Assembly (NCBI GenBank): GCA_031256035.1
Contig: JAIRRJ010000119.1
Location: forward strand, 1 to 61,418
Direction: 5' to 3'
Origin: Treponema sp.
GTDB lineage: Bacteria > Spirochaetota > Spirochaetia > Treponematales > Breznakiellaceae
Length of the DNA stretch: 61,418 nt
Part shown: in pieces, positions 1 through 61,418 of the stretch
Layout: each line of letters begins with the position of its first letter
Position numbering within the stretch: the stretch's first letter is position 1
Position numbers and translations under genes: made by a program
Notes under the pieces: generated by a model
The model's input: only the letters and a program-made list of their open reading frames with translations
Told to the model about the DNA's origin: nothing
Database searches by the model: none

Positions 1-1
1 C

Positions 2-2617
2 CAGACAGACCTATTCGGTGAAAAGACTCAAGGCCGCAGGGGTTACATAGACCTGTTTTGGAAGGGTCACATTATTATTGAGATGAAAACCCCCGGCAAA
101 GACAAGGTAAAAGCCTTTCAACAGGCAAAGGAATACGCCGAACATTTACCGCCTACCGACCTCCCCAACGGCATTTTAATTTCCGATTTTGTCTCTTTTG
201 ATTATTACGATTTGGAAAAGAACTGCGAGCCTGATTATTTTACGCTTGCAGATATTCCGAAAAAAGTAGAGCTCTTTGCCGATCTTGCAGGTTACAAAGA
301 TGTTGTTTTTCAAGCCGTCAGCCCCGTAGACATAAAAGCAGCCGAACACATGGGGGAATTGTACGATGCCCTAAAAGACTCTGGCTATAAAGACCATCAA
401 CTGCAAATGTATCTTGTGCGGCTTCTTTTTTGCCTTTTCGCCGATGACTCCGGCATATTCGATGAAAAGAAATTGTTTTTCAAATATATCAAAGACAGAA
501 CAAATGTAGACGGAAGTGATTTGGCCCTGCACCTGGGGCAGATATTTGACACTCTGAATAATCCAAAAGAAAACCGCCTAAAAAACATTGACGAAACATT
601 AAATAAATTTCGATACATTAACGGCGGCCTTTTTGAAGAACGGCTGGAAACAGCCGCTTTTACCTCCATCATGCGGAAAACTCTGTTGAATTGCTGTACG
701 CTGGATTGGAGCCAGATTAAGCCGGAAATTTTCGGTGCAATGTTTCAGAGTGTAAAAGATAAGGAAAAACGCCGTGAACTTGGAGAACATTATACCAGCG
801 AAACCAATATACTAAAGATAATACGCTCTCTTTTTCTCGATGCCCTTTGGGAAGAATTTGAACAAATACAAAAACTGTCCTTCGCTCTTAGAAAACAACG
901 CATTTTGGAATTTCATACCAAGTTGCGCAGATTAAAGTTTCTCGACCCTGCCTGCGGTTGTGGCAATTTTTTGGTTGTCAGTTATCGTGAACTTCGTCTT
1001 TTAGAGATAGAAGTTTTATCGGAATTCTTGCAGTTGGAAAAAGTAATTGATATTGACATATATGTCAGGGTAAATGTTGACCAGCTTTACGGAATTGAAA
1101 TTGAAGAATTTCCTGCCCGTATAGCTCAAACCGCTCTATGGCTAATGGATCATCTTATGAACGTAAAAGCATCAGAAAGATTGGGGCAGTATATAGTCCG
1201 CCTCCCTTTGACTGCCACGCCGACAATAGTAAATACCAATGCTTTGACTACTGATTGGGAAACGATAATACCAAAAGATGAACTGTCCTTTATTCTTGGC
1301 AATCCGCCGTTTCTAGGTGCAAGCATAATGAATAAAGAACAGAAAAAAGAATTGGAGAATGTTTTTGACAATTTAAAAGGATGTAACAGTCTTGATTATG
1401 TGTGTTGCTGGTATAAAAAAACGGCACAGTACATTCATGGTACTAAGATAGAAGCAGCATTTGTATCGACTAACAGTATTTGTCAGGGTGAACAGGTTCC
1501 GCTCCTCTGGCCGGAATTGATAAGCAAACATGGAATAGCAATAAATTTTGCCCATCAAACCTTCAAATGGAGCAATGAGGCAAGAGGCAAAGCTGCTGTT
1601 TACTGCATTATAATCGGGTTTAGCCAGATTGAACGAGAAACTAAAGCGATATTTCAATACCCCTTGGTTACAAGCGAGCCAAGTCAAACATCGGCTAAAC
1701 GAATAAATTCATATCTGATTGATTCTGACAATATTTTCATCAAAAGCAGATCAACGCCTATTTGCAGAATTCCTGAAATGGTCTACGGCAGTAAACCTAC
1801 AGACGGCGGCAATCTGTTATTTACGAAAGAGGAAAAAGACGCTTTTTTGGAGATTGAGCCAAATGCCGCAAAATATATCAGGCCCCTGATTTCCGCACAT
1901 GAATATCTGCATGGAAAAGAACGTTTTTGTTTATGGCTGACTAAAATTGAACCGATAGAATTAAAAAAACTACCTCATGTATGCAAACGACTGGAAGCGG
2001 TGAAAGAAATGCGGCTTGCAAGCAAAAAAGAAGCAACAAGATTTTTGGCGGATACTCCGAGCTTGTTTGAATACATCGCACACCCTGACACAGGATATAT
2101 AATGATACCCTGTCATTCATCTGAAAACAGAAAATATATCCCTATGGGATTTTTGGATAAATATTCCATTGCCAATAATAGTTGCTCTATAATACCCAAT
2201 GGAGCAATTTATCATTTTGGTATTTTAACATCGACAATGCACATGGCATGGGTACGCTGTGTTTGCGGAAGAATAAAAAGCGATTATCGTTATTCCGCTT
2301 CTATAATTTACAATAATTTTCCTTGGCCCAACCCAACTGAAAAACAACAAAAAATAATTGAAGAACTTGCCCAGGAAATACTAAACATTCGGGAAAAATT
2401 CCCCCAAAGCACCCTCGCCGCTTTATACGACCCCTTAACAATGCCGAAAGAACTCTTAAAAGCCCACCAAAAACTTGATAAAGCTGTAGAAAGCGCATAC
2501 GGGCGCAGCTTTGACGATGACAGCCAGCGTGTGGCGTATTTATTTGAGCTATACCAAAAATTGACTGGAGAACTGTTTGTGGAAGAAAAGAAGCGGGGCA
2601 AGGGGAGGAAGATATGA
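2..2617 (+). CDS. MmeI-type (type IIG/IIL) restriction-modification enzyme, 5' end outside window
   Basis: A single-chain restriction endonuclease and adenine methyltransferase. The frame is open from base 2, so the N-terminus lies upstream of the window; the first ATG at 83 is internal. Residues encoded at about 50-91 (IDLFWKGHIIIEMKTPGKD) form the D...ExK nuclease motif typical of the MmeI N-terminus. Then come a helical linker, SAM-binding motif I (LDPACGCGNF, about base 940) and the catalytic NPPF motif IV (about base 1300), followed by a target-recognition region and a C-terminal helical end. Visible length (871 codons) fits MmeI relatives of about 920 residues. The start of the next small ORF overlaps its stop (ATGA). 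The specificity cannot be read from sequence. Confidence 0.93.
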   Translation, partial: QTDLFGEKTQGRRGYIDLFWKGHIIIEMKTPGKDKVKAFQQAKEYAEHLPPTDLPNGILISDFVSFDYYDLEKNCEPDYFTLADIPKKVELFADLAGYKDVVFQAVSPVDIKAAEHMGELYDALKDSGYKDHQLQMYLVRLLFCLFADDSGIFDEKKLFFKYIKDRTNVDGSDLALHLGQIFDTLNNPKENRLKNIDETLNKFRYINGGLFEERLETAAFTSIMRKTLLNCCTLDWSQIKPEIFGAMFQSVKDKEKRRELGEHYTSETNILKIIRSLFLDALWEEFEQIQKLSFALRKQRILEFHTKLRRLKFLDPACGCGNFLVVSYRELRLLEIEVLSEFLQLEKVIDIDIYVRVNVDQLYGIEIEEFPARIAQTALWLMDHLMNVKASERLGQYIVRLPLTATPTIVNTNALTTDWETIIPKDELSFILGNPPFLGASIMNKEQKKELENVFDNLKGCNSLDYVCCWYKKTAQYIHGTKIEAAFVSTNSICQGEQVPLLWPELISKHGIAINFAHQTFKWSNEARGKAAVYCIIIGFSQIERETKAIFQYPLVTSEPSQTSAKRINSYLIDSDNIFIKSRSTPICRIPEMVYGSKPTDGGNLLFTKEEKDAFLEIEPNAAKYIRPLISAHEYLHGKERFCLWLTKIEPIELKKLPHVCKRLEAVKEMRLASKKEATRFLADTPSLFEYIAHPDTGYIMIPCHSSENRKYIPMGFLDKYSIANNSCSIIPNGAIYHFGILTSTMHMAWVRCVCGRIKSDYRYSASIIYNNFPWPNPTEKQQKIIEELAQEILNIREKFPQSTLAALYDPLTMPKELLKAHQKLDKAVESAYGRSFDDDSQRVAYLFELYQKLTGELFVEEKKRGKGRKI

Positions 2618-2745
2618 AAAATATATCAACATTATGTGAAGCAAATATGTATGTCACAAAACTTGAATTATTTAGTTTTAACAGTTTTGAACATGAAACT
2701 ATTTTATGGACCAACAGAGGAAGATGTGGAGGTGGTGGAAAATGA
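2614..2745 (+). CDS. 43-residue coupled small ORF, unknown
   Basis: A short frame sits exactly between the restriction enzyme and the next gene. Its ATG overlaps the upstream TGA (ATGA at 2614-2617), and its own TGA overlaps the next ATG (ATGA at 2742-2745). A GGGGAGGAAG ribosome-binding site lies just before it. The product ends in a Gly-rich basic tail (RGRCGGGGK). The same bases also provide the ribosome-binding site of the next gene, so the tail may be a by-product of that signal. The double ATGA overlap is the main support. No family was recognised. It may instead be a leader peptide that only couples translation. Confidence 0.5.
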   Translation: MKNISTLCEANMYVTKLELFSFNSFEHETILWTNRGRCGGGGK

Positions 2746-2981
2746 ATATGGGTAACAAAACAAAAATACCGGCTGTTTACAAAGAAGATTTACAAATATT
2801 TCTTCAATCTATAAATGAATTAGAGTGTATCAAAAAAAGAGACCGGATTTGTATGGTCTGTTTAAAAACTATCTCAATTGAAAATATTCAACTCATTATT
2901 CCACGGCAAAATCAAACTTTTGATTTTGTATGTGATAATATAGTATGTGTAGAAGAATATAATCATAAGAAAGGAGTGTAG
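2742..2981 (+). CDS. 79-residue protein with paired cysteines, possible zinc ribbon
   Basis: The start at 2742 follows a GGAGGTGGTGG ribosome-binding site and overlaps the upstream small ORF. The product contains a CMVC pair near residue 40 and two more cysteines (VCDNIVC) near residue 68. This four-cysteine spacing suggests a small zinc-binding module like those in HNH-type or zinc-ribbon proteins, but no HNH histidine motif is seen. It ends 4 bases before the next gene, with a fresh AAGGAG site, so it belongs to the same operon. Base composition is strongly A+T rich from here to 5560, unlike both flanks. Function unknown. Confidence 0.6.
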   Translation: MNMGNKTKIPAVYKEDLQIFLQSINELECIKKRDRICMVCLKTISIENIQLIIPRQNQTFDFVCDNIVCVEEYNHKKGV

Positions 2982-2985
2982 ATAT

Positions 2986-5556
2986 ATGAATGAATTACTA
3001 AAAATATTACTATTTTTTGGAATAAGTTTAGGAATGGTGATTTTTATTGTTTTTATATATATTCTTGGAAAAATATATCCAACTTTAAGAATTATCATTT
3101 CTGATATCGTAAGATTTTTTGGCTGGACAGGAAAAAAAGTTAGAAAGTTCAGCATTGAACAAAGATATCAAGGCTCAATTAATGGTATTATTCAAGAATA
3201 TAACAAAAACTTTGAAAATCCGATATTACCTCATTGTAAAATAGAATGGGTTACACCTGAAAACCAACAAAATATTTTAAAAGAAAATGAAGCCATAATT
3301 TGTTTGAGTTTTAATAAAAAAGACGATAACCTAAACTTTTATAATGCAACATTGAATTTTGTTCAAACAGCCTTGATTGCAAAAGCAAAAGATTATTTGA
3401 ATAAGTCATACTCAAAAGCAATTGATCTGCTAACAACTCATATTATTTTAAGAAAGAATAGAAGGGAAGTGCTTACAATCTTTAGAAAGAAATTAAACGA
3501 TTTTGATGAAAACATAAGACATGAATTTGAAAATTTAATTCCAACCGATAATGGTGGATTGTTTTTTAATATGCTCTTGCCTGAATTTCATTTTTATGGA
3601 GAACTTATAGATACTTTACCCCCTAATTCAGAGTTTAATGCAGAAGCCGATGGCTTGTTTAATTGGTTTAAAGAGTTAGCGACGAGAGAAACAGACGAAA
3701 GGACAAATTTGAAATATATTTCAAAAAACATTAAGATAGGAGTCATTTTAGTAGGAAGAGATGAAACATGGGGAACACAAGGAATAACAGCATACACAAA
3801 GTGGGCAGATTATTATGCAACAAATGATTTTACTTCTGTTTATGTTTTAGCGAGAAAAAAACGTGGAGAAGATAGAGCCGATGAGTTGGTAAAAATATTG
3901 AATCAAGTAAAAGGATTTGACATAATAAATAAAAATCCGAAAATTAGAGGTGTTACAGCAGAAGGAAAGGAATATATTGTAACATGCTATTCTTTACGTC
4001 CAAATAAAACAAATATTATTTATTTAGCCTGGGAGGAGCTAAAAAAATGTTATGATGAACGGATAGCGGTTTCCGCAATTATTGATTATGTCCAAAAAAG
4101 CAGCATATTTATTAATATATTTGGGCTAAAATATGAACTGCCAAACGCTGAGCTTTCTGAAATAACAATCAATGATGCACAAAAAGTATTCAAGATTGAG
4201 GATGAATTATTTTTAAATATTATTGAATTTGATGCAGATAGACAACATATTGTTCTTTCTAATAAGGGCACAAATTCAGATCCAAAACATTACATCAATG
4301 CGATATTAGATGAAAATAAAGTTTACTCATGTATAGTAGAAAAAATTCAAACAGACCAGCAAGGCTTACAAAAAGGATTATTAGTTTCTAACGATGAGTT
4401 AAAAAATTATGCTTTTATTCCAAAATCAAAAGTAACATATAGTCGCTTTCTTGACCTTAATAAAAAATATACATTGAAACAGAATATAAATATAATCATA
4501 GAAAAATATGATTCTTCTTCTTCGAGATTTATTGGCAAATTGAATAATATTATCAATCCATGGGAAAGTAAAACATTTAGCAATTTAAAGATTGGTAATT
4601 CTATAAAAGTATTAGTAAAACAAATAAATGAATTTGTGATTATTTGCGAAATAGAAGAAGGATTAGAATGCTTCTTGTCAAAACAAGAAATATCATGGGA
4701 TAAAAACGAATCTGTCACTTCTCTATTCAAAGTTGATGATGAAATTGAAGTAAGAATTATGTCAATTGATCTTGATAAAAATAAAATAAATGTTTCGATA
4801 AAACGACTTGCTAAAACTATAGAATTAGAATATTTTGAATCATATTTTAATAAGTTGGTTGATGTTGAAGTGACAGAATTAATATCAGGGAAAGGGCTTG
4901 CTATCAAATATCCAAATGGAACAAACACTGGATTTATTCATTGGTTTGAAATAGGTTGGGGACCTGTTGGAAGATTTGAAACTTTGTATAATAAAGGTGA
5001 CATTTTAAAAGCAGTATTATATGAATTTGATACAGAAAAAAATAGTTTAAAGTTCAGTATAAAAAGACAATTTAATCACCAATTTACGGAATGGTTAAAT
5101 AATATAGATAAGAAAGAGGTAATGCAGGGGAAAGTTATTAGACATTTTGAGAATAGTGCCCAAATAGAAATAACAAAAAATAATTTTACTGTCCAAGCAT
5201 TTATATTAAAGCAAGATATATCAAATTTTGCATACATAGAAACAAAGGATTTACAATTTTACTTGCCAATTGGACACTCTTTTGGCTTTTACATCAAAGA
5301 AATCAATGAAAGCTGGAGAACCATTTCATTATCAAGACGTGAATACTTAAATCAATCTGAATATCCGCAATATGGAGTTACTATCAATACAACATATGTT
5401 AAGGAAAGCAATTTTAAGGGATATTTATATTCAGACGAAATAGAAGGATGGACTAATTTGCCAAGTAACAAAACCCCATTGGGAAAAAATATTGAAGTTT
5501 TGTTAATTTCTTCTAAAACAGGCGAATTTGCAATAGTAGATAAAACTATGCACTAA
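2986..5556 (+). CDS. Membrane-anchored protein with S1-like repeats, unknown
   Basis: An 856-residue protein with an AAGGAG ribosome-binding site. Residues about 4-40 form one long hydrophobic segment, so the rest is probably tethered at the membrane. The middle (about 60-370) contains no family I recognise. From about residue 440 to the end there are several S1/OB-fold-like repeats. The clearest runs from about 535 to 605: it starts IGNSIKVLVKQI, continues with an SKQEISW-like segment and ends with IEVRIMSID followed by INVSIKRL. Weaker copies follow at about 625-700, 705-790 and 800-856. S1 folds bind RNA or single-stranded nucleic acid. The gene is markedly A+T rich and sits between an MmeI-type enzyme and a DUF1016 nuclease, suggesting a defence role by context only. 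Confidence 0.7.
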   Translation: MNELLKILLFFGISLGMVIFIVFIYILGKIYPTLRIIISDIVRFFGWTGKKVRKFSIEQRYQGSINGIIQEYNKNFENPILPHCKIEWVTPENQQNILKENEAIICLSFNKKDDNLNFYNATLNFVQTALIAKAKDYLNKSYSKAIDLLTTHIILRKNRREVLTIFRKKLNDFDENIRHEFENLIPTDNGGLFFNMLLPEFHFYGELIDTLPPNSEFNAEADGLFNWFKELATRETDERTNLKYISKNIKIGVILVGRDETWGTQGITAYTKWADYYATNDFTSVYVLARKKRGEDRADELVKILNQVKGFDIINKNPKIRGVTAEGKEYIVTCYSLRPNKTNIIYLAWEELKKCYDERIAVSAIIDYVQKSSIFINIFGLKYELPNAELSEITINDAQKVFKIEDELFLNIIEFDADRQHIVLSNKGTNSDPKHYINAILDENKVYSCIVEKIQTDQQGLQKGLLVSNDELKNYAFIPKSKVTYSRFLDLNKKYTLKQNINIIIEKYDSSSSRFIGKLNNIINPWESKTFSNLKIGNSIKVLVKQINEFVIICEIEEGLECFLSKQEISWDKNESVTSLFKVDDEIEVRIMSIDLDKNKINVSIKRLAKTIELEYFESYFNKLVDVEVTELISGKGLAIKYPNGTNTGFIHWFEIGWGPVGRFETLYNKGDILKAVLYEFDTEKNSLKFSIKRQFNHQFTEWLNNIDKKEVMQGKVIRHFENSAQIEITKNNFTVQAFILKQDISNFAYIETKDLQFYLPIGHSFGFYIKEINESWRTISLSRREYLNQSEYPQYGVTINTTYVKESNFKGYLYSDEIEGWTNLPSNKTPLGKNIEVLLISSKTGEFAIVDKTMH

Positions 5557-5581
5557 AATATGGTAACATACGGTGGTTACA

Positions 5582-6685
5582 ATGAGTAAAAAGAAGCCAG
5601 AAACTGTTCTACAAAAAAACACCCAAATTGACATAACGTTATTATTTGAGCATATCACAAAGATAATTGAAAAACGCAAAATCAAGGCAGGGGCTTATGC
5701 TAATCGTGAAATAACACTGATGTATTGGGAAGTAGGGCGGTACATCGGCTCTGTCCTACTGAGCGGAGAACGTGCGGAATACGGAAAACAGATTGTGTCG
5801 ACACTGTCGACACAATTAGTAGGACGGTACGGAAAAGTTTTTGAACTGCGAAACTTGCGGCGTATGGTACAATTTGCGGAGTTGTTTCCGAATATTGAAA
5901 TTGTGTCGCCACTGGCTACACAATTAAGCTGGTCGCATTTCATAGAATTATTGTCACTGGAGACTGATAAAGCAAGACTATATTATGCCAACGAAGCCTC
6001 ATCAAGGAATTTGGGTGTCCGTGAATTACGCAATCAAATTTCCCGCAAAGCCTATGAACGGCAGGAAATAGCCAATGCAGCTTTAACAGAAAAATCGGCA
6101 GTACCTTTCAATGTGTTTAAAGACCCGTATCTGCTTGATGTTTTGGACTTGAAAGAAAACTTTATGGAAGCTGATTTGGAGAAGGCGGTATTGCTAGAAC
6201 TTGAAAAATTCATACTGGAATTCGGTCATGGGTTCACCTTTGTTGAGCGTCAAAAACGCATGACAATGGACGGAGATGACTTTACCCTTGACCTGCTTTT
6301 TTATCACAGAGATTTGAAACGCCTTGTGGCGATTGAACTAAAAATAGGCAAATTCATCCCGCAGTATGAAGGTCAAATGAAATTCTATTTGAAGTGGCTA
6401 AACAAATATGAACGCAGAGAAGATGAAAATGAGCCTATCGGCTTAATTCTTTGCACAAAGGCAAGCCGTAATCAGATAGAACTGATGGAGTTAGACAAAT
6501 CTGGCATTGCGGTTGCCGAGTATTGGACAAAATTACCGCCTAAAGCGGAGTTTGAACGTAAAATCAAAGAAATTCTCACCGAAGCCCAGGAACGTTTAGA
6601 ACGCCGCAAATTACTTCCCGGCAATAAAACCAAAAAACAGCTAAATTATTATTACGAGCCAAAAGATGACGATACGGAGCTATAA
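5582..6685 (+). CDS. DUF1016 / YhcG-type PD-(D/E)xK nuclease-fold protein
   Basis: A 367-residue protein matching the YhcG (DUF1016) family. The N-terminal half has the typical winged-helix-like region with NREITLMYWEVGRYI and the paired TQL segments. The C-terminal half carries the PD-(D/E)xK core: DLLFYHRDLKRLVAIELKIG supplies the Asp and the E-x-K. GLILCTKAS marks the later strand. An upstream GTG at 5573 is in frame, but the ATG at 5582 is the more usual start, behind only a weak GGTGG site. Family members are common in defence islands and near restriction systems, which fits the neighbour. It follows the S1-repeat gene by 25 bases. Codon and base use return to the genome norm here. Confidence 0.9.
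   Translation: MSKKKPETVLQKNTQIDITLLFEHITKIIEKRKIKAGAYANREITLMYWEVGRYIGSVLLSGERAEYGKQIVSTLSTQLVGRYGKVFELRNLRRMVQFAELFPNIEIVSPLATQLSWSHFIELLSLETDKARLYYANEASSRNLGVRELRNQISRKAYERQEIANAALTEKSAVPFNVFKDPYLLDVLDLKENFMEADLEKAVLLELEKFILEFGHGFTFVERQKRMTMDGDDFTLDLLFYHRDLKRLVAIELKIGKFIPQYEGQMKFYLKWLNKYERREDENEPIGLILCTKASRNQIELMELDKSGIAVAEYWTKLPPKAEFERKIKEILTEAQERLERRKLLPGNKTKKQLNYYYEPKDDDTEL
5792..5924. repeat. Two palindromes 108 bp apart inside the DUF1016 gene
   Basis: ATTGTGTCGACA-C-TGTCGACACAAT (5792-5816) is a perfect 25-bp hyphenated palindrome. A second copy at 5900-5924 has one mismatch between arms. Both encode the same protein stretch, IVSxLxTQL, in the same frame, exactly 36 codons apart. 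Confidence 0.85.
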
Positions 6686-6755
6686 TCCGCAAACCTTGAC
6701 TGATACAAAACTGATACTTTTTTTGAAAATTTCATTTTTCTTGACATTTTTTCTC

Positions 6756-6889
6756 TGATATGCCATGATATGTTAAGATATGTTATAGGTTCTTATGAAC
6801 ACTTAATTCCTTATCCTGTAAGGAATTAGGCGGTTTTATAAAAAACCCGTGATATGTTATTGAATGGTGTTATATGCGGTGAAATGAAG
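6756..6889. repeat. 10-bp-phased TGATATG repeats in the gene-free stretch
   Basis: The stretch 6686-7001 holds no gene. It contains TGATATGCCA, TGATATGTTA and AGATATGTTA at 6756-6785 in perfect 10-bp register. A second run starts at 6850 with TGATATGTTA followed by three degenerate units to 6889. A hairpin separates the two runs. The helical phasing suggests a protein-binding array, such as recombinase arm sites, but no integrase is present. Confidence 0.6.
6805..6827. other. Hairpin between the phased repeats
   Basis: AATTCCTTA-tcctg-TAAGGAATT is a perfect 9-bp stem with a 5-base loop. No T-run follows directly, so it is a poor intrinsic terminator, though it lies 120 bases after the DUF1016 stop codon and could still serve the preceding operon. 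Confidence 0.5.
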
Positions 6890-6924
6890 GCTGGCACGTT
6901 TGAGGTGCTAGTGCCGAGAGGCAT

Positions 6925-6996
6925 GGAAGTTCAAGTCTTCTAGGCCGCAGAAGTATGATTTGTCGGAAGTTTCAAGTCTTCCATGTTACAGAAGTA
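6925..6996. repeat. Two imperfect 32-bp direct repeats with internal hairpins
   Basis: GGAAGTTCAAGTCTTC...CAGAAGTAT (6925-6956) and GGAAGTTTCAAGTCTTCC...CAGAAGTAT (6965-6996) repeat each other with a 40-base period. Each can fold into a short GAAG/CTTC stem. They end just before the 3' end of the minus-strand LacI gene. Confidence 0.6.
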
Positions 6997-7001
6997 TTAA
7001 G

Positions 7002-8033
7002 TTACGCCGATTTGCGTATCACAAGGTTTACTGGCAGAAGCAGGGTCAGCGCGTTTTCTCCGCAGTCGGCGCTACGGTTAACGATCATTTCCACCGCACG
7101 GTAACCTATAGCCAGTTTCTGGACATTCATTGTGGTAAGCTGCGGGTTGGTATAGCCGGCTATTTCAATGTTATCTATACTTATTACCGCAGTTTTAGAA
7201 GGGACAGCGATACCTTGTTCGTGCAGGTAATGGAGAATTCCAACGGCAACTTCGTCGCACCCTGCGCAAATGGCTTTGGGCATGGCTCCAAGGTTTTTGT
7301 GAAGCCGTTGTACTGCCAGATATCCTGATGCCATGTCTGCCGCTGCGTCAATGTAAAGCCCGGATATATCTTTTTCACCCTGTTCCAAAAAAGCCTGTTT
7401 GAATCCGGCAACCCGTTGATCAGATTCGCCGATGTAAACAATGTCCCGGTAGCCCTGATCAAAAAGGTAATTTGCAGCCTGAAGAGCGGCTGCCTGCCTG
7501 TCAAATGATACCGAGGATAGTCCTGGCATCTGCCAGTCAACGCAGACAATCTGCTCGATCTGTACCTGAATGCGTTCAATGAGCTGCCAATCCTCAGGGG
7601 TTTCAAGGCATTGATCAATTGCCACAAGCAACAGCCCGCATATCTCCTCGGAATGAATCAACTGGTTAAACAGGATTGGGTCTTTTAGTTCATCAAAAAA
7701 ACGTATAAACCTTATGTGAAAACCGTTTTCATGAGCTGCAGAATGAATTCCTGCAAGCATCTCCGTATAATACGGGCGCAGGAACATTTCGGCGCTGCAC
7801 AGTACAATGCCGATATGCTCGTCAGCTAAATCGCCTTTGTTGCTCCTCAGCGCCTGGGCGAATTTGTTTGGGCGGTATCCCAGTTCCTTTATGGCATCCA
7901 GAATTTTTTCCCGGGTTTCCGGCGCAACGGAACGGCTGCTGCCGTTAAGTACATAGGATACCATGCTGCGGGTTACACCCGCGCGGCGGGCTACGTCATT
8001 TTGAGTTACTTTGATGTTCGGATTTTTTTTCAC
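7002..8033 (-). CDS. LacI-family transcriptional regulator
   Basis: A 343-residue repressor. The N-terminal helix-turn-helix and hinge are classic: VTQNDVARRAGVTRSMVSYVLNG, then RPNKFAQALRS. A periplasmic-binding-like effector domain follows (about 70-335), with HIGIVLCS and AICAGCDEVAVGIL segments. The start is GTG (8033), which lies inside the 3' end of the GH42 gene, so the two overlap by 38 bases. As the last gene of the operon it is probably co-transcribed with its targets and represses the promoter near 13.7 kb by binding the palindrome there. The effector is unknown; a galactoside or its breakdown product is likely from context. Confidence 0.93.
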   Translation of the reverse strand: MKKNPNIKVTQNDVARRAGVTRSMVSYVLNGSSRSVAPETREKILDAIKELGYRPNKFAQALRSNKGDLADEHIGIVLCSAEMFLRPYYTEMLAGIHSAAHENGFHIRFIRFFDELKDPILFNQLIHSEEICGLLLVAIDQCLETPEDWQLIERIQVQIEQIVCVDWQMPGLSSVSFDRQAAALQAANYLFDQGYRDIVYIGESDQRVAGFKQAFLEQGEKDISGLYIDAAADMASGYLAVQRLHKNLGAMPKAICAGCDEVAVGILHYLHEQGIAVPSKTAVISIDNIEIAGYTNPQLTTMNVQKLAIGYRAVEMIVNRSADCGENALTLLLPVNLVIRKSA

Positions 8034-10029
8034 CGGAGCTGCTCTTAACTAATATACATACGCCGTAAGGCGGTAATAATATTGTACCACAAACGGGTTC
8101 GCCTCTCAACATATCTTCGTATATTTCACCCGGTGAAATTACAGTTTCCACTGAATTAAAATTCATCACAAAGATCGCGTCTCCCCGTTTTTGGATCGAA
8201 ACTCCGGCAGGTATTTCCCAGGAGACGCAGGGTGGTATGCCGTGTTTTTCGCAGAGTTCCCTGTAAAATCTGTCTGTAAAAGCCTGTTCTGTTCTTGCGC
8301 AGAGGTAGTAGGCTGTCCCTTCCCCGAACTTGCAGGCAGTAACAGCCGGATTTTTTTCGGCGGCAAAACCACTGAGCGCCTGCGCGCCCTGTAGTCGGAC
8401 ATGATCGGCATAATGGGCTGCCTTCCACTGTTGTCCGTACATTTGGAATGTTACAGTTTCCCAGTCCGCTATTGTTCCGGTTTCTTCCACCGAAATGCCG
8501 AAGACACAGGTCAAGTTACCGGGTGTTCCCCCCAGATAGCACAGATCGCTTTCATTCACAAGCCCCGTCAAAAATGTGGCAACCGCAGCTCCGCCCTTCT
8601 GCACGAACATACGGATTTTTTTCGCTGTTTCTTCACGGAGCATGTAGAGCATAGGAAATACGATAAGTTTATAACGATCAAAATCGGTATATTCGGGACT
8701 GATCACATCGCATGAAATACCAGCCTTCCAGAAAGCCCCGTAATGTGCGATACATTCCTTCTGATAATTTTTTTCGATATTCCTCGGAAGCTGGGCATTG
8801 TCCAAAGCCCAGCCGCTTTGGAAATCATAGACCACCGCCGCCCTTGATTCGGTATTGGTTCCGGCAATGGTGCTGATTTTTTTCAGCAAACGTCCTGTTT
8901 CAGCAACCTCTCGGAAAATACCGGTGTCATTGGAACCTAAGTGAGTAATTACAGCATCATGGAATTTTTCTTCACCTCCCCTGCTCTGCCGCCACTGGAA
9001 GTACTGTACCGAATCAGAACCGTGGGCAACTGCCTGCACTGAAGAAAGGATGTGCATACCTTTCTTTTTTTTACTGCTCACCCCCTGCCAGTTGGTGGCG
9101 CCGGGGCTTGATTCCATCATTAAAAAAGGTTTGTGCAGATATGACCTGCACAAATCATGAAAAAAACCTGCCTTTACCGCCGCCGGTTCGTCATCGGGGC
9201 TGCGGTGCCATTCGGGATAATTGTCCCAGCTTATAATATCCACGTGACGTGCAAACTTGTGGAAATCAAGGCCGACATCAGGCATCTGGAAATTTGTTGT
9301 AATAGGGACACCGGGCGTTATGCGCCGCAGGGGTTCACATTCCGCCAGAAAAAAATCTATTGTTTGGTCGCTTGTAAAACGCTGCCAGTCCAGCATAAGA
9401 CCGTGAATGGAATGATCAGCAGGAAATATCTGTTCCCATGAAGTAAAGCGGTGGCTCCAGAATGTGGTGTACCAGGCGGCATTAAGGGCATCTAGGGTTA
9501 CGTACCGGTCTTTAAGCCAGTCCCGGAAAACGGCAAGGCATTGAGGGCAGTAACAGGGCATACCGTTGTATTCGTTGGAAACATGCCACAGGATCAACGC
9601 CGGGTGAGTCCCGTAACGTTCCGCGAGTTTTGTGTTGATCCGCACACAGGCTTCCCGGTACTTTACAGATGTCCGGCAGTGGTTATGCCTCCCGCCGTGG
9701 GGCTGCCGGACGCCGTTAGCTGCCATCCGGCAGGTTTCGCCGTATTTTTCGGAAAGCCATGCGGGCTTGGAGCCTGAGGGAGTTGCAAGGATTATTTTCT
9801 GTCCGTTTTGATGCAGCCGTTCGAAACACCCGTCCAGCCATTCAAAGTTATATACCCCTTCTGTACTTTCAAGAATTGACCATGAAAAAATACCAACAGC
9901 GAGGACATTTATTCCCGCTTCACGCATATAGAGTAAATCTCTGTCCAGTAATTCAGGAGAATCAAGCCATTGTTCATAATTGTAATCGGCGCCATGCAGC
10001 AAACCCATGTTGTACAAGCCGCGGCTCAT
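7996..10029 (-). CDS. Beta-galactosidase, glycoside hydrolase family 42
   Basis: A 677-residue cytoplasmic enzyme without a signal peptide, of typical GH42 length. The TIM barrel has the acid/base Glu in WHVSNEYN (E153) and the nucleophile Glu in FLMMESSPG (E306). Cysteines in GMPCYCPQC match the zinc-binding loop of the family. A trimerisation-like Rossmann domain follows from about residue 390, then a small beta domain. It probably cleaves galactosides brought in by the adjacent ABC transporter. Its ATG overlaps the stop of the permease gene (ATGA), showing translational coupling. The exact linkage cleaved cannot be told. Confidence 0.93.
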   Translation of the reverse strand: MSRGLYNMGLLHGADYNYEQWLDSPELLDRDLLYMREAGINVLAVGIFSWSILESTEGVYNFEWLDGCFERLHQNGQKIILATPSGSKPAWLSEKYGETCRMAANGVRQPHGGRHNHCRTSVKYREACVRINTKLAERYGTHPALILWHVSNEYNGMPCYCPQCLAVFRDWLKDRYVTLDALNAAWYTTFWSHRFTSWEQIFPADHSIHGLMLDWQRFTSDQTIDFFLAECEPLRRITPGVPITTNFQMPDVGLDFHKFARHVDIISWDNYPEWHRSPDDEPAAVKAGFFHDLCRSYLHKPFLMMESSPGATNWQGVSSKKKKGMHILSSVQAVAHGSDSVQYFQWRQSRGGEEKFHDAVITHLGSNDTGIFREVAETGRLLKKISTIAGTNTESRAAVVYDFQSGWALDNAQLPRNIEKNYQKECIAHYGAFWKAGISCDVISPEYTDFDRYKLIVFPMLYMLREETAKKIRMFVQKGGAAVATFLTGLVNESDLCYLGGTPGNLTCVFGISVEETGTIADWETVTFQMYGQQWKAAHYADHVRLQGAQALSGFAAEKNPAVTACKFGEGTAYYLCARTEQAFTDRFYRELCEKHGIPPCVSWEIPAGVSIQKRGDAIFVMNFNSVETVISPGEIYEDMLRGEPVCGTILLPPYGVCILVKSSSGEKKSEHQSNSK

Positions 10030-10886
10030 TCCTTAACTGCCCCCATTGTCAATCCGTCTATGATGTATTTTTGGGATATAAAAAATATTACCAATACGGG
10101 AAGCGCTGCCAGAATTGTTCCGGCGGTTACAATCCCCCAGTTGGTATCGAACCGCTGCTGGGTAAACATAAATATACCAACCATTATGGTTGATTGATCG
10201 TTTCCCTTAAGGAGAAGGTTAGCTATGATAAAATCACCGTAGGTAGTCATAAAGGCAAGGATTGCGACAGTTATAACCATCGGCCTTATTACAGGAAAAA
10301 TAATCATCCAGAAGACCTGCCAGTAAGAGGCGCCTTCGATAAGCGCCGATTCGTCCAGTTCGACAGCTATGGAATCAATATACGATTTGACCATCAGTAC
10401 GTTAATACTCATAGCTCCGGCAACATACACGCAGATGAGGCCGCCGTGGGTATTAATACCCAGAAAGGGAAGGTAATTGCCGATCTGCTGCATCATAACG
10501 AAAATGGCAACCATTGCGAGGATTCCCGGAAAAACATTTAAGATCATGATCCCCATCATCACTTCCCGCCTGCCCCTGAACCGGAATCGGGACAGGGCGT
10601 AGGCCGAAACGCAGGTGAGCAGCACAATAATGGAAACCGAAATCGACGACACTTTGAATGAATTGAACATCCATTTGCCGAATGACAAATTGGAATTACC
10701 CAGGAGGTCCAGATAATTGTTCAATGTAAGTGTAGAAGGAATAATCTTCGCTCCCATGAGGGACCTGGCGGGATTTAATGAAGTAGCGACAATCCAGAAA
10801 AACGGAAGTACCGCAAAAGCAATAAACATCAAAGCAACTGCATACTTCACAATGGCTATGATCAATTTGCGCTGCTGTTTTTTCAT
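10026..10886 (-). CDS. Sugar ABC transporter permease, MalG-like
   Basis: A 286-residue inner-membrane permease of the carbohydrate CUT1 type, with six predicted helices starting at residue about 12. The EAA loop that contacts the ATPase is visible as ESALIEGASYWQVFWMIIFP at about 190-210. It pairs with the MalF-like gene 14 bases upstream. No ATPase gene is in the operon, so a shared MsmK-type ATPase encoded elsewhere is likely. The end overlaps the GH42 start. Confidence 0.93.
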   Translation of the reverse strand: MKKQQRKLIIAIVKYAVALMFIAFAVLPFFWIVATSLNPARSLMGAKIIPSTLTLNNYLDLLGNSNLSFGKWMFNSFKVSSISVSIIVLLTCVSAYALSRFRFRGRREVMMGIMILNVFPGILAMVAIFVMMQQIGNYLPFLGINTHGGLICVYVAGAMSINVLMVKSYIDSIAVELDESALIEGASYWQVFWMIIFPVIRPMVITVAILAFMTTYGDFIIANLLLKGNDQSTIMVGIFMFTQQRFDTNWGIVTAGTILAALPVLVIFFISQKYIIDGLTMGAVKE

Positions 10887-10900
10887 CCTTTGCTCCTTCC

Positions 10901-12388
10901 CTAACGGGTTTCCTTCATGGTTTTGGTATTCAGGGTCTGGAAGAACACCATCAGCGCCACCAGGATAAAAAGCAGCACCGTAATGGCCGCGGAAAAGCCG
11001 TAATCGGCGGCGTTGGATGAACTAAAGCCCAGACGGTAAATAAACGAGATTAAAAGGTCTGTCTGGCCCATAGGCGCCGCCGTATCCGCCATTGCGGGCA
11101 GCCCGGCGTTAAAGCCCCAGATCAGGGTAAAATTATTAAAGTTAAAACAAAAAGAGGCAATCACAAGAGGCGCCAGTATGCGCATAACCATGGGCAAGGT
11201 TATTTTCCGTATTATTGTAAATGCGCCTGCCCCGTCAATTGCGGCAGCCTCAAAGAAATCCTTTGATATTGACCTTAAGGCGCCTGAAGACAGCACATAA
11301 AAATAAGGGTATGACAGATACACGTTGATCATAATCACAGCAAAACGGGTCAGGGCGGCGTTGGTGAAAAACTTGGGAGTAAACCCGGAAATGCCGGCAA
11401 TGAGTGTCGTAATAAGGCCAAGGTTTTCATTAAGTAATGCCCGCCATACCACGATTGAAACCAGCACCGGAATGGGATAAGGGATGATTAGCAGGGTTCG
11501 GATGAGACGGCGGAATTTCAGATCATCAAAGATCAGGGCAATCATCATACCGATGGCAAAACTTATCAGCACCGAAAAGAGAGAAAATGAAATATTCCAG
11601 ATAAGCATACCAAACACAGGTTTAAGAAAACCCTGATTGCCTAAAAAACGAATGTAATTATTCCAGTTGATGTTTACAAAGTAACCCGGGGTCAGGGTTT
11701 TTCCTGATTGGGATGTATAGGTACCAAATAAAGAGCTGTACTCTTCCCCGCTTTGATTGTCGGTAAAGGTATTTTCAATATCGTTATAACTGTAGGCGGG
11801 AAGCTGCACAGCCACTTCCTGCATCGAAATAATCCTGATAACCTGCGGCGGCCGGCCAAATTCCATTTCACCAAGCGCCTGCAAATTTTGCAAAGTTACT
11901 GCTGGACTCATTTTTGCATAACCGTCAATTTCCCCGGGGGCTTCCCTGAAATTCCGTTCTTCGGGAAGCTCGCCGGGTTTTACCGTAGAGTAGCCATCTT
12001 CCTGTTCAAGCAAAAGTAAATAATCTTTACCTTTCTGGTAGGCTGTCCAGCCCCATGAAGCGCCCTCATCGGGACGGTACATCTCTGCGGAAATTCGCTT
12101 TACCACCTGAGCTTTGGTCAGTAAGTGTCCGCCGCTCATGTTGGTAAAGGAAAGATAGATCGTGTAGAAAATGGGAAAAACAGTAAACAGCAGCGCCATC
12201 ACCAGTGCGGTGGCAAGCCACCGCCATGATGAGAGAGATTGCTGCAATGATGTCAATGCAACAAAAATAACTGCGGCGCTTACAAAAGCCGCCAACGGGT
12301 AAAGGCCATCGTTGACTAACCTGAAAGCCAGCCATGAACCCAGAAGGCAGAATGCTGCTGTTCCGGCAATTCGTACGTAATTACCCAT
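10901..12388 (-). CDS. Sugar ABC transporter permease, MalF-like
   Basis: A 495-residue permease. Three helices at the N-terminus are followed by a large extracytoplasmic loop (about 85-240), as in MalF, then the core permease helices. The EAA loop reads FFEAAAIDGAGAFTIIRKITLP near residue 395. The extended loop is a MalF hallmark and probably meets the binding protein. Its ATG shares one base with the stop of the binding-protein gene, so the two are tightly coupled. Confidence 0.93.
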   Translation of the reverse strand: MGNYVRIAGTAAFCLLGSWLAFRLVNDGLYPLAAFVSAAVIFVALTSLQQSLSSWRWLATALVMALLFTVFPIFYTIYLSFTNMSGGHLLTKAQVVKRISAEMYRPDEGASWGWTAYQKGKDYLLLLEQEDGYSTVKPGELPEERNFREAPGEIDGYAKMSPAVTLQNLQALGEMEFGRPPQVIRIISMQEVAVQLPAYSYNDIENTFTDNQSGEEYSSLFGTYTSQSGKTLTPGYFVNINWNNYIRFLGNQGFLKPVFGMLIWNISFSLFSVLISFAIGMMIALIFDDLKFRRLIRTLLIIPYPIPVLVSIVVWRALLNENLGLITTLIAGISGFTPKFFTNAALTRFAVIMINVYLSYPYFYVLSSGALRSISKDFFEAAAIDGAGAFTIIRKITLPMVMRILAPLVIASFCFNFNNFTLIWGFNAGLPAMADTAAPMGQTDLLISFIYRLGFSSSNAADYGFSAAITVLLFILVALMVFFQTLNTKTMKETR

Positions 12389-13608
12389 TATTTTGACTGG
12401 GTTTCAATCTGGAGCTTGGCATTCCGCAGGGCGTCCGCCGATGATCTGTCACCTGAGAAAGCAAGCGCCGCTGCCGCGACCCACGCGTCCCAGACATAAC
12501 CCATTTCAGGAATCGAGGGCATTGGTATGGCACTGACACCGGCGGCATTGAATCCTTTTGTGTCGCTGTCTGCCGCTGAATCAAATACTGTCTTCCATGC
12601 CGAAGGCCGCCCTTCAGCCTGGAATATAGCCATCAAACTTTTCTCCCTGGCGATAAAATCTGTTACAAAGGTTTGGGCAAGCAGCCTGCGGGGGCTGGCG
12701 GAGCTGACAATCATGCCCTGAACCCCAAGGAAAGGATTGCCGGCAGGTCCGCCCTTTCTCGCCGCCGGGAATTTACCGATTGCATACGGTACTCCGGCTT
12801 CTTTGAAACGGTTCAACGCCCAGGGTCCGGTAAATACAAAGGGAGCTTTGCCGCTTTCAAAAAGCACATGGGCGGCGTCCCAGTCGATGTTTTCCGGAAT
12901 CAGTTTTTTCTTTACCTGTGCGGTAAGGAATTCAAGTCCCGCAACAAACCCCTGATCCGCCATAGTTACGGTTTTCCCATCAAGGCTGCCGTCTCCCTTC
13001 TTGGCGAAAATCGAGCCGCCAAAACTGTCATACACCGGATACGCATTGTAAGTGGCATCGGGAAGCCCGCAAATATACTCTGCCCTTCCCGCCCTTATGA
13101 GGTTTTCGGACATGGTAACCATCTCATCCCATGTTTCCGGCGGAACGGGCACCATGGTGGTATTGTAGAAGAACCCGATGTTTTCAACCGCAAGGGGTAC
13201 GCCGTAAAGCTTGCCGTTATAGTTAAACCCGTCAATTGCCGGCTGAAGGAAAGAACTGCTCTTGTTACCCAGATTTATTTCCGTTACCATTCCGTTTTCA
13301 ACTAACGCTCCCAAATTGTCGTGCGGGATGATGGCTATGTCGGCGCACTCAGGCCCGCCGGAAGCCAGCAGAAACTGGTTACGAATCTGCCCAAGGTCTA
13401 CCATGGAAACCTCAACCTGCACGCCAAATTCAGACTCGAACTCTTTGCCTAACGCAGTGAGAACATCAAGACGACCGGCATCGTATATCCAGAGCGTCAG
13501 CTTTTCTGCGGATTTTGCCGCACCGGTTCCTTTTTTGGGGCAAGAAACCGCAAAGACGGAAACCAGAACCACCAAACATACACACAGAACTTTTACGATC
13601 TTTTTCAT
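12388..13608 (-). CDS. Sugar-binding lipoprotein, MalE-like
   Basis: A 406-residue extracytoplasmic solute-binding protein of the type 1 carbohydrate family. The first 23 residues are a lipoprotein signal with lipobox AVSC, so it is anchored by Cys23. Body motifs such as KLTLWIYDAG, YGVPLAVENIGFFYNTTMV and PFVFTGPWALNRFKEAG are typical of maltose- or oligosaccharide-binding proteins. An AGGAGG site precedes the ATG. It is the first gene of the operon, just downstream of the promoter at 13.7 kb. The ligand is likely a galactose-containing oligosaccharide, inferred from the GH42 gene. Confidence 0.93.
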   Translation of the reverse strand: MKKIVKVLCVCLVVLVSVFAVSCPKKGTGAAKSAEKLTLWIYDAGRLDVLTALGKEFESEFGVQVEVSMVDLGQIRNQFLLASGGPECADIAIIPHDNLGALVENGMVTEINLGNKSSSFLQPAIDGFNYNGKLYGVPLAVENIGFFYNTTMVPVPPETWDEMVTMSENLIRAGRAEYICGLPDATYNAYPVYDSFGGSIFAKKGDGSLDGKTVTMADQGFVAGLEFLTAQVKKKLIPENIDWDAAHVLFESGKAPFVFTGPWALNRFKEAGVPYAIGKFPAARKGGPAGNPFLGVQGMIVSSASPRRLLAQTFVTDFIAREKSLMAIFQAEGRPSAWKTVFDSAADSDTKGFNAAGVSAIPMPSIPEMGYVWDAWVAAAALAFSGDRSSADALRNAKLQIETQSK

Positions 13609-13681
13609 TTCTCATTCCTCCTATAAGAAATCACTGATTATGACAGGGCGGATAAATAACACCGGAGCCTGCCGCTTGAAA

Positions 13682-13744
13682 ATCAACACGAGTTGTCAAC
13701 ACCTGTTGATAAATCATAATAAAACATGAATTCACAATTGTCAA
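13682..13744 (-). promoter_or_regulatory. Sigma-70 promoter and operator-like palindrome of the sugar operon
   Basis: On the minus strand, TTGACA (13739-13744) and TATTAT (13716-13721) are separated by exactly 17 bases. Just downstream of the -10, ATCAACA (13682-13688) and TGTTGAT (13704-13710) form an inverted repeat around an inner GTTG-T-CAAC. That is where a repressor would block initiation, and the LacI gene at the operon's end is the natural candidate. Confidence 0.75.
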
Positions 13745-13793
13745 TAAAAAGTTTTTTTGTGATGAATATATTTGAACTCTGACTTATCTGCCC

Positions 13794-13822
13794 ATGACAA
13801 AAAGAGCCAATACCGGTATATT
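13794..13822 (+). promoter_or_regulatory. Promoter of ade, abutting the start codon
   Basis: ATGACA and TATATT with a 17-base spacer. Only 5 bases lie between the -10 and the ATG at 13828, and there is no Shine-Dalgarno. Confidence 0.6.
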
Positions 13823-13827
13823 GATAT

Positions 13828-15576
13828 ATGGTCAAAAATGCGTTGAAAAAACTGATCGATGTCGCGGCGGGAAGAGTTCAGGCTGACATTGTAATACGCG
13901 GCGGCAAAATCGCCGATGTTTATTCAGGTCTTTTTATTGATGCGGATTTGGCGATTTGCGATGGGCTGATCGCCGCGATTGGAGAGCCCGGTTCTTATTC
14001 GGGACACGAAATTATTGACGCAAACGGGCAGTATGTTGTTCCCGGTTTTATCGACAGCCACATTCACATTGAATCGTCCTTTTTAAGCCCGCCTGAATTG
14101 TGCAGGCTGCTTGTTCCGCACGGCGCCTGCGCCATAATCGCAGACCCCCATGAAATCGTGAATGTCTGCGGGCTTGCCGGTCTTGACTATATGCTCAAAA
14201 CTTCCGAAAACCTGCCGCTTGACATCAAGTTTATGATTCCTTCCTGCGTTCCCTCTACGCCCTTTGAACATTCGGGAGCAACGATTGATGCTGCCGCCAT
14301 GAACGAACCATTGCGAAATGAGCGGGTATTGGGATTGGGCGAGATGATGGACTATGAGGGAGTGGTCAACGCGGAAGACAGGGTCATAGATAAAATCCTC
14401 TCTGCGCTGAGACACGGAAAATTTATTGACGGCCACAGTCCCGGCCTTGAAGGAAGAACGCTCTCGGCGTATGCGGCGGGGATGATACACACCGATCATG
14501 AATGTTCAACTGTCGAAGAAATGCAGAGACGGCTTGAGCGGGGTATGTACATCATGCTGCGACAGGGTTCTGCCTGCCATGATCTTGAAAATCTTATCGC
14601 AGGCATTACGAACGAAAACAGCCGACGCTGCCTGCTCTGCTCCGATGACCTTCAGCCCAAGACTATTTTTGACAAGGGCCATATTGATAATGACCTCCGC
14701 CTGTGCGTTAAACACGGCATCGATCCGATGACAGCCCTGCGCATGGCAACATTGAACGCGGCAGAGTGTTTCGGTTTGAAAGACCGGGGAGGTTTCGCGC
14801 CGGGTCTTAGGGCGGACATTGTACTCTTAGACAATATTCAGGATTTCCGCGTCAATTCAGTTTTTATCAAGGGAAAGCGTGTTGCAGAAAACGGCCGCTA
14901 TCTGCCTGCTCTACCCGTAACAACCGGGGCTGATCTGTCGCTACGCGGCAGTTTTCATGTTAAAGATTTCAGTGAAAAGAAACTTGCCATGTCACTTAAA
15001 AACGAAAATGTATGGGTTATTGATATTAAGCCTTCGACCGTGGTTACCGGAAAAAGCAAGGTTAAAGTCAAAATCGATTCTTCGCGTAACTTTGACTTTG
15101 ATCCGGTTTTAGAAATTGTAAAAATAGCCGTTGTGGAACGGCATCACAATACCGGGAATGTCGGGTTAGGATTAATTCGCGGTTACGGGATCAGGCGGGG
15201 CGCGGTCGCAATTTCAGTCGCCCACGATTCCCACAATATTATCGCGGCAGGGTGCAGCGACAGCGACATTGCCGCCGCTGTAAAGCGAGTGATCACCATG
15301 GACGGAGGCGCGGCTCTTGTCGCGGATGGAAATGTAATTGACGAAATGCCCCTTCCCCTTGGCGGCATCATGAGCGATCAAAACGGTGAATGGGTAGACA
15401 GTAAGCTGAAATCCCTCCAGAAAAAAGCTGTCGAGGAACTTGGCGTAAACAAAGACATTGAACCCCTGATGACTCTCTGCTTCATGTCCCTGCCCGTGAT
15501 CCCTGAACTAAAAATTACCGACATGGGTCTGTTTGACGCGGCTGTTTTTAACTTTATCCCGCTGGAGGCAACATGA
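13828..15576 (+). CDS. ade: Adenine deaminase
   Basis: A 582-residue metal-dependent hydrolase converting adenine to hypoxanthine. The amidohydrolase metal site is seen in GFIDSHIHIESS (about residue 73-84), ADPHEIVNVCG, GHSP and LCSDDLQP. The C-terminal half is the family-specific domain with VVERHHNTGNVGLGLI and SVAHDSHNIIAAG. The N-terminus aligns well with known adenine deaminases from LIDVAAGR onward, so an early start is right. Its stop overlaps the purH start (ATGA), linking purine salvage with the last step of de novo IMP synthesis. There is no ribosome-binding site, and the promoter lies directly before the ATG. Confidence 0.95.
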   Translation: MVKNALKKLIDVAAGRVQADIVIRGGKIADVYSGLFIDADLAICDGLIAAIGEPGSYSGHEIIDANGQYVVPGFIDSHIHIESSFLSPPELCRLLVPHGACAIIADPHEIVNVCGLAGLDYMLKTSENLPLDIKFMIPSCVPSTPFEHSGATIDAAAMNEPLRNERVLGLGEMMDYEGVVNAEDRVIDKILSALRHGKFIDGHSPGLEGRTLSAYAAGMIHTDHECSTVEEMQRRLERGMYIMLRQGSACHDLENLIAGITNENSRRCLLCSDDLQPKTIFDKGHIDNDLRLCVKHGIDPMTALRMATLNAAECFGLKDRGGFAPGLRADIVLLDNIQDFRVNSVFIKGKRVAENGRYLPALPVTTGADLSLRGSFHVKDFSEKKLAMSLKNENVWVIDIKPSTVVTGKSKVKVKIDSSRNFDFDPVLEIVKIAVVERHHNTGNVGLGLIRGYGIRRGAVAISVAHDSHNIIAAGCSDSDIAAAVKRVITMDGGAALVADGNVIDEMPLPLGGIMSDQNGEWVDSKLKSLQKKAVEELGVNKDIEPLMTLCFMSLPVIPELKITDMGLFDAAVFNFIPLEAT

Positions 15577-17180
15577 AAAAACGGGCGTTAGTCAGTGTAT
15601 TTAACAAGGACGGTATTCTTGAACTTGCTTCATTTTTAGACAGCGCTGGCTGGGAGATTCTTTCAACAGGAGGCACGTCCAAATATTTGCAGGATAACAA
15701 TATCCCTGTTACAGATGTATCCTCTGTAACAGGTTTCCCCGAATGTCTTGACGGTCGGGTGAAGACCCTGCACCCGGCAATTCACGCAGGTATCCTCGCC
15801 AGACGTGAGCTGCAAAGCCATGTTGACACTCTGCGGGAGTTAAACCTTTCGACAATTGATCTTGTCTGCGTAAACCTCTATCCCTTTTTTGAAAAGGTAC
15901 AAGAGAACCTTACTCTTGCGGAAACCATCGAGTTTATCGACATCGGCGGACCGTCCATGCTCCGCTCTGCGGCAAAAAATTTCCGCGATGTGATTGTCCT
16001 TACCAGCCCTGAGGATTATGCCGAAGCGGTAAACGGTCTTAAAGCCGGTAATGTTCCTCTTGAATTCAAAAAGCGCATGGCAGGCAAGGTTTTCGATCTT
16101 ACCTCGGCGTACGATGCCGCCATTGCGCGTTACCTGCTGGATGACGAATATCCCGAATACTTACCGCTTTCCCTCAAAAAAGAACAAAGCCTGCGTTACG
16201 GTGAAAACGGTCACCAATCGGCGGCGCTTTATCTGCACACTGACCGCGTTGGCGTGCTTGGCGGTATGAAGCAGCTTCACGGCAAAGAGCTGAGTTACAA
16301 TAATATCCGCGATTTGGATTTGGCATGGAAGGCAGCCTGCGCCTTTGGGCTTCCCTGCGACAATACCCTGCCCTTCGGGGAAGACGATGTTCGCCGCCTT
16401 GTACCTGACGCTGCCGGGGGTAACAAAATTTGCTGCGTAGCGGTAAAGCACAACACCCCCTGCGGAATAGCCCTTGGGAATACTCTCCTTAAAGCCTACG
16501 AAAAAGTATACGCCTGCGATCCTGTTTCGATATTCGGCGGTATACTAGCCTGCACAACAAAGGTAGACGCCGCGACTGCCGCAAAACTTGGGGAATTGTT
16601 TCTGGAGATTGTCGCTGCCCCTGACTTTGATAATGACGCTCTTGAAATTCTGAAAAAGAAAAAAAACCTGCGTATTGTAAAACTTGCAAAAGCGCCGGCT
16701 GAAACACATGAATATACCGCCGTTGACGGCGGCCTTTTGGTTCAGCAATCTGACCGCCGTCTTATTGAAAAGTGGGAAGTGGTAACAAAAACCGCTCCCG
16801 AACTCCGCGACATAAGGGACATGATTTTCGGCATGAGGGCTGTAACATTTGTAAAATCGAACGCCATTTTAATTGTCAAGGACGAGGCCGCCACAGGCAT
16901 CGGCGGCGGGCAAGTTAACCGGATATGGCCTACAGTGCAGTCGCTGGAAAGGAGCGCGGCTGCCATTAAGGCCGCATCCGAATCGGGAAACAATCCAGCG
17001 AGAGTTCTCGCTTCTGACGCGTTTTTCCCGTTTTCAGACGTTGTAGAAGCGGCGGCAGCCGCTGGAATTAGGGCTGTTATCCAGCCCGGCGGCTCGGTTA
17101 ACGATAAATTGTCGATTGAAGCCTGCGATAAATACGGTATTACTATGGTCTTTACCGGGATAAGGCATTTTAAGCATTAA
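15573..17180 (+). CDS. purH: Bifunctional AICAR formyltransferase / IMP cyclohydrolase
   Basis: A 535-residue enzyme for the last two steps of IMP synthesis. The N-terminal MGS-like cyclohydrolase domain (about 1-150) shows LVSVFNKDGILELA, STGGTSKYL and GRVKTLHPAIHAGIL. The transformylase domain follows, with LRYGENGHQSAALY, the KHNTPCGIA active-site segment and VKSNAILIVKDEATG-like GIGGGQVNR. All typical motifs are intact and the length is normal. It is coupled to ade by an ATGA overlap. The other de novo purine genes lie 7-16 kb downstream on both strands. Confidence 0.96.
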   Translation: MKKRALVSVFNKDGILELASFLDSAGWEILSTGGTSKYLQDNNIPVTDVSSVTGFPECLDGRVKTLHPAIHAGILARRELQSHVDTLRELNLSTIDLVCVNLYPFFEKVQENLTLAETIEFIDIGGPSMLRSAAKNFRDVIVLTSPEDYAEAVNGLKAGNVPLEFKKRMAGKVFDLTSAYDAAIARYLLDDEYPEYLPLSLKKEQSLRYGENGHQSAALYLHTDRVGVLGGMKQLHGKELSYNNIRDLDLAWKAACAFGLPCDNTLPFGEDDVRRLVPDAAGGNKICCVAVKHNTPCGIALGNTLLKAYEKVYACDPVSIFGGILACTTKVDAATAAKLGELFLEIVAAPDFDNDALEILKKKKNLRIVKLAKAPAETHEYTAVDGGLLVQQSDRRLIEKWEVVTKTAPELRDIRDMIFGMRAVTFVKSNAILIVKDEAATGIGGGQVNRIWPTVQSLERSAAAIKAASESGNNPARVLASDAFFPFSDVVEAAAAAGIRAVIQPGGSVNDKLSIEACDKYGITMVFTGIRHFKH

Positions 17181-17195
17181 GAGGCAGTTCTGTAG

Positions 17196-17281
17196 AAGCA
17201 CCCTGAAATCTCCAGTGGCGATATTACACTGGAGTTGATGCTGGCGCAGCCTTGCCAGATAATTACCTTGCAGGGGTGCTT
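17196..17281 (+). ncRNA. Branched fold downstream of purH, candidate structured RNA
   Basis: An outer stem pairs 17196-17205 with 17271-17281 (AAGCACCCTG with CAGGGGTGCTT, one bulge). Inside it lie a perfect 8-bp hairpin (CTCCAGTG/CACTGGAG, 17210-17234) and a 5-bp hairpin (CTGGC/GCCAG, 17241-17258). This makes a three-way-junction-like fold. It matches no RNA family I know, and could simply be a 3' element of the ade-purH mRNA. Confidence 0.4.
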
Positions 17282-17307
17282 GACATTATTTCATGAATTT
17301 TATAAAT
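17280..17307 (+). promoter_or_regulatory. Candidate promoter ahead of the hairpin-tRNA-Glu unit
   Basis: TTGACA (17280-17285) is followed after 16 bases by ATAAAT (or after 15 by TATAAA). Transcription would start near 17314 and run through three hairpins into tRNA-Glu. Confidence 0.5.
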
Positions 17308-17323
17308 TGGACAAGTATTGGTA

Positions 17324-17449
17324 TTGTTCAGAAATGTCAGTTTCTGAACAACTTCCACTAAAAACAGTTTTGCAGGGCGTAAGCCCGAAAAACTGTAAGA
17401 CTTGTGAGGGAACTATCGAACCTTTGGTTCGCGAGTTCCCGAACAAGTC
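17324..17449 (+). ncRNA. Three consecutive hairpins just upstream of tRNA-Glu
   Basis: Hairpin A: TTGTTCAGAAA/TTTCTGAACAA, an 11-bp perfect stem with a 6-base loop (17324-17351). Hairpin B: ACAGTTTT/AAAACTGT enclosing GGGC-GTAA-GCCC, with a GNRA-type loop (17364-17396). Hairpin C: nested stems GACTTGT/ACAAGTC, GGGAACT/AGTTCCC and CGAACC/GGTTCG (17399-17449). They occupy nearly all the sequence from the promoter to the tRNA. This may be a leader of the tRNA transcript, a separate small RNA, or three repeat elements. Confidence 0.45.
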
Positions 17450-17453
17450 AAAT

Positions 17454-17525
17454 GTCTCCATCGTCTAGCGGTTAGGACACCGGGTTTTCATCCCGGCAAC
17501 CGGGGTTCGATTCCCCGTGGAGATG
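17454..17525 (+). tRNA. tRNA-Glu (anticodon TTC)
   Basis: A 72-base cloverleaf with acceptor GTCTCCA/TGGAGAT (first pair G-U). The D-arm is GTCTAGCGGTTAGGAC. The anticodon stem CCGGG/CCCGG has loop TTTTCAT, giving anticodon TTC. The T-arm is CCGGGGTTCGATTCCCCG and the discriminator base is G, as usual for tRNA-Glu. No CCA is encoded. The 3' half is duplicated 211 bases downstream. Confidence 0.95.
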
Positions 17526-17746
17526 TCGCATAAAAAAGACCCCTTGGGTCTTTTTTTATGCGGTGTAGTACAAACAATGCTCCAGGGGAATCGAAGGGTT
17601 TCCGTGTCCCCATGAGGGTTAAGTGAATACGTAAACCCGAAGGGGGCAGCACGCAGGAAGCGGGCTGAACGGAAACCCCGGCATGGAGGGAGGCAACAGG
17701 ACGTTGCCGACCGGAAGGCGATTCCCCGTGGAGATGTCGCATAAAA
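17508..17746 (+). repeat. Exact 28-bp duplication of the tRNA-Glu 3' end (att-like)
   Basis: Bases 17508-17535 (from the T-arm through the tRNA end and 10 bases beyond) recur exactly at 17719-17746. The 183 bases between carry the terminator and inverted GGGTTTCCGT/ACGGAAACCC segments, but no gene. This is the arrangement left by an integrase acting at a tRNA 3' end. Confidence 0.8.
17528..17561 (+). terminator. Intrinsic terminator of tRNA-Glu
   Basis: AAAAAAGACCC-ctt-GGGTCTTTTTT, an 11-bp stem with a 3-base loop and T-run, extended by outer GCAT/ATGC pairs. It lies immediately after the tRNA. Confidence 0.9.
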
Positions 17747-17762
17747 CGGAAACCCAACCTGA

Positions 17763-19190
17763 ATGAAAACAAGCGGCGCATATCAAAAAATAGTCCTTTC
17801 CCTGAAACGCCGGAAAAATGGAGCAACTGTCGCCGATGTGTGCGCGGCTACAGCCCTGCCCCTGTCCACGGTTAGCGAGTTTTTGCCAAAGGCGGCGGAT
17901 GAATATTCGGGGCGTTTGCAGGTAACAGAATCGGGAGAAATACTCTACACTTTTCCGAACGGCTTCACCAGCCGTTATCGTGGATTTTACGCGGCATTGA
18001 AAAAAGCGGCCGGCGGCTTTTCCCGAGTAATGCGCTCCGTTTTGACTTTTCTCTTTAAGGCGTGGATCATGGTGATGCTGGTAGGCTATTTTGTGTTTTT
18101 CATAGCCCTTGTCATTTTGAGCATTGCCGCAGCCGGCTCTTCAAAAAACAGATCGTCAAGCAGGTCGGGAACAAGTCTTTTTAACTTTTTATGGCGGGTC
18201 TGGTTTTACAATGAGGTTGCCCGCCCGCGTTACAGGAAAACCGTAAAACGGGAAAAACAGACGCGCCCCATACACAAGGCGGTTTTTTCCTTTGTTTTCG
18301 GCGAAGACGAACCCAATAAGGACTGGGAAGAAAAAGAGCGCAAGGCAATAATCGCCTACATCCAGGCAAACAACGGCGTTATCTCCCTGCCTGAGTATAT
18401 GGCGTTTTCAGGGCAGAACAGTCTTGAAGCCGAAGATTCTATTTTGGCATTCTGCGTTCAGTTTTCAGGCAGCCCTGAAGCAACCGAAGAGGGGACAATT
18501 GTCTACCGTTTTGACGAACTTTTGTTACGCGCCGATTCTGCGGCGTTTTCGGAGCTGTCGCCGCCTGTAAAACAGCTAAAAACATTTTCATCCAATACAA
18601 AATCAACAAACGTCTGGTTTACCGTTCTCAATGCGGTAAATCTTTTTTTTGGTTCGTATTTTTTATATCATTCCGTTGCTACAGGTTTATTGATTACGCC
18701 TGAGCAGTATCAGGCGGCATCGTATCTTTATGCTTTTACCCATATGCTGTTTCAGACAGGAGCGAGTGATCCCGTAACGCTACTCAAAGTCGCGCTTGGG
18801 TTTGTACCGCTCATTTTTTCATTATTTTTCTGGTTAATACCGGCAATGAGATTTTTTTCCGAATCAAAGGAAAACGATGAGATAAAACTTTCTAATTTCA
18901 AGCGTTTTGGCTTTGGCAAAATCTGGTCAACGCCACTCAATGTAGAAATAAAAGACCTTTCCGTAACGGCGAGGGAATGCTGCCCCCGGAACATGGCAGC
19001 CGCTGGAGAACAGGTGGTCAAGGATATGGGAGCGGTTTCCAGCCCCGATATTGAGATAGGTGAAAAGTTTGAGACAAAGTATTCGTTCAGGGAACTAGAA
19101 GCGGAAAAACGCGCCCTTGAAAAATACCGGAACAGCCTTAACCCCGGACGGACTGCTCTTGGAGAAACGGTATTTGACAGCGGGGAATGA
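17763..19190 (+). CDS. Membrane protein with winged-helix-like N-terminus, unknown
   Basis: A 475-residue protein. Residues about 5-60 read like a small winged-helix or DprA-type module (VLSLKRRKNGATVADVCAATALPLSTVSEFL). Hydrophobic segments at about 97-125, 285-310 and 340-370 are membrane spans. The C-terminus is charged, with a short helical EKRALEKYRNSL tail. It starts 16 bases after the second copy of the tRNA-Glu tail, without a clear ribosome-binding site. The promoter of tRNA-Arg lies at its 3' end. I do not recognise a named family. Confidence 0.7.
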   Translation: MKTSGAYQKIVLSLKRRKNGATVADVCAATALPLSTVSEFLPKAADEYSGRLQVTESGEILYTFPNGFTSRYRGFYAALKKAAGGFSRVMRSVLTFLFKAWIMVMLVGYFVFFIALVILSIAAAGSSKNRSSSRSGTSLFNFLWRVWFYNEVARPRYRKTVKREKQTRPIHKAVFSFVFGEDEPNKDWEEKERKAIIAYIQANNGVISLPEYMAFSGQNSLEAEDSILAFCVQFSGSPEATEEGTIVYRFDELLLRADSAAFSELSPPVKQLKTFSSNTKSTNVWFTVLNAVNLFFGSYFLYHSVATGLLITPEQYQAASYLYAFTHMLFQTGASDPVTLLKVALGFVPLIFSLFFWLIPAMRFFSESKENDEIKLSNFKRFGFGKIWSTPLNVEIKDLSVTARECCPRNMAAAGEQVVKDMGAVSSPDIEIGEKFETKYSFRELEAEKRALEKYRNSLNPGRTALGETVFDSGE

Positions 19191-19201
19191 AATTGTATAA
19201 T
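19174..19201 (+). promoter_or_regulatory. Promoter of tRNA-Arg
   Basis: TTGACA (19174-19179), a 16-base spacer and a consensus TATAAT (19196-19201). The tRNA begins 13 bases later. The -35 lies within the end of the preceding coding region. Confidence 0.75.
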
Positions 19202-19214
19202 GTAATCGTTGAAT

Positions 19215-19288
<74 letters not shown>

Positions 19289-19335
19289 AAATTTTTTGTG
19301 AAGCCAATTGTAGAAAGGACATATAAATATCCTCA

Positions 19336-19364
19336 TTGACAATCTAAAAACACACAATTACACT
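19336..19364 (+). promoter_or_regulatory. Promoter of the 19384 gene
   Basis: TTGACA (19336-19341), a 17-base spacer and TACACT (19359-19364). An AGAGGT ribosome-binding site follows before the ATG at 19384. Confidence 0.65.
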
Positions 19365-19383
19365 ACGATCAAGAGGTAATGCA

Positions 19384-20613
19384 ATGAAAAACAGGCTGCT
19401 GTGTTTCTTTCTTTTATCGATCGCTTTTACGGCAACCAATGCTCAGGGACAGATTGGGCAAGCCAGTCAAAGTGATGAAATTATTGTCTACCGTCTGCCG
19501 GAACCGCGGCGGGTGTATATCTACCGTGAAAACAACCGTGCAATATTTGAAGCGTCTGTACCAGCCGCTTACATTGTAAATAAATCATTTGTGTTGCCGG
19601 AAAATGTTTTTTTGGAAAGTCTGACTATTTATCAGGACGGAAAGCGTGTTCACAATTTTACTTCTTTTCCCACAGAAACAGTAGTTGTATTGCAGCGGGG
19701 AGAAAAGCCGCGGCAGATGAAAGTGATTCAAATTGATGTACCGGATATTAAGCCTGCAATGCCGCTGGAAATAAGCTATGGAGTTACTTACGGGTCAGAT
19801 TCAAGGGGATTGCAATGGGACTTTGTGCTTGATCTGGAAATAATGAATAACAACAACCTTAACTGCGCGTTGCTTGCCAGGATACATACTGCCGCGCTGC
19901 CGGAAATCGAAAGAGCTATTCTTGCAAAAGAGCCGGAAATAATTCTAACCTCTGCTGAAAATGCCCTGTTGGAAGACGCCGCTGTTTTATTCAAACTTGG
20001 AAAAATGAATTTAGCTGCGAACACTCAGCAAATTATCAAGATTGAAGAAGGCAGTTCCAAGTATAATATTGTATATCAATGGGAAGCCAACCGCCGGGAT
20101 CGGCCTCATGCCTATCTGCGGGCACAGACGCCCATCAAAACAATGGCAAAAACGGCATGGCTTACTATTCGTTCCGGCGGTATGTATAATTTTTTGGTTA
20201 GTAATTATAGTAGAGCATCTATAGAGATTAGTCCCGACAAGCCATTTGATATTCTCCTTGGTGAACAGTCCAACATTGTTACCTTTAAATCACTGGTTAC
20301 CGCTGAATTTCCAAAGGCGCAATATCCGGCAAGAGCAAATCTTCCCTTTACCCACACGTTTGAATACCATGTTGAAAACAAGTCGGCAAGAACAATTGAA
20401 CTGGAAATTTTAATTCCTACTGCAATCGGTTACGAACACCGTACCGAGTATACCTTTACCACAAGACCGCCGGACGAACGCCCCGGCGAAAACTTGCTGT
20501 GGAAATATACCATGAAATCAGGGGAAAAAATAAAATTATTGTTCAGTTATGACGCTGATTTTAAAAATCCGCCTTCATACCGGGAGTATGATTATTATGA
20601 GGGCGGCAGATAA
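19384..20613 (+). CDS. Exported protein, distantly DUF4139-like
   Basis: A 409-residue protein with a signal peptide (MKNRLLCFFLLSIAFTATNAQG). The body is beta-rich, with EIIVYRLPEPRRVYIYRENNRAIFEASVP at the start. The C-terminal part has FTHTFEYHVENKSARTIELEILIP, a conserved-looking immunoglobulin-like or DUF4139-type ending seen also in the larger exported protein at 35729. It is monocistronic behind its own promoter. Function unknown; probably periplasmic or envelope-associated. The DUF4139 link is a weak visual resemblance. Confidence 0.6.
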   Translation: MKNRLLCFFLLSIAFTATNAQGQIGQASQSDEIIVYRLPEPRRVYIYRENNRAIFEASVPAAYIVNKSFVLPENVFLESLTIYQDGKRVHNFTSFPTETVVVLQRGEKPRQMKVIQIDVPDIKPAMPLEISYGVTYGSDSRGLQWDFVLDLEIMNNNNLNCALLARIHTAALPEIERAILAKEPEIILTSAENALLEDAAVLFKLGKMNLAANTQQIIKIEEGSSKYNIVYQWEANRRDRPHAYLRAQTPIKTMAKTAWLTIRSGGMYNFLVSNYSRASIEISPDKPFDILLGEQSNIVTFKSLVTAEFPKAQYPARANLPFTHTFEYHVENKSARTIELEILIPTAIGYEHRTEYTFTTRPPDERPGENLLWKYTMKSGEKIKLLFSYDADFKNPPSYREYDYYEGGR

Positions 20614-20643
20614 AAGGTATGTCCTTTTTTTCTTATAACAGCT

Positions 20644-20693
20644 GAAGCAGGTTACTATAACAATACATTATGACGAAAGAATAAACCTGCTTC
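20644..20693. repeat. 10-bp inverted repeat between two genes
   Basis: GAAGCAGGTT and AACCTGCTTC are perfect inverted arms separated by 30 bases, between the 19384 and 20742 genes. There is no T-run, so its role is unclear. Confidence 0.6.
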
Positions 20694-20741
20694 CGCTCAG
20701 GCTGGAACACGACTCCGTTAAAAACACAGGAGATTATAGAA

Positions 20742-21506
20742 ATGGACAAAGAAAGAAAAGAAAAGGAAAATGATTACCTTGGACACCGACGCCAGTACGA
20801 CTCCAAAGGAAATGAGCACATAGATCGATTTTTATCAAAAATATTTAGCAAAGTATTTAACAGCGAAGTTGTGGTAATCGACGGCAAGAAGAAGCTGAAG
20901 CCGGGCTTTTTCAAGAGAACAATCATACGTGCGATTATAGCGCTTGCGATTTTTTTTGGTCTGCATTTTATGATAGTTGATTACAATGGGACAAGAATGC
21001 TTGCGTTTTCGCCTGATCAGATACGAGAAATACATATCTATAAAAAAGAAATAGAAGCAACAATAATAGGCAATTATCGACTGGAGACAGGTTACGGAGA
21101 AGTTGTCTTAAACAACTTTTGCAAAATACTTGTGAAAGGGTATTCCCCGACTGTTATTCCCCAGTCTTCATTTGAGCAAGGAAAAGCTGAACACAATTTT
21201 ACGATGGAAGAGATGGAAATTCCTAAGAACGCAGGTTTCAATATCGATAAGGATGGTCGGATTTCTTTAGGGTATTTAAGAACAAGTCTAAAGGATATTA
21301 CCCTGATTGATTCTACGCACATAATTTCTGAACATGATTTATCTTTCTTAATGCAAAGTCGTGAGTGGATTTTGGATGCATATTACCCAAACTTTTTTTT
21401 GGTGAAGCTGGAAGGTGAAAGCGAATACCAAAGATACGAGTCTATCTCTTTCGAGAGAGACTGGGGTAAATTTGTTTTTGGGAGACCGTTTGAGGAACAA
21501 GACTGA
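20742..21506 (+). CDS. Single-pass membrane protein, unknown
   Basis: A 254-residue protein with an ACAGGAGA ribosome-binding site. The N-terminal 60 residues are highly charged (MDKERKEKENDYLGHRRQYD). One hydrophobic segment follows at about 60-77 (TIIRAIIALAIFFGLHFMIV), and the rest is a soluble, beta-rich domain, probably extracytoplasmic. No family was recognised. Confidence 0.65.
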   Translation: MDKERKEKENDYLGHRRQYDSKGNEHIDRFLSKIFSKVFNSEVVVIDGKKKLKPGFFKRTIIRAIIALAIFFGLHFMIVDYNGTRMLAFSPDQIREIHIYKKEIEATIIGNYRLETGYGEVVLNNFCKILVKGYSPTVIPQSSFEQGKAEHNFTMEEMEIPKNAGFNIDKDGRISLGYLRTSLKDITLIDSTHIISEHDLSFLMQSREWILDAYYPNFFLVKLEGESEYQRYESISFERDWGKFVFGRPFEEQD

Positions 21507-21582
21507 ATGACGAAAGAACCGGCGGCGCAATGGTGCCTGACACAGAAAACACATGGTGGCGTTACGCGACATAATACGTTTC

Positions 21583-22188
21583 CTAATCTAAATTATCACT
21601 CCTTGAGAGTTTTTCAACAGTATTATCTTTATAGATGAACATAATATTGTCTTTATCAACGACAATAATTTCAATAATTAATGTCTCCGCAGAATATGAC
21701 ATTGTTTCAACTGGTATTAAATTCAATGTTAAAATATTTCCAGATAATATCCAATTCCCATGAATACCTATGTCGGTAGGACCTTTCCTTGCAGAAATAA
21801 ATCGATTATGCGGTGTAAAAGCCCAAAAATTTTTGCTATCCTTATCTGTATCCCAATATCCTAAAACAGGCTCAACATCCATTGGCATTTTTGCTGATAA
21901 ATAGCAGCCAAAAACCCATGAACGACCGCCTATATTGAAACCGTCTATACGTCTATCAGTTCTATACCAATAATCTGTGATACCATTAATAGTTACACTA
22001 TTACTTCGTTCATAAACAACAACCCTCTCTCCATATAATAAAGTTCCAATTATTTCTGATGAAACCTGAGGAGAAGAGCGCTGATTTAAGCCGTTTTTTG
22101 CAGTAACATACATAATCCTCGGGAATTCTTGTGAAAAAATATTTGTTACAGAAACAAAAAAAATAAAAATAGTGAATATTTTCTTCAA
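21583..22188 (-). CDS. Exported SH3b-domain protein
   Basis: A longer frame opens to 22356, but the start is placed at TTG 22188. It has an AAAGGA ribosome-binding site and begins a signal peptide (KKIFTIFIFFVSVTNIFSQ). The 201-residue product then has a bacterial SH3 domain: NGLNQRSSPQVSSEIIGTLLYGERVVVYER. Such domains often bind cell-wall material. The C-terminal half resembles a short lipocalin- or DUF-like beta domain. It lies 131 bases beyond the transporter gene on the same strand. Confidence 0.65.
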   Translation of the reverse strand: MKKIFTIFIFFVSVTNIFSQEFPRIMYVTAKNGLNQRSSPQVSSEIIGTLLYGERVVVYERSNSVTINGITDYWYRTDRRIDGFNIGGRSWVFGCYLSAKMPMDVEPVLGYWDTDKDSKNFWAFTPHNRFISARKGPTDIGIHGNWILSGNILTLNLIPVETMSYSAETLIIEIIVVDKDNIMFIYKDNTVEKLSRSDNLD

Positions 22189-22319
22189 TTTAAAGTCCTT
22201 TGCTTCATTATAACAAGCATTTCCAAGATGCGACAGGTGTAAGGAGCGGGGTGTCAGAATAGCTGGAAAGCGGTCTGTTATCATGCTCCTGACCTTTCTA
22301 AGCGCGTCATATACATTCC

Positions 22320-24344
22320 CTAATACCCGAAATACCCTGCCGCCGCAAAACAGCACAAGGCAAGAAGCGTGATAGCAATTATGTACGGCAGTTTGGCGCG
22401 GTAATATTTCATCGGATTAATTCCCAGTATGTCTCCGATAAAAAATATATCCCCAAGGGCGATTTCATTTCCAATCAAGCCCGCGGCACAGACAGCGCCT
22501 ATGTAAAGAGCGGTATTTCCGCCGGCAGTGGCGGCAAAGCTGACGGCTGTCGGTATTCCGATGGCATACATTGCCCAGGGATTGTCGAATAACGCGCCGA
22601 CCAATGTACATACGCTGAAAATGATCGCGGGCAGAAGCCACACCTGCCCCCGGATGAGGCTATGTACAAGCTCGTCAAGCCACGCGGAAAGCCCTATGTC
22701 CTCCATGCCGTTGGCAAAACATTTTCCGACAAGAAATATGGTAATGGGCGCTATCATACTCTCCATACCATAAAGAATATTTTTAAAGAACTGTTCGGGA
22801 GTCATATACTGCTGGAAACAATAGAGCAAAAAAGTAAATATCAGCGTAATGCACATCCCATACAGTACGTTTACCTGAAATGCTCCCTGTTCAAGAGTTC
22901 CGGCGATGATTGATGAGATAATAAGGACTAAAACCGGGAGCAGAATGTTTAACAGACGTCCGCGGCTGAATTGATCTTCTTCGGTTTCGATGTTGTCAGT
23001 ACCTTCCGGCCACAAGTCGCCTCCTTTTTTAACTCGCACCTGCGCTTGCTTGAGACCGCCGGCAAGTGGCAGTTTATCAACAGCCAGAAGCAGTATAAAT
23101 ACAATTGCAATAATTGCACCGTAGTTGTAACGGATTGATTCCAGGAAAAATCCTTTCTCCCCTGAGGACATTGCGATAACGCCTGTAAGGTAAATGCCGG
23201 TTATGGAAATTGGGTTTAATATGCACAACGCGCCGGGCATCATTCCCAGAAAAACAGCGCTTTTTTCCCTTGGGATTTTTTTTGCATCCATGAGGGATCT
23301 AAAGCAGGCGCCGTTAATAAGCACTGACAAATATTCATCAATTGCTATTAGTACCATCGACAAAAACGCGGCGAGGAAAGTACCAAGAGTACCCTTGGTA
23401 CTCAGAGTACCTTTCGTACTTTTTATTTTCTGCTGAACAAAATATTTTAAGTCATTAATGCTGCCGGATGCGGAAAATAACCGCGCCAATGACCCCATGA
23501 GCAAAACTATCAGAATAATATCAACAGTACCGCCGATTGTGCCGCTCAAGTGTACGGTAAAATCCCCGATAAAGTTGAACTTGGACAGCAGTATCATGAT
23601 ATACATTGTCGAAAGCACTAATGCTTCAAGGGCGCGCTGGGTGATGACCATGTAGGCTACCATGAACACAATGGGTGAACAAAGCCACAGGGGGTGCATA
23701 TGTTCCGTGCCATGCCGGGGCGCAAAAAAGAGAGCGGCGCAGAAAACTAAAAATACCACACAGTAATTAATAAACAGCGAATGAAATGTCTGCTTTTTTC
23801 TGGAGCTTCCATAACCGAAGCCCCTTTTTGTATTGAGAATCTTGACCAGCTTACGGTATTTTTCCGATGCCTGATCATAAACATTTTTCAAAAATAAACT
23901 GTAAATAACCGGGTGCTTCTGTGTCAGATATAAAAGAATTTCCTTATTCAGTTTATAAACCCGGACAGCTCCCCGCGCCTGTATATCCGCCAGGCGTTTT
24001 TCCCCGGTAATGGCGGCATATTCTCCAAAATACCTGCCCGGCTGTAGTTCATTAAGTACCTCGTTATTCTTGCCCAGTACAATGACCATCCCTGATTCGA
24101 TGAAATACATATCATGCGCATCGCCTCCGGCACGGCAAATGAAACTGTTATGTGTATATTCTTTCGGTGTCAAATGGAGCATTATAAAATCCACTAGGCT
24201 CACATCCTCCTCGGAACTGCCTAACTGGAAAAAATTTTGAATATAATCGCGGGTGATGATGTTTGCGCGGGAGACTTCGTTGCAAGATGCGCGGGAAACT
24301 TCGTTGTAAGATGCGCGGGAAACTTCGTTGCATGATGCGTCCAT
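22320..24344 (-). CDS. Cyclic-nucleotide-binding domain fused to NhaC-like Na+/H+ antiporter
   Basis: A 674-residue membrane protein. Residues about 45-165 form a cNMP-binding (CAP-type) domain: FICRAGGDAHDMYFIESGMVIVL then PGRYFGEYAAITGEKRLADI. After a helical linker, about 12 membrane spans (195-670) resemble the NhaC/ArsB antiporter superfamily. ALFDNPWAMYAIGIP and GGNTALYIGAVCAAGLIGNEIALGD are likely transport motifs. The N-terminal ~25 residues are three copies of a 24-bp repeat and have no clear ribosome-binding site, so translation may start downstream. It begins 34 bases after purD and is probably the last gene of the pur operon. Substrate unknown. Confidence 0.75.
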   Translation of the reverse strand: MDASCNEVSRASYNEVSRASCNEVSRANIITRDYIQNFFQLGSSEEDVSLVDFIMLHLTPKEYTHNSFICRAGGDAHDMYFIESGMVIVLGKNNEVLNELQPGRYFGEYAAITGEKRLADIQARGAVRVYKLNKEILLYLTQKHPVIYSLFLKNVYDQASEKYRKLVKILNTKRGFGYGSSRKKQTFHSLFINYCVVFLVFCAALFFAPRHGTEHMHPLWLCSPIVFMVAYMVITQRALEALVLSTMYIMILLSKFNFIGDFTVHLSGTIGGTVDIILIVLLMGSLARLFSASGSINDLKYFVQQKIKSTKGTLSTKGTLGTFLAAFLSMVLIAIDEYLSVLINGACFRSLMDAKKIPREKSAVFLGMMPGALCILNPISITGIYLTGVIAMSSGEKGFFLESIRYNYGAIIAIVFILLLAVDKLPLAGGLKQAQVRVKKGGDLWPEGTDNIETEEDQFSRGRLLNILLPVLVLIISSIIAGTLEQGAFQVNVLYGMCITLIFTFLLYCFQQYMTPEQFFKNILYGMESMIAPITIFLVGKCFANGMEDIGLSAWLDELVHSLIRGQVWLLPAIIFSVCTLVGALFDNPWAMYAIGIPTAVSFAATAGGNTALYIGAVCAAGLIGNEIALGDIFFIGDILGINPMKYYRAKLPYIIAITLLALCCFAAAGYFGY
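24264..24335. repeat. Three tandem copies of a dispersed 24-bp repeat
   Basis: Units at 24264-24287, 24288-24311 and 24312-24335 follow TGCGCGGGAAACTTCGTTGC plus 4 bases, with one or two differences. Read on the minus strand they encode (S/A)(C/Y)NEVSRA repeats at the start of the NhaC-like gene. Single copies occur in purN, purL and aspS. Confidence 0.9.
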
Positions 24345-24377
24345 ATATTACAGATTAACATATTTTTTAACGGGCTG

Positions 24378-25637
24378 TCAGTACTTTCCGATGTCTTTAC
24401 GGCAGAACATTCCTTCAAAGTTGATTGCAGCAGCAGCTTTATACGCCGCGTTTATTGCACTTTTGAGGTCAGGAGCGGTTGCTGTAATACCAAGCACCCT
24501 GCCGCCTGCTGTATAAAAAGCGCCGTCCCTGTATTCAGTCCCGGCGTGATACACAGCGCTCCCTGCAATGCCGCCTTGTTCATCCAGACCTGAAATAGCG
24601 AAACCAGTCTTGTACGCTGCCGGGTATCCCCCGCTTGCGAGTACCACGCAGGCGGCATGATAGGCGGAAAAGCGTGCCTTCACACTGTCCAGTCTGCCGT
24701 CAGTAACTGCTTCCATTATGTCCAAAAGGTCAGTTTCCAAAAGCGGGAGCACTGCCTGCGTTTCCGGGTCGCCGAAACGGCAGTTGTATTCGATAACCTT
24801 CGGTCCCTGGGGGGTTAACATAAGCCCGAAGTACAGACAGCCTTTGAACGGGCAGCTCTCGTCCCGCATGGCGCGAATGGTTGGCAGAAAAATGTTTTTT
24901 TCGCAGATGGAAGCGATTTCGGCTGTGTAGTGCGGGTTGGGGGCAATTGCGCCCATGCCGCCCGTGTTGGGGCCTTCGTTGTTGTCAAAGGCGCGTTTAT
25001 GATCCATCAAGGACACCATCGGCACGATTGTTTTTCCGTCTGTAAATGCGAGTACCGAAACCTCTGGCCCTGTAAGGAATTCCTCAATAACAACACTGCT
25101 GCCGCTTTCGCCGAACACTTTTTCGCGCATGATTGAATCTAATGCGCTAGTGGCTTCGTTTCTGTCGGCGGCAATGATGACCCCCTTGCCGAGAGCGAGA
25201 CCGTCCGCTTTTATCACCAGCGGGAAGGATGCTGATTTTACGAAATCGGCGGCCTTATCCGCATCGGAAAATGTTTCATAAGCTGCGGTCGGGATGCCGT
25301 ATTTTTTCATCAAAGCCTTGGCGAAGACCTTGCTGCTTTCGATGCGGGCTGCCGCCTTGTTAGGTCCGAAACAGCGGATGCCTATGCTTCCAAGAGCGTC
25401 TACCATTCCGATGGCAAGCGGATTGTCAGGCGCTACGACAACATAATCAATTGTGTTCCGCACGACGAAATCTGTCATTGTGGGAATGTCGTCTGCTTTT
25501 ATTGATACGCACTCAGCGTCGTGGCTTATGCCGCCGTTGCCCGGAGCCGCGTATATTTTTTTTACGCGTTCGCTTTTTTTAAGCGCCTTGACAAGAGCGT
25601 GTTCTCTTCCGCCTCCGCCTATAACGAGTACTTTCAT
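24378..25637 (-). CDS. purD: Phosphoribosylamine-glycine ligase
   Basis: A 419-residue ATP-grasp enzyme making GAR. The start was chosen at 25637, where MKVLVIGGGGREHAL matches the family N-terminus and AGGAG precedes it; an upstream frame extension is not real. The ATP-grasp region shows SFPLVIKADGLALGKGV, VVIEEFLTGPEVSV and GCLYFGLMLTPQGPKVIEYNCRFGDPE. It starts one base after the purN stop and is intact. Confidence 0.96.
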   Translation of the reverse strand: MKVLVIGGGGREHALVKALKKSERVKKIYAAPGNGGISHDAECVSIKADDIPTMTDFVVRNTIDYVVVAPDNPLAIGMVDALGSIGIRCFGPNKAAARIESSKVFAKALMKKYGIPTAAYETFSDADKAADFVKSASFPLVIKADGLALGKGVIIAADRNEATSALDSIMREKVFGESGSSVVIEEFLTGPEVSVLAFTDGKTIVPMVSLMDHKRAFDNNEGPNTGGMGAIAPNPHYTAEIASICEKNIFLPTIRAMRDESCPFKGCLYFGLMLTPQGPKVIEYNCRFGDPETQAVLPLLETDLLDIMEAVTDGRLDSVKARFSAYHAACVVLASGGYPAAYKTGFAISGLDEQGGIAGSAVYHAGTEYRDGAFYTAGGRVLGITATAPDLKSAINAAYKAAAAINFEGMFCRKDIGKY

Positions 25638-25638
25638 T

Positions 25639-26307
25639 TCAACTCCTGTTTCCACACAATTCTCCCCTGCAAAACATGGCGACCGCCTTTGGCAAAAGTT
25701 CCCATTCGCCTTCGCGCATAACGCGCTGCTGCAAAGTTTCGGGAGTGTCACCGGGTAAAACATCAATCGCCTTTTGCAGAATTATTTTACCGCCGTCCAC
25801 TACATTATTTACAAAGTGAACTGTAGCTCCGGTAACCTTTACCCCGTATTCAAGAACCGCTTCATGCACGCGAAGGCCGTAAAAACCTTTGCCGCAGAAA
25901 GACGGTATCAGAGCCGGATGCACATTGATAATTCTGTTTTCATAGCTCTGGAGTACCAGCGGCCCCAGGATACTCAAGAAGCCCGCCAAAACGACAAAAT
26001 CAATTTTGTTTTCAGATAACGCATTCTTAAGCGCGCTGTCCCATTGGCCTATGTCCGCATACTGTTTTTTTTCTATGGTTATCGTTTTTATTCCCGCTTT
26101 TTCCGCGCGTTCTAGGGCAAGAACGCCTGATTTGGTCGATACCACCAGAGATATTTCTCCCCCTGCGAGCTTGCCCTCTTTTTGCGCATCTATTAGCGCC
26201 TGCAAGTTAGTGCCGCCGCCGCTAACAAAAACTGCAATGCGCGGGGAACTTCGTTGCAAAATGCGCTGGAAACTGCCTTCTTCGAAGGGTTGCGAAATGC
26301 GTGTCAT
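25639..26307 (-). CDS. purN: Phosphoribosylglycinamide formyltransferase
   Basis: A 222-residue enzyme that formylates GAR. The core (RIAVFVSGGGTNLQALID, then NVHPALIPSF with catalytic Asn and His, then VDGGKIILQ with Asp) is complete. An extra N-terminal stretch of about 24 residues (MTRISQPFEEGSFQRILQRSSP) is absent from ordinary PurN and is encoded by a copy of the dispersed 24-bp repeat. The ATG overlaps the purM stop (ATGA), so this extended start is probably used. Confidence 0.94.
   Translation of the reverse strand: MTRISQPFEEGSFQRILQRSSPRIAVFVSGGGTNLQALIDAQKEGKLAGGEISLVVSTKSGVLALERAEKAGIKTITIEKKQYADIGQWDSALKNALSENKIDFVVLAGFLSILGPLVLQSYENRIINVHPALIPSFCGKGFYGLRVHEAVLEYGVKVTGATVHFVNNVVDGGKIILQKAIDVLPGDTPETLQQRVMREGEWELLPKAVAMFCRGELCGNRS
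26238..26285. repeat. 24-bp repeat copy plus degenerate second unit in purN
   Basis: 26238-26261 matches the consensus (TGCGCGGGGAACTTCGTTGC...). 26262-26285 starts TGCGCTGGAAACT and then diverges. Together they encode the N-terminal extension of PurN. Confidence 0.85.
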
Positions 26308-27344
26308 ACAAGTTTTAGCCCAAATATGCCCGATTGTATTTCGCCTATGGCGGCGGCTTTTTCACCATTCGATCTAAGGATACGCATGGCTTCATCGGCA
26401 TTTTCACTTGCGACAATTACACACATACCGACGCCCATGTTATATGTATTGAACATATCCTTCTCCGGGATTTTGCCTTCCGCCGCGATAATATTAAAAA
26501 TCTGCGGAGTCTCAATCGCGCTTTTTTGTATCACAGCCCCGACATTTTCACCGAAAGCGCGGGGAATGTTTTCATGAAAGCCGCCGCCTGTTATGTGGCA
26601 TAATGAACGGACGGGGAGTTTTTCAAAAAGTTCAAGTACCGGCTTTACATAGATTTTTGTGGGGATCAGGAGTTCTTCACCTAACGTCCTGCCAAGATCG
26701 TGGAAATGGCGGTTTAGTATATCGTTGTTGCTGTCTATACCGAAAACTTTGCGCGTAAGTGAAAATCCGTTGGAGTGTACCCCCGATGACGCGAGGGCAA
26801 TAATTACATCTCCCGGCTTAACGTTTTTTTTGTCGGGGATTTTTGACCTTTCAACAATGCCGACAGAGAAACCAGCGATGTCGTATTCGTTTTCAGGCAT
26901 AAGGCCAGGATGCTCGGCTGTCTCTCCTCCGACAAGAGCGCAGCCTGCCTGCACACAGCCTTCGGCAACGCCCGCGACAATTTTCTCAACTTTTTCAGGG
27001 ATATTTTTTTCCATTGCAAGATAATCAAGGAAAAACAACGGCCTCGCGCCAGCGCAGATAATGTCGTTTACGCACATGGCGACACAGTCAATGCCGACAG
27101 TATCGTGTTTATCCATCAGAAACGCTATTTTCAATTTCGTGCCTACGCCGTCAGTGCCTGAAACCAGCACCGGCTCACTGCCACTGCTGCCCAAAGCGAA
27201 CAAGCCGCCAAAACCGCCGATCCCCTCAATTACTCCGGGTATCTTTGTGCGTTCAACATGTTTTTTAATAAGTTCAATCGCGCGGTAACCGGCAGTAACA
27301 TCAACTCCTGAGGCTTTGTAACTTTCACTGTAACTGTTTTGCAT
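26304..27344 (-). CDS. purM: Phosphoribosylformylglycinamidine cyclo-ligase
   Basis: A 346-residue AIR synthetase. Motifs GIGGFGGLF, LVSGTDGVGTKLKIA, HDTVGIDCVAMCVNDIICAGARPLFFLDYLA and LVGGETAEHPGLM are all present, with GLASSGVHSNGFSL-type IALASSGVHSNGFSL later. Length is normal. It starts 2 bases after the purF stop. Confidence 0.96.
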   Translation of the reverse strand: MQNSYSESYKASGVDVTAGYRAIELIKKHVERTKIPGVIEGIGGFGGLFALGSSGSEPVLVSGTDGVGTKLKIAFLMDKHDTVGIDCVAMCVNDIICAGARPLFFLDYLAMEKNIPEKVEKIVAGVAEGCVQAGCALVGGETAEHPGLMPENEYDIAGFSVGIVERSKIPDKKNVKPGDVIIALASSGVHSNGFSLTRKVFGIDSNNDILNRHFHDLGRTLGEELLIPTKIYVKPVLELFEKLPVRSLCHITGGGFHENIPRAFGENVGAVIQKSAIETPQIFNIIAAEGKIPEKDMFNTYNMGVGMCVIVASENADEAMRILRSNGEKAAAIGEIQSGIFGLKLV

Positions 27345-27346
27345 GG

Positions 27347-28774
27347 CTACATCTCTTCGCTAATCTTGTACTCGAACTTGCTTTTTTGAACAATCGAAGG
27401 TTCAGGTATGGGATATTCCCCGGTGAAACATCCGGCGCAGAAGCCGCACTTTGCGCCTTCGGCAATTTTTTTAACATTGTCCGTTGAAAGAAAACCGAGT
27501 GAATCGGCGCCGATAAAATCCCTTATTTCGTCCTTACTCATCTTGCAGGCAATAAGATTGTCGCGGCTACTTATGTCCGTGCCGAAATAGCAGGGATTCA
27601 CAAACGGCGGAGACGATACGCGCACATGGACTTCCTTCGCTCCTGTCTCGCGTATCAGCCTTACAATTCTGCTCATTGTAGTTCCGCGGACAATCGAATC
27701 GTCAATCAGCACAACACGCTTGTCCTTGATTGTCGCTTCAATTGTGTTGAGTTTTATCCGCACGGAACGGTCGCGCTCTTCCTGCGAAGGCTGGATGAAC
27801 GTGCGGGCTATGTACTTGTTTTTGATAAAGCCGACTCCGTAGGGGATGCCTGACTGGCGCGAAAAACCCAGAGCGGCGTCAAGGCCGGAATCAGGAACGC
27901 CGATAACCACATCCGCCTGCACCGGATGTTCAAGGGCGAGGAAGACTCCCGCACGAAGGCGGGCGGTGTGTACGCTTGCTCCTGCTATTACAGAATCGGG
28001 ACGCGCAAAATAGATGAACTCAAACACACAAAGGTGGCTTAAACCTTTGCAATGCGTTTTTATGCTGTGCGGACCGTCCTTGTCTACCATCACAATTTCA
28101 CCCGGTTCAAGATCGCGCACAAAGTCGGCGCCAATGCTGTCAAGAGCGCAGCTTTCAGATGCGAATACCGTATCTCCGCCGAGCGTCCCCATACACAACG
28201 GGCGGAAACCGTGAGGATCGCGCACAGCAATCAGCTTTTTGGGTGACATTATAACAAGCGAGTATGCGCCTTCTATTTCGCCCATTGCCTGTTCGACAGC
28301 TTCCTCTATTTTATGCGTGTGGATTCTTTTTTTTGTAATGACATGCAGGATGATTTCTGTATTGCTTGTTGAATGGAATATGGCTCCCTCAAGCTCCAGC
28401 TTTTCGCGCAGGGCGGCGGCATTTGTGAGTCTTCCGTTATGCGCAACCGCCATTGAACCTTTGACGTGCCTCACCACAAGCGGCTGCGCGTTTGAGCGGC
28501 TCTTGTGATCCCTGGAAGAATAGCGCACATGACCCACCGCCATATTTCCGGAACCTAATTTCTCAAGAGTATCCTTTGAAAAAACATCGGGAACAAGACC
28601 AATATCCCTGTGGTATTGCATCAGCCCTTCATTGCAAACCGCAAGCCCTGCACTTTCCTGCCCGCGGTGCTGCAGGGCGTAAAGCGCAAGATGCGCCTGA
28701 GAAGCGACATCACAAGAGGAATTTTTGGAATAAATGCCAAAAATCCCGCATTCTTCATACAGGCTGTCAGACAT
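27347..28774 (-). CDS. purF: Amidophosphoribosyltransferase
   Basis: A 475-residue enzyme for the first committed purine step. The N-terminal glutaminase nucleophile is Cys9 in EECGIFGIY, so a short propeptide would be removed. The PRPP loop reads VVLIDDSIVRGTT. Cysteines in the C-terminal KCGFCAGCFTGEYP indicate the iron-sulfur-containing Bacillus-like type. It follows purC by 3 bases. Confidence 0.96.
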   Translation of the reverse strand: MSDSLYEECGIFGIYSKNSSCDVASQAHLALYALQHRGQESAGLAVCNEGLMQYHRDIGLVPDVFSKDTLEKLGSGNMAVGHVRYSSRDHKSRSNAQPLVVRHVKGSMAVAHNGRLTNAAALREKLELEGAIFHSTSNTEIILHVITKKRIHTHKIEEAVEQAMGEIEGAYSLVIMSPKKLIAVRDPHGFRPLCMGTLGGDTVFASESCALDSIGADFVRDLEPGEIVMVDKDGPHSIKTHCKGLSHLCVFEFIYFARPDSVIAGASVHTARLRAGVFLALEHPVQADVVIGVPDSGLDAALGFSRQSGIPYGVGFIKNKYIARTFIQPSQEERDRSVRIKLNTIEATIKDKRVVLIDDSIVRGTTMSRIVRLIRETGAKEVHVRVSSPPFVNPCYFGTDISSRDNLIACKMSKDEIRDFIGADSLGFLSTDNVKKIAEGAKCGFCAGCFTGEYPIPEPSIVQKSKFEYKISEEM

Positions 28775-28777
28775 TTT

Positions 28778-29488
28778 TCATTCCCCCAACAGCCGCTTTA
28801 GAATTTCCCTGTAAGCGTCTTCCACACCGCCCATATCGCGGCGGAAGCGGTCTTTATCCAGCTTTTCGCCCGTGCGGCTGTCCCAGAAGCGGCAGGTGTC
28901 AGGTGAAATCTCATCCGCAAGCACAAGTTTTCCGTCATTAGTGCGCCCGAATTCCAGCTTGAAGTCAATAAGCTCAATCCCTAAATCTTTCAAATATTCG
29001 GACAGTATTTTATTAACGGAGAAAGAATATTCAGAGATTTTTTTAAGTTCATCAGGTGTTGCGAGTTCCATGGCGGCAATGTGGTAATCATTGATCATGG
29101 GATCGCCAAGCGCATCATCCTTGTAACAATATTCAAGCACGGTGCTTTTAAGTTTTGTGCCTTCAGGCAGCCCAAGCCGCTTTGAAAGCGAACCTGCCGC
29201 TATGTTACGCACAATAACTTCAATCAGGATTATCTTTACTTTTTTTACCAGCGTTTCACGCTCTGAAAGTTCTTCAACAAAGTGGGTTGGTATCCCCTTT
29301 GACTCAAGAAGTTTCATTAGGTGATTTGTAACGCGGTTGTTAATAACTCCCTTGCCTAAAATTGTACCTTTTTTTTTGCCGTCAAATGCTGTCGCGTCAT
29401 CCTTATAATCCACAATGCAAAAACCCGAATCATCCGTTGCGAATACTTTTTTCGCCTTGCCCTCATAGAGCTGCTCAACCTTTTTCAA
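28778..29488 (-). CDS. purC: SAICAR synthetase
   Basis: A 236-residue enzyme joining CAIR and aspartate. Motifs: [42 protein letters not shown] and [14 protein letters not shown]. The start codon is TTG (29488), supported by a GGGAGG ribosome-binding site six bases upstream and by the family N-terminus. No frame problem is seen. Confidence 0.96.
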
Positions 29489-29520
29489 TGTTATCCTCCC
29501 AAAAATTATTCACGAAGATT

Positions 29521-30012
29521 TCAAGAAAATTTCTCCTGTAACTGTTTATCCTTCTCGGCGACTTTTGCCGCCATGTCCGCTTTCATTTTGGTGAGTTTTT
29601 CCGCAAGCGCATCATCGCCGAGCGCGATAATCTGCACAGCAAGAATAGCGGCGTTTTCCGCGCCGTCAATGGCTACTGTCGCTACGGGAATACCAGCCGG
29701 CATCTGAACGGTTGACAGAAGCGCATCAAGTCCGTCAAGCGTGGATGATTTTACCGGTATGCCGATGACGGGCAGGGTAGTGTAGGCTGCCAGCACTCCC
29801 GCAAGATGCGCAGCCTTGCCTGCCGCCGCAATGATTACGCCGAAGCCGTTGTTTCGCGCATTTGTTGCGAATTCACACGCCCTCGCAGGGGTGCGGTGCG
29901 CACTCATCACATGAGCCTCAAACGGAATGCCGAATTCCTTGAACTTTTTGAAAGCCGGTTCCAGTACCGGCAAATCGCTGTCGCTGCCCATTATAACCGC
30001 TGCTTTTTTCAT
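29521..30012 (-). CDS. purE: N5-CAIR mutase, class I PurE
   Basis: A 163-residue enzyme. The start was set at 30012 (MKKAAVIMGSDSDLP) behind AGAGG; an upstream in-frame extension is discarded. MSAHRTPARACEF and KSSTLDGLDALLSTVQMPAGIPVATVAIDGA identify the class I type that uses N5-CAIR made by PurK. No purK is in the window. It heads the pur operon, 69 bases from the divergent purL. Confidence 0.95.
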   Translation of the reverse strand: MKKAAVIMGSDSDLPVLEPAFKKFKEFGIPFEAHVMSAHRTPARACEFATNARNNGFGVIIAAAGKAAHLAGVLAAYTTLPVIGIPVKSSTLDGLDALLSTVQMPAGIPVATVAIDGAENAAILAVQIIALGDDALAEKLTKMKADMAAKVAEKDKQLQEKFS

Positions 30013-30023
30013 GAAACCTCTGG

Positions 30024-30035
30024 ATAGCATGCTAT
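30024..30035. promoter_or_regulatory. Palindrome in the purE-purL divergent spacer
   Basis: ATAGCATGCTAT is a perfect 12-bp palindrome in the 69-base spacer that must hold both divergent promoters. It may be an operator, but no regulator is identified. The spacer is too short for a riboswitch. Confidence 0.4.
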
Positions 30036-30081
30036 AGAAAAAAAGCCACATTGTCTATATAGTTTGAAAAGAGACTGCGCA

Positions 30082-33000
30082 ATGTCCGTATACGAGATTT
30101 ATGTTGAGAAAAAACTTCCCTTTGCCGAGGAGGCGGCCGCGGTTGCCGCCGATTTGCGCCTTGGGCTTCAAATTGAGAATATTGAATCGGTGAGGATCAT
30201 CAACAGGTATTATGCTGAGGGGATTTCAGCGGAAGATTTTAACGCGGCGAAAAACACAGTTTTTTCAGAGCCGCCTGTGGACATCATCTATGACAAGCTG
30301 CCGCATCTTGATGGGACGCATATTTTCGCCGCCGAGTACCTTCCCGGTCAGTTTGACCAGCGCGCCGATTCCTGCGCCCAGTGTATCTCACTGGCAACGG
30401 GGAAGGAACGGCCTGTTATTCGTTCCGCGAAGATATACGCCGTTTCGGGAAATATCACCAATGCTGAAATTGACAGAATAAAAGCGTGGCTTATAAACCC
30501 CGTAGAAAGCCGCGAAGCCGGCATGGATACCCCTGTTACCCTGTCGGAAAAATACCCCGTACCGGACAATGTTGCTGTCCTTGACGGCTTTATCTCCCTT
30601 TCTGTTTCCGGTCTTGAACTGTTACGCGAAAACATGAGCCTCGCGATGGATTTATCCGATCTTCAATTCAGCCAACGGTATTTCCGCAATGAAGAAAAAC
30701 GCGATCCTTCAGTTACCGAGCTGCGTGTGCTGGATACATACTGGTCGGATCACTGCCGTCACACGACATTTTTAACCGAATTGGAATCAATAAAAATTGA
30801 GCATGATCAAATACGCGAAAGTTATGAAAACTATTTAGAACTGCGCTCTGCTCTTGGACGCTCCGGGAAGCCCGTTTCATTGATGGATATGGCAACCATC
30901 GGAGCGAAAGCGTTAGCGGCACGGGGGAAATTGCCCGATCTTGACGAGTCAGAAGAGATAAACGCCTGTTCGGTGAAAATCAAAGTCGATATTAACGGCA
31001 CAGAGCACGACTGGCTTTTGATGTTCAAGAATGAGACGCACAACCACCCCACCGAGATTGAGCCGTTCGGGGGAGCGGCAACCTGTCTTGGCGGGGCGAT
31101 ACGCGACCCGCTTTCAGGACGGGCATTTGTCTATCAGGCAATGCGCATAACTGGCGCGGCTGATCCGCTTCAAACTAATACACTGCCAGGAAAACTGCCA
31201 CAGCGCAAGATTTGCAGGACAGCGGCTTCCGGTTTCAGTTCTTATGGCAATCAGATAGGACTGGCAACAGGCCATGTTCATGAGATATACCATCCCGGCT
31301 ATGCCGCCAAACGCATGGAAATCGGCGCGGTTATTGGAGCGGCTCCAGTTGAAAATGTCATACGCGAAAGACCCGCGCCCGGTGATGTTGTGATCCTCCT
31401 TGGCGGCAGGACAGGACGGGACGGCTGCGGAGGGGCGACAGGCTCTTCAAAATCGCATACTGCAAGTTCTCTTGAAACATGCGGCGCGGAGGTGCAGAAG
31501 GGAAACGCGCCCGAAGAGAGAAAACTGCAAAGGCTCTTTCGCAACTCAGAAGCGGCGCGGCTTATCAAACGCTGCAATGATTTTGGCGCAGGCGGGGTGT
31601 CTGTCTCAGTCGGCGAGCTAGCAGACGGACTTGAGATTGACCTTGATAAAATACCGAAAAAGTACGAAGGCCTTGACGGTACTGAACTTGCTATCAGCGA
31701 AAGCCAGGAGCGGATGTCCGTAGTTGTAGAGCAAAAAGACGCAGAACATTTTATCGCTCTTGCGGCGCGTGAAAATCTTGAGGCTGCGATCATCGCGGAG
31801 GTTACTCAACAGCCGCGCCTTGTCATGAAGTGGAACGGAAAGACAATCGTAAACCTTTCGCGTGAATTTCTTAATTCCAACGGAGCGGCAAAACACGCCG
31901 AAGTTCGCGTAACAGCGCCGCTATTTCCAAAAACTGACAATGCTGCCCTTGAGGCGCATGGGATGGAAAAATTGCTCGCCAGCCTTGCAATCTGCTCGCA
32001 GAAAGGGCTTGTTGACCGTTTTGATTCTATTGTAGGAGCCGCAACCGCCGTTATGCCATTTGGCGGCAAATACCAGCTTACGCCCGCCCAGTCAATGGCG
32101 GCTAAGATACCTGTTTTGAACGGAGAGACAAAAACCTGCTCTCTTATGTCATGGGGTTTTGATCCTGAAATTTCCTCGGTAAGCCCTTATCATGGAGCTG
32201 TCTTCGCTGTTGTTCACTCGGTTGCAAAAATAATTGCGGCGGGCGGGAGCAGAAGCAAATGCTGGCTGTCCTTTCAGGAATATTTCGAACGGTTACGCGA
32301 TGATCCTTCGCGATGGGGCAAGCCTGTGGCGGCGCTTTTTGGCGCTCTTGACGCACAGCTTGGCCTTGAAACAGCGGCAATCGGCGGCAAGGATTCAATG
32401 TCCGGCAGCTTCACCCATAACGGCGTAAATATAGACGTGCCGCCCACGCTTGTTTCATTCGCCGTCTCTGCCGCGAAACTTGAAAACATAGTAACGCCAG
32501 AATTCAAACGCTCAGACAGTATGGTCTATCTTATGAAACCGCCATTCACTATTTACGAAAAATGCGATTTCGCCGCCCTTCGTAATTTTTTTGACAGCGC
32601 AGAAAAAATAATCGCTGAAGGAAAAATCCTCTCCTGCTGGGCTGTAGGTCCCGGCGGAACCGCGGAAGCAGTAACAAAAATGTGCATGGGTAACCGCATC
32701 GGCTTTTCCGCTGAAAAACCTCTTTCGGCGGGAGAAGGTTTCGGCGGTTTTGTCGTTGAAACAAATGAACCCTTGCTCGAAGCGGAACTGCTTGGCCGCA
32801 CCATAGACGAACACACACTTAAAACAAAACTATGGGAAATGCCGTTAGAAAAATTGCAGCATACATGGGAACAGACATTGGAGCCGGTCTTTCCAAACAT
32901 TATTGATCAAAGCGGCAAAATCGAATTGTTCAACTATGACAAGGGCGTAACGATAAAGCCAAAGAGCCATCATGCGCGGGAAACTACGTTGCATTATACA

Positions 33001-33798
33001 AAACCAGTGTTTGTGATACCAACATTCCCCGGTACCAACAGCGAATATGACACCGCAAGGGCAATTGAAAAAGCGGGAGGGGAGGCGCGGATAATTGTTG
33101 TGCGCAATCTATCACCCTCTGACATAGCCGCAAGCGTACAGGAATTAAAAGAAGCGTTTCATTCCGCGCAGGGCATAGTAATACCCGGAGGGTTTTCAGG
33201 CGGGGATGAGCCTGACGGTTCCGGCAAATTCATAACCGCTTTTTTCCGCAATTCCGCTATAACAGAAGCCGTAAACGAACTATTGCAAAAACGAGACGGT
33301 CTTATCTGCGGGATATGCAACGGGTTTCAGGCTCTCATAAAGCTCGGTCTTGTGCCTTACGGCGAAATACGCGGCATGAAAGAAGACTCCCCTACCCTCA
33401 CCTTCAACAAAATCGGAAGGCATCAATCCACGCTTGTCAGAACGCGCGTAGTCTCGAACAAATCACCGTGGCTCTCGCATCTTGAACTGGGAGGCAGTTA
33501 CATTGTTCCCATTTCACATGGGGAGGGGCGGTTCGTTGCTCAGGAATCGCTCATCCGGGAGCTTGCCGCAAACGGGCAGATAGCCACTCAGTATGTTGAT
33601 ATAGACGGCAAACCAACGCAGAACATACGCTTTAACCCCAACAATTCGGATTTCGCGGTTGAAGGCATTACCTCGCCTGACGGCCGCGTCTTTGGCAGAA
33701 TGGGACATAACGAACGCTATGACGATGGTCTTTTCAGGAATGTGCCGGAGGTGAGGAAGATGGATATTTTCTGCGGCGCTGTGGCATATTTTCGGTAG
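30082..33798 (+). CDS. purL: FGAM synthase, single-chain (PurL with glutaminase domain)
   Basis: A 1238-residue enzyme. The start was set at 30082 (MSVYEIYVEKKLPF) after AAAAGAG. The N-terminal domain is followed by a synthetase core: TYWSDHCRHTTF, FKNETHNHPTEIEPFGGAATCLGGAIRDPL and a second half with AIGGKDSMSG. The C-terminal glutaminase has FVIPTFPGTNSEYDTA, GICNGFQAL with the Cys nucleophile and SHGEGRF with His and Glu. Separate PurS and PurQ are therefore not needed. A dispersed 24-bp repeat encodes HARETTLH in the linker ahead of the glutaminase domain. Confidence 0.96.
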   Translation: MSVYEIYVEKKLPFAEEAAAVAADLRLGLQIENIESVRIINRYYAEGISAEDFNAAKNTVFSEPPVDIIYDKLPHLDGTHIFAAEYLPGQFDQRADSCAQCISLATGKERPVIRSAKIYAVSGNITNAEIDRIKAWLINPVESREAGMDTPVTLSEKYPVPDNVAVLDGFISLSVSGLELLRENMSLAMDLSDLQFSQRYFRNEEKRDPSVTELRVLDTYWSDHCRHTTFLTELESIKIEHDQIRESYENYLELRSALGRSGKPVSLMDMATIGAKALAARGKLPDLDESEEINACSVKIKVDINGTEHDWLLMFKNETHNHPTEIEPFGGAATCLGGAIRDPLSGRAFVYQAMRITGAADPLQTNTLPGKLPQRKICRTAASGFSSYGNQIGLATGHVHEIYHPGYAAKRMEIGAVIGAAPVENVIRERPAPGDVVILLGGRTGRDGCGGATGSSKSHTASSLETCGAEVQKGNAPEERKLQRLFRNSEAARLIKRCNDFGAGGVSVSVGELADGLEIDLDKIPKKYEGLDGTELAISESQERMSVVVEQKDAEHFIALAARENLEAAIIAEVTQQPRLVMKWNGKTIVNLSREFLNSNGAAKHAEVRVTAPLFPKTDNAALEAHGMEKLLASLAICSQKGLVDRFDSIVGAATAVMPFGGKYQLTPAQSMAAKIPVLNGETKTCSLMSWGFDPEISSVSPYHGAVFAVVHSVAKIIAAGGSRSKCWLSFQEYFERLRDDPSRWGKPVAALFGALDAQLGLETAAIGGKDSMSGSFTHNGVNIDVPPTLVSFAVSAAKLENIVTPEFKRSDSMVYLMKPPFTIYEKCDFAALRNFFDSAEKIIAEGKILSCWAVGPGGTAEAVTKMCMGNRIGFSAEKPLSAGEGFGGFVVETNEPLLEAELLGRTIDEHTLKTKLWEMPLEKLQHTWEQTLEPVFPNIIDQSGKIELFNYDKGVTIKPKSHHARETTLHYTKPVFVIPTFPGTNSEYDTARAIEKAGGEARIIVVRNLSPSDIAASVQELKEAFHSAQGIVIPGGFSGGDEPDGSGKFITAFFRNSAITEAVNELLQKRDGLICGICNGFQALIKLGLVPYGEIRGMKEDSPTLTFNKIGRHQSTLVRTRVVSNKSPWLSHLELGGSYIVPISHGEGRFVAQESLIRELAANGQIATQYVDIDGKPTQNIRFNPNNSDFAVEGITSPDGRVFGRMGHNERYDDGLFRNVPEVRKMDIFCGAVAYFR
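32973..32996. repeat. 24-bp dispersed repeat inside purL
   Basis: TGCGCGGGAAACTACGTTGC plus 4 bases, one change from consensus. It falls in frame in the linker between the synthetase and glutaminase domains. Confidence 0.85.
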
Positions 33799-33949
33799 TG
33801 TTTTACTCTAAAAACTGAACTTGTCCCACAAATAAATAATTTTCCTCTTGGGCGGCTTGGCAACTGTCTTGACCTTATTCCCCCATTATTGCATAATTCC
33901 AGCAATGGCGGCTGCAAGCTGCCTTTTCAGCCTAAAACAAGGAGAGTCC

Positions 33950-34039
33950 ATGCCCTGCGGAAGAAAACGTAAACTGCGTAAAATCGCGACCCACAAACGC
34001 AAGAAAAAACTGCGGAAAAACAGACATAAGAATAAATAG
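33950..34039 (+). CDS. AURKAIP1/COX24-domain basic protein (29 residues)
   Basis: A tiny, very basic protein: [20 protein letters not shown], then LRKNRHKNK. It matches the short bacterial AURKAIP1/COX24-type proteins, which are thought to bind the small ribosomal subunit. An AAGGAGAG ribosome-binding site precedes the ATG. It lies 41 bases before the PPi-PFK gene. The family call rests on the recognisable MPCG...THKRKK pattern; the ribosomal role is known for relatives only. Confidence 0.8.
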
Positions 34040-34080
34040 TGACTTGTTCGGGCGAACAGTTACAAAACCAAGGAGTAAAC

Positions 34081-35739
34081 ATGAATATTTCCGCATTACA
34101 ACAGGCAAGATACGCTTACAATCCGAAACTTCCCTCAAGCCTAAAAAACTCAATAAACGACATTGTACTGGAATCAGGCGGGCCGACCGAAGCGGTTACG
34201 GACAGGGATGAGCTTCGCGGGATTTTCAAATTATCCTACGGAAAGCCGATTGTTACTTTCGCAAAGGGAAAGAACGACAAAATCGGCCATGAACTAAAAG
34301 TCGGGGTGATATTGTCGGGCGGGCAGGCTCCCGGCGGCCACAATGTTATCGCGGGTTTGTTTGACGGCCTTAAAAAAGGCAATCCCAATTCGACTCTTTA
34401 CGGATTTTTAGGAGGCCCGAGCGGGCTTGTGGGGAATAAAGCGCGTGTTATTTCTCAGGCTGAAATTGACACGTACCGCAACACCGGCGGTTTTGACATG
34501 ATCGGCTCGGGACGGACAAAGATCGAAACGCCCGAACAATTCGCCTCATCGCTTGAAACTGCCAAGGCTCTTGGCCTTGACGCGGTGGTTGTAATCGGCG
34601 GGGACGATTCAAACACCAATGCCGCTCTTTTGGCGGAGTACTTTCTTGCCAATGGATCAAAGATACAGGTAATCGGCTGCCCCAAAACCATTGACGGAGA
34701 CTTAAAAAGCGAACATATCGAAACATCTTTTGGTTTTGACACTGCCTGTAAAACATATTCAGAACTTATCGGCAACCTTTGCCGCGATTCATACAGCGCA
34801 AAAAAATACTGGCACTTTATAAAGTTGATGGGGCGCGCCGCAAGCCACATTGCCCTTGAATGCGCCCTGCAAACCCAGCCTAACATCTGCCTGATTTCCG
34901 AAGAAGTCGAAGCAAAAAAACTTTCGCTGGACAAAATTGTCGAGCAAATCTGTGCGTCAATAGTTAAGCGCGCCGAAAACGGAGACCATTTCGGCATTGT
35001 CCTTATTCCCGAAGGGCTGGTTGAATTTATCCCCGAAATAAAGCAACTGATTCACGAACTTAACGATACCATTGCCGCAAAAGAAGAAGAGTTTGCTTCT
35101 ATCGGTTCATTTACCGAACAGGTCAACTGGCTGTCCTCAAGAATATCGAATGTTTCGCACGCGATTTTACAGACGCTCCCGCCTGAAATAGCGCGTGAAT
35201 TCCTTATGGATCGCGACCCTCACGGAAACGTTCAGGTTTCCAGGATTGAAACCGAAAAGCTGTTAGTTGATATGGTAGAAGAAAAACTGGGTGTCATGAA
35301 GGGAAACAACCTTTACAAGGGGAAATTCAGCGCACTTACCCACTTCTTCGGCTATGAAGGCCGCTGTGCATTCCCGTCCAATTTTGATTCCGACTATTGT
35401 TACAGCCTTGGCTACAGCGCCTTTGTGCTGATCGCTTCGGGGCTGACCGGCTATCTGTCCAGCGTAAAAAATCTTACCGCTCCCGCCGATCAATGGATTG
35501 CGGGAGGCGTTCCCCTGACAATGCTTATGAATATGGAACAGCGCCACGGTTCAAAAAAACCTGTAATCAAAAAAGCGATGGTTGAGCTTAACGGAAAACC
35601 TTTTAAGGCGTTTGAAGAAAAGCGCGGCGTCTGGGCGGAAAAAACCAGTTTCCTTTACCCCGGCGCAATTCAATATTTCGGGCCGCCTGAAGTCTGCGAC
35701 TCAGTAACAAAAACTCTTCTGCTTGAACATGAAAAATAA
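34081..35739 (+). CDS. pfp: Pyrophosphate-dependent 6-phosphofructokinase
   Basis: A 552-residue enzyme of the long PPi-dependent beta type, interconverting fructose 6-phosphate and the 1,6-bisphosphate with PPi. The GGDDSN motif (Asp in place of the Gly of ATP enzymes) and PKTIDGDL (Lys) mark PPi use. [13 protein letters not shown] and [20 protein letters not shown] are also typical. The start at 34081 follows AAGGAG. Glycolysis running on PPi is common in treponemes. Confidence 0.95.
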
Positions 35740-37726
35740 AACCTGCGCCTTCGCGCTTTTGGTTTTCTGCGCCGCCGGTCTTTGGGCGCAGAACCCCCTG
35801 CCCTTAAAGCGTGTTGTGGTTTTGGCATCAGGGCTTGCCTATTTTGAACATTCAGGCACGGTAAACGGCAATGTGCAGTTTGCCCTGCCCTTCAAAACCG
35901 CCGCGGTAAATGACGCGCTTAAATCCCTTGTCATAAACGATCCGGCTTCGGCAACCCCTTCGGTTGTTTACCAGTCGGAGTCAACGTTATACCAAACCCT
36001 GCGAAGCCTCAAGATCGATCTTTCCGATGAACCCGATCTGCCTCTCATTCTTTCAAGACTTAAAGGCGCAGAAGTTGAAATTACTTCGCCAACCGCTTAT
36101 TCAGGCAGGATCGTAGGAGTCGAATACCGTTCTGTTGTTACTAACGTTTCTGAAACAAACGAACCCTGGCTTTTGCTGCAAACCACTAGCGGGCTTAAAA
36201 TCTTTAATTTCAAAGAGATCAATTCAATAGTTTTTAAGGATGCTCTTCTCAATGACGACCTGAACCGTGCGCTTGATTTATTGGCGGCATCACAAAATAA
36301 CGATTCCCGTATGCTCATGGTAACGTTGCCGGGAAGCGTGCAGCCTGGCAGCGGCGGCAGAAATGTTTCGATGAGTTATGTGATACCGTTCCCTGTGTGG
36401 AAAGCTTCCTACCGCCTTGACTTAAATCAGGCAAAGCCGCTTTTTCAGGGCTGGGCAATAATTGACAACGACAGCGACAATGACTGGAACAATGTTGAAC
36501 TTTCACTGGTCGCAGGCCGCCCGGCATCGTTCATTCAGAACCTCTACCCGCCTTATTATGTTTCGCGCCCTACCCTGCCCCTTGCCATTGCCGGAACTAC
36601 CAGTGCGGCAACACATGACTCCGCTTTGCAGGAATTTAGTTTTAATGATGCTGTCCGGCTTGAAAGACAGGCGGTGCCTTCCGCCGCGAAGGCTCAAGTA
36701 GAAGAGCTTATGGAATATGAAGGGGATTATTTGCGCGCAAGACGAAACGTAAGCGGCGGGGCTATGGAAACCGCACGGGGAGCCGCCGCAGGGGATCAAT
36801 TTGAGTTCACGATAAAAAAACCTGTCAGCCTTGACCGCCGCATGAGCGCCATGCTTCCCCTTGTAGAGTCGCGAATTGAAGGGCGGAAACTTCTCATATT
36901 CTCAGGAGGAGGCGTTCACCCGCGGCTTGGAGCGGAATTGACAAACACAAGCGGAATGAAACTTCCCGCAGGGCCAATCACCGTTTATGACGGCGTATAT
37001 GCTGGAGATGCGCTTATTGAGTTTTGGAATGAAAATGAAAAGCGGCTCATCTCGTTCGGAGAAGACCTTTCGGTTATAGCGGCTGTAAGCGACACAAACA
37101 CCCGCGCTGTACGTTCCGTTGTTGTTTCAGGCGGCGTCATGACCATCAGCAGGAATCAGACTTATACCAAAACATACACGTTTAAGAACCAAGGCTCTGT
37201 TTCAAAACAACTTGTAGTGGAACATACCAAAACTGCGCAGACAGAACTTGTTTCACCCACGGCTGATGAACAAACCGCATCATTATACAGGTTCAACATG
37301 ACACTTGGCGCGAACCGCGAGTTGGTTTTCACAGTAAACGAACAGAGGCCGCTTTCAGAAAACATAACCCTGCTTTCACTGCGCCCTGACGCCTTCCTCA
37401 GTTACACCACTAACCAGGAAATCCCTTCCAATGTCCGCACAGCCCTGCAGCGGGCAGTTACGCTGAGACGTGAAGCAGATAACGCATCTGCCGCTGTTAA
37501 GGATTTGGAAGCCCGCATGAGCCGCCTTGCCGCGGATCAGGAACGCATACGGCGCAACATTGAGGCCGCCGGAAACCAGACAGCGCAGGGGCAGGAATAC
37601 CTTAAACGGCTTGCCGCCCTTGACACCGACATTGACAATTTATCTGCTGATATTGAAAAAGCGCGTAACAGCGAAAAGGCGGCTCTGAAAACATGGGAAG
37701 ATTACTTGAATGGGCTTAAGCTGTAG
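35729..37726 (+). CDS. Exported DUF4139-type protein
   Basis: A 665-residue protein with a signal peptide ending LWAQ. Residues about 20-190 are the N-terminal beta region ([21 protein letters not shown]). The middle and C-terminus carry the DUF4139 pattern ([18 protein letters not shown], then [22 protein letters not shown]). A coiled coil from about 570 to 655 is rich in A, E and R. It overlaps the pfp stop by 11 bases. Probably periplasmic; function unknown. Confidence 0.85.
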
Positions 37727-37757
37727 GGGGCGAATGATAAAGGGTGCTCTCCATTCC

Positions 37758-38045
37758 TTACAAATGCGCCGCTATGGTGAATTCCCGCAGGTGTCCAATT
37801 TTATTATGGCGGGCTTTCCAGAGATCGAGTTTTGATTGCATAGTAAGCCAGCTTTCCGCACTGGTATGGGTAACCTTTGCTATTCTTAACGCCATCAGCG
37901 GGCTGCATGATTTCTTCCCATTTACCAATTCCGAAAGCGCCTTTCGCGTTATCCCCATCATACAGGCCGCATCGGTAACCGTTAATCCCAACGGGACAAG
38001 AACGTCCTCATAAAAAACTTCACCCGGATGAACCGGCTTTCGCAT
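37758..38045 (-). CDS. higA: HigA-type antitoxin, apparently without its toxin
   Basis: A 95-residue XRE-family antitoxin: MRKPVHPGEVFYEDVLVPLGLTV, then MMGITRKALSELVNGKKSCSPLMALRIAKV. These are typical of HigA/VapI proteins. The usual partner HigB should precede it, but only its first dozen residues remain, joined in frame to this gene (see the next feature). The longer frame from 38105 may be translated as a fusion, or the ATG at 38045 may be used. Confidence 0.9.
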   Translation of the reverse strand: MRKPVHPGEVFYEDVLVPLGLTVTDAACMMGITRKALSELVNGKKSCSPLMALRIAKVTHTSAESWLTMQSKLDLWKARHNKIGHLREFTIAAHL

Positions 38046-38105
38046 TTTGCAGCGTAAATTCCCGCGTAATCGTTCCAAGCCTTTATGCCTGAAAGACCGT
38101 ATCAT
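38046..38105 (-). pseudogene. Relic of the HigB toxin N-terminus
   Basis: MIRSFRHKGLERL matches the start of HigB toxins (typically MIKSFRHKGLE...). After about 13 codons the toxin is missing and the frame runs through RGNLRCK straight into HigA. This is an internal deletion that fused the two genes. Confidence 0.75.
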
Positions 38106-38260
38106 GGTTTAATCTACTATGTAACCTATGGGGTGTCAATACTTCAAAAAGAGTTCACGCTTGGAGACATCCAATAAGCTGTAACAGGCATTCACTCGAA
38201 AAGAGACTCTCGTACAAACCAAAGGTTCGTAGACACATCGTACCTTCGGTATGCGGGTAC

Positions 38261-38306
38261 AAAAAAAGAGCAGGGAACTGCTGTCAGCGATCCCCGCTCA
38301 AAAAAA
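38261..38306 (-). terminator. Terminator between the outer-membrane protein gene and the HigA locus
   Basis: GAGCAGGGA (38268-38276) pairs with TCCCCGCTC (38291-38299), one mismatch. A-runs lie on both sides, so it works as GAGCGGGGA...TCCCTGCTCTTTTTTT for the minus-strand gene and perhaps in both directions. Confidence 0.75.
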
Positions 38307-38354
38307 GTATCAGTCACCCATGTTGCCTGACCTGGTACAAAATGGAATGTTTAC

Positions 38355-38915
38355 CTAAAACGCATATCCTAAACCGCAGTAGGCAACAAAACCTATGCCC
38401 GCACGAAACTCATTATTTTTTGTGCCATACATCTCCAATGCGCCAAGTGTAATTGGTATTTTAACACCGGGCTGAACAAAAAATCCTCCGGGGTTGCCCA
38501 CATCTATTTTCCAACCTATTTCTGGAGAAATCCCTAGTCCATTAATAGTCCCAAACCATGTTCCTTTAGCACTGTATCCATAACTGGTGTACTCATAATC
38601 GAATGTACCGCTATGTGCATGAAACCCTAGACCTATACCAACAAAGAATGTCTTGCTCCAGATATAGTAACGTCCAGAAAGCCCTATTTCCAATTCATTC
38701 CAGAAAAGAAATAGATTATTCCAATAGATGTTTGCCCCTACCGACCAATTCTGGTCAAGCATACGCTCGTACCTTGCTCCGATACCAAGTAAGCTCACCT
38801 CGCCGGAAATCCAGTTGTCCACTGAATTGGCTCTCTTTTCCGCATCATCATCCTGCGCGAAAACCCATCCTGCAATAAATATTACAAGAACAAGAAAAAT
38901 TACTCTCTTTTTCAT
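38355..38915 (-). CDS. Outer-membrane beta-barrel-like protein
   Basis: A 186-residue protein. The start was set at 38915 (MKKRVIFLVLVIFIAGWVFAQ, a signal peptide) behind AAGGAG. The mature part alternates hydrophobic and polar residues with many aromatic residues (LSGRYYIWSKTFFVGIGLGFHAHSG) and ends in AYCGLGYAF, an outer-membrane-like terminal Phe. It resembles small barrels of spirochaetes. Function unknown. Confidence 0.75.
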   Translation of the reverse strand: MKKRVIFLVLVIFIAGWVFAQDDDAEKRANSVDNWISGEVSLLGIGARYERMLDQNWSVGANIYWNNLFLFWNELEIGLSGRYYIWSKTFFVGIGLGFHAHSGTFDYEYTSYGYSAKGTWFGTINGLGISPEIGWKIDVGNPGGFFVQPGVKIPITLGALEMYGTKNNEFRAGIGFVAYCGLGYAF

Positions 38916-38958
38916 TGAAAAACTCCTTCGCGGCTTTAATGTCTCCGCAGACATATTT

Positions 38959-38980
38959 TAAAATCTCATATGAGATTTTA
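38959..38980. promoter_or_regulatory. 22-bp perfect palindrome upstream of the outer-membrane gene
   Basis: TAAAATCTCAT and ATGAGATTTTA meet with no spacer, 44 bases before the start codon at 38915. It could be an operator or an mRNA hairpin. No regulator is known. Confidence 0.6.
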
Positions 38981-39010
38981 TTCACAGAACAACCTTCTTC
39001 CCTGATCTTC

Positions 39011-39050
39011 CCTTTGTGTCCTTCGTGCCTTGGCGCCTTTGCGCGAACTC
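39011..39050. repeat. REP-like CTTTGTGTCC element
   Basis: CCTTTGTGTCCTTCGTGCC, then TTGGCGCCTTTGCGCGAAC. Related CTTTGTGTCC stretches occur at 44172-44200 and 45340-45390, all between genes or at gene edges. Confidence 0.5.
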
Positions 39051-39099
39051 TTTTCTCTTCATTCTTCACTGCTCACTCCTCACTGGACACTTTTCACTG

Positions 39100-39795
39100 T
39101 TACGGTATAACCGCCGACAACATCGGTCCAAACGGCCCCGCTTCCCCTCTTGGGTTTTCATACCTCAAACAAAAGTAAATCGTGTTCCCGCTTTCTCCGT
39201 CAAAGTCAAACAACTCTTTTTTACGCCGCCTGAACTTTGAGTGCGGCAGATCATGTCCCGATGTTGGAACTTCTGTCAGGTGAAACTTGTCAGTGGGCGT
39301 AGGATGACCCATAATACCCCAGCACATCTTTACACCGTAGTCGCTGCGCGGATCGGGCATCAGCCCTCCCTCAACCGCGCGGATATTGCGCAGTTCAACA
39401 AGGTGAATGCCGGGAAAGGTAATGTCCGCGATCACTTGCGCAGTAGGCGGCGGAATTGGCGTGGTTGTCGTGCCGGGGGGATTGAGCCCCAGGCTTACAA
39501 AGTCAGAGTTTAAAAGCGGCGGGATAAAAAACTTGCGTTTCTTCATGTTCCGCATGAAAGAAATCATGGGATCGAAAGCTTCTTTGCATCTGGCGGTAAC
39601 AACCGCGCTCCGGTCGCCCGCCATCGCTTTTGTAAGAGCCTTGTCTGAATCCTCGATGATGTCTTTCAGTTCCGACACATCCGCAGCAGTGATTTGCCAT
39701 TGAGTTCCTTTGGTTCCAAGGACGCTGTGCCAGTTTTTCGCCATAGCAAGCTGCCCGGTTCGTGAAGTTGGCAGCCAGTCTTTACCGTGAAACAT
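39100..39795 (-). CDS. Unknown protein, DW(I/L)P-type N-terminus
   Basis: A 231-residue protein. The start was set at 39795 (MFHGKDWLPTSRTGQLAMAK) because a strong GGAGG lies six bases before it. The frame itself stays open upstream to 39960 through a 21-bp repeat array. There is a helical N-terminal half (about 10-90) and a Thr/Pro-rich linker (NPPGTTTTPIPPP). A beta-rich C-terminal half ends KKELFDFDGESGNTIYFCLRYENPRG. Similar architectures occur in uncharacterised proteins of several phyla. No signal peptide. Function unknown. Confidence 0.65.
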   Translation of the reverse strand: MFHGKDWLPTSRTGQLAMAKNWHSVLGTKGTQWQITAADVSELKDIIEDSDKALTKAMAGDRSAVVTARCKEAFDPMISFMRNMKKRKFFIPPLLNSDFVSLGLNPPGTTTTPIPPPTAQVIADITFPGIHLVELRNIRAVEGGLMPDPRSDYGVKMCWGIMGHPTPTDKFHLTEVPTSGHDLPHSKFRRRKKELFDFDGESGNTIYFCLRYENPRGEAGPFGPMLSAVIP

Positions 39796-39813
39796 AAATA
39801 TCCTCCGTTGTAT

Positions 39814-40023
39814 GTTGATGCCCGTTTGAGGCAAAATTGCACCCGTCCGTGTCAAAATTACGCACTTTTGATGCAAAAGGGTACCCTTTCTGGACAAAAT
39901 TGCACCCTTTTGAGGCAAAATTGCGCCCGTCCGCGCAGGAATTGTACCCTTTTGATGCAAAAAGGTACCCTTTCGGGGTAAAATTGCACCCTTTTGAGAC
40001 AGAATTGCACAATTCCCTATGTA
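39814..40023. repeat. 21-bp minisatellite with 84-bp higher-order repeat
   Basis: The 483-base gene-free stretch 39796-40278 is dominated by about ten 21-bp units of type AATTGCACCCTTTTGAGGCA(A). Units 1-4 (39835-39918) and 5-8 (39919-40002) match pairwise, which makes two copies of an 84-bp super-unit. The unit length keeps reading frame on both strands. Spacers differ within each unit, so it is not a CRISPR array. Confidence 0.9.
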
Positions 40024-40093
40024 AGCGGATTTTGCGGCTAAGTGAGTGAGATGGTAAATAATTGTAAGGTTTAGTTAACTCTCTTCCATATAA

Positions 40094-40114
40094 AGAGAGA
40101 GAGAGAGAGAGAGA
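40094..40114. repeat. (AG)10 microsatellite
   Basis: An uninterrupted 21-base AG tract lies between the 21-bp array and the chromate-transporter genes, upstream of the minus-strand gene at 39795. Such tracts change length by slippage. Confidence 0.9.
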
Positions 40115-40278
40115 TTCAGGTGAGTTTTCGCGAATGTGCGTGAAAAAGCGCCCCGCGCCCACTTGGGGGTGGTTGTTATTGAAAATAGAGTTTGAACCAC
40201 ATGATGCAGTCATTACTGGGAGTTTATTAAAATCGCGGAAGTTTGTCAATATAAATTTCCATAATTTCTCGAAAAGAT

Positions 40279-40830
40279 TCATAACCCCAGCAAAATCCCA
40301 ACAGCGGCGCTGACTGCAACGTAAATCACCGGGTGTCCCTTGAATTTACGGATTAGAATAAACAATACCGCAAAGACGATAAATTCCTTAATGCGTATTA
40401 TTTCATGCCAAACGCCTGCATCAATGTTTACGAGCGCGACTTTCAACGCGCCAAGGCTTGCCGCTGCCAGCAGGCCGGCGGCGGCGGGGCGCAGTCCTGA
40501 GAAAACAGAGGCTGCTATTTTGTTTTCTTTAATTGTGCTTAACACCTTAGCTGTAAACGTAATTATCAGTATCGCGGGGCTTGTAAGTCCAAGTGCGGCT
40601 ATAAAACCGCCGATGGCTCCGTTTGAGGCAAAACCTGTTTGAGCTGCCATATTTACGCCGATTGCGCCTGGTGCGGACTGGGCTATCGCCAGAAAATTCC
40701 CTATTTTCTCATAATCAAGCCATTCGTATTTATCCGCCATCCGGAAAAGAAAAGGCAGAGTCGCCAGCCCGCCGCCTACAGCAAACAGTCCTATCTTGAA
40801 AAATTCGATGTACAGGAAAAACAGACTCAA
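40279..40830 (-). CDS. Chromate transporter family, half-size protein 2
   Basis: A 183-residue membrane protein with about six hydrophobic segments. FFKIGLFAVGGGLATLPFLF and AIAQSAPGAIGVNMAAQTGF are CHR-domain hallmarks. The start is TTG (40830) behind GGGAGGG and overlaps the upstream stop. With its partner it makes a short-chain CHR pair that probably forms one transporter. The real substrate may not be chromate in an anaerobe. Confidence 0.92.
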   Translation of the reverse strand: MSLFFLYIEFFKIGLFAVGGGLATLPFLFRMADKYEWLDYEKIGNFLAIAQSAPGAIGVNMAAQTGFASNGAIGGFIAALGLTSPAILIITFTAKVLSTIKENKIAASVFSGLRPAAAGLLAAASLGALKVALVNIDAGVWHEIIRIKEFIVFAVLFILIRKFKGHPVIYVAVSAAVGILLGL

Positions 40831-41381
40831 GCGCTGCCCTCCCCTGTTTTCACGTAACCCCGGAAAAACAAAAACCCGGCAAGCCCTGAGCCCAAAATGA
40901 TAAACACAGGTGAGATGCTGAACACTGCCGAAAGGATAAGCGCCATGACAAAGACGATTACAGCCTTATGGTTACGCATAACGCCCTTGTTGAGTTTAAG
41001 CAGCGTATCGATAATAAGAGCGCATACCGCGAGCCTTATGCCGGTAAAGGCATGGCGCACAATTTCGTATTCGGCAAATCTCCTGATAAACGTTGAGATG
41101 ATTACCATAAGGCTCACACCCGGCAGGATAAGCGCAACCGTGGCGATCATTCCGCCTGCAATGCCTTTGCGTTTGTAGCCGACAAAGGTCGCGACATTTA
41201 CCGCGATCACCCCCGGCGTAATCTGCGAAATGGTAAAGTAATCCATCACTTCTTCCATAGAGACCCAGTTTCGTTTTTTTATCAGTTCCCGCTCAAGAAC
41301 AGGGAGCATGGCATAGCCGCCGCCGAAGACAGATGCGCCTATAACGAAAAAAGCCCAAAACAGTTCAAGTAACTCTTTCAC
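40827..41381 (-). CDS. Chromate transporter family, half-size protein 1
   Basis: A 184-residue membrane protein with FWAFFVIGASVFGGGYAMLPVLERELI and ISQITPGVIAVNVATFVGY, the N-terminal-type CHR domain. It starts with GTG overlapping the aspS stop (GTGA) and overlaps the second half-size gene. The two probably act as a heterodimer. Being coupled to aspS, it may simply share its transcript. Confidence 0.92.
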   Translation of the reverse strand: MKELLELFWAFFVIGASVFGGGYAMLPVLERELIKKRNWVSMEEVMDYFTISQITPGVIAVNVATFVGYKRKGIAGGMIATVALILPGVSLMVIISTFIRRFAEYEIVRHAFTGIRLAVCALIIDTLLKLNKGVMRNHKAVIVFVMALILSAVFSISPVFIILGSGLAGFLFFRGYVKTGEGSA

Positions 41382-43186
41382 TTTTCCTGCTCTTGCCGAT
41401 TTTGCAACGAAGTTTCCCGCGCCATTGTTATGCGCAGTTCATCAAGCTGCTTTTGATCGACTTCCGAGGGGCAGTCATCCATCGGGCTTACGGCAAATGA
41501 ATTTTTCGGGAAGGCGATAACATCCTTTATTGAGGATAGCCCTGACATAATCATCACCAGGCGATCAAGTCCGGGGGCGATGCCTCCGTGCGGCGGCGCT
41601 CCGTATTTGAAAGCTTCAGTTAGAAAACCGAACTTTTTCTCGGCATCTGCCGGATCAATCCCCGCTATTTGAAATACTTTTTTCTGCATTTCCGGGTCGT
41701 GGATACGGATAGAACCTGATGCCAATTCATAACCGTTAAGAACTAAATCATACAAATCGCCCTTTACGGAGCCTGGGTCTCTTTCCATTGTCGCGTGATA
41801 CTTTTCCTGCGGCCATGTAAATAAATGATGAGCCGCCTCCCACTTTTGTTCGTCTTCGTTGTATTCAAACATGGGGAAGTCGATGATCCACACAAACTCA
41901 AAACGCGCCGGATCGCAAAGGTTTAAGTCCTTGCCGAGTTTTGAACGCACTGCGCCAAGAGCGGTATTGGCAATCCTGCGTTTTGCGTCCGCTACAACAA
42001 GGATAAGGTCTCCCTCAGCCGCGCCAAGGTCGCTTATTATCTGCGCGGCGTTATCTGCAAAGAACTTCGCGACTCCGCCTTCCAGAGCGGAATTCGCAAC
42101 AACCTTCATCCACGCCATGCCCTTTGCCTTGTAAATCTTTGCGTGCGCTTCCAGTTCTTCTATCTGTTTGCGCGAATAGTCCGCCCTGCCCTTCACAACC
42201 AGCGCCTTTACTGCTCCGTCTTGTAACAGCGCATCCTTGAAAGCCTGAAAGCCCCCAGCTTCTGCAAACGGGCTAAAATCCTTAAGCGGCATCTCAAAGC
42301 GCAGATCGGGTTTGTCGCTCCCGTAATTTTCCATCGCCTCTTCCCATGTCAGGCGGCGAAAATGTTCGGGCAATTCTGTATTAAGAGTTTTTTTGAACAC
42401 ATGATGCATCATCCCCTCTGTCATGGACAGCACGTCGTCCCTGCCTACAAAGGACATCTCAATGTCGATTTGCGTAAACTCTGGCTGCCTGTCGCCCCTT
42501 GCGTCCTCATCGCGGTAACAGCGTGCAATCTGAAAATATTTATCAAAGCCGGAAGCCATCAATAGCTGCTTGTAAAGCTGGGGCGACTGAGGCAGGGCGT
42601 AAAACTTGCCCGGATACAGCCGTGATGGAACAAGGTAATCCCGCGCCCCTTCCGGCGTGGATTTAATGAAAGTGGGAGTTTCAATTTCATAGAAACCGTT
42701 AGCCGTCATCCATTCGCGGATTGCGAAAGTAACCTCGCTTCGCAGCCTGATCCTGTTCTGCATCGCGGCGGAGCGAAGGTCAAGATAGCGATATTTCAGC
42801 CGCAAATCTTCGTTTGCTTTGCTTTCTTCATCGATTTGGAAAGGCAACACTTCCGATTTATTCAGTATCACAATTTTCGTGGCGGCAACTTCGATTTCTC
42901 CGGTTTCCATTGAAGGGTTTACCATATCGTCCGGGCGCGGACAGACAATCCCGGCAGCGGCAATACAGTATTCATTGCGCAGTTCCTGACAGAGCGCGGC
43001 AAGATCATCAGCCCCCGACTCAGTATCAACCGTTACCTGCGTTATGCCGTAACGATCCCTCAGGTTAATAAAAAAAATCCTGCCGTGATTGCGCTTTCGG
43101 TGAACCCATCCGTTAAGGATCACCTCACGCCCCGCATCGCTTTTTCTCAACGAACCGCAATCGGCAGTTCTCTTCATCGCTTCCAT
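41378..43186 (-). CDS. aspS: Aspartyl-tRNA synthetase, bacterial type
   Basis: A 602-residue class II synthetase. The N-terminal OB fold (VILNGWVHRKRNHGRIFFINLRDRYG) is followed by motif 2 (FQIARCYRDEDARGDRQPEFTQIDIEMSF), a GAD insertion domain and motif 3 (HGGIAPGLDRLVMIM). The start ATG has AGGAG six bases upstream. The last residues (MARETSLQNRQEQEK) come from a copy of the dispersed 24-bp repeat and extend the normal end. Confidence 0.96.
   Translation of the reverse strand: MEAMKRTADCGSLRKSDAGREVILNGWVHRKRNHGRIFFINLRDRYGITQVTVDTESGADDLAALCQELRNEYCIAAAGIVCPRPDDMVNPSMETGEIEVAATKIVILNKSEVLPFQIDEESKANEDLRLKYRYLDLRSAAMQNRIRLRSEVTFAIREWMTANGFYEIETPTFIKSTPEGARDYLVPSRLYPGKFYALPQSPQLYKQLLMASGFDKYFQIARCYRDEDARGDRQPEFTQIDIEMSFVGRDDVLSMTEGMMHHVFKKTLNTELPEHFRRLTWEEAMENYGSDKPDLRFEMPLKDFSPFAEAGGFQAFKDALLQDGAVKALVVKGRADYSRKQIEELEAHAKIYKAKGMAWMKVVANSALEGGVAKFFADNAAQIISDLGAAEGDLILVVADAKRRIANTALGAVRSKLGKDLNLCDPARFEFVWIIDFPMFEYNEDEQKWEAAHHLFTWPQEKYHATMERDPGSVKGDLYDLVLNGYELASGSIRIHDPEMQKKVFQIAGIDPADAEKKFGFLTEAFKYGAPPHGGIAPGLDRLVMIMSGLSSIKDVIAFPKNSFAVSPMDDCPSEVDQKQLDELRITMARETSLQNRQEQEK
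41400..41423. repeat. 24-bp dispersed repeat at the 3' end of aspS
   Basis: The minus strand reads GGCGCGGGAAACTTCGTTGC plus 4 bases, one change from consensus at the first base. It encodes ARETSLQ near the C-terminus of AspS. Confidence 0.85.
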
Positions 43187-43233
43187 ATTCAGCTCCTGAT
43201 TTAATTATGGTATGCTTTTTTCTGTTTTTATTC

Positions 43234-43239
43234 TATAAT
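43234..43239 (+). promoter_or_regulatory. Consensus -10 box close to the UPF0158-GNAT start
   Basis: TATAAT ends 9 bases before the ATG at 43249, with only a poor -35 and no Shine-Dalgarno. The transcript would have a leader of about three bases. Confidence 0.5.
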
Positions 43240-43248
43240 CAATTTATC

Positions 43249-44097
43249 ATGTTTGAATTAGACGATGCCCTGATGGAAGAGATTCTCTTCTTCATGGAAA
43301 ACCAGGACGGCAATTTTGTCATGGATACTCAGGAAGCGGTGGTTCTTGACATCGATAATTATGATAACGATGACGCCCTTGATTTTGACGATGATGAGCG
43401 TTTTATTTCATTGCCCGGCTGGAGTCCTCAGGACGGCTACCGCCTTATGGAACATTTTGCCGCCGGCCTGCGCAACCCTGTAGTACGCGAAGAGCTGTCC
43501 GCCGCCCTGAACCGGGGCAGGGGTGTATTCCGCTCTTTCAAGAATGTCCTTGAGCAGTACCCCGAAACAGAAAAGCAATGGTTCAAGTTCAAAGATCGTG
43601 AAATGAAAAACGAAGTTATCGCCTGGTACAACTCCATCCGTGAAAGCCGTGGGCTTGAGCTTATCGGCCCTGAGCCTGAGGATACTTCATCCTTGATACT
43701 TGAAGATTTTGCCATGCGGGAAGGAAACGACGCCGATTTTGAAAAAGCCGCCTCCCTGCACAAACTCTGTGTTGAAAATGACGCCAACTCTGCAATTCTT
43801 GAATCAATGAACCCGTTTGCCTTTCCGGGGGATTTGTGCTTTATTGCCGAAACCGCAAAAGGCGATTTTGCAGGCTGCATTTGCACCGTTAAAAAAGACT
43901 CTATCCTTCATGTCCGCCTTGAAATAACGCCCGAATACCGTGGCTTGGGTCTGGGCAAGGCGCTGCTTGCAAAACTCCTTGAAAAAACCGATGGACAGGT
44001 ATCAATTGACCTGCCTTCAAGCGCGGAAGGTTTTTCGCGCGCGCTTCATCTTGAAGGATTTAAGCCCTGTGTGCAGAGGTATATAAAAAGCAATTAA
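43249..44097 (+). CDS. UPF0158-like domain fused to a GNAT acetyltransferase
   Basis: A 282-residue protein. The start was set at 43249 (MFELDDALMEEILFFMEN). Residues about 1-150 are UPF0158-like, acidic and with FISLPGWSPQDGYRLMEHFA and NVLEQYPETEKQWFKFKD. Residues about 160-282 are a GNAT domain; LEITPEYRGLGLGKALLAKLLEKT holds the acetyl-CoA loop (R-G-L-G-L-G-K). The substrate is unknown. It is divergent from aspS, with the promoter in the 60-base gap. Confidence 0.8.
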   Translation: MFELDDALMEEILFFMENQDGNFVMDTQEAVVLDIDNYDNDDALDFDDDERFISLPGWSPQDGYRLMEHFAAGLRNPVVREELSAALNRGRGVFRSFKNVLEQYPETEKQWFKFKDREMKNEVIAWYNSIRESRGLELIGPEPEDTSSLILEDFAMREGNDADFEKAASLHKLCVENDANSAILESMNPFAFPGDLCFIAETAKGDFAGCICTVKKDSILHVRLEITPEYRGLGLGKALLAKLLEKTDGQVSIDLPSSAEGFSRALHLEGFKPCVQRYIKSN

Positions 44098-44220
44098 TGC
44101 TATAGAAGAGCATCAATCAAAGGCACAAAGTTCACGTAAAAAAGAAAGATTTAAAATTCTAATCATTAATCTTTTCTCTGTGTCCTCCATGATCTTTGTG
44201 TGATGAACTTAAGAATAAAT

Positions 44221-45303
44221 TCATTTTCTTTTTTTCCCATCTCTTATCTTCTTGCGTAGGGCTTCCGCTTTTCTAAAAAGGCTGTATACAATCCGCTTAT
44301 ACGGATAATCCCAACTGCCGGGACGGTGGACTATTTCTCCGCCAAAACCCGTCTTGAAACGATAAAGACCTGCCATTGGATGGTCAGGATCGTCATCGGG
44401 AGGTATGCCGAAAAGATCGTAGTATTTGCAGCCTGCCTCTTTTGCGTCCTGCATGGCTTTCCATTGAAGGGCATAAGGCGCCATTAAATTGCGCTTAACA
44501 CCGGAAGACGCTCCGTAAAGGTAGGTTGCACATTCGCCGCGGAAAAGAACCACGATGGCGGCAAGGGTATCTATTTCATGGACAGCGGTGTACAGGCGCA
44601 AGTCATTCTTTCCCGCGCTTATTTCAAAAAGGGTTTTGTAGTAGTCAATGCTGTGTATCGCGATGCCGTCCCTTGCGGCTGTTTCTTTCAAAAGCGCGTA
44701 AAATGTTTCCAAGCCTTCGGCAGCGTCTCGTTCATTGCACATACGCACCAACACGCCGCGCTTTTCGGAAAGAGAGATATTGTAGCGCCATTTTGGTTTC
44801 ATCCGGCCAAGAATTTCTTCGCAGGATAATTCCAGATCGATAATCACGGTATCAGGCGGCTGTATGTCTGCGGCAGCGCGTATAAATTTTTGATTCTTAT
44901 TCCGTGAAACGCGAACCGAAGGTTCGTTGTGGTTATCTTCCTTCCCTTCTACCTCAAACCACGGCGGATCAAAACGGACAAACGCAATATTACGCGGGAG
45001 CAGGGCTTTAATTTTATCGGCAAGTTCAGCTAACGCAATGTTTCTGTTTTCGGAGGGGAAATTCGCGGGTAATTCCGGCCCCCAGGGGATATATGCGAAA
45101 GAAACAGCCGGCGCAAGACGTCGGCAAAGCGCCAACAGGGAAGATGAGCCATAACCTTCCCATTCAATCAGGAAAGAGAACGGCTGCCACCCAAAGCGGG
45201 ACTTAAACTGCCCCCACATTACCGATTGCAAAAAAGAGTTGGCATTATCGCAGACACTCAAATCAGAAGACCTCACACGGAGGCACGAAAACACAAAGCT
45301 CAT
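44221..45303 (-). CDS. FemAB-type peptidyltransferase (peptidoglycan bridge)
   Basis: A 360-residue protein of the FemX/FmhB type, which adds amino acids from tRNA to the lipid II peptide. Visible features are FLQSVMWGQFKSRFGW near the start, DLELSCEEILGRMKPKWRYNI, YLYGASSGVKRNLMAPYALQW and YYDLFGIPP near the C-terminus. The first dozen residues lie within a long REP-like palindrome, and an inserted palindrome encodes NEPSVRVSR near residue 130. The true start may be GTG a few codons in. Confidence 0.88.
   Translation of the reverse strand: MSFVFSCLRVRSSDLSVCDNANSFLQSVMWGQFKSRFGWQPFSFLIEWEGYGSSSLLALCRRLAPAVSFAYIPWGPELPANFPSENRNIALAELADKIKALLPRNIAFVRFDPPWFEVEGKEDNHNEPSVRVSRNKNQKFIRAAADIQPPDTVIIDLELSCEEILGRMKPKWRYNISLSEKRGVLVRMCNERDAAEGLETFYALLKETAARDGIAIHSIDYYKTLFEISAGKNDLRLYTAVHEIDTLAAIVVLFRGECATYLYGASSGVKRNLMAPYALQWKAMQDAKEAGCKYYDLFGIPPDDDPDHPMAGLYRFKTGFGGEIVHRPGSWDYPYKRIVYSLFRKAEALRKKIRDGKKRK
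44912..44926. repeat. CGAACC-GAA-GGTTCG palindrome inside the FemAB gene
   Basis: A 15-bp perfect palindrome with a three-base centre. Further copies are at 17417-17431 (TTT centre), 38215-38229 (one mismatch) and 45351-45365. Here it lies in coding sequence. Confidence 0.75.
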
Positions 45304-45391
45304 TTTATGAAGTCCTGCTTCTTTCCTTTTTTCTCTTCTCTTTGTGTCCGCGAACCGAAGGTTCGACGTATCTCTGCGCCTTTGTGTGAGG
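45271..45391. repeat. Long imperfect palindrome at the FemAB start
   Basis: CCTCACAC (45271-45278) pairs with GTGTGAGG (45384-45391), and CACAAAG (45292-45298) with CTTTGTG (45340-45346). A CGAACCGAAGGTTCG palindrome lies in the right half. The FemAB start codon at 45303 lies in the loop. Confidence 0.7.
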
Positions 45392-45408
45392 TATTATTCG
45401 AATTATTC

Positions 45409-47664
45409 TCAATGTATTTCACCTTCGGGAATTATGCTGGTACGGACGGGCTTCCCGTTAAGGCACAGGTTTTTTCCGCAGGATTGCACGGCAAAATCTT
45501 TCGCCAGTATTGGATACGAGAAGAAAGTATCAATGTCTATTTCCGCCGGTTCAGGTGAAGCTTCTTCGCCTTCTGGCAGAAGTCTTGTCCCTGTGGGAGC
45601 GTCTCCAGCATCAAGCACTTCGCAGCGTTCTGCTCCGTCCTCGTTGTCGCCTGCAGCAAGAAGCATCCCCCGCGATTCAATCCCGCGCAATTTAGCGGGC
45701 TTCAGGTTATAGGCGACGATAATCTTTTTACCCAGCAGTTCTTCTTCGGTATAGAACGACACAAGGCCTGAAACAATTGTCCGTTCATCGCGGTTTCCCG
45801 TAACGCCCTCCCCCGCTTCAAGGCCGATTATGTAGAGTTTATCCGCCTTTGGATGCCGCTCGACCTTTTCGATCTTCGCAACACGCAAATCAATAACGGA
45901 CGCAAAAGTCGCTTTTTCCGCCCTTTCCTGCTGGCTTCCCGAATAACGCTCACGCAGGGCGTCAATCTGCTCACTTTCAAGTTTGGCAAAAAGCACTTCG
46001 CTTGTAATCCGCGCATCGGCAGGAATGCCTTCCGGCGTGCCGATGTCTTTCCAGCAAAGACCCTCGCCAAGTTTTAAGCCAAAGAACGAGGCGGTTTTCG
46101 CCGCCGCCTGCGGCATATAAGGCTCAATCAGTACCGAAAGATCACGCACAATATAAGATAGGTCGCGGATAACAGCTTCCGCTTTTTCAGGATCGTCATT
46201 GCGCAAACGCCATGGTTCTGAATCCTGGAAGTATTTATTCGCAAATGATGAAAGTTCAAAAATATCCCTGAAAGCGTCCCGCAGTTCGGCACGATCAAGT
46301 TTTTCGGCTATTGCCTCTTCCCGCCTTGTTACTTCCGCCCAAAAAGCGGGGTCAGTGAGGCTTTGCCCGCCTTCCGGCAATTTTCCGTTATAATAGCGGT
46401 TAACAAATGAAACTGTGCGGTTAACCAAGTTCCCAAGGTTGCCGATCAGCTCAGAATTTACCTTTTCCTGGAAGTCTTTCCATGTAAACAGGGCGTCTGA
46501 TTTTTCGGGACGGTTGTAGAACATATAAAAACGCCACACATCGGCGGGGATTCCCGTCTCCTTCGCATCTGTTCCAAAAACGCCAATCCCCCTGGATTTG
46601 GAGAACTTCCCGCTTTCATAATTAAGGTATTCCGTGCTGGACATATGGTGTAACATTGTCCAGTCATCTGCAATGCCTGCATTCACGGTGCTTGCACCGG
46701 CGCTCCCCAAAAGGCTTGAGGGGAAAATCACCGTGTGAAACGGAATATTGTCTTTGCCAATGAACTGAAAGAGTTCTGTTTCATTGGGGCTTTTCCACCA
46801 GTAGTTAAGAAAATCACGCCAGTCAGAAATCTTGCCGGCTTTTTCGATTTCCTCGCCTAAACATCCCGTAATGGAAATATAACCGATGGGCGCGTCAAAC
46901 CAAACATAAAAAACTTTGTTCTCATAGCCGGGGCGCGGAACCGGGATTCCCCATTTTAGATCGCGCGTAATGGCGCGCTCTTTTAGGCCGTCCCGTATCC
47001 AGCTTTTTGTCATCTGTATCGCGTTATTCGCCCAGAAACCTTTTTCCGAGGCAACCTTTATCCAGGCTTCCAGTTTGTCTTTTATTTGCGGAAGGTCGAT
47101 GTAGAGGTGTTTTGTTTCTTTCAAAGCCGGAGTATTGCCGCAGGCCGAACATTGAGGCTCTTTCAAGTCGGTGGGGTCAAGCAGTTTTCCGCAAGCCTCA
47201 CATTGATCGCCGCGTGCATCCATGGAACCGCAGTGGGGGCAGTTGCCGCGAATATACCGATCGGCAAGAAATCTCTCACACTTTGCGCAGTGAAACTGTT
47301 CTATTGTCTTTTCAGAGACAAAGCCTGCCTTATCCAGTTTTGTAAAAATATCCTGTGTTACTTCGGTTTGTATAGGCGTGGAGGTGCGGCCGAATTTATC
47401 AAAAGCAATGTTAAACCAGCGGTAAATATCCGCATGTATCGCATGGTAGCGGTCGCACAGCTCTCTGGGACTCAAGCCCTCTTCGGCGGCGCGGTTTTCC
47501 GTCGCTGTTCCGTATTCATCTGTCCCGCAGATGTAGAGGGTTTCAATCCCGCGGAGCCTGCAAAAGCGGGCGAATGCGTCTGCGGAAAGTACCTGGATAA
47601 GGTTGCCCAGATGCGGAACATTATTTACATACGGAAGAGCGGAAGTTACTAATCGTCTTTTCAT
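45409..47664 (-). CDS. metG: Methionyl-tRNA synthetase with C-terminal tRNA-binding domain
   Basis: A 751-residue class I synthetase. SALPYVNNVPHLGNL contains the HIGH-type motif, a four-cysteine-pair zinc insert runs at about 126-175, and KFSKSRGIGVF is the KMSKS loop. The C-terminal OB-fold tRNA-binding domain starts at about 640 (IDLRVAKIEKVERHPKADKLYIIGLEAG). The ATG has no Shine-Dalgarno; a promoter ends 8 bases upstream. Confidence 0.96.
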   Translation of the reverse strand: MKRRLVTSALPYVNNVPHLGNLIQVLSADAFARFCRLRGIETLYICGTDEYGTATENRAAEEGLSPRELCDRYHAIHADIYRWFNIAFDKFGRTSTPIQTEVTQDIFTKLDKAGFVSEKTIEQFHCAKCERFLADRYIRGNCPHCGSMDARGDQCEACGKLLDPTDLKEPQCSACGNTPALKETKHLYIDLPQIKDKLEAWIKVASEKGFWANNAIQMTKSWIRDGLKERAITRDLKWGIPVPRPGYENKVFYVWFDAPIGYISITGCLGEEIEKAGKISDWRDFLNYWWKSPNETELFQFIGKDNIPFHTVIFPSSLLGSAGASTVNAGIADDWTMLHHMSSTEYLNYESGKFSKSRGIGVFGTDAKETGIPADVWRFYMFYNRPEKSDALFTWKDFQEKVNSELIGNLGNLVNRTVSFVNRYYNGKLPEGGQSLTDPAFWAEVTRREEAIAEKLDRAELRDAFRDIFELSSFANKYFQDSEPWRLRNDDPEKAEAVIRDLSYIVRDLSVLIEPYMPQAAAKTASFFGLKLGEGLCWKDIGTPEGIPADARITSEVLFAKLESEQIDALRERYSGSQQERAEKATFASVIDLRVAKIEKVERHPKADKLYIIGLEAGEGVTGNRDERTIVSGLVSFYTEEELLGKKIIVAYNLKPAKLRGIESRGMLLAAGDNEDGAERCEVLDAGDAPTGTRLLPEGEEASPEPAEIDIDTFFSYPILAKDFAVQSCGKNLCLNGKPVRTSIIPEGEIH

Positions 47665-47672
47665 AATAAGTC

Positions 47673-47701
47673 ATGATAACCAAAACAAGCTTGTGATTCA
47701 A
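47673..47701 (-). promoter_or_regulatory. Promoter of metG, next to its start codon
   Basis: On the minus strand TTGAAT (47696-47701), a 17-base spacer and TATCAT (47673-47678). Eight bases separate the -10 from the ATG. Confidence 0.6.
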
Positions 47702-49551
47702 TGGGAGAATTTGAGAGAGAACTCATTTATCCATGTTTGTCCGCTTTCAAGGGAAACTGAAAATAGCGGCAGAATACGATTTGCCTGATAAAGACCGCCG
47801 GTTTGGGCAGGAGTGGTCTGGTATGCCAGCCCAAGGCAGCCGGAAAAAGCCTTTAGCGAACAGAGCAATATCTGTACTTCGTTTTTTACATCGAGGATTT
47901 TAATGCTTTCTGCAGCGTTCATTGTACCAGACACATGAGTATCCTTTCCGCCTGATTCGCTTGTAAAGAAACGGGCAAACTCCTCCCCTTCCCCGGCAAA
48001 TGAAAATACTATCTCCGGTACAAAACAGAAAATTTCGTGTTTTTTGCCTTGGTTTTTCAACGTATAATTTACAGTCAAAATATCCCTTTTTAGCGAATAA
48101 CATTTTTCAATTTCAATATTGGCGAATGCAGTATTTTTCTCAAGAGCGGGAAGCTTGAAACATGACTTACCCTTGCGATCCTGTGATACTGCCTCAAATT
48201 GTTCGTTAAAACACAACCGCGAGCCTTTGGGAAAACCTTTTGCAATGTCTTGTGCCTTTGTCTCCGGCGGCAGGATGGCATCCGAAAAAGCGGCGCGCCG
48301 CACATTGCCTGCACAGCCGCAGTCAAGATAATTCCAGTCTTTGGGAAGATAATCAAGCTCAAATATGCCTGCACCCTTTAGCCTGATATAACAGTTTATC
48401 CTCGTATCCTGAAACAAATACTCTTCTACACCGTCAAAATCAAAATCATACTGAATAAGGGACGAAGTAAATTTACCCTTTTCCCTGGACAGCCTCTCTG
48501 CGCGTAACAGCGAGCTGTATGCCGCCTTGCGCAGCTCATGACGGTGAAACCCGCCGGGAGTGAACAAGCTCGAGTCTTGAGCCTTCCAGAGTTCTTCCCT
48601 GGCATTTAGTTTTCGGGATTTATCGCCTTTAAGCTGACTGATAAGAACATTTGTGAATATCATCTTGGAATATATACCGCCGGATTCTCCATGTTCGATC
48701 ATGAAATTCCTCGGCAAAAAACCATCATTAAGATTTGTTGAGTTTAGAAAAGCGCATCTTTTATGAGGCTTGTGGCTCTTTAGGATTTTTGATGGCAATG
48801 TAGTCTCAATAAAATTTTCAGAGAGAGTAAGTTCTTCAAAAAAACGATTCCATGCGCTGTCCTGAGATTCTTCTGAAGCGCCGGACGCTTTATCAGGAAA
48901 AATTGTAATGATCCGGTCATAAAAAAAACCACCCTCCTCTCCTATCTGCTTTTTAAACCCGGCAAAAACTTCAGAAAAACTCTTTTCCGACAATTCAGCG
49001 CCGACGGTTGAAACAGGAAAAACAGTAATTAATTTTCCCTGATCCTCAGTGTAACAAGGATAATAAAGGGCATCTCCTTTCATACCGGAATTTATAAATT
49101 GATCCTCAGAAAGAAAAGTATAATTCATGTCGCTTGCCGAAAGGGCTGAAACAAGATGCTGTTCCCATGCCATAACCGGTATCCAGCAGCCCTGTGGGCG
49201 CTTTCCGAAATGCTTGCGAAGATATGTTGTTAAAAGTTCTATCTGACCGATTCTGTCCTGCGGCGGGAGCAGGGGCAGCATCGGTTCATAAAAACCGCCT
49301 GAAAGGATTTCAACCTGTTTCCTTGCTATCATATCTTCAATGAGCATAAAAAATTCAGGATGATTGCGCTCTACCCAGTAAAGTAATACCCCTGAATAAT
49401 GCAGCACAGCGTTGATTTTCGAATAACGGGATAAATTTGAAACAAAGGGGCGCATTTTATTTTCATATACGTACCTATATTCATTTTCACCGGCACCGGA
49501 TGGAACATGAGCGTGAGAGCCAAGGACGAGATTCAGCTTATCTTCTTTCAC
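47698..49551 (-). CDS. GH57-like protein, catalytic nucleophile apparently lost
   Basis: A 617-residue protein. The N-terminus (LNLVLGSHAHVPSG) and overall layout match the GH57 4-alpha-glucanotransferase/alpha-amylase group, with DUF1925/1926-like C-terminal beta domains. In active relatives the nucleophile Glu lies in a WLTERVW motif; here the equivalent is WIPVMAW, with Val126 in its place. The later DDGEKFG-type segment is also altered (FPDKASGASEES). It starts with GTG overlapping the rnfA stop, so it is the last gene of the rnf operon. It may be a binding or regulatory protein, or use another residue. Confidence 0.75.
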   Translation of the reverse strand: MKEDKLNLVLGSHAHVPSGAGENEYRYVYENKMRPFVSNLSRYSKINAVLHYSGVLLYWVERNHPEFFMLIEDMIARKQVEILSGGFYEPMLPLLPPQDRIGQIELLTTYLRKHFGKRPQGCWIPVMAWEQHLVSALSASDMNYTFLSEDQFINSGMKGDALYYPCYTEDQGKLITVFPVSTVGAELSEKSFSEVFAGFKKQIGEEGGFFYDRIITIFPDKASGASEESQDSAWNRFFEELTLSENFIETTLPSKILKSHKPHKRCAFLNSTNLNDGFLPRNFMIEHGESGGIYSKMIFTNVLISQLKGDKSRKLNAREELWKAQDSSLFTPGGFHRHELRKAAYSSLLRAERLSREKGKFTSSLIQYDFDFDGVEEYLFQDTRINCYIRLKGAGIFELDYLPKDWNYLDCGCAGNVRRAAFSDAILPPETKAQDIAKGFPKGSRLCFNEQFEAVSQDRKGKSCFKLPALEKNTAFANIEIEKCYSLKRDILTVNYTLKNQGKKHEIFCFVPEIVFSFAGEGEEFARFFTSESGGKDTHVSGTMNAAESIKILDVKNEVQILLCSLKAFSGCLGLAYQTTPAQTGGLYQANRILPLFSVSLESGQTWINEFSLKFSH

Positions 49552-50132
49552 CCTGCCTCCGTAATCATTCTAAAAAGCAGTATAGATGCCGTTGAAAAAA
49601 TGAGGGATAGCAGCCCCATAGAAATTATTGTCAGCGGTTTTCCGCGTAAAAAACGCGGCACTGCTTCAAGAGCGGCTCTACGGCTGATTTCTTCAAGGAT
49701 AAAAAATACCAAAAGCGTTCCGACAGTAAAACCAAAAGAAAGAAAAACAACTTCGATAAAGTTATTCGCGATATTAAGGCAGATAAACAATGCCGCAGGG
49801 GTTATCCCGTATGAAAAACTTACGGGACACTCTTTTGTGAGTTTCTTTTGCAGATAAAGAGATACAAGGAATTCCAGTCCGTCATGCACAATGATACTGA
49901 TTGGAAATAACATTACATAAAGAAAAACACCTGTTATCATCAAAGAAATTATCTTCGCGAAAATGACCCATAAAATAATAATCGCAAAAAAAACAATTCC
50001 CAGTTTTATGAAGACTGTCTTTTTGTTCAAGCTTCCTATCGCTGTAATCCCCTGGATGCCGAGTCCGCACTGAAGCAGCAGATTCATTGAAAGAGCCGAT
50101 GTAATAATCAACAATACTATGGGTATGGTCAC
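49548..50132 (-). CDS. rnfA: Rnf complex subunit A-like membrane protein
   Basis: A 194-residue protein with six hydrophobic segments, of the RnfA/RnfE type: IPIVLLIITSALSMNLLLQCGLGIQG. Rnf complexes couple electron transfer to ion pumping across the inner membrane. GTG start overlapping the previous stop. The call rests on helix pattern and position in the operon, as the sequence is diverged. Confidence 0.75.
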   Translation of the reverse strand: MTIPIVLLIITSALSMNLLLQCGLGIQGITAIGSLNKKTVFIKLGIVFFAIIILWVIFAKIISLMITGVFLYVMLFPISIIVHDGLEFLVSLYLQKKLTKECPVSFSYGITPAALFICLNIANNFIEVVFLSFGFTVGTLLVFFILEEISRRAALEAVPRFLRGKPLTIISMGLLSLIFSTASILLFRMITEAG

Positions 50133-50788
50133 TGATCATCTCCGTGAGAAAAAACATTTCTTCCGTATTGATATACACCGGCAATATAACCCAACAACAG
50201 CAATGCTCCGGCTGAAGAAGCAAATATACTTATGGGAAAGAAAGAGCCTGCCTTAAAATACATGATTGTTATCATTCCCTGATGGCTGCCCGGAAATGAC
50301 AGGGAACAATAAGAAAAAGGCTCTCTTACAACAGAAAACGCAATGAGGAGTCCCGCCATAACGGCTGCCTGTGAAAAGGCTTCAGACACATACCCCGCAA
50401 TGTCAGGATGAGAAGTAACAGGAGCAGAGACCATTCGTTCATAAATTCCTGAGCCGGAACAAAAAACCGGAACCAGCAAGAGAGGCACAAGAGCTTCAAA
50501 TGCGGCAAAGGGGCATAAAAACCAGACAAACAACAAATAGACGCTGGAAAAAAAAGAGGCAATACAAGTAAATATCGCTTTTTTTCCTCCTGCGGGAAAT
50601 ATTTTTTTTGATGATATAGTTGATAGTAAAGAAAATACCAATACTGAAAGCGTATAAACCCAGAAAATGTTACCCGCAACTGTAATTGCCCAGGACAGCC
50701 GCCCAGAAGCCATTATCAACAAACCGCCTCCGGTTAATCCGCCAAGAGGTGAAAGTGAACCCCAGAATGAATACTGCGCCCTGCTCAT
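50129..50788 (-). CDS. rnfE: Rnf complex subunit E-like membrane protein
   Basis: A 219-residue protein with six hydrophobic segments, partner of RnfA. It starts behind AGGAGGAG, with an ATGA overlap to the RnfG-like gene. The sequence is quite diverged, with an extra N-terminal Gly-rich stretch (WGSLSPLGGLTGGG). Assignment is mainly by position and membrane pattern. Confidence 0.6.
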   Translation of the reverse strand: MSRAQYSFWGSLSPLGGLTGGGLLIMASGRLSWAITVAGNIFWVYTLSVLVFSLLSTISSKKIFPAGGKKAIFTCIASFFSSVYLLFVWFLCPFAAFEALVPLLLVPVFCSGSGIYERMVSAPVTSHPDIAGYVSEAFSQAAVMAGLLIAFSVVREPFSYCSLSFPGSHQGMITIMYFKAGSFFPISIFASSAGALLLLGYIAGVYQYGRNVFSHGDDQ

Positions 50789-51246
50789 CTGTTTCTTTCT
50801 CCTCCTGAATCTCTGAAATTGGCAGAAGCTGCCGTTTTTATTCGTTTAACATATATTTGCATAATACCATGCGGAATTTTTTGTATTGTTTGAACCGCGT
50901 GTGCACTTAACGGAATTATTCTTTCAACTTCATTGGCAGAAGTAACCATGGCTCCAAGAGGGATTAAAATTCCGTCCTGAAAGACGGCGAACACAAACAT
51001 GCGGTCGGAAGAATTCACTATCGAATACCAGTATCCAAAAAGATTTATGTTTCCTGTGTTTTGCGGCAAAGGCGCCGCAAGCCTTACAGTCTCTCCCTCG
51101 GTTATAAACATTCTATTTACAGTCCGCAATAAATATTGCGCCTGCAGCGGCTGCGTAGAAACCCAGAGCAGTGAAATAATTAACAGCAGCCCTACAACCC
51201 AGCCGAGTATGACCGCCTTGTCTCTTAAACCGGAAGATTCGCTCAT
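50785..51246 (-). CDS. rnfG: Short RnfG-like protein
   Basis: A 153-residue protein with one N-terminal membrane span (about 11-32) and a small soluble domain. Usual RnfG is about 200 residues and carries a covalent FMN on a SGAT motif near the C-terminus. No such motif is present. It is coupled by ATGA to rnfD. The RnfG call is by position and topology, not by strong motif. Confidence 0.55.
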   Translation of the reverse strand: MSESSGLRDKAVILGWVVGLLLIISLLWVSTQPLQAQYLLRTVNRMFITEGETVRLAAPLPQNTGNINLFGYWYSIVNSSDRMFVFAVFQDGILIPLGAMVTSANEVERIIPLSAHAVQTIQKIPHGIMQIYVKRIKTAASANFRDSGGERNR

Positions 51247-52259
51247 GGGCGTCCCTCCGAAAGAGCTGATTTTTTACGTAAAAAGAAAAACTTTTCTTCC
51301 AGAAAACGTATCATTGGCGTAAGACAGTTTACAATGGCAAGGGCAATAAAGCATCCCGTATACTCAAAACACAGGTAGCGGAAAATCCATGACAAAACAG
51401 CGCCCAATGTTGCCATAAGTATAATTCCTTGTTTATACTTTGCGCCGCTTGCAGACTCGGCGGCAAGGATGAATGCCGCTACCATAGTTCCGCCGGAAAA
51501 AAAACCATACAGCATATCTCCGCTCCAGAAACCCTGCGCAAGACCGCCCGCAAAACGGATTAACAATCCGTAAATTGCAAGGAAGACAAGAGATACCCAG
51601 CTCCGGTTAATTCCAAAGGCGGTAATAATAACAGTGCCAACAAGAAGGGCGAAAAGCCCTCTATCGGTTATAAGGCCTGGATTATTATTAAAAAGAAGAT
51701 CAATATAGCCGGAAGGCAGATAAGCGTCTGTAAAAGAAAAAAACGTACCATTCAAAAAGGAAGAAACTGAATTGTCAAGGGCGCTTGTATTCGAAACAAT
51801 TGCCATCTCTGTTACTGAAGGAGAACTGGCAAGAGCGTCAGAAAATAAAGGCGGCCAGGAAAAACGGATAAACAGCCAGCCGCCCAGCGCAGGATTGAGC
51901 CAATTTGATCCCAAACCGCCAAAACTGTACTTTACAACCGCAACAGCAAACGCGGCTCCGAATGCCGCATACACAGGATGAATCATGTTTGGCAGCAGAA
52001 GAGAAAGAGTCATTGCGATTGCCGCTGCACTGCCATCCTTAATTTTGGAAAAACCGCTTTTTTTCCATGTAAGCAGCAATTCAACCAAAAGCGCGGTGAA
52101 AAAAGAGGTAAGCACAATAATTAGGGACAAACCGCCGTCAGTCAAAGATGATTGAAATACACAAAGAAAGGCGCAGCCGAAAACAAGCCACATCCTTCCG
52201 GCAGTGGAATACGACAGATTAATCTGCGGTTTTTGCGTTATTATCTTTTTGGCTGTCAT
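51243..52259 (-). CDS. rnfD: Rnf complex subunit D
   Basis: A 338-residue membrane protein, about ten spans. The start was set at 52259 (MTAKKIITQKPQINLSYS) behind GGGAGGAG; its ATG overlaps the rnfC stop. KYSFGGLGSNWLNPALGGWLFIRFSW is the NqrB/RnfD hallmark. The FMN-threonine motif is not clean: SPSVTEMA stands where SGATPL-like sequence is expected. Confidence 0.88.
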   Translation of the reverse strand: MTAKKIITQKPQINLSYSTAGRMWLVFGCAFLCVFQSSLTDGGLSLIIVLTSFFTALLVELLLTWKKSGFSKIKDGSAAAIAMTLSLLLPNMIHPVYAAFGAAFAVAVVKYSFGGLGSNWLNPALGGWLFIRFSWPPLFSDALASSPSVTEMAIVSNTSALDNSVSSFLNGTFFSFTDAYLPSGYIDLLFNNNPGLITDRGLFALLVGTVIITAFGINRSWVSLVFLAIYGLLIRFAGGLAQGFWSGDMLYGFFSGGTMVAAFILAAESASGAKYKQGIILMATLGAVLSWIFRYLCFEYTGCFIALAIVNCLTPMIRFLEEKFFFLRKKSALSEGRP

Positions 52260-53542
52260 ACTCCTCCCTGTATCGTCTCCGACAACGGCAGAGCCGAGGG
52301 ACAAACAACTTTACAGCACCCGCACCCATGGCAGCCTGTTGTTGCAGCTTCCATTCCAAAAATTACAATTTTTTTATATATATTCTGCGGATCAAGCCCC
52401 ACCGGGCAGACAGTTCTGCATTCTCCGCAGTTAATGCAATTTTGCATTTTATGTAACGATGCCTGTGTTTTTAACATTGCAACAATCGCAAAACTGGTTT
52501 TCATAATAGGTTCATCTAGATATTTTATCTGTTTACCTGAAAGAGGCGAACCTGCCGCAATGCGTTCAGGTTTTCCGTTAAAGCCTTCGCATTGCTCAAT
52601 CAATTCTCCGATCCTTGTCCCAATCCGGACTTTCATTATTTTGGCGCGTTTAACGGCGGAGCCGCCGACAGCCACATATCGATCAAGAATTGGTCTTTTA
52701 TATTTGACCGCATCATGGGCAGCAGCAAGAACTGCCGGTCCAAGGATCAAAAAAGCTCCAAGAGCAAGAGATTCCTTCTTTTCATAGATACGAAGGGCAA
52801 GTTCAAGTTCCCTGTTTTGTCTTTGAGGATATCGCGAACTTGTAAGCACCAAAGCAGCGGGGATATCATAATGCCTGGCCTCGGCAAGAAGGTCTTCTCC
52901 CATTTTTTTTTCAAGATGAGACACGGCAAAAATTATGTTCGATGCTTTTGAACATGCGTGATAAACAATAATTGCGCCTTCAACCACCGCTTTTAGCCTT
53001 TCCCTGCAAAGAGCATAATCTGCCGCAAGCCAAGGATCATCAAATACACAGCGGACTACGAGCGTAATTTTTTCATTATCCTTTCTGAAGCCGGATATTA
53101 TATCTGCGAGGGGCCTTCCAAAATTTTCCATTTCTACAATGCCAAAATCTGATATGATACGCTGTAAGTCATACCGGCTCATTCCTCTCCATGAAAAGGC
53201 TTCTTCTTTTTTTCCAAGTCTTTCAAAAGAGCCTTCAAGCTTTATGACAAGAGCTTCGGTTTCAAGAGAGTTTGAATCCTTCCACACCGCCTTGCGGATA
53301 ATCCTGCCCGGAACAGGAGAGTATAAATTTACAGTCCCCGGCCCGTTGGCCTTGCCGATTAACATTCCCTCTTTTACAGTGTCTCCAATAGAAACAAGCG
53401 GCTGAACGCGGGAGCCGGAATTTCCCAGAGGAATAATGGTAAGTGCCGGCAGAAAGGCATCTATAATGTCAGGTGAATTTAATTCAGGCGCTGTCGTATC
53501 CTTATATGAAAAACCTCCACGCGGGAAAGAGTATACTTTCAT
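52256..53542 (-). CDS. rnfC: Rnf complex subunit C, iron-sulfur protein
   Basis: A 428-residue peripheral subunit. The N-terminal SLBB/RnfC region has RVQPLVSIGDTVKEGMLIG. Two 4Fe-4S ligand sets are complete: CINCGECRTVCPVGL and CHGCGCCKVVCPSAL, near residues 370 and 410. An AAAGGATG ribosome-binding site precedes the ATG. It probably receives electrons from NADH or another donor and passes them to the membrane subunits. No RnfB gene follows. Confidence 0.93.
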   Translation of the reverse strand: MKVYSFPRGGFSYKDTTAPELNSPDIIDAFLPALTIIPLGNSGSRVQPLVSIGDTVKEGMLIGKANGPGTVNLYSPVPGRIIRKAVWKDSNSLETEALVIKLEGSFERLGKKEEAFSWRGMSRYDLQRIISDFGIVEMENFGRPLADIISGFRKDNEKITLVVRCVFDDPWLAADYALCRERLKAVVEGAIIVYHACSKASNIIFAVSHLEKKMGEDLLAEARHYDIPAALVLTSSRYPQRQNRELELALRIYEKKESLALGAFLILGPAVLAAAHDAVKYKRPILDRYVAVGGSAVKRAKIMKVRIGTRIGELIEQCEGFNGKPERIAAGSPLSGKQIKYLDEPIMKTSFAIVAMLKTQASLHKMQNCINCGECRTVCPVGLDPQNIYKKIVIFGMEAATTGCHGCGCCKVVCPSALPLSETIQGGV

Positions 53543-53545
53543 TTG

Positions 53546-55042
53546 TTACGCATCCTTTCTCATCCGCTGGGGGGCTGAATGCGTATTTTTCCGCTTTATA
53601 TTTTTCCACCGGAAGTTTACCGAGAAAATTTTATCTTTCCTTTTTGGAGCAAATTGATTTTTTTCTTTTGGCAAAAAAACAGGAATTATGAATAACAGTA
53701 AAAGTAATAACGATAGATTGCTTACGATCCCCCTGTTTTCTGTGCCGGGAATCATTCTGTTTCCTGTATTTACGCTTTCCATAAAATCCATTAAATGTTT
53801 CAGGGGAAATTCAGGAAATTCGTAACCGGCGCTGTTGTTTTTTATGTATCCTGCATTGGGGCTAGGGAGGCCGTCTTCATCCAAGATATAATCGTGATAA
53901 TGGAATTCTAAATTACTCAACTGACGTGTTGAAAAAGACATTTGAAATTCCAAATGATCATAATATTCCTGTTCGCTGATTGTCTGCGCCACGGGAGCGT
54001 TTGTGATCAGCGCACCTGACATTGACGGCGTAAACAACATTGCCAGAAATGCTGCGGCGGTAAAGGGGATCATGTATACCGAAAAGGCAAAATCAGGAAA
54101 CCTGCGCCTGATGATTAATACGGGAGTGAAACGCCTGTGACTTTCTTCCGGTAGAAACCTGTTTGAAAGCAGCGTGATAACAAATAGAAATGACAGAACA
54201 GCAAGAGCATAAATTAAATTAATTTCTGTTACCATTACAACTGTTACGAGCGCCGCGGCAAACAGCGGCAGAACAAGCAAATATAACCGAAACGACTTAA
54301 ATAATTCTCTTAAAAACAGAACTGCCTTATTTTCCTTTGACTGGGTCTTGTTAGCAATTTTTAACTCATGTACCAATTCAAGAAATACGGTAAATAATCC
54401 CAAAAGCAAAGCGGCAGCGGCTATTCCCGGCGCACCGAAAAAGGCAAGGGAAGAAAAGACAGGCAGCAAAAGGATTATTTTTTTTATTTTCCAAAGCTTG
54501 TTTTTTTTTATAATGCAAATAATCAGCAGAGACAGCGCAGATAACGCAAACAACGCAAAGAAAAATCGAAGGGGCTTACCGATGCCGTAAAACCAAACTG
54601 AAAAAGTTTTATCTTCCAAAAGACCCGCGATTTTTTTTTCAAGGACTTGAGGAATGTGATTACCTTCGCCAAGGCGCAGATAAATGTAACGTTTACCGTC
54701 CCTCACAAAAAAATTGAGAAGTTTCCCGGCATATCCGTCATTACGCGGATCAAATGAATAGAGCCTCTCTGAATAACTGTTCAATGGTACTGCCTTTAGT
54801 GAATCAAATTCATCGAGCATTACCCACTGTGAAGATTCGCTTATTGATGAGTGCCAATATTTTCCATTGCCGGATGCCAGCAGAGAAAGAACCTCTTCAT
54901 CATTTATTGCTTCATCAGTCTCTAAAACCGCATAACCGCTCCGGTATTCTCCCGGCTCCTTGATGTATGCCGCCCACCCCAGAACAAGAGCGGAAAAAAC
55001 TGAAAGAAGCGATAAAAACAAGAAAGAGCGAAAAAAAAACAT
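53546..55042 (-). CDS. Polytopic membrane protein ahead of rnfC, unknown
   Basis: A 498-residue protein with an N-terminal signal or anchor, a soluble stretch (about 30-150) and about ten hydrophobic segments to residue 460, then a basic tail. The ATG is followed by nine T residues encoding FFF. It ends 3 bases before rnfC, so it is probably co-transcribed. No family was recognised. Confidence 0.7.
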   Translation of the reverse strand: MFFFRSFLFLSLLSVFSALVLGWAAYIKEPGEYRSGYAVLETDEAINDEEVLSLLASGNGKYWHSSISESSQWVMLDEFDSLKAVPLNSYSERLYSFDPRNDGYAGKLLNFFVRDGKRYIYLRLGEGNHIPQVLEKKIAGLLEDKTFSVWFYGIGKPLRFFFALFALSALSLLIICIIKKNKLWKIKKIILLLPVFSSLAFFGAPGIAAAALLLGLFTVFLELVHELKIANKTQSKENKAVLFLRELFKSFRLYLLVLPLFAAALVTVVMVTEINLIYALAVLSFLFVITLLSNRFLPEESHRRFTPVLIIRRRFPDFAFSVYMIPFTAAAFLAMLFTPSMSGALITNAPVAQTISEQEYYDHLEFQMSFSTRQLSNLEFHYHDYILDEDGLPSPNAGYIKNNSAGYEFPEFPLKHLMDFMESVNTGNRMIPGTENRGIVSNLSLLLLLLFIIPVFLPKEKNQFAPKRKDKIFSVNFRWKNIKRKNTHSAPQRMRKDA

Positions 55043-55051
55043 AACACCGGC

Positions 55052-55525
55052 CTATAAAAATTTGAATCCTGCTGCAATGAATATGCCTAAAAAGGCGCCA
55101 ACCAATACTTCCAGCGGAGAATGACCCTGGATTTCCTTTACCGCGTGAAATTCCAAACCGGTTTTTTCTGCAGCCTGCTTCCCCAGATTATTGAGTGCCT
55201 TCGCCAGTAACCCGGCAGCCCTCCTAACTCCAAGGGCATCCCTGAGAACAACCAAAGTAAAAATAACGCTAAAAACAAACAAATTGGAAGATACGCCCGC
55301 GTTAAAACCAACCGATGTGGTCAGGGAACAGACAACTGCCGAATGACTGGACGGCATCCCTCCGGTACGCCAAATGACCGTTTCAATAGCTTCACGTATC
55401 TTTTTATGCTTGTGAGTTAATATGTAGATGAGCATTTTCATAAGCTGCGCGATAACCCAACTGGTTATTGTTGAAATAAAAATAATATTTTCAAATAAAG
55501 GCCGAAAGAACGCCACTACTATCAT
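55052..55525 (-). CDS. Divergent PAP2 family (DUF212) membrane protein
   Basis: A 157-residue protein. GGMPSSHSAVVCSLTTSVGF and GHSPLEVLVGAFLG are the phosphatase-like histidine motifs of the DUF212 family. Three to four membrane spans. There is no Shine-Dalgarno; TTGACA (55555-55560) and GACTAT (55532-55537) lie 17 bases apart, with 6 bases between the latter and the ATG. Confidence 0.88.
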   Translation of the reverse strand: MIVVAFFRPLFENIIFISTITSWVIAQLMKMLIYILTHKHKKIREAIETVIWRTGGMPSSHSAVVCSLTTSVGFNAGVSSNLFVFSVIFTLVVLRDALGVRRAAGLLAKALNNLGKQAAEKTGLEFHAVKEIQGHSPLEVLVGAFLGIFIAAGFKFL

Positions 55526-55531
55526 TGGTTA

Positions 55532-55560
55532 ATAGTCCCGCAATAAGCAAACTTTGTCAA
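55532..55560 (-). promoter_or_regulatory. Candidate promoter of the DUF212 gene
   Basis: TTGACA-17-GACTAT on the minus strand. The -35 is consensus and the -10 poor. The start codon would be at about +1. Confidence 0.4.
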
Positions 55561-55565
55561 TACCG

Positions 55566-55877
55566 TTACGCAAGCGTATTTTTGTCCTGATCCATCAGGT
55601 TAAAAAAGCCCGATATTTCAAAAATCTCACGAATATCGTTCTTAATGTTCCTGAAAAGCAATTTCCCGCCCTGACCGTTCATTTCTTTTTGAGTCTGGAA
55701 CAAAACCCTCAAGCCCTGACTGGAAATATAGGAAAGCTCTGTTAAATCAAGAATCAGTTCATTTGTTTCATCCCTCTGTTTAAGTTTTTTATCAAGAAGC
55801 GGAGCGGAATTTGTATCAAGCCGCCCTGAGACATAAAGTATAAGAGAGCTGCCGTTTTTTTCGGACTGAATGGTCAT
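55566..55877 (-). CDS. STAS-domain anti-sigma-factor antagonist
   Basis: A 103-residue protein of the SpoIIAA type: SLILYVSGRLDTNSAPLLDKKL, then LILDLTELSYISSQGLRVLF with the phosphorylatable Ser-Ser pair. The start was set at 55877 (MTIQSEKNGSS), since the ATG at 55886 lies next to the -10 box. It probably switches partner with a serine kinase. No kinase or sigma factor is adjacent. Confidence 0.9.
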   Translation of the reverse strand: MTIQSEKNGSSLILYVSGRLDTNSAPLLDKKLKQRDETNELILDLTELSYISSQGLRVLFQTQKEMNGQGGKLLFRNIKNDIREIFEISGFFNLMDQDKNTLA

Positions 55878-55887
55878 TATTTCCATG

Positions 55888-55916
55888 ATTATATCTGGCT
55901 GATTATCATGTTTCAA
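55888..55916 (-). promoter_or_regulatory. Promoter of the STAS gene
   Basis: TTGAAA (55911-55916), a 17-base spacer and a consensus TATAAT (55888-55893). Ten bases lie between the -10 and the ATG at 55877, so the leader is at most about 4 bases. Confidence 0.7.
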
Positions 55917-55937
55917 GGTTAATTTTGTAAAAGAATT

Positions 55938-56003
55938 TACCACGAACAATGCGAACCACGCAAACAAGAAGAAAAGGTCGAGTTTTTCGTAAGGTTCGTG
56001 GTA
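55938..56003. repeat. TACCACGAAC inverted repeat
   Basis: TACCACGAAC (55938-55947) and GTTCGTGGTA (55994-56003) are perfect inverted arms 46 bases apart in the divergent spacer between the STAS and RluA-type genes. Confidence 0.75.
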
Positions 56004-56017
56004 GAATATCTATTCCA

Positions 56018-56899
56018 ATGGAATTGATAACCGGAGAAAATGACAAAGGCCGCAGGCTGGACAGAATACTCCGGAAAGCGCTGCCAAATCATCCCCTGTC
56101 CCTTTTACACCGGCTTTTCAGGCAGGGCAAAATACTTGTAAACGGCAAAAAGGCAAAAGCTCAAGACCGTCTCGAAAGCGGCGCGGTGATCAATATCCCG
56201 CTGCCGGACGAAGCAAGAAGCGAAAAACCAAAGCGTCCCTGTACCATGCCCTCGTTGGATATTATTTGGGATGGAACGGGTTTGCTTGCGGTCAATAAAC
56301 CATGCGGACTGGAAATCCACGGCGAAAACAGCCTTGATGTTATGGTTGGCTCTTTTCTTGCCGGAAAACTTCCCCCTTCGCTGTCGTTTAAGAGCGGCCC
56401 CCTGCACCGGTTAGATAAAGCGACCAGCGGCATTGTCGTTTTTTCTACAAGCATCGAAGGCGCGCGCCTTTTTACCTCATTGCTGAGGGAACGAAAAGTA
56501 AGAAAAACATATCTTGCGCTCCTTGAGGGCTGTTTGGAAAAAGAAGAAATCTGGCAGGATGAACTAGTCCGCGATATAGAAAGAAAGATAACTACCGTCG
56601 TGCAATCCCCCCGTGAAGATTCAAAAAGCGCCTACACAAAAATAAAGCCTGTCATGGAAAACAAAAATTACACGCTTGCGGAAATTGAAATCGGTACCGG
56701 GAGAACTCATCAAATACGCGCGCAGGCAGGCGCTCACGGCCATCCTCTTTGCGGGGATCGAAAATACGGCTCAGGCAGCCCCGGCGGATTTTTCCTGCAC
56801 GCGTGGAAACTGGAATTCTTGGAATATTACATTGAAGCGCCGCTTCCGGCAGCTTTCAGGGAAAGGATTAGGGCGGTGTTTGGGACAGTGGGCAGTTAA
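56018..56899 (+). CDS. RluA-family pseudouridine synthase with S4 domain
   Basis: A 293-residue protein. The start was set at 56018 (MELITGENDKGRRLDRILRKAL). The S4 domain (about 10-60) is followed by the catalytic domain with HRLDKATSGIVVF (catalytic Asp) and GRTHQIRAQAGAHGHPLCGD. It isomerises uridines in RNA, probably 23S rRNA, though the target cannot be told between RluC-like and RluD-like. No Shine-Dalgarno; a TAGAAT box lies 10 bases upstream. Confidence 0.93.
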   Translation: MELITGENDKGRRLDRILRKALPNHPLSLLHRLFRQGKILVNGKKAKAQDRLESGAVINIPLPDEARSEKPKRPCTMPSLDIIWDGTGLLAVNKPCGLEIHGENSLDVMVGSFLAGKLPPSLSFKSGPLHRLDKATSGIVVFSTSIEGARLFTSLLRERKVRKTYLALLEGCLEKEEIWQDELVRDIERKITTVVQSPREDSKSAYTKIKPVMENKNYTLAEIEIGTGRTHQIRAQAGAHGHPLCGDRKYGSGSPGGFFLHAWKLEFLEYYIEAPLPAAFRERIRAVFGTVGS

Positions 56900-56966
56900 C
56901 AGTGAGCAGGCCATTATGTTTGGAGTTTTGGGGCAGCCATTCAAGCTGTTCAAATCTTGATTGGAA

Positions 56967-57058
56967 GGCGGGGGTTCATACCCCGCTGCTTGCGGCGGTT
57001 CAGGTTACTACGTTGAGCATGAAGGTGGATATTATGGTGCTGGGGTATGACCCCCGCC
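56967..57058. repeat. Long inverted repeat upstream of umuD
   Basis: GGCGGGGGTTCATACCCC (56967-56984) pairs with GGGGTATGACCCCCGCC (57042-57058) apart from one bulge, over a 57-base spacer. It may be a mobile-element remnant or a large hairpin. Confidence 0.75.
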
Positions 57059-57088
57059 AGTATAATAAATTTCCTCTCCAACGAAGAT

Positions 57089-57111
57089 ACCCCGCCGGCT
57101 TGCCGCGGGGT
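57089..57111. terminator. G+C-rich hairpin upstream of umuD
   Basis: ACCCCGC/GCGGGGT with inner GGC/GCC pairs, followed by TTCTTCATTT. It is terminator-like for the RluA-type gene, or a REP-type element. Confidence 0.5.
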
Positions 57112-57123
57112 TCTTCATTTATC

Positions 57124-57151
57124 TTGACGCTATACGGGTGTATAGTATAAT
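57124..57151 (+). promoter_or_regulatory. umuDC promoter with palindromic operator
   Basis: TTGACG (57124-57129), a 16-base spacer and TATAAT (57146-57151). The spacer is itself the palindrome CTATAC-gggt-GTATAG. A LexA-like repressor bound there would cover both boxes. Seven bases separate the -10 from the ATG. Confidence 0.7.
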
Positions 57152-57158
57152 TAAAGGT

Positions 57159-57551
57159 ATGGTTAACGGGTTTGCGGGGGTGGGAAAGGCAGCGGGGTTT
57201 GCAAGTCCTGCGCAGGGGTATGAAGATACAAATATTGATCTCAATGCGCTCTTGGTGAAGCGTCCGGCGGCGACTTTTTTCTTCCGGCTTGATAATGACG
57301 ATATGGGGGATTTGGGTCTGCATGACGGGGCGCTTCTTGTGGTGGACAGGTCGTTAAAGCCTGCGCCGCATGATTTTGTTTTGATTGTGCATGAGGGGCG
57401 GTTTATGTGCCGTTTGATGATCCGGCAAAATGGGGTTCGTGTGTTCACGGACGGCAAGAGTAATATTGTTCCGACGGCGGATACCATGATTATCGGGGTT
57501 GTTACGGCGGCTGTTCAGTGTTTTAAGAGGGTCAGCAAACCGGAGGTTTGA
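57159..57551 (+). CDS. umuD: UmuD-like protein lacking the catalytic Ser and Lys
   Basis: A 130-residue S24-family protein. The start was set at 57159 (MVNGFAGVGKAAGFASPAQG). GFASPA and IDLNALLVKRPAATFFF match UmuD around and after its cleavage site. In UmuD the nucleophile is Ser in GDSM; here NDDM (Asp48) replaces it. The Lys of the dyad is replaced by Arg85 in RFMCRLM. Self-cleavage is therefore unlikely. It is directly upstream of umuC. Confidence 0.9.
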   Translation: MVNGFAGVGKAAGFASPAQGYEDTNIDLNALLVKRPAATFFFRLDNDDMGDLGLHDGALLVVDRSLKPAPHDFVLIVHEGRFMCRLMIRQNGVRVFTDGKSNIVPTADTMIIGVVTAAVQCFKRVSKPEV

Positions 57552-57553
57552 TT

Positions 57554-58858
57554 GTGGTTTTTCATATTGACGGAAATTCTTTTTACGCTTCGTGTGAGCG
57601 GGTGTTCCGTCCTGATTTGTATAAAAGCCCGATTGCGGTTTTGACCAACAATGACGGAATAATTATCGCGCTTAATGCCGAATGTAAGGCGCTGGGTTTC
57701 AAGAGGGGTGATGTTTTCTATCAAGTGAAACATAGCCTTGAAAAATGCGGGGTAGCGGTTTTTTCCAGCAACTATACTTTGTATGCGGACATGTCGGCGC
57801 GTATGAATTTGATTTACAACAGATTTGCCCCGGACGTTGAGGTGTACTCAATTGATGAGAGTTTTCTTTTTTTTCCTGACTGGAAAAAAACCGACTATAC
57901 CGAAATTGGTCTTGAACTGAAGGAAACGGTTACGCAGGAGACCGGAATTCCTGTGTCGATTGGGATTGCGCCTAACAAGACGCTTGCTAAAATGTGCAAT
58001 AAACTTGCCAAGAAGCGGGGGGGCGGCGCCTCCGGTGGAGGCGTTTGCGACTGGAATGTGATTGACCAAGATGAGGAACTTAGAAATTATCCTGTTGAGG
58101 ATATTTGGGGGGTGGGTCATTCCAGGGCTGATTTTTTGAAGCGGCATGGGATTACTTCGGCGATGGGGTTAAAACAGTACCCATTGGACAAGGCGAAAAA
58201 AAACCTGACGATTACCGGATTTAATACGGTGCGGGAGTTGAACGGTGTGGCTGTCATTGACAAGATTGAAGAAGCGCCGAGGCAGGTGGTATCGGTTTCA
58301 CGCAGTTTTCAATCGCCTGTTTATGAAGTAGACGATATTATTACGGCGTTATCTGAATATACTCAAGAAGCGGTTAAGCGTATGAGGGAGGATGGGCTGT
58401 CATGCCGCTTTGTAAGTGTGTATCTGATGACTGCGGTTCCACGAGCCGATGCCCAAGGGGAGCAATACGCCAATCAGATGACGGCTGAACTTCCGCATTT
58501 GTCGGCTTATTTGCCGGAGATACAGGCGGCGGCTAATGAACTTTTGAAAAAGATTTTTAGACCGAATTATAAGTATCGCAAGGTGATGATTGGGCTTACG
58601 GGTTTGGCTTTTGACAACAATGCTCAATTAGATTTATTTAATACGGTGTATAACAGGGGTAAGGAACTGGAACCGTTAATGAAGGCTTTTGACAGTATTA
58701 ATGAACGGTATGGCAGAGGGGCAATAAAACTAGGCTGTGGTTCAATGAAAAGAGTAAAGAAAAATGAGGAATATCACAGTGAGGCGTGGGAAGTGAGGCG
58801 GGAATATTTGTCGCCGATGTATACTACCAATATTAGGGATATTCCGGTGGCGTTTTGA
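57554..58858 (+). CDS. umuC: DNA polymerase V catalytic subunit (UmuC), Y-family
   Basis: A 434-residue translesion polymerase. The start was chosen at GTG 57554, which has GGAGG seven bases upstream; TTG at 57548 is too close to it. FHIDGNSFYASCERVF and YSIDESFLFF hold the catalytic acidic residues. The little-finger and C-terminal UmuC regions follow. A Gly-rich KKRGGGASGGGV stretch near residue 155, encoded over a CGCCTCC/GGAGGCG hairpin, is longer than usual. Confidence 0.94.
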   Translation: MVFHIDGNSFYASCERVFRPDLYKSPIAVLTNNDGIIIALNAECKALGFKRGDVFYQVKHSLEKCGVAVFSSNYTLYADMSARMNLIYNRFAPDVEVYSIDESFLFFPDWKKTDYTEIGLELKETVTQETGIPVSIGIAPNKTLAKMCNKLAKKRGGGASGGGVCDWNVIDQDEELRNYPVEDIWGVGHSRADFLKRHGITSAMGLKQYPLDKAKKNLTITGFNTVRELNGVAVIDKIEEAPRQVVSVSRSFQSPVYEVDDIITALSEYTQEAVKRMREDGLSCRFVSVYLMTAVPRADAQGEQYANQMTAELPHLSAYLPEIQAAANELLKKIFRPNYKYRKVMIGLTGLAFDNNAQLDLFNTVYNRGKELEPLMKAFDSINERYGRGAIKLGCGSMKRVKKNEEYHSEAWEVRREYLSPMYTTNIRDIPVAF

Positions 58859-58970
58859 GTGTAGTAATGGCAGGAATGTTTCCCTGACGAGACCCCAATA
58901 AATATTTTAGGCATACATTTATGAAAGGTCTGGACGCAGTCGCCTGAGAACATAATACGGTAATTGCAGG

Positions 58971-59720
58971 TCAAGTTTTCCCAACCAATGCCATCATCCG
59001 CGTATACCCTTCGCCCTGGCGGCGGAAAGAGCCGAGCCTGTCGTCTGTAAAAGTACAGTTTTTGCATACCGCGATATTCAAAACATCGGCATCTTTTAAG
59101 ATTTTTATGTTGGCGGCTTTCAAATCAAGGAAATACTCATCCCTTTCTTTTCTCACACCTTCAACGCCGAATTCATTTTCAAAATCACAGGCGCGCTGTG
59201 GATCAACTTTGTAACAACAGGAATCAATGCACGGTCCCAAAATGGCAGCAACATCGCGGGGTTTTGTCCCCCATTTTTTATTCATAAGTTTAATAGCGGC
59301 AAGGGCAATCCTAGTTCCCTTCCAGCCTGAATGAACAATGCCGAAAGCGCCTGATTGCGTATCAAGAAGGTACACGGGCAGGCAGTCCGCCACGGTAACT
59401 GAAAGCATAATGTTTCTGTCATGTGTTACCATGCCGTCCGCTTCATACGATGGGGGATTATCGGCTGATACTTCAAGCACAAGCCGGGAATGAGTTTGAC
59501 AAACGCCGAATACATTGGCATGATTCAATTTTAATTCAGCGGAAAATGATTGCCTGTTGGGATTTTGTTTTTCATATTTCATATCCCCCGCAAACCGCGA
59601 AGATATGCAGCAGAAAAAATCCTTATGCGCAACTCCGTCATAGATAAAAGGAAAAAAAGCGGCATGAGGTTTTCCCTGCCTCTCATGGGAAAAATCAAGT
59701 TCAAATGGATATATATGCAT
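58971..59720 (-). CDS. pgeF: Multicopper-oxidase-like purine nucleoside phosphorylase (YfiH/PgeF)
   Basis: A 249-residue protein of the YfiH/DUF152 family, with CQTHS, TVADCLPVYLLD, GIVHSGWKGTR and GPCIDSCCY motifs supplying His and Cys metal ligands. Relatives edit peptidoglycan precursors or act on purine nucleosides. It starts right after the ntpF stop and is likely in the V-ATPase transcript. Confidence 0.93.
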   Translation of the reverse strand: MHIYPFELDFSHERQGKPHAAFFPFIYDGVAHKDFFCCISSRFAGDMKYEKQNPNRQSFSAELKLNHANVFGVCQTHSRLVLEVSADNPPSYEADGMVTHDRNIMLSVTVADCLPVYLLDTQSGAFGIVHSGWKGTRIALAAIKLMNKKWGTKPRDVAAILGPCIDSCCYKVDPQRACDFENEFGVEGVRKERDEYFLDLKAANIKILKDADVLNIAVCKNCTFTDDRLGSFRRQGEGYTRMMALVGKT

Positions 59721-60064
59721 TAAACATGAACCCCGATAGCTTCGCGGATTGAATCTACCAGGGTTTTTCTGCCTTCAAGCCTGCCGCCAATACCCGGAAC
59801 TTCAACCAGAAGCGGATAATGCCCCGATAGCTGCCATTGCACCATAAGATCGCCAAGCCAGTCTGCCACTTCTTCTGTTACAATCAACACCCGGCAGTCA
59901 GAGAGAGAATCGGGCAGCGTAATCCCTCCCGCTTCATTCCAGCCCTCGGTTATTTTTCTGAAAATCGCAACAGCCTGGGATGATTCGCTTACAGGCGTTC
60001 CTTCTATGCCGATAAGGCGGAAGGCGATTGCAAGCTCATGGTCTCCCAGAAAATAATAATCCAC
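59720..60064 (-). CDS. ntpF: V/A-type ATPase subunit F
   Basis: A 114-residue central-stalk subunit. YFLGDHELAIAFRLIGIEGTPV is the hallmark N-terminus, and VLIVTEEVADWL follows. It lies 2 bases after the K subunit gene. Confidence 0.9.
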   Translation of the reverse strand: MDYYFLGDHELAIAFRLIGIEGTPVSESSQAVAIFRKITEGWNEAGGITLPDSLSDCRVLIVTEEVADWLGDLMVQWQLSGHYPLLVEVPGIGGRLEGRKTLVDSIREAIGVHV

Positions 60065-60066
60065 AG

Positions 60067-60357
60067 CTAAAGGATCAAAATAAGAAGGGCTACCAGAAAT
60101 CCCCAGAGGCAGATGCCTTCGGCAAGCCCGGCATAAGGCAGCGCCTTACCGGAAAGATCGGCATTTTCGCTCATCGCGCCCATGGCGGCAGTTCCGATTC
60201 TTCCGACCGCCAGACCGCCCGCAATACATGAAATCCCGACCGCAAGGGCTGCGGCAAAATATTTCATTACGCCGGCTGTGGTTGCCGCCTCAGCTTCCTG
60301 CGCATAGACAGCAGCGCCCAGCAATACGAGAAACAGTAATAACATCACTCTTTTCAT
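60067..60357 (-). CDS. ntpK: V/A-type ATPase rotor subunit K
   Basis: A 96-residue proteolipid. An N-terminal signal-like segment is followed by a two-helix hairpin: AVGISCIAGGLAVGRIGTAAMGA and then YAGLAEGICLWGFLVALLI. The ion-binding Glu is E80. It forms the membrane ring. Whether it carries Na+ or H+ cannot be decided. Confidence 0.93.
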   Translation of the reverse strand: MKRVMLLLFLVLLGAAVYAQEAEAATTAGVMKYFAAALAVGISCIAGGLAVGRIGTAAMGAMSENADLSGKALPYAGLAEGICLWGFLVALLILIL

Positions 60358-60377
60358 TTATATTTCCTCCTTAACAC

Positions 60378-61418
60378 TTATACCTTTTTTGCGCTGAAAC
60401 GGAACGGCGCAAACTCCACTCCTGTTTCAGTAAAAAACTTATTGAAAAATTCATAGTACTGCAAACGCACCACCTGAATTGCCACAATCATGCCCTCAAG
60501 TACAATGATAACAACATTTCCAAAAATAGTAACAAGGAGCGCCGACAAAGACCCCACAGTGCCGGAAGCGGCAAGTACTTCTGAAAAACGGAACACGATA
60601 AAAGAAAGTACCGCGTGAGAAAGCGCAAATGCCCCCACCCGCAGGAAACTTACGGTATTTGAAACATAGGTAGCGGCTGTTTCCAGTATCTCGACAAACC
60701 CTTCCATGAAAAATGTCATAAAGCCGTGTTGAAGAACAGGCCTTTTCCCCGACACTATCCGCCAAAAAAACGAGCCGAAGAAAATCAGGAAAACCGGAAA
60801 CAACAGCCCCGCAAAATCTATCCTTTCAAAGTGTCCGCCAAAAATAATTCGCAGTGCGATGAATACTGCATACCAAAACAATAAAAGCCCCGCAAGCCCG
60901 GTCTTTGTAAAAAAAGCCGCTTCGTATTTTTTCATTATGATACGGTTGGCTATGTTTATTAACAGCCCCAGCGAATTAAAAATTATGCCGATTCCGATGG
61001 TAAAACCAAAAAAGTAAAAAAGTTTTTTGACGCTTCCGCCTCTATGAGACAAGGGCAGAATATTCAGTATCCTGTCAACCGGATGCCCGGTGAGCGCCTC
61101 TGTTATCGCCCTTGTGGGCGCGATTAAAAAAGTTTCATTTGTGAATACCGCGCCGTTTAGGATGCCCATAACCATTGAAGCGATGCCCACAGCGATAAGC
61201 GGTATCGAATACTTAACGAACTTTGAAAACAGTTTCAGCCTGCCGATTAAAAGACCGGCTAATAGCAGCACAAACCCCTGCCCCACGTCTCCGAACATAA
61301 TGCCAAAAAGCAGCGTGAAAAAGAACGCCACCATCGGAGTGGGATCAATCGCTCCGTAGGAAGGAGCGCCGTATGAAAAAACAATGCCTTCAAAACCTTT
61401 TACAAAGGTTCCATGTTT
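60378..61418 (-). CDS. ntpI: V/A-type ATPase subunit I, partial
   Basis: The C-terminal 346 codons of the membrane stator subunit. The frame is open to the window edge; the ATG at 61334 is internal. DPTPMVAFFFTLLFGIMFGDVGQG is the hallmark entry to the membrane domain, and SFLRVGAFALSHAVLSFIVF holds the ion-path residues. The cytoplasmic N-terminal half is outside the window. Confidence 0.93.
   Translation of the reverse strand, partial: KHGTFVKGFEGIVFSYGAPSYGAIDPTPMVAFFFTLLFGIMFGDVGQGFVLLLAGLLIGRLKLFSKFVKYSIPLIAVGIASMVMGILNGAVFTNETFLIAPTRAITEALTGHPVDRILNILPLSHRGGSVKKLFYFFGFTIGIGIIFNSLGLLINIANRIIMKKYEAAFFTKTGLAGLLLFWYAVFIALRIIFGGHFERIDFAGLLFPVFLIFFGSFFWRIVSGKRPVLQHGFMTFFMEGFVEILETAATYVSNTVSFLRVGAFALSHAVLSFIVFRFSEVLAASGTVGSLSALLVTIFGNVVIIVLEGMIVAIQVVRLQYYEFFNKFFTETGVEFAPFRFSAKKV

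Follow-up and report, generated by a model that had tools for sequence, protein, structure and literature searches.

A 24-bp dispersed repeat, mostly within genes, in a gut-type Treponema genome

A gut-type Treponema genome carries a 24-bp dispersed repeat that lies mostly inside genes. The repeat was first described, in an earlier note, from four coding sequences in a 61,418-nucleotide stretch of contig JAIRRJ010000119.1 (the window, taken at its full length), and it is far more abundant than first reported: a search of the window's whole genome (3.12 Mb) at ≤2 mismatches retrieved 133 unit copies, and a reversed control pattern retrieved none. The claim that it is a dispersed, gene-invading element is backed by these genome-wide copies, by the location of 82 of 96 arrays in predicted genes, by homologues free of the extra residues, and by empty sites at the DNA level. 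The repeat is probably a non-autonomous mobile DNA of very small size that inserts at the word TGCG.

Structure and Abundance of the Repeat Unit

Each unit consists of a 20-bp core, TGCGCGGGAAACTTCGTTGC, and a mostly A-rich 4-nt linker, giving 24 bp in total. The edges are sharp, with near-random letters until base 1; past the linker, a TGCG-like word is all that stands out. Most arrays are single units (80/96), and tandem arrays keep a strict 24-bp period and reach six units. Combined with its commonest linker, the consensus is stop-free in all six frames. In the stretches examined (607 kb), 118 good matches were found against 4 decayed ones and none in shuffled sequence; given this low number of decayed copies, the repeat is recent in these stretches.

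Computation of the DNA fold of the consensus yielded no stable hairpin. A paired change from A11-T17 to G11-C17 is present in 8 of 188 units against 0.43 expected; the fold is weak, and the variant, itself one of the search templates, may trace back to few origins. Scored against local GC skew, 30 of 47 orientations were leading and 17 lagging. An RNA family was rejected, as the five-unit array of locus L334 gave two Rfam matches only, both far under the gathering scores. The best-ranked records of a literature search that covered few subscription journals held nothing recognisable as a 24-bp Treponema repeat.

Copies in the Window and Their Host Genes

Six copies in the window, starting at 24264, 24288, 24312, 26238 and 32973 (+ strand) and at 41404 (− strand), each differ from the 20-mer by at most one mismatch. 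Chance predicts 0.03, and six were reached in none of 100 shuffles. These include every 24-bp copy named in the earlier note, which had also read the encoded peptides (CNEVSRA, LQRSSPR and ARET(S/T)L) correctly.

Three tandem units with linkers AAGA, AAGA and ATGA occupy 24264..24335 (+), antisense to a membrane-protein-like open reading frame of 674 residues (22320..24344, −). The array codes CNEVSRAS-YNEVSRAS-CNEVSRA at the N-terminus of this protein, and a TGCG follows at 24336-24339. The name "NhaC-like" previously given to this gene found no support, as a cyclic-nucleotide-binding domain (residues 61-144) was all that was detected in the protein.

The purN gene (25639..26307, −) carries a 24-bp unit with linker AAAA at 26238..26261 (+), followed at 26262..26297 (+) by a unit that had been taken for a degenerate 24-bp copy. 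The latter is a 36-bp variant with a longer apex, TGCGCTGGAAAC-TGCCTTCTTCGAAGG-GTTGC-GAAA, and is unique among 89 matches in the genome's own stretches. Extended-apex variants as a general class were rejected: the purN unit is the sole example, and the four other non-standard matches in these stretches are tandem neighbours. Together, the two purN units span 60 bp, which corresponds to the 20 residues separating MTRI from AVF in PurN, and the PurN family match starts at residue 23, past the insertion.

In purL (phosphoribosylformylglycinamidine synthase; 30082..33798, +), a unit with linker ATTA at 32973..32996 (+) codes ARETTLHY and adds eight residues compared with the relative L201. The unit of aspS (41378..43186, −), GGCGCGGGAAACTTCGTTGCAAAA at 41400..41423 (−), codes ARETSLQN in the C-terminal tail; the protein has 602 residues, and its aspartate–tRNA ligase match stops at residue 590, where the element starts. 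NCBIfam confirmed the names PurN, PurL and AspS and also backed the identity of a fifth host gene, the antitoxin gene higA (37758..38105, −). Its decayed unit at 38045..38068 (−) codes RGNLRCK and scores 24.8 bits across 28 positions, the TGCG after it included; the unit lies just ahead of the HigA family match, which starts at residue 21.

Placement Within Genes

Read in context, the arrays outside predicted coding sequences comprise six that are intergenic and eight in 5′ extensions of frames; those within use all six frames. Copies are not confined to the protein termini. Ends are enriched (25/82 arrays against ~10.5% expected), yet 57 of the 82 arrays lie more than 20 residues from either end. 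Flanks coding in differing frames are commoner at copy sites (24/101) than at random places (124/1500), and flanks that both code in one frame are rarer (53/101 against 996/1500), so many copies are located at gene borders.

Because 24 is divisible by three and a consensus unit carrying the commonest linker lacks stops in six frames, an intragenic insertion should read as eight extra amino acids. The same two properties, a preserved frame and a commonest form open in every frame, would allow insertion to be tolerated, and the enzymes with eight predicted extra residues are apparently unbroken. An in-frame stop test gave 1/100 against 7.6 permuted, although this test is partly circular. Its non-circular counterpart, which found no stops in 53 own arrays and 16 arrays of relatives, has little power because random places give only 7 stops in 996.

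Homologues and Empty Sites

Relative to their relatives, HflX and PurL have 8 extra amino acids, Der has 16, and PurN has 20. The earlier note had weighed the possibility that homologues carry the same residues; in the five genes for which relatives were aligned, none shares a unit site and the residues are absent. Solved homologues of HisC, IspH, FabD, and CysS likewise display gaps where the octapeptide sits.

At the DNA level, the paralogues L050 and L065 (85% identical) are each empty where the other is filled, with a difference of exactly 24 bp located 5′ of TGC(G), which shows insertion without deletion at these sites. In genome G019 (L139), an empty site without gaps matches the flanks of a filled G011 site (L342) at 92% identity. 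Empty sites in HflX are gap-free in 13 relatives, four of which have TGCGC at the junction. One orthologous site holds one unit in G019 and five in G020, and orthologues of G011 and G019 have units that coincide in position to a few bases and face opposite ways. G002 and G011 share a unit at the same place in homologous genes; some insertions may therefore be old, or the site may be a hot spot.

Target Word and Mode of Insertion

The right flank matches at least three of the four TGCG letters in 66 of 100 arrays, against a background of 5.6%, while the left flank does so in 0 of 101. Left and right 4-mers agree at 278 positions compared with 277.6 after permutation (n = 100), and the absence of co-variation between the flanking words indicates that no target-site duplication is formed. 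A search for terminal inverted repeats at the unit ends found none; the ends are direct TGCG. These results show that insertion occurs directly 5′ of a TGCG-like word matching the first bases of the element, without target-site duplication. Viewed on the opposite strand, insertion takes place 3′ of CGCA, and the element itself ends in CGCA. Since insertion leaves one TGCG beside another, arrays can grow by head-to-tail addition of units. An insertion into a tRNA gene in G013, suspected from a GGGTTCGACTCCC flank, was rejected after ARAGORN found no tRNA there.

Distribution and Candidate Mobilisers

More than 10 copies are present in 5 of 39 genomes of the genus (G000, G020, G011, G012 and G019). 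Other genera carry the core as well, with 76 copies on a single 4.06-Mb contig. The Y1_Tnp family occurs in three of these five genomes of the genus (G000, G020 and G011, with G012 and G019 lacking it) and in 14 of the 34 others, and the 12 kb around the sole Y1_Tnp match of G000 contain no copies at ≤3 mismatches. A RAYT was thus rejected as the mobiliser for lack of a link to copy number and of adjoining units. The RVT_1 family was detected in 11 of the 39 genomes (two of the five high-copy genomes and nine of the 34 others); it does not track copy number and is missing from G000, on which grounds a reverse transcriptase was also rejected. As for a phage vector, a single IMG/VR contig matches the repeat.

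Origin and Movement

The element may move as DNA through a host activity that acts at TGCG/CGCA, the likeliest route being single-strand transposition (HUH, IS200/IS605-like) or template switching to copies already present. Its octapeptides would be translated, copies would survive chiefly in surface loops and termini, and the host would probably gain nothing. We tentatively extend this reading, while regarding the extension as somewhat doubtful, to the smallest known selfish DNA family spreading through translated sequence. A 24-nt unit would be moved single-stranded by a host-encoded CGCA-cutting enzyme unlinked to any transposon, seeding in-frame octapeptides in several lineages of one spirochaete order and scanning proteomes for insertion-tolerant loops.

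Copying by template switch or gene conversion without a transposase, a possibility that we take seriously without favouring it, competes on mechanism only and implies the same insertion history. Replication would stall at TGCG, anneal to a TGCG of an existing, tandem copy, copy n × 24 bases, and return to the TGCG of the target. Such a route fits a target that equals the element's own first bases, lengths of n × 24 with tandem arrays of up to six units, and the failure of the mobilisers tested (Y1 transposase and reverse transcriptase) to track copy number. It also predicts the occasional pick-up of neighbouring donor sequence, yet the edges are sharp, and the identical core in two families of the order points to sequence recognition.

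A selected DNA-level signal, such as an uptake sequence or a chromosome-organising or protein-binding site located in genes by chance, is unlikely. In its favour, the core shows strong conservation, is found in every frame and orientation, and recurs in other genera; against it, 20 of the 39 genus genomes have zero matches and aligned relatives in the five genes tested have no sites in common. Uptake sequences (DUS/USS) are not known to arise as exact insertions with tandem copies, which are the form taken here.

Selection for the encoded peptide as a tag, spacer, or localisation signal would suit a repeat found mostly inside predicted genes but is highly improbable: the six frames yield six unrelated peptides, and core substitutions at codon positions 1, 2 and 3 (25, 33 and 26) reveal no synonymous bias. 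Slippage expansion of an in-gene minisatellite alone is just as hard to credit, as it explains the strict tandem period and the one versus five units at one orthologous site, that is, array length, but not the dispersal of single-unit arrays over unrelated sites. An assembly, binning or adaptor artefact, suggested by the 120 contigs of the window's assembly and by several arrays near contig ends (C32, C14 and C52), is extremely unlikely given the preserved reading frames, the copies in Treponema assemblies from several accession series, and the 76 copies of G056, where the matches fall on a contig of 4,059,867 bases, approximately a whole genome.

Comparison with Known Systems

MITEs are distinguished by terminal inverted repeats and target-site duplication, both absent in the Treponema unit. 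Elements of the IS200/IS605 family insert beside a constant short word and do not duplicate their target, and the unit shares these two features. It differs in having neither a linked transposase nor a stable terminal hairpin, in measuring only 24 bp in total, and in that Y1 transposase does not track it. As described in PMC3116915, REPs are mostly extragenic, possess a palindromic core, and adjoin a RAYT. The unit resembles REPs and REPINs in being short, high in copy number, and possibly moved in trans, but it departs from them with 82 of 96 arrays in predicted genes, 6 of 96 intergenic, and none near the Y1_Tnp gene of G000.

The SDRs of Nostoc and relatives, reportedly described by Elhai et al. 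in 2008 as 21-27 nt long and recently mobile, are matched by the 24 bp, 133 copies, and few decayed units found here. At least one of them, SDR5, inserts precisely inside the short target word HIP1 (PMC4390886). SDR5 and the Treponema unit both insert at a short target word. SDRs belong to another phylum, however, and are not known to share the sequence of the unit. Some SDR families form a hairpin backed by compensatory changes. SDRs are not known as mass invaders of protein-coding genes.

Invasion of coding sequences by mobile DNA is known mainly in Rickettsia and also in Wolbachia, where the elements are several-fold longer. The existence of a frame-keeping 24-bp unit, open in six frames and present in dozens of conserved enzymes of one genome, indicates that a mobile DNA of sufficiently small size can be nearly neutral inside genes. 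The repeat represents a natural insertion-tolerance experiment across the proteome and raises the question of what moves a 24-bp sequence. The Rickettsia palindromic elements (RPEs; PMC2229807, PMC10969869) are short dispersed DNAs of ~105-150 bp that are tolerated in frame in genes for conserved proteins and feature terminal inverted repeats and long stem-loops. The Treponema unit likewise lies in frame in conserved protein genes, but it is only 24 bp long, lacks both terminal inverted repeats and a stable fold, uses six frames and a TGCG target, and resides in Treponema sp. rather than Rickettsia. The likeness to RPEs proposed earlier, for a unit recognised as non-palindromic, thus stands for tolerated intragenic spread and falls for structure: the repeat behaves like Rickettsia palindromic elements yet fails their structural tests.

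Copies and Anatomy of the Unit

Six copies of the 20-mer core (≤3 mismatches; 0.03 expected) were found in the window where the earlier note had located them. Its description of a dispersed repeat extends beyond the window, with 133 copies at ≤2 mismatches in the same genome (3,122,661 bases in 120 contigs) and none for a reversed control pattern. The tandem units at 24264-24335, in the gene that the earlier note called NhaC-like, follow a strict 24-bp period. In purN, the 24-bp unit stands as described, whereas the second unit, previously taken as degenerate, spans 36 bp with a longer apex (26262-26297). A decayed copy at 38045-38068 lies directly ahead of the HigA family match in the higA gene.

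The anatomy of the unit was derived from the window and 51 stretches fetched around copies among the matches listed (≤1 mismatch). These 607,191 bases contain 119 units (≤3 mismatches), grouped into 96 arrays, of which 80 are single, 10 double, 5 triple, and 1 quadruple. The linker at the array end is AAAA in 43 of 95 cases, with AAGA, ATTA, AATA, and similar words making up the remainder. Sequence upstream of base 1 is near random, except that G is scarce at −1; downstream, the linker is followed by a TGCG-like word resembling the first bases of the element itself and then by near-random sequence. When five further arrays were added to the 96, the right flank matched TGCG in at least three of four letters in 66/100 arrays (background 5.6%), and the left flank in 0/101. 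The left and right flanking words do not covary (278 matching positions vs 277.6 permuted), which speaks against target-site duplication.

Among 188 units from this genome and its relatives, core variation is concentrated at positions 1, 3, 6, 9, 11, 14, and 17. Positions 11 and 17 co-change to G-C in 8/188 units (0.43 expected), although this variant also served as a search template (one of two) and could descend from only a few origins. The co-change is compatible with a small hairpin, A10-A11-C12/G16-T17-T18; the consensus unit itself gives no stable DNA fold.

Other repeats were also noticed. A second dispersed family of roughly 40 bp, starting AGGGGAACCTTCGC, has 10 exact 14-mers in the genome of the window and matches in 23/39 genus genomes. 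Four of its seven exact copies in fetched stretches (L036 6103 (−), L044 10132, L050 11327, L053 3337, L068 9175 (−), L069 2526 (−), and L073 6974) fall in predicted genes, including truA, which also hosts a 24-bp unit. Within the window, about nine degenerate 21-bp units (CCCTTTTGAGGCAAAATTGCA), differing in sequence from the 24-bp unit, span two overlapping minus-strand open frames at 39821-40010, and an uninterrupted AG dinucleotide repeat (10.5 copies, 40094-40114) lies within the open frame 39782-40282 (−).

Empty Sites and Homologues Lacking the Residues

Two paralogues in the genome of the window (L050/L065) are 85% identical and carry one unit each, at different sites and in different orientations, with each empty where the other is filled. 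One matches Radical_SAM; the other may be frameshifted upstream. In both, the junction is free of gaps once exactly 24 bases are omitted. One empty site has the sequence GATGA^CGCTGG, against TGCTGG in the continuation of the filled copy (a synonymous difference); the other is AGCGAC^TGCGG. For a filled site in the genus relative G011 (L342), the empty counterpart in G019 (L139) aligns without gaps at 92% identity, and the HflX junction is gap-free in 13 relatives, four of which (L263, L264, L273, and L284) have TGCGC there. In G312, a Treponema outside the family, the unit sits inside ATGCTGAAACAAGT^TCAGCATGAC, and the site minus the unit is an imperfect palindrome. Units in L099, L100, L055 (14906), and L071 (1895) are located within other palindrome-like repeats, of the CTTCGACAGGC^TCAGCA and CGTACC^TGCGGTACG types, as though nested.

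For HflX, Der, PurL, PurN, and AspS, proteins from 29 relatives were aligned for each gene. HflX has eight extra residues in this genome; 27/29 relatives have none at that place, and the residues present there in two relatives are unrelated. In Der, the excess over L291 is 16 residues, corresponding to two units; the element's residues occur in 0/29 relatives, and L301 has a different insertion there. PurL has eight extra residues relative to L201, PurN has 20 between MTRI and AVF where L145, L146, and L151 read MTRIAVLVSG, and the tail of AspS is extended. The earlier note had called these last three extensions unusual for their families, and indeed the element's residues appear in none of the 28 relatives covering the region. 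Alignment to solved structures places a gap at the element in HisC (3hdo, 8 residues), IspH (3dnf, 1+7), FabD (3h0p, 7), and CysS (3sp1, 7); the gap is longer in TrmD (1p9p, 17+1) and split into pieces in MnmA (2der). Judged by sequence comparison, the element's residues are insertions and not ancestral residues.

Host identities were assigned by an NCBIfam scan of 50 element-bearing proteins, 14 of which had no match at 1e-12. CysS, ThrC, MutS2, FolC, YifB, TruA, TrmD, IspH, MnmA, TrkA, and YgiQ score above curated cut-offs, as do PurN, PurL, AspS, HigA, and HflX; HisC, FabD, TrkH, and MetH matched below them. Der was identified by two GTPase stretches and an EngA-type KH domain.

Position Relative to Genes

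Gene calling based on hexamers, with long open frames of the same stretches as the training set, classed 91.5% of the sequence as coding. Predicted coding sequence is overlapped by 82/96 arrays, with eight lying in a 5′ extension of one and six intergenic. All six frames are occupied (antisense 26, 12, and 10 arrays; sense 8, 8, and 18). That genes are not spared is explained by the 24-base length of the unit and by its being open in all six frames with the commonest linker. Linkers that would create an in-frame stop in the host are underrepresented (1/100 vs 7.6 permuted), a shortfall to be read with caution because the genes had themselves been called as open frames; a frame test free of this caveat gave 0 stops in 53 arrays and has little power.

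Independently of open frames, the coding score of 150 bases on either side of 101 arrays was compared with that at 1500 random places. Both flanks are coding in the same frame for 53 arrays (996 random places) and in different frames for 24 (124), one side only is coding for 19 (322), and neither for two (58); three arrays were too near an end. Units thus exceed chance at gene borders; roughly half are located deep within genes. Protein ends, among the places where the earlier note expected additions to be tolerated, are enriched, with 25/82 arrays at most 20 residues from one (about 10.5% expected); the other 57 are interior.

Age and Spread among Genomes

A 28-position profile run over the 607 kb retrieved 122 matches, comprising 118 already counted and only four decayed, in a sample limited to stretches picked around good copies; shuffled sequence gave none. 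Core substitutions fall at codon positions 1, 2, and 3 in 25, 33, and 26 cases (expected 27.3, 27.2, and 29.4), a pattern that does not resemble codon-level selection acting after insertion.

A degenerate pattern matches in 19/39 genus genomes, including that of the window, with 133 copies there, then 27, 14, 12, and 11, and 0-4 in the others. G002 and G011 share one occupied homologous site, so some insertions may not be confined to a single genome. Orthologous genes of G011 and G019 carry units a few bases apart (L344 2019 (+) and L338 1979 (−)), and their opposite orientation makes the two insertions look independent. Units also occur near comparable places, differing in orientation and copy number, in homologous genes (L041 731, L044 5045 (−), L333 2213-3276 region (−), L334 2428, and L336 1992), two of which are hybrid histidine kinases by NCBIfam.

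Across the order, a narrower pattern matches exactly in 21/390 genomes, representing 4/91 genera and two families. G056, from another genus of the family, has 76 copies (matched contig of 4,059,867 bases); in ten of its stretches, the linker is AAGT in 8/12 units, and 11/11 arrays lie in open frames of >100 codons. One 30-kb IMG/VR contig also has a copy (L410 1710-1729).

Possible Mechanism and Relation to Known Systems

The geometry is that of an element starting TGCGC placed 5′ of TGCGC without duplication, with head-to-tail tandems. It is compatible with either of two routes: a single-strand reaction of the IS200/IS605 transposition type, with the cut falling at CGCA of the opposite strand, or a polymerase switching templates at TGCG. 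The single-strand reaction would predict a mobilizer. Y1_Tnp occurs in 3/5 genus genomes with >10 copies and 14/34 others, and RVT_1 in 2/5 and 9/34, respectively, the latter being absent from the genome of the window. Because neither tracks the copies, we can only infer how the unit moves, by single-strand reaction or template switch.

The literature searched contained no description of the 24-bp Treponema unit, and the unit fails the class tests for MITEs and REPs. The likeness to Rickettsia palindromic elements drawn in the earlier note applies to the way of working, but the unit fails the structural tests of that family. Of the systems compared, cyanobacterial small dispersed repeats are the closest in size and habit.
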